In this document: in pieces, positions 1-64,000 of the stretch | How the letters are laid out: each line of letters begins with the position of its first letter | How positions within the stretch are numbered: the first letter of the stretch is position 1 | Assembly: GCF_029962835.1 (NCBI RefSeq) | Contig: NC_080574.1 | Span: 41,656,501 to 41,720,500 of the forward strand | Length of the DNA stretch: 64,000 nt | Source: Magnolia sinica | Taxonomy: Eukaryota > Streptophyta > Magnoliopsida > Magnoliales > Magnoliaceae | Reading direction: 5' to 3' | Translations under genes and position numbers: made by a program | The notes under the pieces: generated by a model | What the model was told of the DNA's origin: nothing | Database searches by the model: none | Seen by the model: only the letters and a program-made list of their open reading frames with translations

Positions 1-900
1 TGTAGAAGGGTGTCCTATTTCATGGGATTGCTACTTACTAGTTTTACTTCTTTTCCATTACTCTTACCACTATGTTATATGCAGGTACCTATGGTCTCCT
101 ATACATTTGTTGTATATGATTACTTGGAACTGAATGTGCAAGCCTTCATTACTAGCTATAGTTGCTAGATCCATCTATATGATGGATGAATGGAATGGTT
201 TATTTGAATGTAAAACTGTCATGATATGTTCGTGTGATGTCTGGACAGTCTCTGTAGGTATTTCACACCCTTTTATCATACTTATCTACAAAATGCACTT
301 ATCCACAATGCCTTCAAATTGATTTTGATATATTCTTTGGTGACATCAAGATCTTATATATATGGCTTTTATCATTTATGCAAAACATGCTTATATATAG
401 TGTTTTCAAATTGATTTTGAAACCCAACATTGTTTCAAGAAGAACCTTCATTTTGTTTCATGAACAGAGGATGGACAAGTGATGAGCTTTTTTGTTGTAT
501 TATAAAGAAAATTTGTTAGGAGATGTCTGAGTGAGGCACATGGCATAATTGTGAGTCCATCTCTCCATATGTCACATTAGTTATATATGAAAAGATCATC
601 AACTATCTACCTTATTTCAATCTAGAAAAAAAGAAGCAGTATTTGGTCTAGCTGGATGTATCTGACTAATAGATTGAACCTTACTGATAAATTGGAAATT
701 TTTTATTTAGTAAATATTTTCCTTATTCCTTATATTGTTTCCCAGTTATATTTGTGTTGGTTTCAGAGTACAGGTAGCAATAGAAAGTGTTGGTCGATTG
801 TGGCTTATAGACAAAGGGATGAGTAACCAACAATACGAATATGGGAGGCCTTCTCCAGGTATCCAGATGCTTTTAGATATAATTATGTTGTTTTTAAATG
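1..900. other. Gene-free AT-rich stretch
   Basis: No coding region, RNA gene or clear transposon end is visible. The open frames here are short, overlap on both strands and match no family I know. It could be intron or intergenic DNA of a gene lying to the left, but nothing in the sequence decides that. Confidence 0.5.
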
Positions 901-910
901 TATTAGCTCG

Positions 911-1411
911 AAATTGATGGAGTAGACCCGGATGTGCGTCGGAGCTATCCGGATGTTGAGCGGGGGTCCCTAGAAGGTGGGAACCACTGTTATGACCATG
1001 ATGAAGCTGCCCATTTCCTATGGACAGCATTGGAGTGGCTTGGCCATTTGGACAGGCCATGTTTATGTATTTAATACAAATTGATCGAGCAGACCCGGAT
1101 GTGCGTCGGAGCTATCTGGATGTTGAGCGGGGGTCCCTGGAAGGTGGGAACTGCTGTTATGACCATGATGAAGCTGTCTATCTCCTATAGATAGCATTGG
1201 AGTGGCTTGACCATTTGGACAGGCCATGTTTATGTATTAGCTCGAATTTGTTGGAGTAGACCCGGATGTGCGTCGGAGCTATTCGGATCTTGAGCGGGGG
1301 TCCCTAGAAGGTAGGAACCGCTGTTATGACCATGATGAAGTTGTCCATTTTCTATGGACAGCATTGGAAGGGCCTGGCAATTTGTGTCGGATGGCCGTGT
1401 TTATATCTGTA
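911..1411. repeat. Three tandem 167-bp repeat units
   Basis: The string 'agacccggatgtgcgtcgga' begins at 924, 1091 and 1258, giving an exact period of 167 bp twice. Each unit runs on through 'gagcgggggtccct', 'tatgaccatgatgaag' and 'acagcattgg'. Units 1 and 2 are most alike; unit 3 diverges toward its right end. A short flank at about 893-910 matches the end of a unit, so the array may once have been longer. I do not recognise the family. The array stops just before the telomere-like block. Confidence 0.85.
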
Positions 1412-1424
1412 TTTACAGGGACCA

Positions 1425-4400
1425 TACCCTTAACCTAAACCAAAACCTATGACCTAAAACCTTAATCTATAACCTAAACCTCAACCTTAACCTAAACCTA
1501 AACCTAAACCTAAACCTATAGCCTAAACTCAAATCCCTAAACCTTAACCTATAACCTAACCCGATCCCGAACCTGAATCCGATTTCCTAAACCTAAACCA
1601 TGACCCATTCTCAAATCCAAAAACCTATAACCTAAACCAAAACCAAAACCAAAACTTATAACCTAAACCCGAACTCATTCTCAAAACCCAAAACCTATAA
1701 CCTAAACCTGAACCCATTCTCAAATCCCAAAACCTATAACCTAAACATAAACATTAACCTAAACCTATAACCTAAACCCGAACCCATTCTTAAATCCCAA
1801 AACCTATAACCTAAACCTAAACCTTAACCTAAACCTATAACCTATAACATAAATCAAAACCTAAACCTAAACCTAAACCTATAACCTATAAACTAAATCA
1901 AAACCACATTTCCCTAAACCTTAACCTAAACCTATAACCTATAACCTAAATCAAAACCAAAACCAAACCTAAACCTAAACCTAAACCTAAAACCTAATGT
2001 ATTCTCAAATCCCTAAACCTAAACCTACACCTAATCCTAATCTAAACTCCCTAACCTAAACCTAAACCTAAACTTGATAACCCAAACCTAAACCCGATCC
2101 TGAACCGAAACCCGATTTCCTAAACCTAAACCTTAACCTATTCTCAATTCTCTAAACCTATAGCTTATAACCTAAACAGAAACTAGAACCTATACCTTAA
2201 CCTAAACCTAAACCTAAACCTATAACCTATAACCTAAACATAAACCTAAAACCTAAATGTATTCTCAAATCATTAAACCTAAATCTAAACCTGAACCTAA
2301 ACCTTAACCTAGACCTATAACCTATAGCCTTAACCTAAACCTGTAACCTATAGCCTTAACCTAAACCTAAAACCTAAATGTATTCTCAAATCCCTAAACC
2401 TAAACCTACACCTAATCTTAATCTCAACTCCCTCACCTAAACCTAAACCTAAACTTGAAAACCAAAACCTAAACCCGATCCCGAACCCGAACCCGATTTC
2501 CTAAACCTAAACCTTAACCTATTCTCAATTCCCTAAACCAATTGCTTATAACTTAAACCGAAAGCTAAACTTATACCATAACGTAAACCTATAACCTAAA
2601 TCAAAACCACCTTTTCCTAAACCTTAACCTAAACCTATAACCTATAACCTAAATCAAAACCAAAACCAAACCTAAACCTAAACCTAAACCTATAACCTAT
2701 AACCTAAACCTAAACCTAAAACCGAATGTATTCTCAAATCCCTAAACCTAAACCTACACCTAATCCTAATCTAAACTCCCTACCCTAAACCTAAACCTAA
2801 ACTTGATAACCCAAACCTAAACCCGATCCCGAACCCGAACCCGATTTCCTAAACCTAAACCTTAACCTATTCTCAATTCCCTAAACCAATTGCTTATAAC
2901 CTAAACCAAAAGCTAAACTTATACCTTAACCTAAACCTATAACCTATAACCTAAATCAAAACCACCTTTCCCTAAACCTTAACCTAAACCTATAATATAT
3001 AACCTAAATCAAAACCAAAACCAAACCTAAACCTAAACCTATAACCTATAACCTAAACCTAAACTTAAAACCTAATGTATTCTCAAATCCCTAAACCTAA
3101 ACCTACACCTAATCCTAATCTAAACTCCCTAACCTAAACCTAAACCTAAACTTGATAACCCAAACCTAAACCCGATCCTGAACCCAAACCCGATTTCCTA
3201 AACCTAAACCTTAACTTATTCTCAATTCCCTAAACCTATTGCTTATAACCTAAACCGAAACCAAAACCTTTACCTTAACCTAAACCTAAACCTAAACCTA
3301 AACCTATAACCTATAACCTAAACATAAACCTAAAACCTAAATGTATTCTCAAATCCTTAAACCTAAATCTAAACCTTAACCTAAACCTATAACCTATAGC
3401 CTTAACCTAAACCTGTAACCTATAGCCTTAACCTAAACCTAAAACCTAAATGTATTCTCAAATCCCTAAACCTAAACCTACACCTAATCCTAATCTCAAC
3501 TCCCTCACCTAAACCTAAACCTAAACTTGAAAACCAAAACCTAAACCCGATCCCGAATCCGAACCCGAATTCCTAAACCAATTGCTTATAACCTAAACTG
3601 AAAGCTAAACTTATACCTTAACCTAAACCTATAACCTATAACCTAAACATAACCTAAAACCTAAATGTATTCTCAAATTCCTAAACCTAAACATACACCT
3701 AATCCTAATCTCGACTCCCTAACCTAAACCTAAACCTAAACTTGAAAACTCAAACCTAAACCCGATCCCGAACCCGAACTTGATTTCCTAAACCTAAACC
3801 TTAACCTTAACCTATTCTCAATTCCCTAAACCTATAGATTATAACCTAAATTTAAACCTAAACCTTAACCTAAACCTATAACCTATAGCATAAACCTAAA
3901 CCTAAACCTAAAACCTAAATTTATTCTCAAATCCTTAAACCTAAACCTAAACCTTAACCTAAACCTATAACCTATAGTCTTAACCTAAACCTATAACATA
4001 TAACCAAACCTAAACCTAAAACCTAAATGTATTCTCAAATCTCTAAACCTAAACCTACACCTAATCCTAATCTCAACTCCCTAACCTAAACCTAAACCTA
4101 AACTTGAAAACCAAAACCTAAACCCGATCCCGAACCCGAACCCGATTTCCTAAACCTAAACCTTAACCTATTCTCAATTCCTTAAACCAATTGCTTATAA
4201 CATAAACCGAAACCTAAACTTATACCTTAACCTAAACCTATAACCTATAACCTAAACATAAACCTAAAACCTAAATGTATTCTCAAATCCCTAAACCTAA
4301 ACCTACACCTAATCCTAATCTCAACTCCCTAACCTAAACCTAAACCTAAACTTGAAAACTCAAACCTAAACCCGAACCCGAACCCGAACCTGATTTCTTA

Positions 4401-6115
4401 AACCTAAACCTTAACCTATTCTCAATTCCCTAAACCTATAGCTTATAACCTAAACTTAAACCTAAACTGTAACCTAAACCTATAACCTATAGCATAAACC
4501 TAAACCTAAACCTAAACCTGTAACCTATAACCTAAACCTAAACCCAAAACCTAAATGTATTCTCAAATCCTTAAACCTAAATCTAAACCTTAACCTAAAC
4601 CTTAACCTAAACCTATAACCTATAGCCTTAACCTAAACCTGTAACCTATAACTTAAATATAAACCTAAAACCTAAATGTATTCTCAAATCCCTAAACCTA
4701 AACCTACACCTAATCCTAATCTCAACTCCTTAACCTAAACCTAAACCTAAACTTGAAAACTCAAACCTAAACCCGAACCCGATTTCTTCAACCTAAACCT
4801 TAACTTATTCTCAATTCCCTAAACCCATTGCTTATAACCTAAACCGAAACCTAAACCTATATCTTAACTTAAACATATAACCTATAACCTAAACATAAAC
4901 TTATAACCTAAATGTATTCTCAAATCCCTAAACCTAAACCTACACCTAATCCTAATCTTAACTCCCTAACCTAAACCTAAACTTGAAAACTCAAACCTAA
5001 ACCCGATCCCGAACCCGAACCCGATTTCCTAAACTTAAACCTTAATGTATTCTCAAATCCCTAAACCTAAATCTACACCTAATCCTAATCTCAACTCCCT
5101 AACCTAAACCTAAACCTAAACTTGAAAACCAAAACCCAAACCCGATCCCGAACCCGAACCTGATTTCCTAAACTTAAACCTTAACCTATTCTCAATTTCC
5201 TAAACCTAAACCTAAACCTTAACCTAAACCTAAAACCTAAATGTATTCTCGAATCCCTAAACCTAAACCTACACCTAATCCTAATCTCAACTCCCTAACC
5301 TAAACCTAAACCTAAACTTGAAAACCCAAACCTAAACCCGATCTCGAACCCGAACCCGATTTCCTAAACCTAAACCTTAACCTATTCTCAATTCCCTAAA
5401 CTTTTATCTTGTAACCTAAACCTAAGCCTAAAGTTATACCTAAACCTGTAACCTATAACTTAAACCTAAACCTAAAACCTATTGCTTATAACCTAAACCT
5501 AAACCTAAACCTAAACCTAAACCTAAATGTATTCTCAAATCCCTAAACCTAAACCTACACCTAATCCTAATCTCAACTCCCTAATCCAAACCTAAACCCG
5601 ATCCCGAACCCGAACTCGATTTCCTAAACCTAAACGTTAACCTATAACCTAACATAAACCTAAACCTATTACCTGCACTTATAACCTAAACATAAGCCTA
5701 AAACCTAAACCTAAACCTAAAATCGAAATGTATTTTCAAATCCTTGAACCTAAACCTACACCTAATCCTAATCTCAACTCCCTAACCTAAACTTAAACTT
5801 AAACTTGATAACCCAAACCTAAACCCAATCCCGAACTCGGACCCGATTTTCTAAACCTAAACCTTAACCTTAACCTTAACCTATTCTTAATTCCCTAAAG
5901 CTATAACCTATATACTATAACCTATAACTAAAACCTAAACCTATAACCTAAGCCTAAACCTTAACCTTAACCTAAACCAAAACCTATAACCTAAACCTTA
6001 ACCTATAACCTATAACCTATAACCTAAACTTATAACCTATAACCTAAAACCTAATCCTGAACCTAAACCTAAAACCTAACACCTAAAACCTAAAACCTAA
6101 ACCTGAACCTATTTT
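1425..6115. repeat. Degenerate telomere-like satellite array
   Basis: About 4.7 kb is built almost entirely from CCTAAA, CCCTAAA, CTTAACC and CTATAACC words, that is, variants of the plant telomere repeat TTTAGGG read on its C-rich strand. On top of this is a higher-order pattern. The phrase 'tgtattctcaaat' (with small changes) recurs near 1998, 2258, 2379, 2727, 3076, 3341, 3450, 3665, 3919, 4028, 4275, 4555, 4675, 4912, 5045, 5241, 5527 and 5728. It is usually followed by 'acacctaatcctaatct' and then 'cccgatcccgaacccga'. Spacing alternates loosely between about 110-130 and 200-350 bp. The degeneracy and the ordinary DNA on both sides mark it as interstitial, not a chromosome end. Confidence 0.9.
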
Positions 6116-7039
6116 AATGATCAGTTTTATCAGTTTTATTTTTAAAAAGTGCTCACTTTTTTGGAAGAAGTTTATGCAATTCTTCATAATTTTGAATTAT
6201 AATGTTTTGTTGGTTTAATATTTTTTTTTCAGGTGAAAGACAGAAAATTGTTGCTGATTTTTTTTCTTTTTTTAGTTATGATGTTAAACTTTTATGTATT
6301 TATGTGTGGATGAATGTAATGTGGATAAGATTGCTTGTGTTTGGATGAATGTAATTTATGTTGGATTTACGTAGTTTGGGTTTAGATGGATGTAGTTTAT
6401 GTTTGGATAAATGTAGTTTATGTTGGATTTACGTAGTTTAGGTTTAGATGAATGTGAATGTGAATATGATGAAATATATTATATAACAGGTGTATATCAG
6501 GAAGAATATAATGATGTAACAGGTGTATATTGACCCTCTTATAAGGGACGGTCCATGACAGTCCTTTTGAAGGACGGTTCATGACCGTCCTTTTTAAGGA
6601 CGGTCTGTGGCCGTCTTTTGAAGGCCCATAAGAGACGGACCATGACAGTCCTTTTTAAGGACGGTCCATGACCGTCCTTAAAAAGGACGGTCTATGGCCG
6701 TCCTTTAAAGGCTTATCAGAGACGGTTTACAACAGTCTTTTTTAAGGACAGTTCATGACCGTCCTTTTAAAGGACGGTTCACGACCGTCCTTTTTTCATC
6801 ATTTAAAGACTCATAAGAGACTGTCCAAGACCGTCCTTTTTAAGGACGGTTCACGACCGTCCTTTTTTAGGAAGGTCCATGATCGTCCTTTTTTCGTTAA
6901 TAAAAATGACGGTTTTCGACCGTCCTTTAAGTAATACGACACGTCAAAATTTGACGGCCCTTGCGACGGTCCATGACCGTCCTTTTTGGTCATTTGAGAC
7001 GGTTTTGGACCGTCCTTTTTTCGCAGTTTTGGCGTAGTG
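6116..7039 (+). mobile_element. Right end of a CACTA (En/Spm) transposon
   Basis: The element ends at 7035-7039 with TAGTG inside 'ttttggcgtagtg', whose complement CACTACGCCAAAA is a standard CACTA terminal inverted repeat. From about 6535 to 7010 it carries many copies of a short palindromic subterminal motif ('ggacggtccatgaccgtcc' and variants, both orientations), where transposase is expected to bind. The AT-rich part at 6230-6530, with repeated 'ggatgaatgtaatttatg' phrases, resembles the 3' untranslated region that often follows CACTA transposase genes. No matching left end and no transposase frame were found, so this is a remnant. The telomere-like array directly abuts it. Confidence 0.75.
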
Positions 7040-9206
7040 TGATTCTTTAAGCATTATGAGCACGCATGAAAGTCGTTTCTACACGTTTAATAGGCTATGT
7101 TAAAGATTAATTATTTTCATGCCCAACAGTCCTATTGCCACAAATAAGTGTCCACAAACAAGCTCATTCCCATGGCCGATTGCAGCTCATTTCAATGGTC
7201 GATCACAGCTCATTTCAGTTAAAACACTTGATATGTAATTGGACCAACAACAATTCAATTCTGTTCTAAATACATTTGCTGCATATGTATCCCAATTTTT
7301 CTTAATCTTTCATCTGCTAAAACTCATTTTTTACATGCTTATTGATCTCTGAATTGACTAACAGATTTTTAATGATTTAAATAGGACCGCACATTTAATC
7401 ATCTAAAGTTCAAATCAGCCATGCATTGTCCAAGTTGTTTAAGTGTTGTCCACGATCATCAACAAAAAAAGGTTTCTTACTTCCATATCTGGCTTTCATC
7501 TTAAATTATAGCTAGTTTTAACCTCAGTTCGAATCTTATTTACGCCCAGAATTAGTTTAATTCTCAGGTGTGGATGCTAGCATTTCTGGTTTTAACCTTA
7601 GGCCTCCATTAACATATGCTCTGGACAGACTGTGGATGCTAGCATTCCTAGCCTGCAAATTGGGAGAGAGCCTAGAGCAGAGGAAAGATTGTCCAAGTAT
7701 CTTTTGAATTATAGATGGATGATGGGTTCCATCCGCCGTTTTTACTACTCAAGTATTGGGCAAGTTGGTCTTGTTTGTTCTGGCTTCAAGTATGAGTTAG
7801 CATGTTGAAATCCCAAGTTTATAAAAGGCTGGAATTAGTTTTTCATTACCATGTGAGTCAATCTTGGAAGATTGAAAAATGGATGTATGAGTTGAGTCTA
7901 AGTTTTTTATTTTTATTTTTTTTTAATTTAACATTATTATTATTTGACATTTTCTAGGTTCTTCCAAGTTCAGTGCAGTGCTTAGTAGGAGAGTGATCCA
8001 AACCCAATTATGCTGTTGGTCGATGAAAATCACTTCCTGTATCCCTACTAAGCAGGCATTATATTTGGCAAATTCTTATATTTTGTTTAGTAAAACCATG
8101 ATAGTCAGCTTCATTTACTTTGAAATATATATCATCAGTGTAGCAATTGCTGACACTTTGCTATCTTTCATTGGATGTCCATTTAAGGGTTAGAATTGTT
8201 CAATCAGCTTTGATCCAGAACTTCTGTGGTCCCTAAGAAGAGTTTTAAATGCTAGATATGTTCAATCCTCGGTGCCTGATATTGTGTGTATGTACAATTC
8301 AAAAAAGGGCCTATTGATTTTTTTTATCTTTTAGTCATGATTTCACCGAATTAGGCCAAGCACTGTACCATTATAACTCCAGGAAGGTCAGACATTATTA
8401 TCCCTAGTGTTTATTGTGGTGTGGTCCACTTGAGCATTGGATATGCTCCAGTTCTAGGCTCATGCATCCAAAGGTGGGTAAGACATATACATCCAAGGTG
8501 GGCCCTACAAAGGATAGTCAGCTCAAAAGGTAGGCATTGCAAAAGAAGAGACATAAACAAACATTAAAAAAGTTTTTCTAAGCCCTCTACCTACTTCTAG
8601 CATTGATGCTCATCAGCAAAGCAGACCAACCTGATTTTTGGGTTAGATGATCTACATGTTGTCATGTTAATTGGATTTTCCAAAACTCAGTGCCCATAGC
8701 AAACAATGAAAATCCACTGGGACCTCTAAATTCATGTGGGCTGAATTGATTTTTATTTTTGGGGCATCCGAATTTCATGGTGGGGTAACTCTTTTTTGTG
8801 GCAAACAAACATTGCAGTGGACCTCATGTCAGCCCTTGTAGAATAAGCTTTTTCTATAAGGACCTGCAGAGGAGCCAGCCCATGAGAGTCCAATGGTATT
8901 TTCCAAATTTTTTATTCATTTTCTAGTGGCCATTTTGATAGACCAAAAATCATCAGTTCATTACATTCTAGTTGATTGTAATTTTGCATTAGTATTGGCT
9001 ATCATGATAATTGGTAATCCATACCAAAAAGAAATATCATCTCTAGTGGCAAATTTATGTTACCATCTAATTCATTCAAAGGAGTCTTCACGCTAAGATG
9101 AACCTAGTATTATCTACTACATACTAGTAACATACAACCAATATTGGGGCATCATACCATAAGCTACAAGAATTTCATGTCTTCCTAAACAAGGTATCCT
9201 CCATTG

Positions 9207-9209
<3 letters not shown>
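7040..9209. other. Intergenic DNA with dispersed repeat scraps
   Basis: No gene is recognisable. Around 8380-8880 there are phrases typical of this genome's small non-coding repeats (for example 'gtggtccacttgag', 'ggtgggccctac'), so part of this stretch is decayed MITE sequence. Open frames at 7978-8193 and 8893-9096 have no recognisable composition or family. Confidence 0.45.

Positions 9210-9254
<45 letters not shown>
9210..9254. repeat. (CA)n microsatellite
   Basis: An uninterrupted CA dinucleotide run of about 44 bp. A minus-strand open frame passes through it only because the run contains no stop codon. Confidence 0.95.
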
Positions 9255-9257
<3 letters not shown>

Positions 9258-11030
9258 TAAGTTTTTTATTTTCATTTACATTCACAAATACATTCATCAT
9301 AAATGGAACTCTACAAAATACATTACAGATACCATAAACAAGACAAAGCAAAGACCTGGTAACTTGTGTTGTTTTCCTGCAACCAGTCTCACTAGATACC
9401 GACACCACCTGTTCTCCATACATAAACAGATAAACAGAACTCAGAGCATGACATTGAATAACATAAGAAGTCCATCAAACAAATATGAACTCAACATGTA
9501 TGAAGTATACAGTACACAAGTGTGTGTCTATAGAAACTAATAGGCATCTCAATGTGGAATACTCACACATCCACCCACATTACACGGTCATTTGACCCGA
9601 TGGCATTGTAACATGCACTCAAGAGTAGGATTGGCATATAGATATGGTCAAGGTCTAATTAGGAAATCCTGTTATTTAACAGTTTGCTTTTGCAAGTAAA
9701 TAAATGGAGTCTTTTAGGGTATGTAAAATTTTAATTACAGTTTTTCTGGAGTCTTTTAAGGTAGGAAATTTCTAATTATATTAGTGTTTAAACTTTAGTT
9801 TTTAAACTGAGATAGTATTTGACCGTGCCAAAGGAAACTATTCCAGATTGATTTTTTTAAGTCAGGGCATGTACACTATGGCTCCCCAATTGATACACTG
9901 AAAGATGGAAGTATGTGCAAATCTGGGAAAGGTATGCTCACATTGAATCCCATTGATTAAAATACTGTAGAAACTGAAACAAATGTATTAGACGTGACCA
10001 TTCATCAACTGGAACATATCATGAATGTGCCTCAGCCCAAAAATTAAGTTGGCCACTCATTAGGTGGGCCACACATGTATGTTGAATATAGACCCTTGGT
10101 CATTTGCTTCGAACCATCCATATTTGTCATATATGTGTTGCACACTGAAAAGTAGACCAGCCTGATTTTAGGCTTGGGGATGTTCACAATGGGCCAAACT
10201 TCACGTGATGAATGGTCCAGATCTTGCACATGTATCTTGTTGGCATGTGTGACCTGGATCTCCTTGCAAATTGTTTAGTATTTCTCATTTTCTAGGATAC
10301 CGAAAGGATAAGAAATGCTAGTTCCATTCTTTGACTCTTTACAACAATTCATCAACCTTCTCCAGCCATACATTGTAAACATCATCCGAGAACAGAACAA
10401 AATGCACCTGCCAACAACATTTACAAAGGTTAAGTATTTTTTTTCCTATGATGGCAATCTCATTCCATTAGAAAGCAAAATATACAAGAGGAAGTTATAT
10501 CATTACACATGCCTTGAAGTGCAAGTTTGTGTGTGCGTGTTGTACACAGGTGTTAATGTAGAACCTCAGGCATTGTGTTTTGTCCAAATGGTCTCAGAAT
10601 TGGAGATTTAAACCATTGATCTGATAGACCCACCATGGATGGACCATAACTAAAAATCTCAGTTTTGAAGATCCAAGCAATCCTAGACTACACTTTTCCA
10701 ATCAAATGTGGACTATAGATGTATTTCTTCCTGACCTCAATGACCAAAGTGTTGGGACTTGAGGAGTGTCCCTTAGGGGGATTTTTAGGGCATGGTCAGA
10801 TCTTTTGTGAGGACAATTAGTTCGAGAATGTGAGTAACCAAACCATGGGCCCTATTACAAAAGACATGCCAATACAATCAAATCAGGAGCTGGCGTCAGG
10901 TTGACCCCCAGGCCAACCAGCCCAACTAGTTTAAAAGACACCTCAGGCCAAATTATGTTGGGCATCCAGTCAATCAAGTAAAAAATGTGGCCCATCGAAG
11001 TATGCTCAGGTTGACTATATATCCCCTTAA
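9255..11030. other. Intergenic DNA, one repeat fragment
   Basis: No gene is recognisable. Positions 10040-10260 hold a non-coding repeat ('ggtgggccacaca', 'gatgaatggtccagatcttg') that resembles 15045-15310 in the opposite orientation. A 98-codon frame at 10315-10611 has no recognisable domain, signal peptide or flanking gene structure, and I do not call it a gene. Confidence 0.45.
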
Positions 11031-11034
11031 AAAA

Positions 11035-11160
11035 TTTCTAATTAAGAGTTTTGAATTTTGAATCCCTAATTAGGGATTTTCAGTTTTTTAATCTATAATC
11101 CACAACTAGGGAATCGACACTACAAATCCCTAATTAGGGATTCGAAACTCAAAATTTCCA
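11035..11160. repeat. Short inverted repeat with TCCCTAATTAGGGA cores
   Basis: Two arms, each holding the 14-base palindrome TCCCTAATTAGGGA, face each other: 'gaatccctaattagggattt' near 11060 and 'aaatccctaattagggattc' near 11131. The flanks 'ttttgaattttgaatccc' and, reversed, 'ttttgagtttcgaatccc' also pair. This may be the core of a very small foldback element. No target duplication was identified. Confidence 0.6.
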
Positions 11161-11238
11161 ATACACAAATCATTGCAGAATGTTACTTTAAGGATTAAAA
11201 ATGCTATAAAAAAATGCCCAAATTAATATGAATAGATA

Positions 11239-11279
<41 letters not shown>

Positions 11280-11333
11280 GACGTTTTAGAATGCTCCTTG
11301 ATGTGCTGAACCAAAGAAAATAAGAAAATAAAA

Positions 11334-11379
<46 letters not shown>

Positions 11380-11520
11380 GGGAGCGGTAGATCGAGCAAA
11401 GAGGGAGAGGGGAGGGTTCGAGAGTGGAGAGGGAAAGAGAGAGAGATCGAGGGAAGAGGAAGAGGCAGAGATAGATCAACCATAGAGGGAGAGGGAGAGG
11501 CGTAGAGAGAGAGAAGGAGA
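11239..11520. repeat. (GA)n microsatellites and GA-rich tract
   Basis: Two pure GA runs (about 11239-11277 and 11336-11376) are followed by degenerate GA/GGA-rich sequence. The minus-strand frames rich in Leu/Ser that cross it are products of composition. Confidence 0.9.
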
Positions 11521-11537
11521 GATGGATATCCGACACG

Positions 11538-12085
11538 GATTAGCTACTGCCAGGTTGAGTAGCGAGACTCACTACTAAAATGACGTCACCAAGTTATGTG
11601 GGCCCCACCATGATGTATGTTTTGTATCCACACCGTTCATACATTTTTAGAGATCATTTTAGGGTATGAACCAAAAAATGATGTAGATCTAAGCCTGGAG
11701 TGGACCGCACTACAAAAAACAGTGCGGAGAGTGATGCCTACCATTGAAACCTTCCAAAGGTCCATCATGATGTTTTTTTGAGATCCAACCTGTTCATGTG
11801 TTAGCGAAGACATGGAAGAAGGGAAAACACAAATATTAGCTTGATCTGAAACTTTTGTGGACCTTAGAACTTTTTAATGGTGGGCGTCACTCTCCCCACT
11901 GTTTTCTGCAGTGGGGTCCAGTCGAGATTTTGATCTGACTCATTCTTTGGATCATCCCCTAATATGATCTCTCCAAGTGGATGGACGGTGTGGATATAAA
12001 ACATACATCATGGTTGGGCCCACAGAACTTAGTGACGTCACTTCAGTAGCAAGTCTCGGTACTCAACCTGTCAGTAGCTAATCTG
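11538..12085. mobile_element. Foldback MITE with long terminal inverted repeats
   Basis: The left end reads 'ggattagctactgccaggtt' and the right end, complemented, 'agattagctactgacaggtt'. Pairing continues inward through 'gagactcactactaaaatga' against 'gagacttgctactgaagtga', then 'cgtcac...gtgggccc'. The roughly 550-bp element has no coding capacity and contains the phrases seen across the window, such as 'aaccttccaaaggtccatcatgatgttt' in two halves and 'caacctgttcat'. I see no certain target duplication, so its superfamily is undecided. Confidence 0.75.
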
Positions 12086-12099
12086 ATATCGCCGATGGG

Positions 12100-12900
12100 A
12101 ATGGGCTGGGTGATGTCAGCAAGTTCTATGGGTCCCATCATGAGTTATGTGTTATATCCAAACCGTCCATCCATATGGCAAGCTCGTCATAAGGCTTGAG
12201 ACGAAAAATAAGACAAATATAATTATCAAGTGGACCACACGATCAAAAGCAGTGGGGGATTGAATGTCTACCATTGAAACCCTTTTAGGGTCACAGAAGT
12301 TTTGGATTAGTAAGAAAATTATTTTTCCTCTTCATCCAGGTCTTTGTGACCTTATGAACAGATTGGATGGAAAATAAATGTTATGGTGAGCCCTACGAAT
12401 TTTTTAACGGTGAAAATCATCACCCCTGCTGGTATTTGTGGTGTGGTCCATTTAATCTTTGGATATGATTCATTTTTTGGATAATTCTCTAAAATGATCT
12501 CGAAAAATGGATGAACGGTGTGGGTTGATCCCAAATTTTTGGCAAATCCAAAGTTCAAGTGGACCATGCCACACGAAACAATGTGGAATATTGATTTCCA
12601 TAGTTGATACCTTCCTTGGGCCCGCGGTAATGTTTATTTGCCATCCAACCTGTTCATAATATCAAAAAGATATGAATGAAGAGAAAACACAAACATCAGC
12701 TTGATCCAAAACTTTTATGGCCTCAAAGAATTTTTCAATGGTAGAGGTTCAATCACACTATTTCCTGTGGTGTGGTCCACTTGAGCTTTGGATATGCTCT
12801 CTTTTTGTTCTTTAGACCTCAAATTATCTATTAACATGGATGAACAGAGTGGATAAAATAAATAAATAACGGTGGACCCCATAGAGTTTACTCATTATGC
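12100..12900. mobile_element. Two overlapping MITE-derived fragments
   Basis: A first copy (about 12110-12520) and a second (about 12540-12900) of the same non-coding family as 11538-12085 lie head to tail. They are recognised by repeated blocks such as 'aagtggaccaca', 'accattgaaaccctt', 'catccaacctgttcat' and 'tgtggtgtggtccac'. The second begins inside the expected right half of the first, so one is truncated by or fused to the other. No coding capacity. Confidence 0.6.
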
Positions 12901-13440
12901 TAAAGGTAATGAATAACTCACCTAAATGTAGTGAGTAGGGGTTTCCTTAAAACATTTATAATCATATATTAGGCCTGCCTAAATATGATTCACTTATCCA
13001 ACCCACTCATTATGTGTGTCCCACTTGGATGAGGGGTCAGACCAAGTTTCAACCGCATCTAAAACTCATGTGGGCCCCACCAAGTGCTTTTATATTTTTT
13101 AGGATGTGTTCACATAGTTTTAGATGGTATGGCCCACCTAAGTTTCGTATACGGATGATTTTTGAGATATCTCTCATAACCTAAAGGGGACACATCAAAT
13201 GCACAGTGTTGATGTTTGACACACATTATGATGGGGCCCACAAAACTTACTAACATCAATTCTTAAGTTCTCACGAGGTCAAAAAGTTGGGTCACAATTT
13301 TGACCAGAATATTTGGCCCATTTTACATGTCTAGTCCATTCACTCTATTTTACTAATTAATACCCTCAATTTGACTAGTTACTCGCCCCGATCAGGCTAC
13401 CTATGAGAAAGATATTGGGCATACAATATTGGTCAACAAT
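12901..13440. other. Intergenic DNA with repeat scraps
   Basis: No gene seen. Positions 13010-13290 again contain 'gtgggccccacc' and 'gatggggcccac' phrases of the dispersed non-coding repeats, much decayed. Confidence 0.4.
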
Positions 13441-14600
13441 TTGAGTGAAATTTGATTTAAACATCTGAAGTTATTTACTCTGCAATCTGTACTGATTAGA
13501 TTGTCCAAAAATGGTTAAAGGTTCAATTAGTGGATGTGCCTGATAATTTAGTAAAAAATATTTTTTTCACAGATAAATCTCAATTTCCATATAAAAAACA
13601 CATTTCTTTTTCAAAATGTATACTTTTTTTACATTTAATTTTTCTTTGAAAACTTTTAACAAAATATCATTTTTATTATCAAATATTTCAAAAAAAATAA
13701 AATACAAATTCTGAATTTTTATTTTCAAAATCTCAAAAAAAATTCTCAAATTTTAATTTTTTTCTCAAAAATTTCAAAATGTCGATTTTTTTTCTTCAAA
13801 AGCATCATTTTGTTTTCAACTTTTCAATTTTCTTTTATAAAATGATTTTTTTTTTCAAAATCTCAGTGTTTTTATAAATAACTTTCTTTTAATTTCAAAT
13901 TTTGAACATTTTCAATTAATTTTCAATATCACAAAATTTTTCAACTTCTTTATTTACCGTTTCAAAATGTTTGTTTTTTGTTAAAGTATTGATTTTTTAA
14001 TATCGTTTTATCTTAAAATTTTCAATTCTTTCGAACTTCTCCATTTTTTTTAATGCATTTTTTTATAACTTGTCAATTTTTATCAAACTTCTCAATTTTA
14101 TTTTAGTTTTCAAAATACAAACTCTCATTTCTTTTTCAAAATTTTTTCATTTTTCAATGTTGTCAAAATTTTCACATTTTTTAAATCTTTTTAATTTTCT
14201 TTTTCAGGATATTATTTTGTTCTCAAAATCAAATTATTTTTTTTCAAAATGATCAACTTTATTCAATATTCTTTTTTTCCCCCACAAAATAGATTTTTAT
14301 TAAATCACGATTTTTTTTTTCAAAATCTCAATTTTTCTCAAGCATTGTTAAATTTTCTAAACTTCTCAATATTCTTTTTCATGTGAAATTACAAATCATT
14401 TAAATATTAGTTTTAAATTAAAAAAATTAATAATAATTTCCACTCATTTAATATAAAAACAAAATAAAAAATTCTTTGCATTCAATCAATTGTTAAAAAA
14501 TTATCTTAGATACAAATATGTACAATTAAACCACTTAAATTCAATTTAAAAAACATTCTTAGACTACAAAAAAACATAATTTTCTACCATATTCTATAAT
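13441..14600. repeat. T-rich low-complexity block of TTTTCAAAAT words
   Basis: More than 1 kb consists of variations on 'tttttcaaaatttctcaa' on the plus strand, with very little G. It is not a perfect tandem repeat. It lies directly left of a CACTA right end and may be the element's interior, but no matching left terminus was found. Open frames here are rich in Phe/Ile/Leu from composition alone. Confidence 0.6.
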
Positions 14601-14951
14601 AAAAAAAAAGTGCAAAAAACAAATGTCCTTTTACGATGGACCATGATCCGTCGCAAAAGGAACTAAAAACCGTTACAAAGTGCTATTTTGAGCGGTAATT
14701 TGCAACTGATCATATTCCATCGCAAAATCAAAATCAGCAACAGATTTAATCCATCGCAAATTTACGATAGACCACAATCCGTCGTAAATCCATCGTAAAT
14801 TAGATTTTAGTCCATCGCGAAATTCCACGACTTTTGAACTACGGATTTTTGAGAAAAACGGGATTGACGACGGACGTTTTCTGTTTGCGACAGATTAAAT
14901 CTGTCATAAAACAGACGAACTCCATTGCAAATTCGTGATTTTGGTGTAGTG
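14601..14951 (+). mobile_element. Right end of a second CACTA transposon
   Basis: It terminates with 'gattttggtgtagtg' at 14937-14951; the complement CACTACACCAAAATC is a CACTA-type inverted terminus. Inward lie subterminal motifs such as 'ggaccatgatccgtcgcaaa', 'ccatcgcaaa' and 'gacagattaaatctgtc' in both orientations. The motifs differ from those of the CACTA end at 7039, so this is a different family. No left end and no transposase are visible. Confidence 0.7.
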
Positions 14952-15529
14952 AGCTGTTAGTCTTGTATAGAAAACATTTGTTCTTGACAATATGTAATGT
15001 GAGTTCCTTTACATTTTTTAGTTAATCCACATGCATGTTATCCCAAGCCACCAAGCTGCTGCCACATGTGCCAATATGGACGTGTGCAAGATCTAATATG
15101 TAGATGGCCCTTGCCCAAAAAATCAGGCCAAGCATTCATCCAATGAGCCACAATACATAAAGCAAACAAATGCCTGAAAAAACTTAACTTATTTCATAGA
15201 GGCCCACCTGGTGAGTGGATGATCCAAAATTTCTACATGACCTGTCCTATCTGATGGACAGCTAAGATGTTGAAATAGTTCGAGATTGTTGGCATGTGGT
15301 GCCCAGGACATGCATACGTTTGGAATTAGCAAAAATCCATTAATGAATCTTAATTGACGAGTGGGAACGAGGGAACGCTAGCTTTGCCACTTTAGGAGAT
15401 GGTGCATAATCAACTGGGGCCAATTTCAATCACCAAATAACATGATTCACCATGGCAGAATTTGGTTATTGATGATTCACCATAGCAGAAATTTATTATT
15501 GATGTTTTCACAAATAACATGAATCACCA
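14952..15529. other. Intergenic DNA with one repeat fragment
   Basis: Positions 15045-15310 hold a non-coding repeat related to 10040-10260 ('gcaagatcta', 'gttggcatgtgg'). From 15405 to 15530 a short phrase 'catgattcaccatggcagaa' recurs two to three times. No gene. Confidence 0.45.
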
Positions 15530-18390
15530 TGGAATAATCAAGGAGACTTCCTCAACGTCATTCCACACGGTGTATCAGAAGAAGATAACGGGGCCCTCTT
15601 GCTAAAACCATCAATCGAAGAGGTCCATGTGGCTGTTAAAGCCCTTCCGCTAGATGGTGCTCCCGACCCTGACGGATTTACAGGGCCCTTCTTCCAAACC
15701 TGTTCGGACATTGTCGGAACAGATTTATTTCAGGCAGCCCGCTCTTTCTTCAGTGGTGGCTCTCTCCCCAGAGCATTCTCTTCGACCCTAATATGCTTCA
15801 TTCCAAAAACAACCTCTCTTGTTAAATTTGCTGATTTTATGCCCATTAGTTTATATAACTGCATCTATACGATTTTTTTCAAAATTATTGCTGAGAGGTT
15901 GGGGAGCATCCTACCCAAAATCATCTCTGCTGAGTAAGGGGCTTTCGTGCAGGGCAGATCCATAGTTGAAAACTGTGCTCTGATGCAGGAAATCTTTTGT
16001 GATATTAACAGAAAAGTTAGAGGAGGAAACATTATACTTAAACAGGACATGGAAAAAGCCTACGATAGGTTCAACTAGGACTTCTTGTCAAAGGTGCTTG
16101 CCAAATTTGGGTTCAATAAGAAATGGATCAACATGTTGGAAAAGTGTTGGTCTAATGCTTGGTGTTTTTTTCCTCATCAATGGTGAGGTATGCAGCTTCT
16201 TCAAGTCATCGCGTGGACTTCGCCAAGGTGACCTGATTTCGTCGGGCCTTTTCATCCTGGCAGCGGAACTCCTTAGCAGAGGCTTCAACCATCTAGTGGG
16301 GAGTGGCCACTACCAGCTATTCAAGACCCATAAGAGTTGCCCGCTAATCACTCACCTTCTCTTCACCGATGACATGGTCCTCTCCGCTAACAGCAATAAC
16401 GATTCCCTGAGGAAGATTGCCGGGTTTCTCAACAAATACGAACAAATCTCAGGTCAAAAAATTAACACGCAAAAAAGCTTCTTCATCATGTCGGCTATGC
16501 AATAAGAGGCTCGTATGAGATCGCCCAGCAACATTTTGGGTTTCAATAGAGGCCTCTCTTGATTCACCTACATGGATATCCCCATCTTCCAAGGAAGACC
16601 GTGGAGGGCGTATTTTCAGGCGCTGATTGATAAAACACACAGCAAAATTTCAAATTAGAAAGGATCTTATCTCAAGTGGGCAGACCAACATTGATTAATC
16701 ACATGTTGTCCAGTGTTCCCATCCACACGTTAGCAGCCACGGATGTTCCCTCCAACCTCTTGGGGGAGCTTCAAAGAGCCTTCTCTGATTTTCTTTGGGG
16801 ATGGGATGGGAACAAGAGGAAGTTCCACTGGCGTAGTTGGCAGATGATTGCTCTCCCAAAGGCAGAAGGTGGACTAGGGTTGAGAAGCCTCAGCTTGGTG
16901 ATGAAAGCTTTTCGTTTGAAGATGGCTTAGTCTGTCTGATTCAGGGGAGAAAATAGTTGTTGGAGCAAGTTCATGCGAACGAAGTATGCTCCAAATATCC
17001 AGGAAACAAGAACTAAAACCCTTACCGCGTTTGCATCTCCGCTCTAGAATCACATCTGCAAATTGAGCCCGATGCTTGCTACCCGCTCACGCTGGATGAT
17101 CGAAAGAGGTGAATGAAGCTTCTGGAACTCTGCTTGCACGAGGTTGGGACAGCGAGTGGTCTACTCATCCCATCTCCCCCTCCCCTTCAATCTGCCAAAG
17201 TTAGAGAGCGGATTGGGGCACATGGATGGAGATTGCTCACCCTGGTGCGTCACCTCTTGCCGCAAGTTGTCATCAACCACATCTCAGATGAAGGGATCTG
17301 CACCTCCCCTATGGAGGATAAGTGCATCTGGATTGCCTCGGTCATGAGTGAACTCTCTGTTGGGTTGGCGTTGCAGCTATTTAGAGCTCATGCCGAGAAG
17401 AAGGCCAAGTTGAAACGGGTGTGGCACGCGAAGCTCCCTCCTAAGTTATCCCTCCTTACATGGAAAATAATCCACAAGGCTATCCCAGTGGATGACAGAA
17501 TCCAAAGTAAAGGGGTCTCCATCATGTCCATGTGCAACTACTACTCTTCTTCGTCAACAACCCAGATTGAAACCATCGACCACGTCTCTCCTTGGGCGGC
17601 AAAGCAAGGGAAGTTTGGGCTCACTTTGGCATGCGCGGGTCTACCCCTATATCAGCGATTGGCATGGCCATCATATGGTGGGTTGAAGCCTCATCCGTGC
17701 GTCGGAGATTTCCCCTGAAGGGACTCATCCCCTCATTCATCTTTTGGGAGCTGTGGATGGCTAGAAACATAACACGCTTCGAAGGTGCCTAGAATTTTGT
17801 TGCTGAGGTTATCTCCAACATCCAACGCTGGCTCAACCATATTGGCCCACTCCTGCCTCCACCTACATCCATTAATCTATCCTTATAGTTACACTAAATG
17901 CCTTGGGGATCGGTGCTCCAATTTTCGCAACGATTAAAGTTCAAGTCGTCAAATGGGCAAGATCGCAACATGGTTGGATTAAGCTAAACGTTGACGGATC
18001 GGCACTAGGGAACCCGGGCCCCTCAAGGTTGGGGGGGGGTGGCAGGAATAGCTCTCGCTCAGGAGAGATCCTATTTTCTTTCTCTCATGGTTATGGTGTC
18101 AGGTCCAATACGTTGACCAAAATTAGGGCGATCCTGGATGGCCTAAACCTATGTGCGAGGCTCAGGTTTACTAAAGTGGAGGTGACCAGCAACTCCAAGT
18201 CAGTGGTGCTAGCCCTCTCAAATGAATCATCCCTCTCATACTCTATGTGGTAGTGGAATGCTAGGATCAAGGCTCTCATTCTTAGTGTCGATGTACAGTT
18301 TGCCCACACCCCTAAAGAGGCGAATTCCCCTACTGATGAACTGGCTCAGTTAGGGAGTGCGGGTCAAGTGGACAGGTATTTCCAAGCGTC
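15530..18390 (+). pseudogene. Decayed L1-type LINE (RT, zinc-binding, RNase H)
   Basis: This is the ORF2 region of a plant non-LTR retrotransposon, 5'-truncated because no endonuclease domain is seen. Reverse transcriptase spans about 15600-16510: the N-terminal 'PDPDGF' motif, 'GAFVQGRSI', 'RGLRQGD' and the active-site box FTDD at 16362-16373, where most relatives have FADD or YADD. The 'PKAEGGLGLRSL' region follows at about 16850-16900, the reverse-transcriptase-associated zinc-binding region at about 17395-17600 ('LPPKLSLLTWKIIHKAIPVD'), and an RNase H domain at about 17945-18370 ('WIKLNVDGSALGNPGPSR', then 'HTPKEANSPTDELAQLGS'). It is dead: in-frame stops near 15936 and 16076, a frame change between about 16140 and 16170, and further breaks downstream. 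The 3' tail is missing; the copy ends where the next LINE fragment starts. Confidence 0.88.
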
Positions 18391-18836
18391 GGGAGACCTC
18401 CCCCTGAGACCTCCCCCCAAAAAGCACTCTCTGATTTTTTCTAGGGTTGGGAAGAAAACAAGAAACATTACCATTAGTTAAACTGGCACAAAATTGCTCT
18501 CCCAAAATCTGAGGGTGAGTTGGGGGTGAATATCCTGAAAACGGTGATGAAGGCATTATGATGAAGATGGCGTGGATTGTTAGATTCAGGGGGAAGTCTA
18601 GTTGTTGGGTTGCTTTCATGGAGGCGAAGTACTCTAGAGACTTCCAGACAATAGGAGGTACGAGTCACACATTTTCGCTTCACCCTTGTGGAAGTAAATC
18701 TGCAAGTTAATCCTGACTGTTGCTGACCAAGCCCGTTGGTTAATCAGTTGTTGTGAGTGTAGCTTATGGGATGACGACTAGTCGGGCTTAGGACGCCTCA
18801 GCGCTTAGAGACTGTAGTCATCGCCACCTCAGTTTC
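18391..18836 (+). pseudogene. LINE copy 2, piece 1 of 5
   Basis: This piece is homologous to 16770-17200 of the LINE just upstream: 'gcactctctgattttttcta' matches 'gccttctctgattttctttg', and 'ttgctctcccaaaa' and 'gattcagggg' recur in order. It begins inside the region after reverse transcriptase, fused to the upstream LINE through a repeated 'gagacctcccc'. It is interrupted at 18836 by an LTR element and resumes at 25998. Frames are broken. Confidence 0.8.
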
Positions 18837-21086
18837 TGTCACACCCTGAAATTCGAGTATCTGAATAGAGTAATCCGAACCGAATCCCCAGCCCGTGAGG
18901 TACAAGATTCATTTCTATTTAAGTCTAAATAACTAATTTTCATTCTCAATATACCAAGATTCCTCATAACATCATTTACATCAACTAAACAAAAATAAAA
19001 ATTCCATGCCACAATGCCAAAATAATTAAGTAAAGTCACTCGAATTTAATGCATCATTCTTTCACTAAAATAAAATTGAGAAAAAGAAAATACATAATCT
19101 ATTACATCTAAAATAAAACTAAAATAAAAGAAATCTTTAAGACTAAGTATGACTTTGGCTCATCAATAATAGCATGCCTCCTCAAAGTATTCATACTCGA
19201 TATCTAAAATAGTTTAAACACCCTTAGTACAACAACTCAATAAGATCATTTTCATCCCAATTGAAATTTTTATGTTAGTACCATAACACACCTTCATAAT
19301 AATAAATAATAATAATAAACAACCTTTAAGGAGATAATAATTATTCACAAAAAGATTTTAAAATTAAAGAAAATGATTCCATAAATAATTGAATTAAAAG
19401 TGCACTCCTCTACAATTAACTTGAAAATATATCTACCATGACGATCTGTTAGGGAATGACCCTGGGCAAAGCACCACGTGATATCTTTTAGGGAACGACC
19501 CTAGGCAAAGCACCACGTGATATCTTTTAGGAGTAAATCCCGAGCAAGGCACCCTTGTGTGTATCTTTTAGGGAATTACCCAGGACAAAGTACCCATGAC
19601 GATGTTTTGGGAGTGACCCCAGGTAGAGCACCCGGGTGTGTATCTTTTAGGGAATTATTCAGGGCAGAGCATCTGTGTCGATCTTTCGAGAATGACCCTG
19701 GACAGAGCACTCGTATCACGATATTTTAGCTATACACTCTAAAATTTCACAATTTTTATATACCAAATATAACTAATTACAGCTATACCAAATATAACTA
19801 ATTATAGCTACATTACATCAACAATGTATTCTCTCAAAAATAGACATACCACATATATAACAGTTCAGATTTTTATGTAGAAGCAACTTCAACAATAATA
19901 CAATGAAATTTTGAATAAAATAATAACACATTAATGGTAACTCAAAGAAGGCATACATTATAAGGGAAAAATAGACATAATATATTTACGTATAAGTAAT
20001 CATCAATTCAATGTGTACCTTATTTAATAAAGCAAAAGGAATTCATGAATTTTATAATTAAAAATAATAATCGTTTGATGGTAACTCAAAAAAGCATATA
20101 CTAGGAGGGAAAAACAAACATAATATATATTTCAAATTTTTATGCACAAGTAGTCATTAATCTGTATATTATTTAATAACACATCAGCACAAAAGGATTC
20201 AATGCATATGATATTTAAGTATAAATCTCAGTGTGGGGTGTGGGTTAGATTACCTACCTGATGCATAACCTATGTCAAAAGACAACTATAACAAAACTTA
20301 ATGGTTAATGATCTTGCCGAGTAAGATGGTACCTTCTCTAATGGGGACTTGTTGATCAATGATTTTTCAATGATTTTCCTTCTTCAAGATGATGAATTTT
20401 GATATTGGAAGCTTGGGAGGTCAAGGATTAAGAATTTAATAGAGATTTGTCAATGGTTTTTGAAGTTTATGGCTTCGTGGTTGATGTGGCATGCGTGCAC
20501 AACACACGTCGCTGATTATTATCATTATTTTCTACCTTTTTTTCTTCTTTTCGTAAGATGAATAATTTGAATGGCTTTGGGTGTGGATTCGTTCTGTTGT
20601 AGAGCGAAAAAATTGGAGAAGTGGGAGACAGGTTTGGGATATTAGTTTACTAGTGACACATGTCGTTCATTATGTGCATGTGTGTGTGTGTTTCTTTTTC
20701 TTTTTTCTTTTTAAATTTTAAAGATAGGTTAAAATGACAAGATCCATCGAATGAATGGTTCAGATCATGACCCTAAGCCCACTTACCCGATGGTTTGGAG
20801 GTAATAGATGGTTCCAGGAGCCATTTATTGTGAGCAGAAAAAATAGAAAAGAAGAGAAAAGCTCGACAAGATTGGTTAACACGTCTTTTGTAATATATTT
20901 TATTTATTTATTTTTACACAATGGGCCCTATAGTGGCATTATAGGGAATCCATTCTATTCATCTGTTTTGCCTAGTCATGCTAGGGCATGGGTTCAAAAA
21001 TGAAGGTGATCTAAAGTTGTGGTGGGCCACACTAAAGGGATCAGTGGGGTTGGGAGTACCTACTATGTAAAAAGTGGGATGTTATA
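18837..21086 (-). repeat. 3' LTR of the Gypsy-like element
   Basis: About 2250 bp, aligned along its whole length with 23802-25997. On the plus strand it starts TGTCACACCC. It includes a minisatellite at 19443-19730. Confidence 0.85.
19443..19730. repeat. ~40-bp minisatellite inside the LTR
   Basis: About seven degenerate units of roughly 40 bp with the core 'atcttttagggaatgaccc', then 'aggcaaagcacc'. The other LTR has the same array at about 24415-24700, so it existed before insertion. Confidence 0.8.
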
Positions 21087-23801
21087 TTCTACTCCCCTTA
21101 ACAAAATTTCATCCTCGAAATTTACTACACTATCGCCTATGCTAGAAAAATCAATTAAGGTATGTTTGTGACGATAGTGGTTCTGTGTTGTCATTTCCTC
21201 TGGTTGCATCACTTCTTCAAGAGGCAACTTGTGTACTTGTACTGAAGCTTGCTCCTTTCTAGTGATGTGATGGTGTCCTGAATTGACGGATTTGATGGCG
21301 TCCTCTTGGCTTAGATTGTTGTTGTTGAGGTCGAGTCTTTAAGCGTCATGATAGCTACGATTAATGTTGATGTTGTTAAAATAGTTGCCAATGTTTTTGG
21401 TGTGGTCCTTGGTATGGTTGCAGTGTTGACAAGTATGACGAAGGTTGTTGGCATTTTTGTCTTTAAGATACTTGGTATTGTTGTGGAGAAGCTCAGTGCT
21501 GCAGTTGAGATTTTGAATGTTGTGGCAACCCATGTGGACGATTGGTGTGGTCCACTACTTCTTTACTCAGCCAGTTGTGCGACAGTTGGTGTGATCTTGC
21601 TCCAGATTCAGACTTATTTCTTTATCTGCTTCAAGCTCTACCCGAAGTCCTTATTGACTTTCATCGGTGCGACTATGAGATAAATTGATAGAGTTCTTTA
21701 TTCTCTCTCATGATAGGCAAGGTCCATATGGCCTAATCTTAGTCAATAATCCACTATGAGGTCACTAGTTCTAATTCTATCATGTAGTAACTTAGAAATC
21801 ATTTTAAATCATATTACCTATCGCCTATATAGAGATGTAAGTGTGAAACTAGTACCTTTAGAATTCTTTAAGTTAGCTGGTTGTGGGGTATAATCCACTC
21901 ATAACGTTGTGTTCTCGCGTGGTCATGCAATGGCATCATCCTCTTATGTCGTGTAGTCCTGTGAAGGTGGCAGATTGACTTAACCTTGAACATAGTCCTT
22001 GTATTGTTGAGGTGCGTACTCCTAAGGATGAGTTGAATTGTTTTGGATTATGTTAGGCCGAGGACGCATCTTAGAGTTAACAATCGTGGTGTCTGAATTT
22101 TTGGTCTCAGTTGCTGAAACAAGTGAGGCCTAACTTGTTGTTGCATTTGTTGAAGCTATGAAGACCTTTGCGGATATGGCTATAATGGTGTCGAAGTCAA
22201 CTGTGTACCTTGAGAAGGCGGCGGAGGTGTCCTGTATGAGATTGGTTGCACAAATAATGGAGGTGGTCGGTAGACTTGCTGTGGAAGTCCCTGATTATGT
22301 GAATATTGGAAATGAGAGGACCGTCGATAAAGGTGGGCATGATGACCTATGTATCCACAGTTATGACAATTTCCGATGAAGAGTGGTGGAGGTTTCATAG
22401 TGGCATGCTTGGTTTCTGGTGCATGTCCTTTTAGCCTTAGTTGTTGATGCTAGAGAGATCTAACATGTAGATGCGCCTGTTAAGGTGGCTTCTTAGATAT
22501 CTCGTGGATAGTTCTTGTTGGTGTGACCTTAGTTACGACTGTAGCGCCTCAATGGAGGTGAGCTTGGGGTGGCGGTAGTGTTGAAAAGTATCATATGAAT
22601 TGTTAGTACATAGATGGGGACGTAGGTTGTAGCGATGGTCCGTAGACTTGTTGAGTTGGTCCGTAGACTCGTTAAGGCAATGACCCTAGACTCTGTAGTT
22701 GGCGAAGCTGAGATGGTTGTTGACGTGGAGGCCCAGGTGTCCCTTGAGTTTACAATGTAGCAGCTTCTAGGATGTGGAGATGACACTCATGTTGGTACTC
22801 AAGGCGAGGCAATCGAGCATGCGTACAACATGGTTTTCAAATCCTCAGTTGTAGTAGGATTTTTAGAGTAGGGTAAGGATGACGTGAATGTTGGTTTAGT
22901 CAAACATTGTGTCTAATTCAAAATTTTTCTAGCAAGCTACCAAAGTGCTAAGATTGTCTGGGGTCTTAATTATTTTACTCGCAAGAAATCCACTCCCAAT
23001 GACATCAATTCAAGGGTTCTTGATGGAGCGTTGTGGCTCGTATCATTTATAGGTATAATTTATGATCGATTGGAAGGAATACTAATACATTGAAGATTTT
23101 ATCAGATTGGAAAGAAGATCGGATGGTCTAGAAGAGTTATACACATGGGTTTAAGAGAAATTGAGTTAAGATATGTATCAAGGTTCAGGTGCAGAGAATT
23201 CAAGTTCTTAAATTGTCTTGTTATTAATTTAAGGACGTATAGGTATTTTATAGATCTCAAAATTTTTCTGAAGAAACATCTATAATTTTAATATCATTAT
23301 GCAAAATTTCAGCCCCATCAAATGTCTATAGAAAATACTAAAATTCAAAAAATGAGAGTTGTTCAAAGCTGAACTATTTTTGGATAGTTTTAAAAAATCC
23401 CAAATCAGTATAAAAAAAGTATGAAATTATAATTTCTAATTATTTTTTAATAAAATTAAACTTATCCATCTACGTTCTGGATATTGAATCACCTCGATCG
23501 GAGTTATACTTAATTAGTCATAATTTTTGTAAGTCAAGTATTTTCTACTTATTATTGTCCAACTTACCATAGTAGGTAATAATTTCTTAAAACTTCTTTA
23601 GGATCCAGATTTGGGCTATTAGTTCAGTGCATAGCTTAAATAAGATTAAATATGATGTCAATATAAATGAAAGAGAATCTAAGTTCATATTTCTAATTTA
23701 AATTATCACAAAAGCAAAGGTCCTAAGTTAGGGTCACTAATTTAATTGTTATCTTATATCCTCAGATAGAATCTAAAACCTAGATGGATCTGATACCATT
23801 C
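21087..23801 (-). other. Interior of the Gypsy-like element
   Basis: About 2.7 kb with only traces of gag: a proline-rich, zinc-knuckle-like segment near 22.2-22.4 kb on the minus strand. No protease, reverse transcriptase or integrase could be recognised. A large deletion derivative or a non-autonomous (LARD-like) element are both possible. Confidence 0.6.
23786..23798 (-). other. Primer-binding site (initiator Met tRNA type)
   Basis: The minus strand reads TGGTATCAGATCC, three bases inside the 5' LTR, and matches the 3' end of plant initiator-methionine tRNA (TGGTATCAGAGC type). It fixes the element's orientation as minus. Confidence 0.8.
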
Positions 23802-25588
23802 TGTCACGCCCAGAAATTCGAGTATTTGAATAGAGTAATCCGAACCCGAATCCCAATCCCGTGAGGTACAAGATTCATTTTTATTTAAGTCTATATAACT
23901 AATTTTCATTCCCAACATACTAAAATTACTCATAACATCATTTACATCAACTAAGCACAAATTAAAATTTTCATGTCACAATGCCAAAATAAGTAAGTCA
24001 CTTGACTTCAATGCATCATTCTTTCATTAAAATAAAATTGAGAAAAAGAAAATACAAAATCCATTAAGTCTAAACAAAAACAAAAACAAAAGTAATCCCT
24101 AAGACTAAGTATGACTTTGGCTCATCAACAATAGTATGCATCCTCGAAATATTCATACCCAGTACCTGAAATAGTTTAAACACCCTGAGTACGACAACTC
24201 AATAGAATCGTTTTCATCCCAACAGAAATTTTTACATTAATACCATGACACACCTTCATAAAAATAAATAAATTTTTTTTAAAAAAAAAAAAAAAACCTT
24301 TAAGGAGACAATAATTACTTATAAAAAAATTTTAAAATCAAAGAAAATGATTCCATAAATGATTGAATTAAAAGTGCACTCCTCTACAATTAGCTTGAAA
24401 ATATATTTACTTGACGATCTTTCAGGGAATGACCCTAGGCAGAGCACCACGTGATATATTTTAGGGAACAATGGGAAGAGAACCACGTGATATCTTTTAG
24501 GGGTGAATCTAGGGCAGCACACCCATGTATGTACCTTTTAAGACATAGCCAAGGAAGAACACCCATGCCGATCTTTCGAAAGTGACCCCATATAGAGTAC
24601 CTGGGTCTATATCTTTTAGGGAATTACTCAAGGCAGAGCACCCGTGTTGATCTTTCGCGAATGACCCCAAGCAGATAACTCGTATCACGATATTTTAGCC
24701 ATACACTCTAAAATTTCACAATGTATTCTCTCAAAAATTGACATACCACATATCCAGTAGTTCAGATTTTTATGGAGATGCAACTTCAACAACAATACCA
24801 TGAAATTTTAAATAAAATAATAACCCATTGATGGTAACTTAAAGAAGGCATACACTATAAGGGAAAAACAGACATAATATATTTGTGTATAAGTAACATT
24901 AATCCAATGTGTACCTTATTTAATAAAGCAAAAGGAATTCATGAATTTTATAATTAAAAATAATAACTGCTTGACAGTAACTCAAAAAGGCATATATTAA
25001 GAGGGAAAAATGAACATAATATATTTCAGATTTTTATGCACAAGTAGTCATCAATCTGTATATTATTTAACAACACATCAACACTAAAGGATTCAACGCA
25101 TATGATATTTAGGTATAAATCTCTGTGTGGGGTGTAGATTAAATCACCTACCTGATGCATGAACTCTGTCAAGATACAGCTATAACACAACTTAACGATT
25201 GATGATCTTGCCGAGGAAGATGGTACCTTCTCTAATAGGGACTTGTTGATCGATGGTTTTTCGACGATTTTCCTTCTTTAAGATGATGGATTTTGATGTT
25301 GGAAGCTTAGGAGGTGAGGGATTAAGAATTAAATGGAGATTTGGCAGTGGCTTCGGAGGTTCATGGCTTCGTGGTTGAGGCGGTATGTGTGCACAACGCA
25401 CGTCACTGATTATTATCATTATTATCAATATTATTTTCTTCCTTTTTTTCTTCTTTTCGTAACATGAATGGTTTGGATTGCTTTTGGTGCGGATTCGTTT
25501 TGTTGTCGAGCGAAAAAATAGGAGAAGTGGGAGAGAGATTCAGGATATTGGTTTAGCGGTGACATATGTCGTTCATTATGTGTGTGTA

Positions 25589-25622
<34 letters not shown>

Positions 25623-25997
25623 AAGATAGGTTAAAATGACAAGATCCACCAAATGAACGGTTCATATCATGACCTCGGGCCCACTTACCCGATGGTTTAG
25701 AGGTAATAGATGGTTCCGGGAGCCTTTTGTTGTGAGCGAAAAAAAAAATAGAAAAGAAGAGAAAAGCTTGGGAAGATTGGTTAACGCATGTCTCTTGTAA
25801 TATATTTTTTTCATTTATTTATTTTTACACAATGGGCCCTATAGTGGCGTTGCAGGGAATCCATTCCGTTCATCTGCTTTGCCTAGTCATGATAGGGCGT
25901 GGGTTCAAAAATGAAGGCAATCTAAAGTTATGGTGGGCCACACTAAAGGGATCAGTGGGGTTTAGAATACATACCGTGTAAAAAATGGGATGTTACA
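23802..25997 (-). repeat. 5' LTR of the Gypsy-like element
   Basis: 2196 bp. On the plus strand it starts TGTCACGCCC and ends GGGATGTTACA. It aligns with 18837-21086 and contains the same ~40-bp minisatellite (about 24415-24700). Confidence 0.85.
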
Positions 25998-26123
25998 GTT
26001 TTATTCAGCGAGAGTTCATGAGTTGATTGGGCCTAATGGCTTGAGTTCACAAGTTCGTGTGCAACATCTCCTCCCTCAGGCAGTGGTTGATCACATTTCG
26101 GATGAGGAGATCTATACCTTTAC
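25998..26123 (+). pseudogene. LINE copy 2, piece 2 of 5
   Basis: 126 bp that continue piece 1: 'cctcaggcagtggttgatca' matches 'ttgccgcaagttgtcatcaa' of the upstream LINE (about 17260), and 'gatgaggagatctatacct' matches 'gatgaagggatctgcacct'. It is cut by the next insertion at 26124. Confidence 0.8.
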
Positions 26124-27084
26124 TGTAACACCCCGTCCATTCCGTACTATTCTTTTATACTTATGTACATGATGATCGACGCCCTTAGCTAGACATGGAT
26201 TAGTCATTCATAGTACACACCTAACTGACCAGAACCCCAAGACCTTGAAACTTATCTCATATCGACCGCCCCGTCGCCTCAATTATGGAGGTACAACCCA
26301 TGCGTCTGTACGATACTCCGTTTGTGATATATGCTATGAAGAATAATTAGTGTATCATGTGCACATGGTGCCATGTACTCCCTTCCATACATGTGCACAA
26401 CACATGTCATACACACATGCACATGCCACGCATGGGTAAGAGAATCACTACCCATGTGTGTGATGTCACACACCCATACCTCTCATCTCTCATGTGCATG
26501 AAAAGTCAACTCTCTTCCATGCCACACCTCATGCATGACATCATCACACCATGTCATCCCATACTCCTTTAATCCAATATTAATTACAAAGCATGAATTA
26601 ATTACCATAATCCTATCATAAGCTAAGATTAATCACATTAGCCTAACTTAACCATATTTTATTCATTTCTCTACATAAACCCCTCTATCCCTTAGCATTT
26701 CACCATTTTCCATGGAGAGAGAGAGAGAGGAGTGATTTTGGTGGGCCATCAACACCATCAATCCCATCCCTTCCATCCATCTCAACCATCAATTCCATCC
26801 CTTCCATCCATCTCAACAATCCATGTAATTCATCAAGGTGAGTACACCCTCTCCACTTATATTTATTTTTGTTTTCATTGTGTTTATGGATGGTGAAGAT
26901 GACACTCTAATGTTAGGAATGATATGGATGATGAACATAATATGAATGATGGTGGAGATAATTATAATGATGATGATGATGCTATTAATGGTGTGGATGC
27001 ATAGGAGAATATATTTTTAAAAAAAAAAAAAACAAGAAGAAGAAGAAGAAAAATCAAATTATTCTAGACTTCTTGTGGAACCCA

Positions 27085-28615
27085 TTGATAGTGGGCCCCA
27101 CCAAATTGTTTATATGACATCCAAATCATCCAAGCATTGGCCCATTAGGGTGGCCAAACTCACACATGCACACGTGCACATATCAAACAATATATATTTT
27201 TGTAAATAAAATAAGAGAGATGGAGAGACGCTACTGCCCAGCGTACAGGGACACTGCTTGCCTGCTGCATGAATTCGATAAGAGGGGCTATGGGCCCACA
27301 ATAGGCCCTACCCTTGATGTATGTACCTAATCCACACCATCCATCATATTTCCCAGCTCATTTTAGACCTTGAGCTGAAAAATAAAGCCAATCCAAATCT
27401 CTGGTAGGCAACACCATCAAAAAAAGGTAATAATTTGTTAGGGCCCACTGTGATGTTCTGTACATTGAAAAATAATGAATAGTGGACTTGTTACATTTGT
27501 CCTGGGCCATAGAACCCAGCTAACGGATTAGATTGTCCTATTGTGGGCCCCATACTTGAAAACCTATGATTTCAAAAAAAAATAAAAATAATGGCAGCAC
27601 CTGACGCAGTTGCTATCAGCGTCAAAATTAACACTGCAGCAAGCAGCGTCTATAGCTGGACGCTGGAAGAATGTGGCCCCACCTTAATGTATCTTGAACA
27701 TCAGCACCGTACATTTAATGGGTTCCGTTTGGAAATGGGTCACCTCCAAATTTTAGCCATACACGGAACTCAGGTGGCCTACACCATTAAAAATCATGTA
27801 TAGACATGCTAAAACATATAGAAGTACTTGCTGGGGCCCACTTGAAACTTTGATGCATCTGAAACTTGGACTGACCCCTCCACCAAGTGGGACACACACA
27901 ATGGATGGACTGGATCTCTCAAGTGACCCACCTTGATGAGAAAATATACAAATAATAATAATAATAATAATATCAAAATAAAATAATGGTGTGAGGAAGT
28001 GACGTCCTCACTAGACGTCCACATTTGGGGTAAAATTTTGTGGGCTGATCATGGCCACACCATGATGTATGTGCTAAATCCACACCATTTATCCATCTTA
28101 CTAGCACCATTTATTGTATGGTCCCAAAAATCAGGCCGATTAGAAGTTCATGTAGGTTATGCCACTTGGACAGTGGAAATTGTATACAAAATACTTAGAT
28201 TTTTCTAGGGCCCACCTTGGTGATGAAAGGCATATCTGGGCTATTCATTCACTCCTTCAGACCATTTTAAGTCATGAGCAAAAGAATGAGGCAGATCCAC
28301 AACTTAGGTGGACCACACTATAAGAAACAGCGGGAATAAAATTCTCTACTATTAAATTATTTAAGTTCTACTGTGATGTGTGACTGCCACCAAAGTTGGG
28401 TCAGCCATTAGATCTTGGAGCCAACTCATTACGTGTATTTTACATCCTAGTCGTCCATCATTTAGACCATCCATGTGTTATAAGTCCCACTCGACGTATG
28501 TACCTTATATCCATATCGTTCATCTAATGGGTGGTATCAGCTATGATGTTGTTTGTTATATGAATTGTTCATGGGGTGAACCCCACCATGTCAATGGGAC
28601 CCACAATTATACAAA

Positions 28616-28648
<33 letters not shown>

Positions 28649-28870
28649 GGAAAGGAAATTGCATGCTTACCAATGAAAGCTTCCCTGGACATAATGCGAT
28701 GCATGTGAAGCCCACCTAGGTGCATGTGTTATATACCCACACTGCCTATATATTTTCCAGTCACTTGGGAAGTGAGCCCACCTCCTGCCCGTGGACACAA
28801 GATGAAGTAGAACTCAATTTTAGGTGGGCCAGGCCATGCTACAAGTAGAAACAGTGAAATAACCATTGGA
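27085..28870. repeat. Cluster of MITE-type fragments and (AAT)n runs
   Basis: Repeated 'gtgggcccca', 'tgatgtatgt...aatccacaccat' and 'gaccacac...' blocks show several decayed small non-coding elements inserted in the larger element. Short AAT runs lie at about 27951-27971 and 28617-28648. No coding capacity. Confidence 0.55.
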
Positions 28871-29935
28871 AATTCTTAGGCTCTAGTGTGCCCTTATATG
28901 CTGGGATGCTTCCTTGACCATGGACTCTACTTTGTAGTATGATGTAGATCTATGCCTTTCATCAGTTTATCCTCATCATTTTAAGGTATGGTTCCATAAA
29001 CTAGTCAGATCCAAATCTCATGCCACGAGAGCAATATTGATCACTTTTCCACCATTAAATATTTCCTAGAGTTGCGGTAATGTTTGTGAGAAATCTATCC
29101 ATCTATTCCTTTTAACCGATTATGGACCACCTAATATACATGTTTTACCAGCCATTCATCTATTTTTATTAGATCATTTTAGAGTGTGGGGCTACCTATA
29201 TATTTACTGCAATCTAAGTCGTTTTCATGGTGCCTATTGTAATAGCTATTCCTCATTTAGTCCACCAGTTGGTAGGAATTATGTGGATCACTACACTATA
29301 GGAATTTGGGATCTTGGGTGGCCCAACTAGTAGTGTGGATTGGTGAAAGTTGTGTGGACCACCACATGTGAGTGCTTGATTTTGATAGCCCACCTAATGG
29401 TATGAAAATTGGGGGTAATCATGTGACTACTTGTCTAAATAGATTTATGATTGTTGTGGCCATTGACCATATGATCACTGCCGGGATGAGTGATAACTAG
29501 ATTTGACAAAATGGTGCTGAATATATAGCTCATAAATCTTGTGATCATGCGTGACATGGATAGCCGTAAATCATATGGGTATGTGGGGAATGTGTAGCCC
29601 AACCATATGATCAAGTAGTGCTTTGATGACTACTAAACTATGTGAAATTGTGGTACTGGCCGCCCGGCTATGTGAAAATTTAGTAAAGCGGTTGCCCCAT
29701 TATGCGAAATATGGTATAATAATAATAATAATAAGTAAACATCTCACCTTAAGTCCCTTATTATTACAAGTAGAGTGATATTTGTGTGGCCACTCAACCA
29801 TAGACTTCTGATAATGGAGTGGCCATAAAACCATGTGGGCACATGAGAAATTATGTGATTACTCAGACTCATGGACTATGCCGATGGTGTAACTTCCCGG
29901 GTATATGAACTTAGGACTTGTGACAGATTGATCAT

Positions 29936-30414
29936 AGGCCCATTGAGATATATTTTCGTCCCATATGATGAGGCTCATTGTGATGTATTTTCTGCCCATG
30001 TGATGTGGCCCATAGTGATGTTTATTAGGCCCAGGTATGTGACCTACCTGTGAAATAGATTTAAGACCACTTGTAATGTATTCGAGGCCCATGGGCGAGG
30101 CCCAATGTGATGTATTTGAGACCCATGAACGTGGCTCATTAAGATGTATTTTAGGCCCATAGGTTGTGGCTCATTGTGATATATTTGAGGCCCATGTGTA
30201 GGGCCCACCTCTTGTGTATTTGAAGCCCATGGGTCGTGAAGCCTGATGTGGTGTATTCATGGCCCATGAGCTGAGGCCCATTGCGATGTGTAGTGCACAT
30301 ATGATACGGCCCAATGTGATGTATATGCGGCCCATGAGTGAGGCCCAATGCGATGAATGTGCGGCCCTTGTGTGAGACCCAAAGCGATGTATATGAGGAC
30401 CAATGTGATGTGTG
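29936..30414. repeat. Tandem ~35-bp 'ggcccatg...gatgtat' repeat
   Basis: About a dozen degenerate units combining 'gaggcccaatgtgatgtat' with 'ggcccatgagtgaggc'. Their regularity makes several overlapping minus-strand open frames with repeated His/Gly/Trp patterns at 29859-30556. I treat those as shadows of the repeat. Confidence 0.8.
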
Positions 30415-32347
30415 ATTTCGCCATAATGTATGTATTGATGTTTATGTGGGTCATTCCTTGGGGGCAATGTTGGTTAAATGTCCACATTATCGAAGCTGAT
30501 TGTTGAGGCCGGTTATTAATACCGATTATAAGTATGTGATAGCATAGCATCATCATACATGCCCATACGCATCATCTGCATGTTTGTTATGAGATGTGGT
30601 TGACCATTGCATATGTCATTAGGTAGATTATTATGAGACTCCCTGATAGACGAAGGTTATCTCACATGAGTGCACGGTATGCACAGGATTGATGCATAAC
30701 TGGATTGTATGACTCATGTATCTTGCATTGTGTGCCCTAGCGACATCAGGGCCATAGCCTCCACAGGCATATCGTGGATGGCCAAACGGGACACCAGAAA
30801 TATTTGGTTCTAGCATACGGGCGCCATAGATGTCCTTGGGTGAAAATCCATAAACCTCCGAGGCCAGGAGAAGCCCCAACGTCGAGACCGAGTGAATACA
30901 TGAGCACCCGAGTGCCGAATACCAGGAGGCCGCGTCTCCCACTGCGTCGTGGTCGGTTGGGAGGAGGTGTGGCCTTACCCGCCTGAGCGTAGGGGCAATA
31001 CTAGGCTGAGTTTGACCAGCTCGTGAATGGGTCTGCTATCGACGTGCCAGATAGGTATTGGCAGACTATTGGTCAGGCGGATAGTGAGGTTTCTTATGCT
31101 CACTTGGACTGTGCGGCTGGGAGAACGGCAATGCTATTTGGAGTGTACTAAACCCCGGTGATGATCTCAGAGATGAACCATACTAATATGTGGACTTATT
31201 GAGCAGGAGTTGCATACTCATTCATTCATTCACTCACTATCTACTCGGGATAGTGGTGCGTAATTATTTGTTACGTGTACCTTCGCAACGGCCATAATTT
31301 CGATTGGGGCGCGCGACTAACCTGAGATCAAGAGTTTACCACATTGAGTCTGACTATCCAAATTTAGGTATGGGACTGGTTTGGATAGAAGTCTCTTATG
31401 ATGGACCCCATAGCCTGTGATACTACGTACTATCATCCCAAATTCACTCCAGCATGGTCATTCCATTCGCACTGCATATTGCATTACATCCACGGCATAT
31501 GGCATTTTGGGTTACTGTGTTTCTGTATTTAGATACGGCTGACAGTGAACTCATTAGGAATTTTATATTACATTGTATCTTCGATATCTAATATTTGGCT
31601 CTTTTTGACTCCTCATTTGAATAGTTGATCTGTATTGCATACTCTGATATTGTATGACTCATGGAGTTATCAGTATTTTCGCTTACTATGATATTGTATG
31701 ATTCATGATCTTACCAATATTTCTGATATTGTATGATTATGGCATGACAATACGATGATGATGATGTGATTATGGATGCATGTAATACGGTTACGGTTGT
31801 GGTATAGGAGAAATGAAAATATGACTTGGTGATGCTGGTAGCATTGACTCGGAGTATTACTATAATGCATATGCATTGCATTGGCATTGGCATCGGCATC
31901 ATACCTTATGTACTATATGCCTTTCACCATACATGATTTCTTCGTAGCATATCCATCTTGCTTACATGTACGACACACTGCACACACGTGTATACTCATT
32001 AGGCTTTTTGCCTAAGCTTCCTATTTTTCTTTTTTTTCAGGGCAGGAGTAGCTTGGAAGACTTAGCTTTCTCGATGCATTGTATCTATTTTTTTTATTTG
32101 GCAATGTTGACGCCGTGTACCCTTGGAAAGCATGCTACTTGTAACCATCGTGATTTATAATGGAGAGTGTTGCTTGGTATTTTGATCATGGATCTTCATG
32201 CTCAGATATTATTATATGTATATACAAAAAAAAATCAGTCAAAAATCTTCCTTGTGGTGCGCCGAACTCGGGACTTAGTGTATGAAAGTCGAGTGCCAGA
32301 TTCGGGGTATCACGGAAGTTGTCTGTCCCCGGGTTTGGGGCGTGACA

Positions 32348-32481
32348 TTTACATTGGAGGAAAAATATATTTTGACAGACTCCACTTCAGGTGAATTTGA
32401 CGTCAGGTCGACTTAGAAAATTATCAGAACTGTGGGCGAGAAGAAAGACTAGTGCAAGTGGGTGTGGCACCGAAAGCTCCA
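32348..32481 (+). pseudogene. LINE copy 2, piece 3 of 5
   Basis: 134 bp that continue piece 2 after the TTTAC duplication: 'attggaggaaaaatatattt' fits 'tatggaggataagtgcatct' of the upstream LINE, and 'gggtgtggcaccgaaagctc' matches 'gggtgtggcacgcgaagctc' near 17419. It is cut at 32481 by the Copia element. Confidence 0.8.
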
Positions 32482-33154
32482 TGTTGAGATGTGGAGCCAC
32501 ATCTGGACGGTCGCTAGATCGGTCGAGTGCCCTGCTCGACCGATCGAGTGGCCCACTCGACCAGTCGTGGACTGGCTCAACTTAAAGTCCAGCGAGCATC
32601 AATTTTTTGGGTTCCGCGGTACTCTACCAGTCGAGGCCCATGCTGTAACACCCCATACTTTTTTTTACTCGGGTGTTACCACGAGAACCTGACTTAGTAT
32701 TAATACAATCCCAATTTAGGTGAACATTCACACTCTGGCCTATCTTAAGTTAATACCCTAATAATTCATTTCAAATGTGATGTGATTGTATAAATATACT
32801 ATAATACAAAGTAAATTTTATAGTTATTCGTAGTAATACATATGTTACTTGGATTATTTAAATTTTTTTATATTATTTAACTATTGCATGCCAACACATT
32901 ATCATATAATTGATGTACATTGACTAATATTTGTATTCTTAACTATATATTATTACAACAATACGTTATGAATAATAATGATTGTAAATAGATACTTATC
33001 TATGACTATTAATATGTTATACTAAGCAAATATAAAAATATATTTTATTATATAATCTAAGACATTATTTACTAATATTATTATAATGAATGTATAAGAA
33101 TACAACATAAATTAACTACGGTACACTTGGAATATTCTTAATGATAATTATGAA

Positions 33155-33192
<38 letters not shown>

Positions 33193-34549
33193 TATTACCA
33201 ATTAAACTTTATTAATTAATAAACGATTATTAATATAAAATATAATATGTTAGCAATTATATTTAAATATAAAATAATGCAATATATATGTATATATACA
33301 TATTCTTATGTAAGATAATACTTACATAAGTGGGTTGTGGACCTGACCGGCCCACTAGCTCGATGAACGGTCCTGATCTCATGAGTGAACCACAGATTAT
33401 CAATGGATTGATGATAATCGTCATTCAAAGGCTAATTTTCAAGCTGATATGGCCCACTTAAGACTTGGATCGTCTTCATTCGTTGGATTGGACCTTATTT
33501 TGAGCTGAAAAAACAGATGAACGGAGTGGATTTCTGTTAGACCAACCCTGTGGGCCCTACTCGTGATGTGTGTGCACGCCCATGTGTGCACCCGCCACGC
33601 ACCAGTCCTGGAGAAGCCGGTCAATCGGGTTTGACCCGATATCTCAAAAAAAAAAAAAAAAAAAAAAAAAGGAGATTTCTTTCCCTGCCTTCCCGCCAAC
33701 GCCCATTTAAAACGAGCCATCCCCGTGCGTGATATTTGGCCCACCTACACTGGCCACCTGGACGATCCAAACCGTCCATCTTGAAGGTCAAGAGATTTAT
33801 ACCGTATCCCGAAGTTTCACACGTTTCCTCCTACGTGAAACTGCACAAGCACGGTCTCAATGGGGCTGTGCAAAACCACACTTCCAAAAGTGGAAATCCT
33901 TCTGCTTTCCACGCGAGCAATCCGCGTGCATCTACTCCATTCCATCATAGCCGTGCATTCCAAGAGATATCAGCCCTCCACGCAAGGGCTTCTTAAAACC
34001 CAAACCGAACTTTCACCACCGCCGCTTTTGAATCTAGACCCTTGTGAGATGCTAATCTTCGTCCATTTTGTGGGTCTCACAAGTACCTAGGGACCAATCC
34101 GGTCCTTCCAAAGGTTCCAGATGGGACAATGAGCCATCCAATGAAAAACCGCCATCGACAGGCCCATCATCTTCTCCGTTAGCTGAGAAACCCACCACCT
34201 CCTGGTGGGCCCCATTTAGTGATCTGGGACGTCCATCAGATGGAACATCATGCCAGAAACACATCCATAGAAGCCTTATAGCCTTGCACAAGGGATTCCA
34301 CTCGATCAGCAATTCTCGAGGCGTTTAGTTTGTGTGAAAACGCAAACTACGACTAATACAGTGATTAGCATTCTAAACTAATAACTACGTTGTTGGCGTG
34401 GTTTACAAAAGCTCTCTTTTAGGGCAGCCATCTGAAAAGAAAGAAAAGAAAAAAAAAGGGGGTGGTGTAATGAGAGAAGAGAGCACCGCTGCCACTCTGT
34501 TTCAGCTCGTCCCGAGCCTGGACGTGGCCGACCGATTCGTCTCAGCCTA

Positions 34550-34579
34550 GTGATTGCTGGACGCTGCACAAGAAGAAAT

Positions 34580-34622
<43 letters not shown>

Positions 34623-35150
34623 GAAAAGAAAGAAGGAAGAAAGAGAGGAACAGGGGAAAAAAGGGCAGAGAGGGACGGCGTTGCGCTGCCATTGCCACAC
34701 CCCCTGGTCCGGGCTGGAGTCTTGTTGGAGCTCCAGCAGGAAAGGAAGAAAGAGAAAGGAGAGGAAGAAAAGAGAGAGAAAGAAAGGAAGAAGAAGAAGG
34801 AAAAGATGAGGGAGAAAAGAGAGAGGCAGGGTGGTGCGACTACTATTGCCGCACCGAGTTAGGTAGAGGGTAGTTGCTGAGTGCGAGACGCGGTCCAGCA
34901 AGACTGAGTTGGGTGCGGTCGGGTCCAGCAGCTGCTGGTCGGTATCGATGAGAAGAAGAGAAAGGAGGAAGGTAGAGAGGAAGAGGAACGAGTAGAGAGA
35001 GGGGGCTGGTGGTGATTGCAGCTGAGTTGACTCAGCTGGGACCGAGTCCAGTGAGTCAAGTTGGACTTGGGGTTGTCCAGGTCTAGCTGGACATTTCAGT
35101 GGGGAATGAGAGAGAGGAAGTGAAAGGAAGAAGAAAAAAAGGGGGGAGGA
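34550..35150. repeat. GA-rich tract with (GA)n run
   Basis: A pure GA run at about 34580-34620 lies within 600 bp of purine-rich plus strand. The long opposing frames (107 and 102 codons on plus, 204 on minus) consist of Glu/Arg/Lys or Leu/Ser/Phe and reflect composition. Confidence 0.85.
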
Positions 35151-35869
35151 GATCAAGTTGACTCGGTTTGCTCTAGCTGAGTTCGCGTCGAATCGCGAAG
35201 TTAAACTACCGAGTCATGGTAAATCAAAACCCATTTCCTTTGTTATTATTGAGTTGACTCAGTGAGTTTTCACTGAGTGTATTAAACCTAGAAGCCAAGC
35301 ACTAACTATTTCTCTTAATGTTTTGTTTGGGTCGTGGACACCTATCATCGAGTAGATTTGACTCTATCAAACATCAGTCATGCTATCTAGCGGGCCACGC
35401 AACTAGATTGCTTGATCGAGGTGAGGACTCAACCTTTGAGCTCCCCACTTAATTTTATCAATCTAAATATAGATGATGACATGATTCCTCTAATCGAGTT
35501 ACTTACCTTGTTATTAAATATGCTAATTTGTTATGAAATAAATTCATGTGTTGGATGATAGGCATCTCTCTTTAATTATGACATGCACAAATGGTTTGAT
35601 GATAACATGCTATTTTCTTTAGTTGTACATGCATTGATTAACTACATGTTACCGTTTGCACTTAAGTGATGGAATGAATGGAATTTATCTTGGACTTATC
35701 ATGTGGTCCCTATTTGCCTTGCATGGCTTGGATCACACCTTGCCTTACATAGTTTGGACCGCATGTTGCCTATGTGGCTTGGGTCGTCTAATTGCCCTCA
35801 TGGCATTGATGGATCATTGGTGCCCTCTTGTGGCTTGATGGTTACATCCATATATCTCGTTACTTCCTA

Positions 35870-36290
35870 GCCATCTTGCGGTATTCAGTCGTACCCTGAT
35901 TTTCCAGATGAAGCTGAAGTTCGTTTATCGATTTTCTATCCATCTTACGGTGTTCATGTAGGACATGATTTTCAGGTGGTCTAGGGTTTGTATGTTGTTT
36001 GTTTCTTCATCTGCGATGTTAGTCATACCATGATTTCAGGGTGGAGCTGAAGTTCGTTTATCGATTTTCTAGCCATCTTGCGGAGTTCACGTACGACATG
36101 ATCTCCAGATGAAAAAGAGGTTTGAAGATTAATTTTCTATTCACCTCATAGATTTCACTTGTGCTATGATTTCTGGGTGAAGCTAAAGTTCACTTATCGA
36201 TTTTCTAGCCATCTTGCGAGATTCACGTACAAATGCGATTCTCGGGATGTAATAGAAAGTCGTATGATTGATTGTTTGGTTATCTGGACA
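35870..36290. repeat. ~90-110-bp degenerate direct repeats
   Basis: The phrases 'gaagttcgtttatcgatttt', 'tagccatcttgcgg' and 'ttcacgtacgacatgat' recur three to four times in the same order. They lie within the nested 4.2-kb element. Confidence 0.7.
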
Positions 36291-36989
36291 TGTTTTCCTT
36301 ACATTACGACTGCCATTATATTTTTCTTATGATGAAATTCTGTTGATTGGTTTGATTTTCTTAATATGAGTATAACTAAGAAATGCCCTGTTTAGTGTAT
36401 CTAATTTCATGACTTGTTATCTATATTAGATTATGAATGATGAGTGCGTAATCTTAGAGGGTGCTCCTCGCTACGATAGCCATTGACGCTATCAAATCGT
36501 AACAGTTGATGCAGGTATAGGGCGAGCCGATGTTGTTCACTAAGTTGTTGGATCAGATCGCGTAGCTAGGGAGTTAGGTGGGGTCCTTATGGCCCGCGTT
36601 AATCTCCACTACTAGTTGATAGACTCATGTTTTTACTTGCTTAAACTTTGTTATTTGATATTGTATAAGTCCTGTATGGGCGCTACATTTGGAATTTTGT
36701 AAGGATCAGAATGTTCTTATTCAATGCATGGTTTATTCTATCTTCATTGCTGTTAACTCTGATTAATGATAAACAGTTCAAATTTACGCTGGATTTTATA
36801 AGCTAACACTCGGATTTTTGGGAAACGGGTTATACATTCGGGTCCTAAAACACGAGGCGTTACACATGCTCAACCAGTCGAGGGTCCGCTCGACCATTCG
36901 AGGTTATGTAGATTCGTTTCCGGATTTGACGCAGACTGCGAATTTTGGAGTCGGTTTTCGCACGGGTGCGAAAGGGGAGTTGTCTAAAC

Positions 36990-36997
36990 TATAAATA
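36990..36997 (+). promoter_or_regulatory. TATA box of the Copia 5' LTR
   Basis: TATAAATA, followed by 'ggggttc'; the same box is at 41496-41503 in the 3' LTR. It is the likely core promoter of the element, with transcription starting some 30 bp downstream. Confidence 0.6.
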
Positions 36998-39900
36998 GGG
37001 GTTCTTAGGGCTTTCCTAGGTATTATGAGAGTTATTCCAAGGTTTAGGCAAAAGGTTTTCTCTATACTTCCAAGGGAGAGGTTAGTATATTGCCTTGTAA
37101 TCTTGTTTTCTTCAAAACGGAAGTTTGCATCCGTGATTTTTTACCCTTGTTTGAGGTTTTTCCATGTATATCTTGTCTTGCGATTTTTTTGGAATGCTTT
37201 GATTCTTCTTCTAATTTATATTTCTTCTTGTTTATCGTTTGTGGGTGAGACCTGAGATTGGATCTCAGTTCACTGCGTTGTTGGCATGCTGTGCAACAAC
37301 TAGTATCAAAGCTATTGGTTTTAGTTCTATTGGGAGCAATGACGGAAGAAGGAAAGACTAGAATTGAGAAGTTTGATGGTTCAAACTTTGCCTTCTGGAA
37401 GATGTAGATGGAGGATTATCTATATTAGAAGGATCTCTATATTCCTCTAGGAGGAAAAGAGAAGAAACCAGAAAGGATGACAGATGATGAATGGTTTTTA
37501 TTGGATCGGAAGGCTTTAGGAACAATCTGACTCTCTTTGTCTAAGAGCGTCGCCTTCAATATATCCAAGGTGAAAACCACAAAAGAATTAATGGAAGCCT
37601 TAGCCACCATGTATAAAAAACCATCAGCGTCCGACAAGGTTCATCTTATAAAACAGCTATTCAACATGAAGATGTCAAATGGTGGGTGCGTGGCTGAAAA
37701 TCTAAACGAGTTCAATACAGTCATAAGCCAGTTGGAATCCATTGGCATTGTTTTTTAGGATGAGGTTAGTGCATTATTGATCTTGTCCAGTTTGTCAGAC
37801 GGTTGGAATGGCTTGGTGATTGCTGTGAGCAATTCTTCAGGGTCGACAAACCTGAAATTTGATGATGTGGCTGATCTAATTCTTAATGAAGAATCTAGAC
37901 GAAAGGCATTAGGAGTTTTAGGGGATTTAGGAAATGCTCTAATCGTTGAAGGAAGAGAAAGATCGCTGAACAAAGGAGGCAATAAATACGGACGTTCTAA
38001 GTTGAGGAAGAAGTCTAAAGGACTGAAAGACAAAGATGGGTGTTGGCATTGCGGGAAGAAGGGGCACATGAAACATGATTACAGGGCGCTTAAGAAATAA
38101 GAAGGAAGCTCTCAAGGCGGGAATGATTCAGTGAATCTATCTAAGGAGAGCGACATAGAGACGTTAATCTTGTCTCTTGATGTGAGGAATAAGTCTTGGG
38201 TTATAGACTGGGGTGCTTCGTTTCATGCCACCTCATGTAAGGAAGTTCTGCATAATTATATATCAGGTGACTTCGGGAGAGTCTACCTAGGTGATGATTA
38301 GCCGTGTAGTATTATTGGAAAGGGAGACGTTCATATATATCAAAAAGATGAAACGGCTTTGAAATTGAAGGATGTCAGACATGTACCGAGTTTGAAACGA
38401 AACTTGATATCGGTAGGGGAGTTGGCCGATACCGGATATGTGACGACCTTTACTAGTGATTCCTAGAAGATCACAAAAGATGCCTTGGTGATATCTCGAA
38501 GCAAAAAGGAATGCACTTTATACGTAACTTCAGGATCATATAGTTCACTTGCAGTCGCATCAACTGGAGTGAATGGGCAGTTATGACATCAGAGGTTGGG
38601 ACATATGAGTGAGAAGATGATGAAAGTGTTATTGTCAAAAGGGAAGTTACCAGGGCTGAAGTCTATTGACTTGGAATTCTGCGAGGACTGTGTATATGGC
38701 AAACAGAAGAGGGTAAGCTTCAAGAAGATAAGACGCGCTCTAAAGACGCATTTGTTGGACCTTGTATACACTGACGTGTGGGGACCGGCACAAGTATCAT
38801 CTCTTGGCAGGTCACGTTATTTTGTTTCCTTTATTGATGATGCTAGTAGAAAACTGTGAATTTATTTCTTAAAGAACAAATCTAATGTATTTGATATATT
38901 TAAGAAGTGGAAAGTAATGGTAGAAAATGAAACAGGTAAAATAGTCAAATGTCTCAGATCAGATAATGGGGGAGAATACTGTAATAAGAGATTTGAGGAG
39001 TATTGTGCAGCAAATGAAATCAAACATCAAAAAATAATTCTAAGGACACCACAGTAAAATGTTGTGGCTGAGCGCATTAACAGGACCATCCTTAAGCGCG
39101 CCGGGAGCATGAGGCTACATGTAGGGTTGTCCAAGACGTTTTCGGCAGATGTTGTGAATACTGCCGCATATCTCATCAATAGAAGTTCCTCAACACCATT
39201 AGATGTGGGCTACCAAAAGAGACGTGGACTGGAAAAAAAGTGAACCTTGCACATCTCAGAGTATTTGGTTACACTTCATACATTCACATTGATGCAGAGC
39301 ATAGAAACAAGCTGAATGCGAAGTCCAGGAGGTGTACGTTTATAGGCTACAGACAGTATGATTTTGGCTACAAGTTTTGGTATGCAGAAAGCAAGAAAAT
39401 CATCAGAAGCAAGGACGTAGTCTTCAATGAAAAAGTGATGCATAAGGACAGTGTGCAGGAAAATAAGGCCGAAGAGAAAGAATTCATAGAGTTGGAAGAG
39501 TTACCGGACACAGGTGTTACAACACCACATAATGATCATGCACAGGAGCATTATGAGGTAGAGCCACATACACCGGTTGTGAGGAGGTCTACTCGGGAGA
39601 GGAGACTCACGGTCCGATACTCACCCTCCTTACATTATCTACTGCTGATAGATAATGGTGAACAAGAGTATTTTAAAGAAGCATGATAATCAGAAACATA
39701 GGTTAAGTGGGAGCAGGCCATGGATTATGAGATGGACTCTTTTGAGTCTAATTGTACATGGGAGCTAGTCACTCTACCCAAGGGTAAGAAAACTTTTCAT
39801 AACAAGTGGGTTTACAGAATGAAGGAGGAGCACGATGGTTCGAAACGGTATAAGGCCAGATTGGTCATGAAAGGGTTTCAACAAAAGGCGGGTATCGGTT

Positions 39901-41278
39901 TCAATGAAATATTTTCACCGGTAGTGAAAATGTCTACGATTCGCATGGTCTTGAGTATAGTGGCTACAGAGGACTTACAGTTAAAGCAGCTAGATGTTAA
40001 GACAGCCTTTCTTCATGGGGACCTTGAAGAAGAAATATATAGCATCAGTGGACAGGATACGTGGCACTAGGAAAAGAGAATAAGGTATGCAAACTGAAGA
40101 AGAGTCTATATGGCCTGAAGTAGGCCCCAAGGAAGTGGTATAATAAGTTTGACAGTTTCATGTCGAGAAATGGTTTTAGGAGATGTCATGTAGACCATTG
40201 TTGTTACTTGAAGAAGTTTGATACGTCGTATATCATCCTTCATCTATATGTTGATGATATGCTTGTGGCCGGTTCAAGCATGAAGGACATCTCAGATCTC
40301 AAAAAACAATTGTCTAGAGAATTTGTCATTAAGGATTTAGGAGCTACAAAACAAATCCTAAGCATGAGGATAAAGCGTGACAGGAAAAATATGAAACTAG
40401 TTTTATCACAGGCAGAATATATAGCCAAGGTACTTAATTGATTCAATATGGGAGGTGCTAAGCCGGTTAGCACTCCATTAGCCAACCACTTCAAGCTTCC
40501 AAAGGAGAAAGGTGCAAAGACGCAGGAGGAACGAGACTACATGGCTAAAGTCTCATACGCATCAGCTATTAGGAGTCTCATGATGCTATGGTGAGCACGA
40601 GGCCAGACATTACTCAAGCAGTGAGAGTTGTTAGCAAGTTCATGAACAACCCCGGGAAGGAACATTGTGAAGCTGTGAGGTGGATCCTCAGATACCTAGT
40701 AGGTACTGTGGATATAGGGTTGTGCTATGGTGGATCGAAAATCAAGCTACAAGGCTACGTAGATTCAGATTTGGCATGAGATATCGATAGCACAAGAAGC
40801 ACTACAGGTTATGTCTTTACTCTGGGTAGTGCTGCAATCAGTTGAGTCTCTCAGTTACAGAAGATAGTATCTATCAGTACGACGGAAGCAGAATATGTTG
40901 CAGCTACAGAAGCGTGCAAGGAGATGGTATGGATGCAAGGTTTCATGGAAGAGTTGGGTAAGAAGCAAGTATATTGCAAGCTGTACAGTGACAGTCAGAG
41001 TGCAATACACTTGGCTAAGAACTCGGCCTTTCATTCAAGGACCAAGAATATTAACATCAGATATCACTTCATACGTTCGTTACTAGAAGATGGATCGATT
41101 GCTCTGGAAAAGATCCATACAAGTGAGAATCCTGCGGATATGCTGACCAAGGAGATCACACGGGAGAAGCTGAAGCTCTATTCAGCTTTCATTGGTCTTT
41201 AGGCTTGAAGAAAGGGAGGTGGTACACTCCGGATGAAAAAGACGAAGGTTTATGGCGATGTATCTCCAAGTGGGAGAT

Positions 41279-41809
41279 TGTTGAGATGTGGAGCTACATC
41301 TAGACGGTCGCTCTGGTCGAGTGGCCCACTCGACCAGTCGTAGATTGGCTCAACTCAAAGTCTAGTGAGCATCAGTTTTTTGGGTTCCGCGGTACTCAAC
41401 CGGTCGAGGTTACGTAGATTCATTTCCGGATTTGACGCGGACTACGAATTTTGGAGTCAGTTTTCATAAGGGTGCGAAAGGGGACTTGCCTAAACTATAA
41501 ATAGGGGTTCCCAGGGCTTTTATAAGTATTATGAGAGTTATTCCAAGGTGTGGGCAAAGGGTTTTCTCTATACTTCTAAGGGAGAGGTTAGTATATTGCC
41601 TTGTAATCTTGTTTTCTTCAAAGTGAAAGTTTGCATCCGTGGTTTTTTACCCTTGTTTGGGGTTTTTCCACATATATCTTGTCTTGTGGTTTTTTTTTTT
41701 TAGAATGCTTTGATTTTTCTTCTAGTTTATATTTTTTCTTGTTTATCATTTGTGGGTGAGACCTGAGATTGGATCTCGGTTCACACCGTTATTGGCGCAC
41801 TGCGCAACA
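41279..41809 (+). repeat. 3' LTR of the Copia element
   Basis: 531 bp, starting TGTTGAGATG and ending GCGCAACA. It aligns with the two parts of the 5' LTR and carries a TATA box at 41496-41503. Confidence 0.88.
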
Positions 41810-41979
41810 CTCCTGCCAAAGGTTTCTATCCTAACATGGAACATCATACACAGGGTTGTTCCCGTGGACACCAGAATTCAAGCCAAAGGGTCTGTATTGC
41901 TTCTAAATGCCCATGTTGCCCTTCAGCTCAAAACATTCCATATTGAGACGATTGATCACATTTTCTCCTGGGGCGATAA
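41810..41979 (+). pseudogene. LINE copy 2, piece 4 of 5
   Basis: It continues piece 3. It encodes the zinc-binding region after reverse transcriptase ('LPKVSILTWNIIHRVVPVD'), matching 'LPPKLSLLTWKIIHKAIPVD' of the upstream LINE. It is cut after 'ggggcgataa' by a solo-LTR-like insertion. Confidence 0.85.
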
Positions 41980-43940
41980 TGTCACGCCCCGAAATTCGAG
42001 TACAGAGTGTGCACCCTCAGACCCGAGTTTCTGCCCATGACACGTACACTGAGTGTACTAATTTTATTCAATTATACAATTATTCATTTACCTACTAGCT
42101 CTACCGCGATCATTTATTCCAATAATTAATCATAAACATAACTAAGGACCATCTCAATTGGGATCTTATGAAATGAAATAAACATGTCCAACAACTTGAA
42201 AGAATTAATTTACAATCTAAGAAAATTAAATATAATTAAAGTAAAAATGTCATGACTAGTCTAAGGCTGCAACTTCTTCTTTTGTCAAGTAGGGTCACGT
42301 GTCCCTTAAGTCCTTTCTGCCTTGACCACATAAGTCCTTTCTGCCTTGACCATATATTCCTATTTTTGAGCCACCGGCCCACCCTCATTCACATCTGTAC
42401 GGTTTTTCCATCAATAAAAAATATAAGCTGGCCAGGCTTAGTGATATAACCCAGCATGGTTCATAATCATATCAATTAAAATAATACAAAAATACATGTA
42501 TAATGATGTAAAATGAGGTATGAATGTATCAGATGGGGTGATCGTCCATCTACTTGGGTTGGAAGTCGTCAACTCACATCCACCCGTTGGGTAGGCTTCC
42601 ACCTTTCGGTAGGCTTGGGCATAGCCCGCATCTGGTAACGCTCTACCAGGATCGACATTTCTTCTAGGGAGGGCCCCTAAGATCGACCATGCATTATGCA
42701 ATGCAATGAATGAGGGATGATATGTAAATGCATATTTTTCATATTTGGCATAGTTGTCTCGATTAAAATATTCACATATAAATTTATCGTATAATTATCA
42801 TATCAAAATATTCAAACCAGTAAATCAATCTAACAATCACAATGATTTATTTTAATTTTAATGAATTATAAGACAAGTTGGGTTACTCACCTGAGTCTGG
42901 TAGTGTAGAATCCACAGGGTAATTATGTTAGTTTGAATTCAGAAATCCTATCAGTTATATCAACAACATTATTATTCATATGTTTTTATTACATGGTGGG
43001 GCCCGCCTCTGATTAACATCCTAGGTGGCCAGATCCAAAATAATCGAATAATTAAAATTTCTATTCTATTTTTTTCTCCTTTTTAAGATTATAAAATTAA
43101 ATGATAAGTACTTGATCGGGGTGGTCCATCGGATGGTCAGATCATTCAGATTCTTGAGATATTATCATGTTTTGCCTCTACACATTAGATGGATGGTGTA
43201 GATCTAACCACACATACACCGATGGCCCATCTCGACCTTCTACGCCAAGTGATACTAACACTTACGCAAAAATCTAAGATTCCTTTATTAAACACTTTTA
43301 GATCTGACTAATGTGGCCTATCTGATTGTTAGATTGATCTAAAAATTATGGCCCTTGTATATTTTGGCCTTAAGGATCATATGAGCCGTACAGATCTATC
43401 TTAGCACAATCAGATTCCATCCATTTATTTTATTCCTAAAATATTACTAATTAGACCAAAATCATAAAAATATCACTTTATTAAAATTGACTCTATACAC
43501 CTATACAATGATGGTGTGGATGATCCACGCCATCCATTGTATAGATCAAGAAGAAATTAACAACATAATAAAAAGTTAAAAAGATCTAACGATTAGAACT
43601 TATCTGATCGAGCCTTCTTAGAATTTCCTCTTCCTTTTACTTTAGGCTTCCTATATCCTTATTTATTTTAATGCAGAAACCTTCCGTATTCCTTTTAAAT
43701 AAAATTCTCATAAGATAGGATGAGCACATCCTCCTTTATCCTGAATTTGAATTTTTTTATGATATCTAATAAAAAATTTATTATTACCACTTCAAGAATC
43801 GATCCCTAAACATCTCTCTCAACTAAGAATTTCGCTACCAACTCAACTATTGACTTGTTTTTTATTTTTTATTTAAAAATAAAATCTTTAAATATTTAAT
43901 TTAGTTTTTTTATAATGTACCAAAATTTAGGGTTGTTACA
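41980..43940 (-). mobile_element. Solo-LTR-like insertion, 1961 bp
   Basis: It starts TGTCACGCCCC and ends GGGTTGTTACA, with a perfect 5-bp target duplication, GATAA (41975-41979 and 43941-43945). The first 22 bases are nearly those of the Gypsy-like LTR at 18837 ('cccgaaattcgagta'), but the rest differs, so it is a related family. By analogy with that LTR it lies in minus orientation. No coding domain. The simplest reading is a solo LTR left by recombination. Confidence 0.8.
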
Positions 43941-44800
43941 GATAAAGCAAGAAAGGTATGGGAAAGCTTTGAGTTGCTATTTAATATACACGCCTCTAGT
44001 GCCACCTCGACTGTCGATAGGTCAACCAGATGGTGGGCAGCAACTGCAACTTTTGACTGTTTCCTCCTCTTATGGGGGCTCATTCCCGTCTTCATCCTCA
44101 GGAAAATTTTGATGGCCAGGAACAACACTTGCTTTGAAGAATCCATTATATGTACGCCTAAGGTGATCTCCAAGGTCTATCACTAGATCAGTCTAGTTGG
44201 CCCCACTCTCTCCCTTCCCAAGGTTGTGAAGAGGTCCACATCAGGAGTGCTCAAAGCTTTGGGGATTGAAGGGCCAGTTGTCCAACACGAGGAAGGCTTA
44301 TATGGTCAAGTGGGACAGACCACAGCATCGCTGGGTTAAGATAAACGTGGATGGATTTGCATTAGAAAACGGGGGCCCCTAAGACCAGGGGGTTAGTGGG
44401 AGTTGGTAGAAATAGCTCGAATGACTTTCTTTTACTATCTCATCAAGGTACGACTTTGGCTCCAATACTAGGGTGATTATGAAGGTTCTCTCCCGGTGCG
44501 TGGAATTGGACTTCACCAAGGTGGAAGTGGCAAGTGACTCTTAGTCAACGGTGGGAGTCCTCTCCAAGCAATCTCCTCCATCGTTCATGTGGTACGGCGG
44601 GTTAGGACCTTGATTTTTATTACTTAGAAGGGAGGTTACCTTCTCACACACCCCTAGGCAGGCTGGCTTCCTATGGGAGTGACCGTCAGATGCATTGCCA
44701 ATTCGGACCATCGACAGAGCTCCCCTGTTACTAGAGGTCTTTTATTCCGAGATAAAACGCGGCTGGGTAGCTTGAGAGTGGGCTAATTTTGTTTGTCTTT
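43941..44800 (+). pseudogene. LINE copy 2, piece 5 of 5 (RNase H and tail)
   Basis: It resumes right after the GATAA duplication. It holds the end of the zinc-binding region ('KILMARNNTCFEES'), then RNase H at about 44310-44700 ('RWVKINVDGFALENGG', 'VEVASDS') and the LINE C-terminal tail near 44730. It is broken by several stops and frame changes. No A-rich tail or target duplication could be assigned with certainty. It closes the LINE copy that begins at 18391. Confidence 0.8.
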
Positions 44801-45435
44801 GATTCAAGATAAGCAATCGATACATTTTTTGTTGGTGGTGCGTCCAAAAGTTAGTCCGTATTAGATCTCTTCTGGAATGAAAAAACTTAAAGTTGGTTTT
44901 TTTTTTTTTTAATTAAAAAAAAATTAAATTAAAAGCACGTGATCTTTTTATTTTCTCTTTTTAGAAGTCCACGTGCTGAGATAAAAATGGACAGTTAGCA
45001 GAATGCCACGTGTCATATTTTCAGTTTAGTTGTAAGCTCTTAAACTGACACGTGCATAGACAGTTAAAAAGTTTTATCTTGTTTATCTTAGAAAAAGAAT
45101 GGCTACGTACCTTTACTCGCACGGGCGAACATGGCATACGTGTGAGAGATCTGATTCGTCAATGTACAGAGTACCCTAAAATAAGTGGGGACCGCCTCTT
45201 GAGTGGATCCACATGATTTTCAGGCCAGCGCATGCCAACCCTAGGTCCTACCTGATGGATCTTTTGGATCTTGAGCAGGTATGTCCTGCTGTCACGTGTT
45301 ACTTGAAGCGTACTCCATCTCACACGAACGATTGTACTTGACAAAACGTAAGACTTCCGTACGCCGAATCCATTCCACACAAAAACCTCCACGTGGCACA
45401 TGTTGTTAAGATCTCAATCTTTCACCGGATGGACC
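44801..45435. other. Intergenic DNA
   Basis: No gene is seen. A T-run/AT-rich patch lies at about 44895-44935, and 'gccacgtg' words near 44945-45010 and 45390. A minus-strand frame at 45159-45401 has no recognisable domain. Confidence 0.4.
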
Positions 45436-46004
45436 GCGGATTTGCTGGTGCACCACACACCACCAACCAAACTGGTGTGGGTACGTGTCGTGCGCAGACG
45501 AGCGCTGACGTTCCTCAAGCTCCGATTTGTACGAACGGTTCATAGGATATCAAAGTTACATGGCCCCCACAATTATGTATTTATCATATCTACACCGTTC
45601 ATCCATTTGGCGAGATCATTTTTAGATTTGATCCCAAAAATGATTAATTTCCAAGCTCAAGAAGACCACACCGCCGTTTATCATATCTACACCGTTCAAC
45701 CGTAGCAGTAAAACAATGTTCTCACCGTTAAAACATTCTTAGGGCCACCCTAACGTTTACTTTCCATCCAATCTATTCATAAGGTCAGACCGACCTAAAA
45801 TAATAGAAAAAACAAATATCATATTGATCCAAAATTTCTCTAACCTCTAAAAGGTTGTCTTTTTTTCGTCTCAACCCTTAGGATGAGCTCACCAAGTGGA
45901 CGGACGGTTTGGATATAACTAATACCTTATTATGTGATCCACGGAACTTAGTGACGTCAACACATCAGCCACATCAGTGGTGTCTGGTACACCAGCCAAT
46001 CCGC
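45436..46004. mobile_element. Foldback MITE, ~570 bp
   Basis: The left terminus 'gcggatttgctggtgcacca' pairs with the complement of the right terminus, 'gcggattggctggtgtacca', and pairing continues through 'cagacacca' and 'ctgacg'. Inside are the usual 'ccacaccgttcatccattt' type phrases. No coding capacity and no certain target duplication. Confidence 0.75.
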
Positions 46005-46865
46005 TTCCGTTCTTAAGGACGCTACACGCTCAAAAAGCGTCCTGCCTGAAACTAGAACTTCACTATAGACAAAAAAGTGAAGCAACGATTGAAATTCAAC
46101 AATCACAAGTATTTCCGTTCAGAGGGTTATGATTATTCAATAAGATTTATTTTTAAACTGTGGGTCGTCCCCTGTATCTACATTCTATTTACGGTTCCGA
46201 ATCCACGTTTACCAATCTTTTGAATGTAGTGCACAAAAATAATCTGCTCCTGAGGTGTACAATACAATATCATCATTTAATCATATCTCCAGAGCACCAT
46301 TTCGCGATGGATCGAAAGAAACTGCCGGGAACGTAACTAAAAAATAACCGCTCTCAATTCAAAATCTATTCGCTTAGACAACCAAAAGCTCGGTGGGGCC
46401 CACAATTGTCTGTGTAGGAAATCCACTCGGTCCATCAGTTGGAAAAGCAAGCTCAATTTACATTGTGATATAAAAACTCAGGTTCATACGATACTCAAAT
46501 GGGCCACGCCACATGTAACAGTGGCAATGAGGACATCCACCATTGAAACCCTTCCGGGCCCACTGTCATGTTTTCATTCAATCAAACTAGTTAATAAACT
46601 GAGTAGAACCAGGATTAATTAAAAAAAAAAAAACAGATAAAATAGCCTGTTCCAAGACGTCGGTGGGCCCCAGTAAGATTTCAATGGTGTGCGTCTCCAA
46701 CAGGGATCGTCCTGATTTTTGTCCTATCATCCTAGCATGGTCCGTCGCAAATGATGGACGGAGTGGATGTCACACATATCACTGCGTGCCCCCACAGAGT
46801 TTTTTGTGCGTGTCGCCTCCCCTAATGGGAATGAATGGCCTACGGACCCTCTCACTAGCCCATGG
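46005..46865. other. Gene-upstream DNA with a MITE fragment
   Basis: 46379-46620 is a truncated member of the same non-coding family ('gtggggcccacaattgtc', 'accattgaaacccttc'). The rest shows no gene. Confidence 0.45.
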
Positions 46866-47312
46866 GTAGTGGTCGGTGATCTACGGGACCCACCCTGATA
46901 TATTTCTTTCATCCATGCTGTCCAGCCATTCTTTCGTATCATTTTATGGTATGATCCAGAAAATTAGGTTGATCCAAATCTAAAGTGCACCGCACAATGT
47001 CGATTGAACGCCCACCATTAAAAACTTCTTGGGGCTACAAAAGTTTTGGATTAAGCTGATATATTTTTTTACCTTCATCCAAGTCTGCATGACCTAATCA
47101 ACAGGTTAGATGTCAAATAACCATTACAGTGGACCTTAGGAGGTTTTTAATGGTGGACATTCAATCACTACTGTTTTCCCATGGTGTGGTCGACCTGATA
47201 TTTAGATCAACATCATTTTTGGGATCAACAACTAAAATTATCTTTCAAAATGGATGGACGGCATGGATAAAACACATAAATCACGGTGGGGTCCACATAG
47301 CACCGACCACTA
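46866..47312. mobile_element. Foldback MITE next to the zinc-finger gene
   Basis: It begins 'tagtggtcggtg' and ends 'caccgaccacta', exact complements. The arms continue as 'gggacccaccctgatata...ttcatccatgctgtcca' on the left against the complement of 'ggatggacggcatggataaa...cacggtggggtcca' on the right. The interior carries 'aatggtggacattcaatcac' and 'ccatggtgtggtcgacc'. About 450 bp, no coding capacity. It ends 200 bp before the start codon of the zinc-finger gene. Confidence 0.8.
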
Positions 47313-47512
47313 GCCAGCTGCCACCAGCCAAACCGCGTCCCTTCCTAATGCTGAGGGACACGTGTCATAAGCAGACAGCGAGTCACTCGGGCAGCGAATC
47401 GTCGTACGATTACTCAAACAAGAAAATAACCGCTCAAACTACATTGGGGAAGAACTGCAGACGCGCCTCTAAGCTCTTAGACTCCCATTCATGCAGGATA
47501 GACTGCATAGTC
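47313..47512 (+). promoter_or_regulatory. Proximal promoter/5' UTR of the zinc-finger gene
   Basis: 200 bp between a MITE and the chosen start codon. Visible motifs are a G-box/ABRE-like ACACGTGTC at 47358-47366 and two AACCGC MYB-type words at 47331-47336 and 47428-47433. No clear TATA box is present. In Arabidopsis the DAZ genes are activated by the MYB factor DUO1; whether these words serve that role here is inference. Confidence 0.4.
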
Positions 47513-48472
47513 ATGAACCCTACCAATTCCCCAACTCCATCTAATCAAGAAATCGTGCCTATCCACATCATCGGCGACAATGGTGGCGGTGAGCACCGTC
47601 GCAAGAAACGGTCCAAACTCAGCCGGATATCCGATCCGATGGGGATCTTGAAACCGAAAGGAGTGAAGAAACCAGACCCCACAGCGGCCAAGATCACCCG
47701 CCCGTGTAGTGAGTGCGGCAAGCGATTTTGGTCCTGGAAGGCCTTGTTCGGCCACATGCGTTGCCATCCAGAACGCCAGTGGCGCGGTATCAATCCACCG
47801 CCCAATTTCCGTAAGCCCACCTCCAGCGATCGCCCATCTACGTCTACCCTCGACGAGTTGACGAGTGTGGATCACGAAATCGCCACGTGTCTAGTGATGT
47901 TGGCGAATGGGCCCACTGCAGGAGAAGCGATACACTTCTGTCCTGATCGTGGCCCACCTGAATCCGGTGGCTCTATTGGTGGGGACCCATCAGGGACGGC
48001 TCACATGGATATGGCCCACTTGTACCCACTGAATTGGCGATTCGAGTGCTCGAGTTGCAAAAGGGTGTTTGGGTCCCACCAAGCACTGGGGGGCCATAGG
48101 GCTACGCATAAGAATGTCAAAGGTTGTTTTGCTAATACAAAGAGCAATGGAGAGGAAGATGGAGATGGTAATGGCAATGATGGTGTCATCTTGGACGGCT
48201 GTGATGATAGGGGAGAAGGGAAGGTCAAGGAGATTGGAGGAGAGAAGATTGATATGGTGGTGGGCCATAAGTGTAGCATTTGTTTGAAGGTTTTCTCTAG
48301 TGGTCAAGCCCTTGGTGGACATAAGAGGTGCCATTTTGAGAAAGGGGATGAACATGGTTTGAGTTGTTCTTCCACAACAAAAGGTTGTGTTTTGGACTTG
48401 AACTTGCCTGCCCCAACAGAGATTGAGGACTCTTCATCTGAGCTTGTTTTAGATCTACGGTTGGGAATTTGA
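47513..48472 (+). CDS. ZAT3: C2H2 zinc-finger transcriptional repressor, ZAT2/ZAT3 (DAZ)-like
   Basis: A 319-residue intronless protein with three plant C2H2 fingers: C65-H85 (CSECGKRFWSWKALFGHMRCH with the variant WKALFGH core, in place of QALGGH), C179-H199 (QALGGH) and C254-H274 (QALGGH). A basic stretch RRKKRSK (29-35) may be a nuclear signal. An EAR repression motif DLNLP is at 295-299, and a second leucine-rich repression-like end, LVLDLRL, at 311-317. The first finger followed by HPERQWRGINPPPNFR is the signature I associate with Arabidopsis ZAT2/ZAT3 (DAZ1/DAZ2), nuclear repressors needed for germ-cell division in pollen. I chose Met at 47513 because the open frame upstream (to 47129) runs into a MITE and has no family resemblance. 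Orthology is inferred; a stress-type ZAT paralogue remains possible. Confidence 0.9.
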   Translation: MNPTNSPTPSNQEIVPIHIIGDNGGGEHRRKKRSKLSRISDPMGILKPKGVKKPDPTAAKITRPCSECGKRFWSWKALFGHMRCHPERQWRGINPPPNFRKPTSSDRPSTSTLDELTSVDHEIATCLVMLANGPTAGEAIHFCPDRGPPESGGSIGGDPSGTAHMDMAHLYPLNWRFECSSCKRVFGSHQALGGHRATHKNVKGCFANTKSNGEEDGDGNGNDGVILDGCDDRGEGKVKEIGGEKIDMVVGHKCSICLKVFSSGQALGGHKRCHFEKGDEHGLSCSSTTKGCVLDLNLPAPTEIEDSSSELVLDLRLGI

Positions 48473-49441
48473 AGAGATTTAGACCTTTGATCTTATTGAA
48501 TTCTCTGTGGACCAAGCAATGGCCACATGGGTATGTCTCTGATGTTGATGTTATCTCAATTTACTCATTATTTTCATTGAATTCTACATTCTGTTTCCAA
48601 AAAATGGAGACAAAATTGACGGGTAATCCTTTCTTTTCCGCTAACGTGTTACGTATATAGGATATCCAAGCCATCGAAAAGGTCATATATGCCATGATAA
48701 TCAACTATTGTGAAAATCAAGCCAATCCATCCATCCATCAAGCAGGAAACAATGTTGAATTAAATGGACGGCCAATGCCATGATTCAATATTTGTCAATG
48801 GTGTGTCCACTCAATGAATTGATCAGACTGAATTCGCATTAGTTGATCATCCTAGGGTGGACCATCAATTCCATGGCTCAGATATTCTACATATTTGATA
48901 CATTAGTGGGAAAGAAAGGGGTGTATGGGAAAGTTCACATACATGAACTGTATGTGACCATTTGTCATTGTAACTTGGGAAGTGGCAAGGATGATTAATT
49001 TAGATGGTGATTATTATACTTTTAATTTTTTAAAATTAATGATTATTGATAATTGTGACTGTCTTTTTTTTTTTTTCCTTAAATTTTGTTGAAGTTTGCA
49101 TAACTGCACAATGTGATGAAATTATTGAGAATGCTTGTGTCATTCTATTTTGTTTCTAAATTTTTTAAATGTGAACAATACAAAAATCTCTTTTCAATGG
49201 TCCATTTTGTCTATAAATATCAACAGTCAAGAATTTATCATTCAGCTTGAGATATGGATTCTGAATCATCTATGATAGTGCTCAGAACATGGATTATTCT
49301 GATGCTCCATCCATCTTCTATATATGGAACCATTCCCTCTCAAAAATCTGTATGCTTACAAAAAAAGAAAAAGAAAAAGGGGTCACTATGTCATTTTCTC
49401 CCAAAAATCAATTCAAATTTAGAGAGACATCTTCCAGTGTT
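48473..49441. other. Intergenic DNA between two convergent genes
   Basis: The 3' flanks of the zinc-finger gene (plus) and the GLR gene (minus). 48660-48920 has phrases of the dispersed non-coding repeats ('ccaatccatccatccatc', 'gggtggaccatc'). No obvious AATAAA signal and no further gene. Confidence 0.45.
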
Positions 49442-49927
49442 TCACTCCCTTCTGTGTTGAGTTAACTCAATGCCATTGAATCGACGGTCTAGATTATACA
49501 TAGCGGACCTGCGCAACACTTCCATCCAACGCTCTGCAAGGACCCATATGAGTCCATGAATATTCATGTATGCGTGCAAAACTTGCCAATTTTGATGAAC
49601 TTGACCGAAGAAGAAGAGTACAAGGGCCACCGTGGACACCCCAACTGTGATCACGAAGAGCCCGCAGAAGCTGCTTGGGGTGAGGCTACCATTCTCACCG
49701 TTGGATCCTGAACTTGGACACTTTGATGAGGCCATCAAGCCATCTTCAAGTTCATGTATTTGGCCGCTTTCCCGCACTTTCAGGATCGCTTCGGAGACGT
49801 CAATTGCAAGAGGTGAACCCTTGGGAAACACCTGAGGCATGTCCATGAACTCAGTTCGGTGCTGATCAAAGGAATCAATTCAACAATCTTCAACCAGATT
49901 ATATGTGGACAGTTGGTGTACAAGGGT

Positions 49928-49989
<62 letters not shown>

Positions 49990-52900
49990 ACACGCACGCA
50001 CACCCCTACACACTCACGCAGTAGTGGAATTTCACCACCTATGGATACCCGAACCCTTGACCGGGTGTTGAAACTCCCAATAGTCTACCACCCGTGCAAG
50101 AGCAAGGATCACACACACACACACAACTCCTTGGAGTCCACCACCAGAGCAAGAGTAAGGATGGGTGTGTTTGTTTGCACCAAATACATCATTTAATTTC
50201 ATGATAATCCTTCAAAATAATTCACGATTTTTGGTGGGCCATCTCCACAAACAAGCCCATGGATTCATGCCTAGGGATTGAAATTGTTCAAATCAGCGGC
50301 CATATCACTGGTGGGCCATTAGCCTAAACATGGCATGTAGGCTGCTTTAGATTGGTCAAGCTGGCTATTTGGACGGACAAGATCATTTAGTCAGTATAGT
50401 GTTGTGTCTTTGCCCATCTAAGATGTTCTCCTAGGAATTGATCTGATGGGCCTCTACATGGATGGACCATGCCACCGTTGCGAGATCCTCGCCATCCAAT
50501 GTTTGGCCCTTATCATCAAAAGGACGGCTACTATAAAAACAGGCAATGGCCAACATTCAGTAGTTCAAAGGTCTACTTATCAGACGATTAGGATTGAAAT
50601 TTCAGTGCAGCTTTAAGATTAACTTAGAAGTTCGTGACACCATCCAAAATCGTAGCCCTCGGCTTCCTAATTCCCTGTACAATGATCTGGTGGTCACTCA
50701 CCTACGATGATCAAAACTATTCATCCAATGGCCACTGACAATTGCGCCCATATGATTAAAGAAGGGATTGGCTACTAGGTGGGATTTTGCTCTGTGAACC
50801 TTCCACGGCCAGTAGGATAGGATGAACGGTTCCGATCAGAGAGAGTGGGGTCCATGTCCATTGGAGATCCTGTGGACTACAATTTCGGGTGGTCCAAGCT
50901 ACTCCATTACATACACATTTTCATGTACTTACAAAGCCGAATCCCCCCACCTCAAAGGTGGGCCCCACTGTAGTGTAGTCCTTGCAATTAGCGGCCAGAA
51001 ATAACTTCACGTAAGGGGCCTCCAGGAAGACGGCTGCGATCTCTCTACTCTTGAGGGCCGTGGGGTATTCCATGTCCCCATTGGTGTATTTCCTAATGTT
51101 CTTGGGATGGAATCCCAACCCTTCCAGGTACTTTACCACGAACGAGTCACTATCACAGCCAACCATCGATCTGGACCTGATCAAGGACTCTACGCTGATG
51201 GGCTGTGGTTCAAGCCGTTGGACCGTAAGCATAGTCGTTAGGCTAGCCGCGTAGCTTGAAGTCAATACAAGTGCAACAAAGAGCCACACCACCGTAGCCA
51301 TTCGAGCCAGATTGCGCTGGAGTTCAATCCCTGCAAAATGGGCCACTTCTTGAGATGGATTCCTGACCATTGAATCAATTTTAGCCTGATAAATGTAGAT
51401 TCTTGCCTACTTATATTTTATCCATCCATTTGCCAGCTGCTACAAATCGGATGATCCAGATCGTTTGATCAGCGTAGTTTTAGATCATGGCCCATCCACT
51501 ACAAGTATGTGAAACCACAACGTCCAAATAGTGGGCCCCACTTTATATGAACAATGGCCCAAAAATTGCATCATGCGGTCAATATAGCAGTATCAAATGT
51601 AGAGTTAAAAGAAAATTGCCAGTGGTCCAAATTCAGTGAGTGGAACATCATGCAGTTAAGATAACAGTCTGATTAGTCACGATTTTGGGTGATGATCCAT
51701 CTACATAGGGCCCAACTATTTGAACGGCCTAGATTATCAGATCAAGCCCGAATAAGCAAAGTTTCATACCATGCCTTGAGAAGAGTGTGGTGAAGGAGAA
51801 CCAAACAGAAGAGCGGAATTGATACCATAACGAACCGGTCCTGAAATATTCATTGCCGCTGTTGCGTTCGATCACCCAGACTACCACTCCATTGTAGAAA
51901 TTCACTACGGCCACTAGGGCCCACAATCTCAGCGTGAACGGCTTCATGAAAGTCCAGGCCCTTGATTCCTCTGGTTCCACAAGGACCAACATTTTAACCC
52001 CTGATTCTGCATATGGATGAGTGAACTCGGCGTGCTTCCAACGGTGGGCCACGATCGCCGTATCCCCAACTACTGCATCAAAGGTCTTCTCAATAACAAA
52101 CATGAAGAAACTGTTAGGAAGCTCAAGAAAATCCATGCACATAGTTTAAAAATTCTCAAAAGCTTAACACAACTCGGCCCAACTGGACTCAGATTTCATC
52201 ATGACCCAAGAACACTTGATTTAGTAATGACATGCTCGAGACTTGGAGAAAATTTGACTCGATAAAATAAATCAACTTGACTCAACAAAACTCAGAGAAT
52301 TTTGACGAAACTCGACTTAACTCACTGAGACTCTACCCGACTTGAGATTTTGAGTTTCTAAATTATGATCCATCAAATGCAAAGAAATACAAAGTTGTGA
52401 GTTTATGTTGGAAAATATCATCATCGCTGTCATTGTCATCATTTAAGCCTTGTAACAATTAATTGGGGTCGACTACATGAATCTTGTTCCACCGTTCTAC
52501 TCTATCAACGATCATTTAGAATGCCATATTGTTTGGATTCATGACATAAGTTATGGTATGAGTTAGATAACAGCTCCCAACCTGATGTAATCCTTGTGAT
52601 CCTTTCTTTAAGTTTGGGATTAGCAATAAGAGCACAGAACTACAACAGACATGATGTAATAGACTATTACATACTATTACGTAGGCTGATCACAATATAT
52701 AATGTATTACATTGAATGAACCATCCCGATCGATAATTACGCATCTCATGTGGCATTCAAAAGAATAAGGGATGATGGTGGACATTAACAAAACCATTAA
52801 CAAAACCATTCATACATTTTGTATGAGACTCTTTGCAATGGATAATCAAAATCTCAAAATATAATAAATAGGACCTTAGATACGATTGATTGGTAAAACA

Positions 52901-54443
52901 AGAATTGAAAAGCCGACCCACGTAGATAGAACAAGGCAACAACGATGATGATAAGAGAACAAGGCTAGGCCACGTCAAAGTCTAACTGTATATTTTGTAT
53001 GGATTGATGATATGTTAGGTTTATCTAATTATTTTCATAAAATTAATAAATAAACTTACTTAATTTACTCAACTCACCTTGAGATGAACCTGCTCAACCA
53101 TAGAGTCATATGTGCCATTATAACCTTCGAACTTGTAAGGTAAATCATACGGCAGGCTTTTCACAACAATCTTGAAAACATCGATGGAGAAGCCCTCAAA
53201 ATATGTTTCATTTGAAGTAGCATTGAATTTCGACCGCACAAACCTGCTAAATGAACTTTTTGCTGGAACTCCGATCCTTAGAGGCTTTGTGATTGTCGGG
53301 GTGGCCCATCCTCGAGGGGCCACATAAGACCCCCCAGGCCAAAACACATGACCTAAGAATAGCATGGATCTATGTTTATTGCCTGCTGTGGTCTCCTCGT
53401 AATCAATGCCTTCTGAAAAATGAAATTGTTGTGACCAAAATCCAAGCTCTCTGTAACTTCTACCCACTACATTAACAATTTCAAGAGCGGCCGCTTGCAC
53501 CAATCTACCCTTTAAGAGGCAGATCTGGCCGCTCAATCCACTTGAATTACTCGATAGGACACGTTGTAGCAACCGTTCACCCTGTGAAAAAACCCTAAGA
53601 CCAGTCAGCATTGAAGAACTGCTAGACCACTGACTTTTTGCCAAAGATCCTTCTCCAAGCCCTTCCATGGCTTGAGCCACAACCCATGCAGCATCATATG
53701 CTCGGGCTCCAAAAATGCTGGGTTCCAAGTTATCTTCTCTAGGATATTTTCGATGGAAATGTCGCCGGAATCGGATCTGGAAGTCCCTAAATTGCCGACT
53801 GGTCTGCGGGAAGTAGTTCCTCACGCCGATGACACCTTGCATGGAAGAAATAATGGATAGGTTGGCGGTGTTCAAGAGATTTGTAGTGCTGTCTGTGGTG
53901 ATCCACACGTAATCTTTTCCCATCATTCCCATGTTCTTGGCCTCTGCAAATAACCGGACACTGAAGGTGAATGATGAGTGGACGATAAACACCCTACATT
54001 GCATTCTCCTCAAGATCTCCAGCTCTTCTCGAATCGCAATGCTTAAGTTGTATTGCGAGGCAAATGAGGGGAAGACTGATCGATAGTCGATCTTGGAATT
54101 CACTTCTCGGAGGGCATCGGCAAGGTCGGCGATGTCTCCGGCTGAAGCGTAGTTGTAATCTTCGTAGATGACCACCACCCTCTGCCACTCCCATGAGCCG
54201 ACAATGGCGGCCACAGCTTGCATTTGGGACCGGTGATTTGGGGCCATTTGAACTAGGAATGGTTGGGGAGCGGGTGATTGTGGGGCATCCTCGGCTAAGG
54301 AAAGAATTGGTATGTTGGATCTTGCACCGAGCTGGGCCACAAACATCGCCTCCTCCCACGTGTGCAGGCCAAGGATTGTTTGCACATGCTGATCGTTGAT
54401 GAGGCCCATTGCTGCAGTTAGAGTTCCATGCATTAGCTGCATC
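49442..54443 (-). CDS. GLR: Glutamate receptor-like ion channel (GLR, clade 2-like), 5' exon not in view
   Basis: A ligand-gated cation channel of the plasma membrane or endomembranes. Exons on the minus strand: 53078-54443, 51770-52085, 50933-51330, 49442-49831, with GT/AG at every junction and phases that fit, giving about 822 residues. Order: amino-terminal ANF/periplasmic-binding domain (most of the first visible exon), first half of the ligand-binding domain ('GFSIDVFKIVVKSLPY'), 'FDAVVGDTAIVAHR', M1 ('LWALVAVVNFYNGVVVWVIE'), pore loop ('WYQFRSSVWFSFTTLFSRHG'), M3 ('WLFVALVLTSSYAASLTTML'), second half of the binding domain, M4 ('CGLFVITVGVSTVALVLFFF') and a cytosolic tail. Family members are about 900-950 residues, so roughly 100 N-terminal residues including the signal peptide are missing. 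That exon must lie beyond 64000 or be lost. M3 reads SYAASL where plant relatives usually have SYTASL. All four exons are open. Confidence 0.9.
49925..49986. repeat. (TA)n microsatellite in a GLR intron
   Basis: An alternating TA run of about 60 bp in the 1.1-kb last intron (49832-50932) of the GLR gene. It is followed by a short CA/CACA-rich patch. Confidence 0.95.
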
Positions 54444-54674
54444 CTTTGATAGAAAATAAAAAGAAAATGATAAAACATATATATGTGGAGAATGCTCCAT
54501 TGCTCTCATAGCACTATTAAGTTATAGTGCCCCTAGTTGCATTGGAATACTTTGACAGTTCAATCCATTGATCTAGATGTTCATTGGGTCCAACACGAAT
54601 TTCATGTACCACCATGCAGTAATCACACTGATTTAACCAATACTAACCATTCGATCAATGTCCTTTAATATGAA

Positions 54675-54724
54675 AGATCAAAATAGTGTTAATATATATA
54701 TATATATATCTATATATATATATA

Positions 54725-54756
<32 letters not shown>
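54675..54756. repeat. (TA)n microsatellite in the GLR intron
   Basis: A TA run of about 80 bp with three 'tatc' interruptions. The paralogous run in the second copy (about 60764-60786) is much shorter. Confidence 0.9.
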
Positions 54757-54757
<1 letters not shown>

Positions 54758-54929
54758 CAATCAGCAATTTCATCCATCTTTAGGGCCATTATGGATTGCT
54801 TATAATTCTAAAGAATCATTTTTGTTAGGCAATCGTAACCATGCCATCTGCTGCTTTTAAAAAGGATAGATACAAAAAAGGCCATCGAATATCTTATCAG
54901 TGCAATTTCAGTACGAGAGCGCATGAAAT

Positions 54930-55198
54930 GTGTTCAGGACTTAATTGACTGTCCTGAGAGAATGGAATGCCCTGGCAGATGGGTTGGCCTGCCTAGGAAG
55001 TGAGCTTCAATTCATTTCTCTTGTCTGGCAGGCTTCGGACCTCTCTCCTCAAATTTGGGGTCTAATTTTGCTGGATAGAGTCAGGCTGGGTTCCATTATA
55101 CAATCCCTGATGGGTTTTAATTAAGATAGTTCTCGTAGATTGGCTGTCTGATTTAGGCCTTATGATAGCCTTCCTCGGGGTCATTTTCCCCTTGGGGA
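54930..55198 (+). pseudogene. LINE RNase H tail in the GLR intron (copy 1, continues at 60184)
   Basis: A reading frame here ends 'REWNALADGLACLGSE...', then '...GLILLDRVRLGSIIQ', matching the C-terminal RNase H tail of the other LINEs in this window ('REANCTADGLARLGSG', 'LFLDKIGLGSLQEG'). A 3' untranslated stretch follows. The Copia element splits it at 55198; the rest, with the A/AAT-rich tail, is at 60184-60275. It lies antisense to the GLR gene. The 5' boundary is approximate. Confidence 0.65.
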
Positions 55199-55367
55199 TG
55201 TTAGACAGGCTGAAACATACCTTGTATAGACCTTGTATAGCTAGCATACCTTATATAGTTGATTCTGATTTTATTTCTTTCCTTGTATAGATGTTGTAAT
55301 CTCTATATATTCAACCCCTTTGGGTTGTCTCAAATACACAAAAGCTTTCAGCTCGTCTCGGTTTACA
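55199..55367 (+). repeat. 5' LTR of the young Copia element
   Basis: 169 bp, TGTTAGACAG...GGTTTACA, nearly identical to 60010-60178. Confidence 0.95.
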
Positions 55368-55389
55368 TGGTATCAGAGCATCACTGATC

Positions 55390-55900
55390 CAAATCCAGCA
55401 CCACCTGTCAGATCCGACCACCCCTGCGTCATCCGGCCACCCCTGTTACGTCGTCCGATCATCCCTCTGCTCGTCCAAGCACCATCTGCTGCTCGTCCCG
55501 CGCCCCTATTACAGATCCGACTATCCCCTGCTCTTCCGAACGTCCCCTGTTGCAGATCCGGCCACCTCCTGCGCGTCCGACTGTTCGTCCAACCACCCCC
55601 TGCGCGTCCGACCACCCCCTGTGCATCCGACTGCCCCCTGCTAATTGTCCGATCACCCCCTGTTGCGCATCCGACCACCCCCTGCCCGTCCGACCACTCC
55701 TGTTGAAGATCCGACCACCCCCAACGTCGCCCGATCTGTTGCTGTTGCTGCTGCGTCGCTGGATCTACATTTTCCAGATCCACAGGTCCTGTTGCTGTTC
55801 CTATTCTTATTCTGCTGCAACTGTTGCTGTTCCTTTTCTTCTTTTGCTGCAACTGTTGCTGTCCTGTTGCTATTCCTATTCTTCTTCTACTGCAACTCTT
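55390..55900 (+). repeat. Tandem-repeat leader of the young Copia element
   Basis: Between the primer-binding site and gag, 55390-55735 has about fifteen degenerate ~20-bp units around 'ccgaccaccccctgcgcgt', and 55735-55900 has 'ctgttgctgttcctattctt' repeats. The long antisense frame (55373-55990) is a shadow of this repeat. Confidence 0.8.
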
Positions 55901-58900
55901 TGCGTGCTTTATATTAACTCCGATCAATGGACAAGAACTCATCATGTACAGAGGCCCCAAGGTGTAGTTTTGATGGTACCAACTATTCACTATGGGCCAT
56001 CCATTTTCAGAATTTCCTGAAGGGTCGTGGTTTGTGGGGACTAATTGATGGATCTGTTACTATTCCCACTTCCACGGATGCCGATAAATTGGCTGATTGG
56101 GAAATGAACAATGGACGGATTAATACCTGGATTCTCGATTCAGTCGATCGGTCCATTGCTGTTGGCCTCACACCTCATCGCATGGCTAAGGCAATGTAGG
56201 AGCATCTTCAGACAATTTATCAATAAAGTAATGCGGCCCGGTCATATCGTCTGGAACAGGATCTCGTTAACCTTACTCAGGGTGACGACAGTATTCAATC
56301 ATTTTATTCTAAAATTGTCACAATTTGGACTGAGATGGCCTTGATGGATCCAATATTTCCTAATGACTTTAGGATTTTCCAAACTATGCACGAGAGTGCG
56401 CAAGTTCGCCAATTACTTATGAAACTGCGTCCGGAATTCGAGCATTGTCGAGCTGCTCTCTTGAACCGTAGCCTTACTCCTTCATTGAATTCGGTTATTA
56501 ATGATCTATTGGCTGAGGAACAACGACTGAAAGTTCTATCACTTCCTTCCTCGACTCCGAGATCCTCTGATATGGTGCTTGCTGTGTCCACCACTACATC
56601 AACGCGTGGCTCCTCTCTTTTAACATGTCGCGGTTGCAACAAGGTGGGTCATGTTGTTGCTCAATGCAAAGAATGGTGCGCTTATTGTTGACAAACTGGT
56701 CATGGCATTCAAGACTGCCGTACACGTGCATATGCATCTTCTTCCGTCCGTGGACGTGGTAGTCGTGGTTGTGGCCGTGGTCGTGCTCTTTCTGCTTCTG
56801 TTGCCACTATTTCTTCCAAGCCGACTGTTACTGATTCTACATCTACTGTTTCTGCTGAAGGCCTTTCATCTCCGTTGACTCCTGCGATGCTCCAGCAAAT
56901 CATTCAGGCCCTTTCTGCGGCCGGTATGTCAGGTATATCCCCATTTTCTACATGGTTCTTCGATTCGGGTGCTTCCAATCATATGACCGGTGCTGTATCC
57001 CATTTTCGTGACATTCGTCCCTACACCGGCAATCAAGCTATTTCTACTGCGGATGGCACTAGACTACCTATTTAGTCTGTTGGATCATTGACTTTCTCTC
57101 CTTCTGCTCATCGCCAGTTCACCCTTCGTGATGTGTTTCATGTCCCTAACATCTCCTCAAATTTAATTTCAGTTGGTCAACTCACATCAAATAACTGCTT
57201 AGTCATATTTCTTCCCAACTGTTGTTTTGTGCAGGATCTGGCGACGGGAAAAGTACTTGGGAGGGGTAGGCGGCATGGTCGTCTGTACGTGCTGGATTTT
57301 GATTCATCTGTCACTCCGGCCCGTTGTTTCTTTTCTCCTTCTTCATCAGATATTTCTTCAGCAAATAAATTGTGGAAACTATGGCACTTTCGCCTGGGTC
57401 ATCCACATTCCGATCGGTTACTTTAGTTAATTTCGTCTGGCATGTTTGGGAATATTTCTCTTAATAAAAATGATTTGGATTATTCTTGTTCTTCCTGTTG
57501 TCTTTCAAAAAGTAAGTGTGTTCCATTTTCCCTAAGTACTACAAAATCATCTTCTATGTTTGAACTTGTGCATACAGATGTTTGGGGTCCTTCACCAATT
57601 ATGTCTCTCTCTAGGTTACGATACTATGTAATATTCATTGATGATTTCATACGTTACACTTGGATTTACTTTCTACAATCGAAGTCACAGGTTTTTGAAA
57701 AATTCAAGTTATTTCACTCTATGGTAGAGACTCAATTTCGGGTTTCAGTTCAAACTCTCCGCTCTGACTCAAGGGGGGAATATCTCTCAACTAATTTTCG
57801 TACATTTCTTTAAGGGCATGGAATTATTCATCAAACCACCTGTTCTCCACAACAGAACGGGGTGGCTGAAAGAAAAAATCGTCATATTGTTGAAACTACC
57901 AATACCCTGATAACAGCTATGAGTGTTCCTCGTTCTTTCTGGGCTGAAGCAATGTTACATTCCGTCTACTTAATTAACCGGATGCCAACCAAAGTTCTGA
58001 ATAGTAAATCTCCTTACTCTGTTCTCACTGGCTTACCTCCTGCATATTCCACATTTCGTGTTTTTAGTTGTATCTGTTATGTTCACCTGGCTTCACGTGA
58101 ACGTAACAAACTATCTCCAACATCAGTCAAATGTATGTACTTGGGATTTGGGGAAACTCAGAAGGGTTTTCGATGTTATGATCCGGTTTCTCGTCGTGTT
58201 CGGGTTTCACGACATGTTGTTTTTCTTGAGCACATTGCTTTTCATTCATCTCTTCCTCCTCCACACACTCCCAACTCTCCTAGTCTAACTGTCTTTCCAG
58301 AAATTCCGTTTGCCTCAAGTATTCTCCATCGTCCGTTGCAGGTTTACTCACGTCGACCACGTACAGATCCACCACCTATTACTCAACCTGAACCTACTGT
58401 ACCCATTGCTGATTCCGAACTTACCTCGATCCGTCGTTCCGCTCGTGAACATCGAGCGCCTGATCGGTTGATATGCTCTATGTCTGCCATACACTCTGCA
58501 TTATAAACACGATTAATCAGGCCATTAAGCGGTATCATGTGTGTAAATCTATGTAATAAATGGGTCTGATATGCAATATTTGACCCTCAACAGCTAATTG
58601 GTAGCAAATGGATTTATTCGGTCAAACTCAAGTCTGATGGATCATTGGATCGATACAAGGCTCGACTTGTCGCTCAGGGATACAAACAAGAATACGGAAT
58701 TGATTATGATGAGACTTTCGCTCCCGTGGCCAAGATGAAAACTGTTCGTACTCTTCTGGCTATATCTTCTGTTCGCTCATGGCCACTCGCTCAGATGGAT
58801 GTGAAAAATGCCTTTCTTCATGGAGATCTTCAAGAAACCGTGTATTTGAAACCTCCTCCTGGCTCCTTAATCCCTGACAATAAGGTATGTCGTCTAAAGA

Positions 58901-60009
58901 AAGCCCTGTACGGCCTCAAACAGGCACCTCGGGCATGGTTCCAACGCTTTCACGATGTTGTTACGGGTGCTGGTTTTACTCAAAGTGGTCATGACCCATC
59001 CTTATTTTTGCGCATCACTGCTCACAGAATTGTCATTTTTCTGGTCTATGTTGACGACGTCCTACTGACTGGTAGCAATACTGCTGGCATCTTTGCTTTA
59101 AAGGAAGTTCTGCAATCCTCCTTCAAAATGAAAGACCTCGGCCATCTCACATACTTTCTTGGGCTTGAAATCTCACGTTCTAAACGTAGGATCCTAGTCA
59201 GCCAGCGTAAATATACCAAGGATCTTCTCGCTTTGGCATCATTGACAGATCAGAAAACAGTTCAGACTCCCTTAGAACTTAACATTCATTATGGTCGCGA
59301 CGATGGTGATCTACTTGCACAGCCCGACTTATACTGTCGTTTGGTTGGGAGTCTAGTTTACTTAACTATGACTCGCCCTGATATTGCCTATGCTGTCCAA
59401 GTCGTCAGTCAGTTTGTTTCTGCTCCTCGGACTCTTCATATGACTGCGGTGTTACGTATCATACGGTACCTACGTGGAACTCTAGATCGATCACTGTTCT
59501 TCTCCTTCACGGCGACTCTAAACCTTCGTGCTTATTCGGATGCTGATTGGGCTGGTTGCGTTCTCACACGAAGATCTACCACTGGCTACTGTGTTTTTCT
59601 CGGCACTTCTCTCATCTCTTGGAAGTGTAAGAAGCAGGCCACTGTTTCTAAATCAAGCACAGAAGCCGAGTATCGAGCGATGTCTGCTGCGTGTAGTGAA
59701 CTTGTTTGGTTACGTGGACTTCTTTCCGACTTGGGCATTCCTGTGCAGAATCCTACTCCACTTCATGTTGATAATCTCAGTGCCATTCAGATTGCCTCTA
59801 ACCCGGTTTTTCATGAACGGACGAAGCATATTGAAGTTGACTGTCACTTTATCCGTGAGAAATTTCAGTCTGGGCTCATTTCTCTACCACATGTTGCATC
59901 CCATCATCAGATTGCAGACATTTTCACCAAGTCCCTAACTTCTGCACGTCACTCATTTCTCGTTGGCAAACTATTACTTGTCGATGACCCGCATTAGTTT
60001 GAGGGGGGA

Positions 60010-60178
60010 TGTTAGACAGGCTGAAACATACCTTGTATAGACCTTGTATAGCTAGCATACCTTATATAGTTGATTTTGATTTTATTTCTTTCCTTATATA
60101 GATCCTGTAATCTCTATATATTCAACCCCTTTGGGTTGTCTCAAATACACAAAAGCTTTCAGCTCGTCTCGGTTTACA
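60010..60178 (+). repeat. 3' LTR of the young Copia element
   Basis: 169 bp, preceded by a purine tract and followed by the GGGGA target duplication. Confidence 0.95.
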
Positions 60179-60183
60179 GGGGA

Positions 60184-60275
60184 AGCCCGAATGTTCATGG
60201 TGATGTATATCATTATATGAAAAATGAGAATTTTCCTCTAAAATAAAAATAAAAATAATAATAATAATAATAATA
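60184..60275 (+). pseudogene. Remainder of the intronic LINE tail (copy 1)
   Basis: 'agcccgaatgttcatggtga' and the following A/AAT-rich tail match 61230-61335 of copy 2 and complete the LINE tail broken by the Copia element. It ends in (AAT)n at the duplication junction. Confidence 0.75.
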
Positions 60276-60516
60276 AATGGCGGCCACAGCTTGCATTTGG
60301 GACCGGTGATTTGGGGCCATTTGAACTAGGAATGGTTGGGGAGCGGGTGAATGTGGGGCATCCTCGGCTAAGGAAAGAATTGGTATGTTGGATCTTGCAC
60401 CGAGCTGGGCCACAAACATCGCCTCCTCCCACGTGTGCAGGCCAAGGATTGTTTGCACGTGCTGATCGTTGATGAGGCCCATTGCTGCAGTTAGAGTTCC
60501 ATGCATTAGCTGCATC
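60276..60516 (-). pseudogene. Duplicated partial GLR exon 2 (80 codons)
   Basis: On the minus strand the splice acceptor 'tatcaaag' is followed by the same first 80 codons as the true exon (starting M-Q-L-M-H-G). The exon then runs into the (AAT)n tail, where it would read polytyrosine and Phe. There are two base changes against the true exon in 240, one of them amino-acid changing (Gln to His). There is no donor site at the equivalent place. It lies upstream of the true exon in gene orientation, so the splicing machinery would meet this acceptor first. Confidence 0.88.
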
Positions 60517-60929
60517 CTTTGATAGAAAATAAAAAGAAAATGATAAAACATATATATATGGAGAATGCTCCATTGCTCTCATAGCACTATTAAGTTATAG
60601 TGCTCCTAGTTGCATTGGAATATTTTGACAGTTCAATCCATTGATCTAGATGTTCATTGGGTCCAACACGAATTTCATGTACCACCATGCAGTAATCACA
60701 CTGATTTAACCAATACTAACCATTTGATCAATGTCCTTTAATATGAAAGATCAAAATAGTGTTAATATATATATATATATATATATTCCAATCAGCAATT
60801 ACATCCATCTTTAGGGCCATTATGGATTGCTTATAATTCTAAAGAATCATTTTTGTTAGGCAATCGTAACCATGCCATCTGCTGCTTTTAAAAAGGATAG
60901 ATACAAAAAAGGCCATCGAGTATCTTATC

Positions 60930-61304
60930 AGTGCAATTTCAGTACGAGAGCGCATGAAATGTGTTCAGGACTTAATTGACTGTCCTGAGAGAATGGAATG
61001 CCCTGGCAGATGGGTTGGCCTGCCTGGGAAGTGAGCTTCAGTTCCTTTCTCTTGTCTGGCAGGCTTCGGACCTCTCTCCTCAAATTCGGGGTCTGATTTT
61101 GCTGGATAGAGTCAGGCTGGGTTCCATTATACAATCCCTGATGGGTTTTAATTAAGATAGTTCTCGTAGATTGGCTGTCTGATTTAGGCCTTATGATAGC
61201 CTTCCTCGGGGTCATTTTCCCCTTGGGGTAGCCCGTAATGTTCATGGTGATGTATAGCATTATATGAAAAATGAGAATTTTCCTCTATAAAAAAAATAAA
61301 ATAA

Positions 61305-61335
<31 letters not shown>
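60930..61335 (+). pseudogene. LINE RNase H tail, duplicated copy 2
   Basis: The uninterrupted counterpart of 54930-55198 plus 60184-60275. It has the RNase H C-terminal tail, then 3' untranslated sequence, then A-rich and (AAT)n ending at about 61333. It preserves the empty target site of the young Copia element ('cattttccccttgggg' then 'tagcccgtaatg'). Confidence 0.7.
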
Positions 61336-61590
61336 CAAAGGGGATTTGATGGACTGTTCGGATTGGCGGATTGAACTGTCCAAGTGAACCGATTCAACTA
61401 GGAACACTATTACTTGATTGTATGAGAGCGCATGAAATGAGTGAATGTAGAATGCATGACATCGGTGTTCTCTCAAGGAATTGGCAACCCTCTTTTATAT
61501 AATTTATTCCTGCAATGCTCCAACCAAACACATCAAGTCACGTCACATGTATACATGGAGGGGAGCGGATTAGGTGAGGACTGTGAGGCC
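61336..61590. other. GLR upstream/intronic DNA with an inverted-repeat arm
   Basis: 61365-61445 ('ggattgaactgtcc', 'caactaggaacactatta', 'tatgagagcgcatg') is, in reverse orientation, similar to 54490-54610 and its copy at 60565-60685 beside the exon 2 acceptor. The two arms may be the termini of an old foldback element in the intron. No exon is recognised here. Confidence 0.45.
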
Positions 61591-61594
61591 CCCC

Positions 61595-62010
61595 TTGATT
61601 AATATATTGTATATATATATATATATTAGTCCTATCCATCCATTTTGCCAGCTAATTTTAGAACATGAACCTAAAATTTTAGCAGATCCAGATCTCAGGT
61701 GGACCACACCACATGGAACAGTGGTGATTGACTATTAAAAACTTCTTGGGGGCCACAAAAGTTTTGTATGAAGCTGATATTTGTTTTCTCCCTTGACCTT
61801 ATCAATGGGTTGGATGGGAAATAAACCTTCAGGTTAGCACTAGGAATTTTTTAATAGAGGGCATTCAATCATCACTGTTTCCTATGGTGTGGTGCACCTG
61901 GCTTTGGATCTCCTTTATTTTTGGGTTCATGCCCTAAAATGAGCTGTCAAAACGGACAGACGGTGTGATACATAATACATACATCAAGGTAGGCCCCATG
62001 GTCAGGACGC
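61595..62010. mobile_element. MITE of the dispersed non-coding family
   Basis: Contains the family blocks 'catccattttgccagcta', 'caggtggaccacaccacatg', 'attaaaaacttcttgggggc', 'tttcctatggtgtggtgcac' and 'acggacagacggtgtgat' in the usual order. The left arm 'agtcctatccatccatttt' pairs with the complement of 'aaaacggacagacggtgtgat'. The ends are approximate because the left arm is broken by a TA run. Confidence 0.65.
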
Positions 62011-62750
62011 ACCGTGTTAGGTGAGGTGGGCCGCCATGGAGGAGATGCAGTCCAACCATACTGATGACATTTTCATCCTCGAACTACCTATACGGTACAC
62101 GTAAATTAAAAAAAAAAAAAAAAAAAACCTATGCTACACGCAGCATACTACGTACGTGCAGATGGCTTACACCAACTTCCTATACCATAAAAAATAAAAA
62201 TAAAAAATAAAAACAAAACAAAAGGCACTGTTAATGTGCATCCACACAAGGAAACATGGCGTAAACCCGAAGGAAAAATAAAAAATAAATCATTAGTGGT
62301 TATTATTGGAGTTGAAGTTACCATTTTAAGCTGAATTGCACCACAAGGTTCTTCAAACCTCACTTTCTAAATGAACCAGTGCCAATATGAATTGATCTGG
62401 CAATGGATCTACTATGGAATGGATACGTTGTGTCTTCGACCTTGGAGCTGAATTACTACTCTAGGTTTTCACCCGTTGTGGAAAAATCCGTATTGCTGCC
62501 TCCTATAAGAGTCCAGGCCATGTCTTGGTCCAGTGCAGTTGATCATCCTCTCAAACTCTTAGATCGACTACTGAATTGTCCAAGATGAACCATGAATTCA
62601 TCAAGCTGGTAAGAAGATACGAATTGTTGATGTATGACCCAAAACAATTTTATAGAAAGTATTTTTCTTGATTTGTTTAGATTGTTTAATTTTATGTGAG
62701 ATGACAGAAACTTAATTAATACCCCATTCCTAGTAATACATATGGGTACG
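62011..62750. other. Intergenic or intronic DNA, no gene seen
   Basis: Contains a poly-A run at about 62107-62127 and A-rich patches at about 62190-62290. Frames at 62148-62363 (minus) and 62403-62588 (plus) have no recognisable family. I looked here for the missing first GLR exon on the minus strand and did not find it. Confidence 0.4.
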
Positions 62751-62751
62751 T

Positions 62752-63024
62752 ACACAACTCAGCTGCGGATGGCCTGGTCGAGTTGAGGAGTGATGGTTAA
62801 GTGGACCGTCTTTACTGATCGTTGGGTAACCTCCCCCCTACCATTCGTGGTCTATCGTCCTTAGACAGAGTTGGGTTGGACAGCCTGCAGGAGAACTAAT
62901 TTTATTTCCTGTCTTTCCTAATTAGCTTCTTACGATAGGTGGGCCCACAACCTTTACTGTTGGGCTGCCTGAATCTTAGCCTGTAAAAAGTGTTGTACTT
63001 CGCATCTATATGAATAATAAAAAG
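62752..63024 (+). pseudogene. 5'-truncated LINE tail with target duplication
   Basis: 273 bp covering only the end of RNase H ('AADGLVELRSDG', then 'GLSSLDRVGLDSLQEN'), 3' untranslated sequence and a short A-rich tail ('gaataataaaaag'). It is bracketed by AATACATATGGGTACGT (62735-62751) and a copy at 63025-63061 in which the AT step has expanded into an (AT)n run. This is the mark of target-primed reverse transcription. Confidence 0.75.
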
Positions 63025-63394
63025 AATACATATATATATATATATATATATATGGGCACGTTCCGAAATGCTTCTTTTTCTTTTTCTTTTTTTTTTTTTC
63101 ACGTATAGAAATGCTTGCATACAACTACTTGGAAAATGTAGAGAAGATTGCATGCTCCTCAAATGGACTTTTCAAATATAAAATTATTGGAAGATGTTAG
63201 ATTCTAGCCAAGCATCTTTGAATGGTGAGAAATAATGGGTGCACGAGAAATATGTGCCATTTACATATGATACTTGTCTAGTCGACTCGATTGTATTCAA
63301 GTCGACTCAAAACCCGCTTACATCGAGATTTTTGCTTTCAATTATTTGAGTTTCTCTGAGTTTTTTTAGAGTCAAAGTTGTGTCGAGTTCCTCA

Positions 63395-63774
63395 TGCACA
63401 ACATGGAGGTGCGTATTGCCTACACCCCTAGGGAGGCAAACTGTACTGCAGATGGCCTGGCACGGTTGGGGAGTGGCAGTCAAGTGGACCGCCTGTATAA
63501 AGGGATGGGAGATCTCCCCCCAAATATTAGTGGTTTTTTGTTTTTAGACAAAATTGGATTAGGAAGCCTACAGGAGGGCTGATTTGTTTGTTTTAGTTAC
63601 TTCCGGCTTTTCCTTAACTTCTTACGAGAGGTGGGCCCAAGCCATTCGGGCCTGCCTGAATCTTAGGCTGTATAGATGGTGTAATCTCGCTGTGAAATGA
63701 ATATATTGCATCTTTAAAATTTAAAATTAAAATATAAAATAATAATAATAATAATAATAATTAAAAAAATAAAA
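63395..63774 (+). pseudogene. 5'-truncated LINE tail with perfect 17-bp target duplication
   Basis: 380 bp with the C-terminal RNase H tail of a plant LINE ('YTPREANCTADGLARLGSGS', 'GFLFLDKIGLGSLQEG', then stop near 63580), a 3' untranslated region and an A/AAT-rich tail. It is flanked by a perfect duplication, TTGTGTCGAGTTCCTCA, at 63378-63394 and 63775-63791. The tail frame is open over about 60 codons, so this copy is younger than the LINEs further left. It is similar in sequence to 62752-63024. Confidence 0.88.
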
Positions 63775-63791
63775 TTGTGTCGAGTTCCTCA

Positions 63792-64000
63792 AGGTTTTCA
63801 ATCACATTTTATAAAACATTTTTGATATAAAAAAGGATTACTAATCATCACAACTTTGCTCTTTCTAGGGCTTGCTCTGAGTCGACTCTTTGAGCCAACT
63901 CGACTCTATGGACTTTCTGACTCCATCGATCCATCCGTCCATCTATCAACGTGTACATGTTGGATATGCACGCATATCATGTGTACATTACACCCATGGC
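63792..64000. other. Right edge, no feature seen
   Basis: AT-rich sequence with 'gagtcgactc' words and a 'ccatcgatccatccgtccat' stretch. No gene or element end is supported. Confidence 0.4.

Follow-up and report, generated by a model that had tools for sequence, protein, structure and literature searches.

A 64,000-nucleotide stretch of Magnolia sinica DNA (the window) contains an old plant LINE lying in five pieces with LTR-type inserts between them. This nest is a genuine, unusually tidy case of an ordinary process. Our reading, which we hold to be very nearly certain, is that a single LINE copy was the target of four LTR integrations, that insert E later entered insert C, that inserts B, D, and E were reduced to solo LTRs, and that the B family is mostly LTR.

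One LINE copy in five pieces

The split LINE extends from 18419 to about 44886. Its pieces, delimited with LINE relatives and a joint alignment, and the features around them are as follows.

15530..18405, plus strand: upstream LINE fragment of another subfamily, with RVT_1, zf-RVT, and RVT_3 (RNase H) across three frames
18393..18418, no strand: 13-bp tandem unit GAGACCTCCCCCT, about 1.9 copies, where the two LINEs meet
18419..18836, plus strand: split LINE piece 1; GTTTC, its final 5 bases, is the insert A target-site duplication
18837..25997, minus strand: insert A, LTR element, duplication GTTTC/GTTTT
25998..26123, plus strand: split LINE piece 2
26124..32347, plus strand: insert B, 6.2-kb solo LTR, duplication TTTAC/TTTAC
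32348..32481, plus strand: split LINE piece 3
32482..41809, plus strand: insert C, Ty1/copia element whose frames are broken, duplication CTCCA/CTCCT
32644..36864, plus strand: insert E, 4.2-kb solo LTR inside the 5' LTR of C, duplication CATGC/CATGC
41810..41979, plus strand: split LINE piece 4
41980..43940, minus strand: insert D, 1.96-kb solo LTR, duplication GATAA/GATAA
43941..about 44886, plus strand: split LINE piece 5, including the 3' UTR to the A-rich end

A preliminary description had proposed aligning the pieces to the neighboring LINE. They were colinear there, with overlaps never beyond 5 bp, and the same was true on individual LINE copies at other places in the genome. We fetched 20 of the 26 distinct other places that matched in the same 1.84-Gb genome. 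All five pieces were matched in order at 9 of the 20 (L009 to L016 and L018), and 8 of these 9 had no insert longer than 200 bp. The other, L015, has a 1.9-kb insert within the piece 5 region, and the match of L009 stops at position 156 of piece 5. The remaining 11 relatives matched some pieces only, at the cut-off used. A local scan of the fetched LINE loci turned up few copies of the inserts.

We then aligned eight relatives, the neighboring LINE, and the five pieces jointly. Neighboring pieces overlap by exactly 5 columns at all four joins, and the duplications there are GTTTC/GTTTT, TTTAC/TTTAC, CTCCA/CTCCT, and GATAA/GATAA. At random LINE positions, a 5-mer would match by chance with a probability of 0.0016 if exact and 0.018 with up to one mismatch; the duplications of A and C carry one mismatch each. 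After the four duplications are subtracted from 1,794 bp, the target is 1,774 bp long. It holds 24,674 bp of inserted DNA, which replaces the earlier estimate of about 25 kb in about 1.7 kb.

The ends of the LINE also had to be moved. It had been placed at 18391 to 44800, but 18391-18418 lies outside the copy (most relatives begin matching at 18419), and the 3' UTR runs on to about 44886. A scan of pieces 1 and 5 in three forward frames each found no domain families. When the flanks of the entire split copy were searched for a LINE-type target-site duplication, only two 7-base matches between them appeared, and the 5' flank may have been lost.

The neighbor at 15530-18390 had been called a complete relative. 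It does have the RT, zf-RVT, and RNase-H domains, but it starts partway through the RT region, and the 3' end that relatives have is missing. Its RT and RNase-H domains make it a plant L1-type LINE, and we take the LINE type here to be the plant L1 type with RNase H. The upstream and split LINEs are not close (58 to 67%). Insertion of one LINE into the other was considered and rejected: the upstream LINE breaks off near 18405, short of the 3' end that its relatives have, and no duplication backs a simple insertion. No LINE-type flanking duplication was found at the joint (18393..18418), where the 13-bp tandem unit looks like repair filler.

The inserts and their families

Insert A is an LTR retrotransposon with paired TG...CA LTRs (18837-21086 and 23802-25997; 87.6% identical; K2P, 0.137) and a duplication with one mismatch. 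A PBS-like TGGTATCAGATCC adjoins its right LTR on the minus strand, and a polypurine tract adjoins its left LTR, which ends in TTATA in place of TTACA. Scans in all six frames, at E values up to 0.05, detected no coding domains in the A interior, B, E, or one D-family interior.

Insert C has the features of a Ty1/copia element: gag, integrase before RT (all at 37408-40480), paired LTRs, and a 5-bp duplication with one mismatch. Its 5' LTR (32482-32643 and 36870-37298) is interrupted by E, its 3' LTR is at 41279-41809, and a PBS-like TAGTATCAAAGC lies immediately past the 5' LTR. The LTR K2P is 0.119 and 0.109 for the two stretches. One frame of a copia piece, used as query in a structure search, returned two weak matches to importin alpha chains, which we did not use as evidence.

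CATGC flanks insert E at 32639-32643 and 36865-36869, as read in the sequence. E is a single LTR with its own direct duplication and two-LTR relatives. These relatives occur as same-strand pairs, with a PBS directly past the LTR end of the upstream copy at three loci (C16, C12, and C3); no PBS directly follows E itself in the sequence read. What E has in common with the scored relatives is mainly its last 40% (from about position 2569) and small patches, which gives its 5' part weaker support as LTR.

Insert D is likewise a single LTR with a direct duplication and two-LTR relatives. Its family has an interior of about 2.8 kb, and three same-strand LTR pairs lie 2.8 kb apart. Both of the pairs examined have a PBS and a polypurine tract, with flanks AAACC (exact) and GTCAC/ATCAC. 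Three single D-type copies had both flanks read: one carries an exact duplication (CGGCA), and the other two need a one-base shift to fit.

Insert B is also a single LTR with a direct duplication and two-LTR relatives, from a family in which LTRs of about 6 kb flank an interior of about 0.38 kb with a PBS and a polypurine tract. Both flanks were read for 15 single-unit copies elsewhere: the 5-bp duplication is exact in 10, has one mismatch in 3, requires a one-base shift in 1, and has two mismatches in 1. Elements of about 12.3 to 12.6 kb are complete at C5 (duplication TGAAT) and C9 (duplication GGTGA; LTR K2P, 0.084). At two copies, both outer ends with matching duplications could be confirmed; five more that were read did not yield both ends. 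All six cases read had a short interior with the inner ends of B-type LTRs on either side. However, 6 of the 12 outer stretches of those interiors (about 6 kb away) had no match to B, and both ends were found at C5 only. Therefore, the full pair of 6-kb LTRs is proven at C5 and C9 only.

All 20 sampled LTR-PBS junctions belong to the same interior length class (18 by similarity and 2 sequence-divergent ones judged by eye), and none of these 20 has a coding version with B-type LTRs. A set of 40 junctions had been ranked by their match to the short interior, a ranking unable to reveal a coding version. A one-off deletion as the source of the short interior is ruled out by its recurrence. A tandem array on C1 has four LTR ends spaced 6,342, 6,370, and 6,368 bp apart. 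It is a tentative possibility that the B family is an undescribed, highly successful non-autonomous LTR family whose mobile unit is nearly all LTR, with interior length kept while sequences drifted to 78 to 96% identity, producing solo LTRs of 6 kb and tandem arrays in large numbers and thereby shaping the genome.

History of the nest

The target would have been a single 5'-truncated plant L1-type LINE copy of about 1.77 kb, hit by four separate LTR-retrotransposon integrations. The 5-bp duplications are present at the joins, and staggered cuts by integrase probably made them. E integrated later, into the 5' LTR of the copia element C, as its nesting shows. Recombination between LTRs would then have removed the interiors of B, D, and E, leaving solo LTRs of 6.2, 2.0, and 4.2 kb; we call them solo LTRs because two-LTR relatives exist and the duplications are intact. 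B was presumably mobilized by proteins of another element, and its long flanking repeats presumably ease conversion to solo LTRs.

Could the pieces instead be two or more LINE copies lying in order by chance? LINEs do adjoin here, since a second one of another subfamily is directly upstream. However, the overlaps with uninterrupted relatives are exactly 5 columns at every join. Furthermore, in the joint alignment L009 and L011 are within the three nearest relatives for all five pieces, and L014 is for four of the five (for piece 4, L010 is narrowly ahead of L014, 78.7 versus 78.1%). We therefore consider separate copies very improbable. B, D, and E might also be whole single-unit elements of another type that makes 5-bp duplications. 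Their second LTRs are absent from the window, and B and E have no detected domains. However, the B and D families have two-LTR members with a PBS and a polypurine tract, the E family has pairs on the same strand in which a PBS follows the upstream copy, and all three inserts end in TG...CA, which leaves little likelihood for this alternative. An assembly artifact is the least probable explanation of all: the region is repeat-rich and comes from a single assembly, but the limits of every insert coincide exactly with element ends and matching duplications, a pattern that misjoins would not create. The proposals of one LINE in five pieces, of four LTR-type inserts one of which holds a fifth (relatives have empty sites, and the evidence identifies every insert as an LTR element or a solo LTR), and of 5-bp duplications at all five have held.

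The nest was also described as an unusually dense insertion hotspot, and the evidence for this is suggestive. Four of the five insertions are in the 1.77-kb LINE, though the DNA already inserted would quickly have become a much larger target. If insertions fell uniformly on the nest as it grew, P is 0.010 for the best of 60 orders (so at most 0.010), with a median of 0.0025, and P is 0.042 for all LINE insertions falling within 415 bp. The 20 sampled relatives contain 2 inserts longer than 200 bp in 30,341 bp. However, these tests were chosen post hoc, on a case picked as striking; neither of the 2 inserts sits at a matching place; and chains that end early (L009 and L024) could conceal long inserts. 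We think it rather unlikely, but far from negligible, that the cluster is a true hotspot reflecting a preference for this LINE segment or its chromatin rather than chance. Of the order of events that the preliminary description expected to recover, one step stands. E lies within C and therefore came after it, and this is the only proven order. The K2P values of A (0.137) and C (0.119 and 0.109) do not clearly separate these two, and each of B, D, and E lacks a second LTR.

Comparison with known systems

The nest is a clean worked example, with a readable scar for each event and empty-site relatives that give the original state. It could be used to calibrate nested-repeat software and, with sister species, to date insertions. 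Its neighbor LINE copy resembles plant L1-type LINEs in its RT, zinc-binding, and RNase-H domains, as the nest's LINE type does in its A-rich 3' end, whereas the split copy is 5' truncated, with no domains in pieces 1 and 5 and no recognizable flanking duplication. C resembles Ty1/copia elements in gag, integrase before RT, paired LTRs, and the 5-bp duplication but differs in its broken frames and the interruption of its 5' LTR by E. Nested LTR-retrotransposon clusters occur in large plant genomes; wheat chromosome 3B, for example, has 30,199 nested insertions in up to 8 layers (PMC4290129). As in the nests described there, LTR elements lie inside older elements with recognizable borders; unlike in them, four inserts are side by side in one small LINE, and there are only two insert layers.

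The B family is more useful than the nest, as an LTR element reduced to almost only LTR, and it leads one to ask which autonomous element mobilizes an RNA that has hardly any room for genes. The family may be a LARD (a large non-autonomous element with a non-coding core domain): it is large, and no domains were found in its LTR, but its interior is only about 0.38 kb. TRIM elements have interiors of a few hundred bases and tandem LTR-interior arrays (PMC4717578, PMC7215508). The B family shares both; however, TRIMs have short LTRs and a small total size, and B LTRs are about 6 kb. One TRIM survey admitted LTRs of up to 500 bp (PMC4717578), and another survey required at least 1,000 bp between LTRs (PMC6317226). 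The B shape is outside the limits of both, so such families may be undercounted. Within the text that our literature search covered, the only family of this shape was Medicago Mtr77, filed as a LARD, with an LTR of 2,191 bp, an element of 4,668 bp, and a degenerate interior of about 200 bp (PMC2533021). B shares its long LTRs, tiny interior, and abundance, differs in having LTRs of about 6 kb, and is likened to it by description, not by sequence. With Mtr77 as a smaller precedent, the B family therefore joins a known element shape.

A single LINE copy in five pieces

In this 1.84-Gb genome, which its size, RNase H-bearing LINE type, and LTR families mark as probably that of a plant, the window (C2:41656501-41720500) holds a LINE split into the following pieces.

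18419-18836: piece 1
25998-26123: piece 2
32348-32481: piece 3
41810-41979: piece 4
43941 to about 44886: piece 5

We aligned the pieces to the neighboring LINE of another subfamily, as the preliminary description had proposed, and it matched five separate stretches in order, at 61-66% identity. Closer relatives were sought with piece 1. Twenty of 26 distinct other places were fetched, and six weak ones and the neighbor were omitted. Piece-by-piece alignment found all five pieces in order in 9 of the 20 (L009-L016 and L018), and only some pieces in the remaining 11 at the cut-off used. The L009 chain stops at position 156 of piece 5. Eight of the nine have no insert longer than 200 bp; the ninth, L015, carries an insert of 1.9 kb. 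When eight relatives, the neighbor, and the pieces were jointly aligned in separate rows, adjacent pieces overlapped by exactly five columns at all four joins (GTTTC/GTTTT, TTTAC, CTCCA/CTCCT, and GATAA). L009 and L011 were among the three nearest relatives for every piece and L014 for four of them; for piece 4, L010 (78.7%) was narrowly above L014 (78.1%). Identity of the pieces to L009, L011, and L014 was 76-84%, and to the neighbor 58-67% in this alignment. Therefore, the five pieces are a single LINE copy, as first described.

The LINE had been placed at 18391-44800. It is present, with limits instead at 18419 and about 44886. Matches start at exactly 18419 in 8 of the 20 relatives (L010-L014 and L016-L018) and slightly further in for the others except L021. 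Piece 5 aligns through the 3' untranslated region to about 44886, where the A-rich tails of relatives start. Because aligned relatives extend upstream of the point corresponding to 18419, this copy is 5'-truncated. We found no LINE-type duplication flanking it.

The upstream neighbor (from 15530) encodes RVT_1, zf-RVT, and RVT_3 domains across three frames. It had been called complete, which it is not, because its start falls within the reverse transcriptase region, and it breaks off near 18405, short of the 3' end that relatives have. Precisely where the two LINE fragments join, neither with an abutting end, a 13-bp unit occurs almost twice in tandem (18393-18418) and looks like repair filler. 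A short stretch at 63391-63489 matches 3' sequence of the upstream LINE at 70%.

The window has other repeats. A degenerate telomere-like array of 4.7 kb (1428-6111; unit CCTAAA, strong C-over-G skew) is distant from the chromosome end, at 41.66 Mb of 140 Mb on C2. A tandem array at 6541-6893 has a 26-bp palindromic unit, GGACGGTCCATGACCGTCC, inside an 87-bp higher unit. The regions 54203-55370 and 60005-61228 are 94-97% identical on the same strand, with two parts in swapped order.

54203-55197: same strand as, and matching, 60276-61228
55194-55370: same strand as, and matching, 60005-60181

Five LTR-type insertions and their order

18837-25997, minus strand: insert A, with LTRs of 2,250 and 2,196 bp, a primer-site-like sequence, and a polypurine tract
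26124-32347: insert B
32482-41809: insert C (including E), with copia gag, pre-integrase, integrase core, SH3-like, and RVT_2 domains
32644-36864: insert E, inside the 5' LTR of C
41980-43940: insert D

The description of five LTR-type insertions, one nested in another, holds: A and C have LTR pairs, and B, D, and E each consist of one unit that has TG...CA ends and is flanked by an exact 5-bp duplication. The LTRs of A are 87.6% identical (K2P, 0.137). A primer-site-like TGGTATCAGATCC, presumably of the tRNA-Met type, adjoins the right LTR on the minus strand, and a polypurine tract adjoins the left LTR, which places A on the minus strand. Its interior, 2.7 kb long, gave no Pfam domain match. 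The copia domains of C are spread over more than one frame, and its LTR stretches gave K2P values of 0.119 (410 sites) and 0.109 (132 sites).

There was no second copy of B, D, or E within the 64-kb window, and a domain scan of B and E found none. Among 40 scored places, the D family has three same-strand pairs about 2.8 kb apart (C1, C2, and C13). Interiors of the C1 and C2 pairs have a primer site at the start and a polypurine tract at the end, and their flanks read AAACC on both sides at C1 and GTCAC/ATCAC at C2. A six-frame scan of one such interior gave no domain match. Reading the sequence on either side of three single D-type copies gave one exact duplication (CGGCA); the other two copies need a one-base shift to fit. 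The 39 other places scored for E have in common mainly positions 2569-4221 (approximately) and a few small patches. At C16, C12, and C3, a primer site comes immediately after the upstream copy, and different sequence comes after the downstream one; the C16 copies match for a further 2.4 kb upstream (89.5%). We read D and E as putative solo LTRs. Separately, the interiors of A (21087-23801) and the D family (L076) are distant kin, at 61-68% over several stretches. The latter is internally repetitive, and neither gave a coding domain when scanned.

All five insertions show 5-bp duplications and would have been integrase mediated; LTR-LTR recombination may then have taken out the interiors of B, D, and E. 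A relative order of events had been proposed. Nesting makes E later than C and leaves A, B, C, and D unordered. With so short a C alignment, A and C diverge by similar amounts. In one study, about one-quarter of nested elements in plants appeared older than their host element (PMC7251063), so an individual LTR date carries little weight.

Insertion density in the LINE

In plants with large genomes, nested LTR insertions are commonplace; a study of wheat chromosome 3B gives 30,199 reconstructed nested insertions in up to eight layers (PMC4290129). Our 20 relatives spanned 30,341 bp of LINE with two inserts longer than 200 bp, and long inserts might be hidden in L009 and L024, whose chains end early. 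One insert is in L022. The other, in L015, has a flanking repeat of 8-9 bp by eye, so it is probably not of the window's LTR type but a DNA transposon. Four events in one given copy had a P of 7e-6 to 1e-4 (two to four events assumed). With even targeting of the growing nest (lengths as they are now), the chance that the LINE took four of five insertions was ≤0.010 (60 orders), and the chance of four sites inside 415 bp was 0.042. For the hotspot that had been proposed, these figures are suggestive. Because the tests are post hoc and take no account of the total LINE copy number, we grade a true preference for the LINE as no more than possible.

The family of insert B

Near-full copies of B are numerous (25 scored of 35,469 first-look candidates, a figure that is not a copy number). 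Both flanks were read at 15 single-unit copies, and ends misread by script were reread by eye. Duplications were exact at 10 and had one mismatch at 3; the L054/L055 copy fits with a one-base shift, and L061/L062 has two mismatches. A B-type solo LTR lies within a copy of insert C's copia family (L042/L043; C6:5130718-5136897), and at C2:109058581 and C4:69447024, other B-type LTR sequence borders the copy.

On C9, two same-strand copies (6,137 and 6,094 bp) are separated by 386 bp. This is a complete B-type element, with a primer site, a polypurine tract, and a GGTGA duplication on both outer sides. K2P between its LTRs is 0.084 (over 2 kb) versus 0.134-0.135 to B. We searched with this interior and scored the best 40 of 292 candidates (query included), all of which match across 367 or more of the 386 positions (90-100% identity); as they were ranked by their own interior match, they show recurrence and not the absence of other forms. 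At all six places read, B-type LTR ends bound the interior on both inner sides. The 12 outer stretches about 6 kb away comprised 6 without a match to B, 2 with mid-LTR sequence, 1 with LTR sequence that does not reach the start, and 3 outer ends (C7b left, C5 left and right). Therefore, only C5 is complete among these six (TGAAT at both ends; LTRs of 5.99 and 5.95 kb).

Same-strand interior spacings that fit a 6-kb LTR were 6,342 and 6,370 bp (C1), 6,331 bp (C4), and 6,433 bp (C5). At C1:53277014-53296111, B-type LTRs and interiors form a tandem array, with four LTR ends spaced by 6,342, 6,370, and 6,368 bp. Two interior pairs are much closer, so shortened LTRs also exist in this family.

C14:5889035-5891210: interiors 1,793 bp apart, LTR between strongly shortened
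C19:31767779-31769571: interiors 1,406 bp apart, LTR between strongly shortened

The exact junction motif of LTR and primer-binding site occurred 89 times (control, 0). From the start of C1 to C6:39428156, we read 20 of the 23 junctions outside the 40 known interiors; three (C1:103271322, C5:35994123, and C5:82637387) were omitted unseen. The same interior followed at 18 of the 20 (78-90% identity), with the next LTR start found by similarity in 17 and by eye in one (L118). At L123 and L124, the interior matched in short pieces only. Inspected by eye, both close at about equal length with a polypurine tract and then an LTR-like start, degenerate in L124. The LTR-end motif occurred 1,419 times, 38 of them with the primer site (both controls, 0), but exact motifs decay, so these counts yield no reliable solo-to-complete ratio.

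Proteins of another element may have mobilized this family. A bold reading, which we consider doubtful, is that it comprises undescribed, highly successful non-autonomous elements, almost all LTR, that shape the genome. We place it no higher, given that only one of six extra elements showed both outer ends. Our search found no description of the family, which is weak evidence given that subscription papers were mostly outside it. A plant-wide survey that set a minimum of 1,000 bp between LTRs reports LTRs of up to about 5 kb (PMC6317226). TRIMs are characterized by short LTRs and nearly no interior and LARDs by a core that yields no protein product (PMC7215508), and a TRIM survey set a maximum LTR length of 500 bp (PMC4717578). 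In these sources, the closest precedent is Medicago Mtr77, with an LTR of 2,191 bp, an element of 4,668 bp, and an interior of about 200 bp (PMC2533021). B's family is larger. Therefore, going by that account of Mtr77, it belongs to a kind of element already known, at a larger size.
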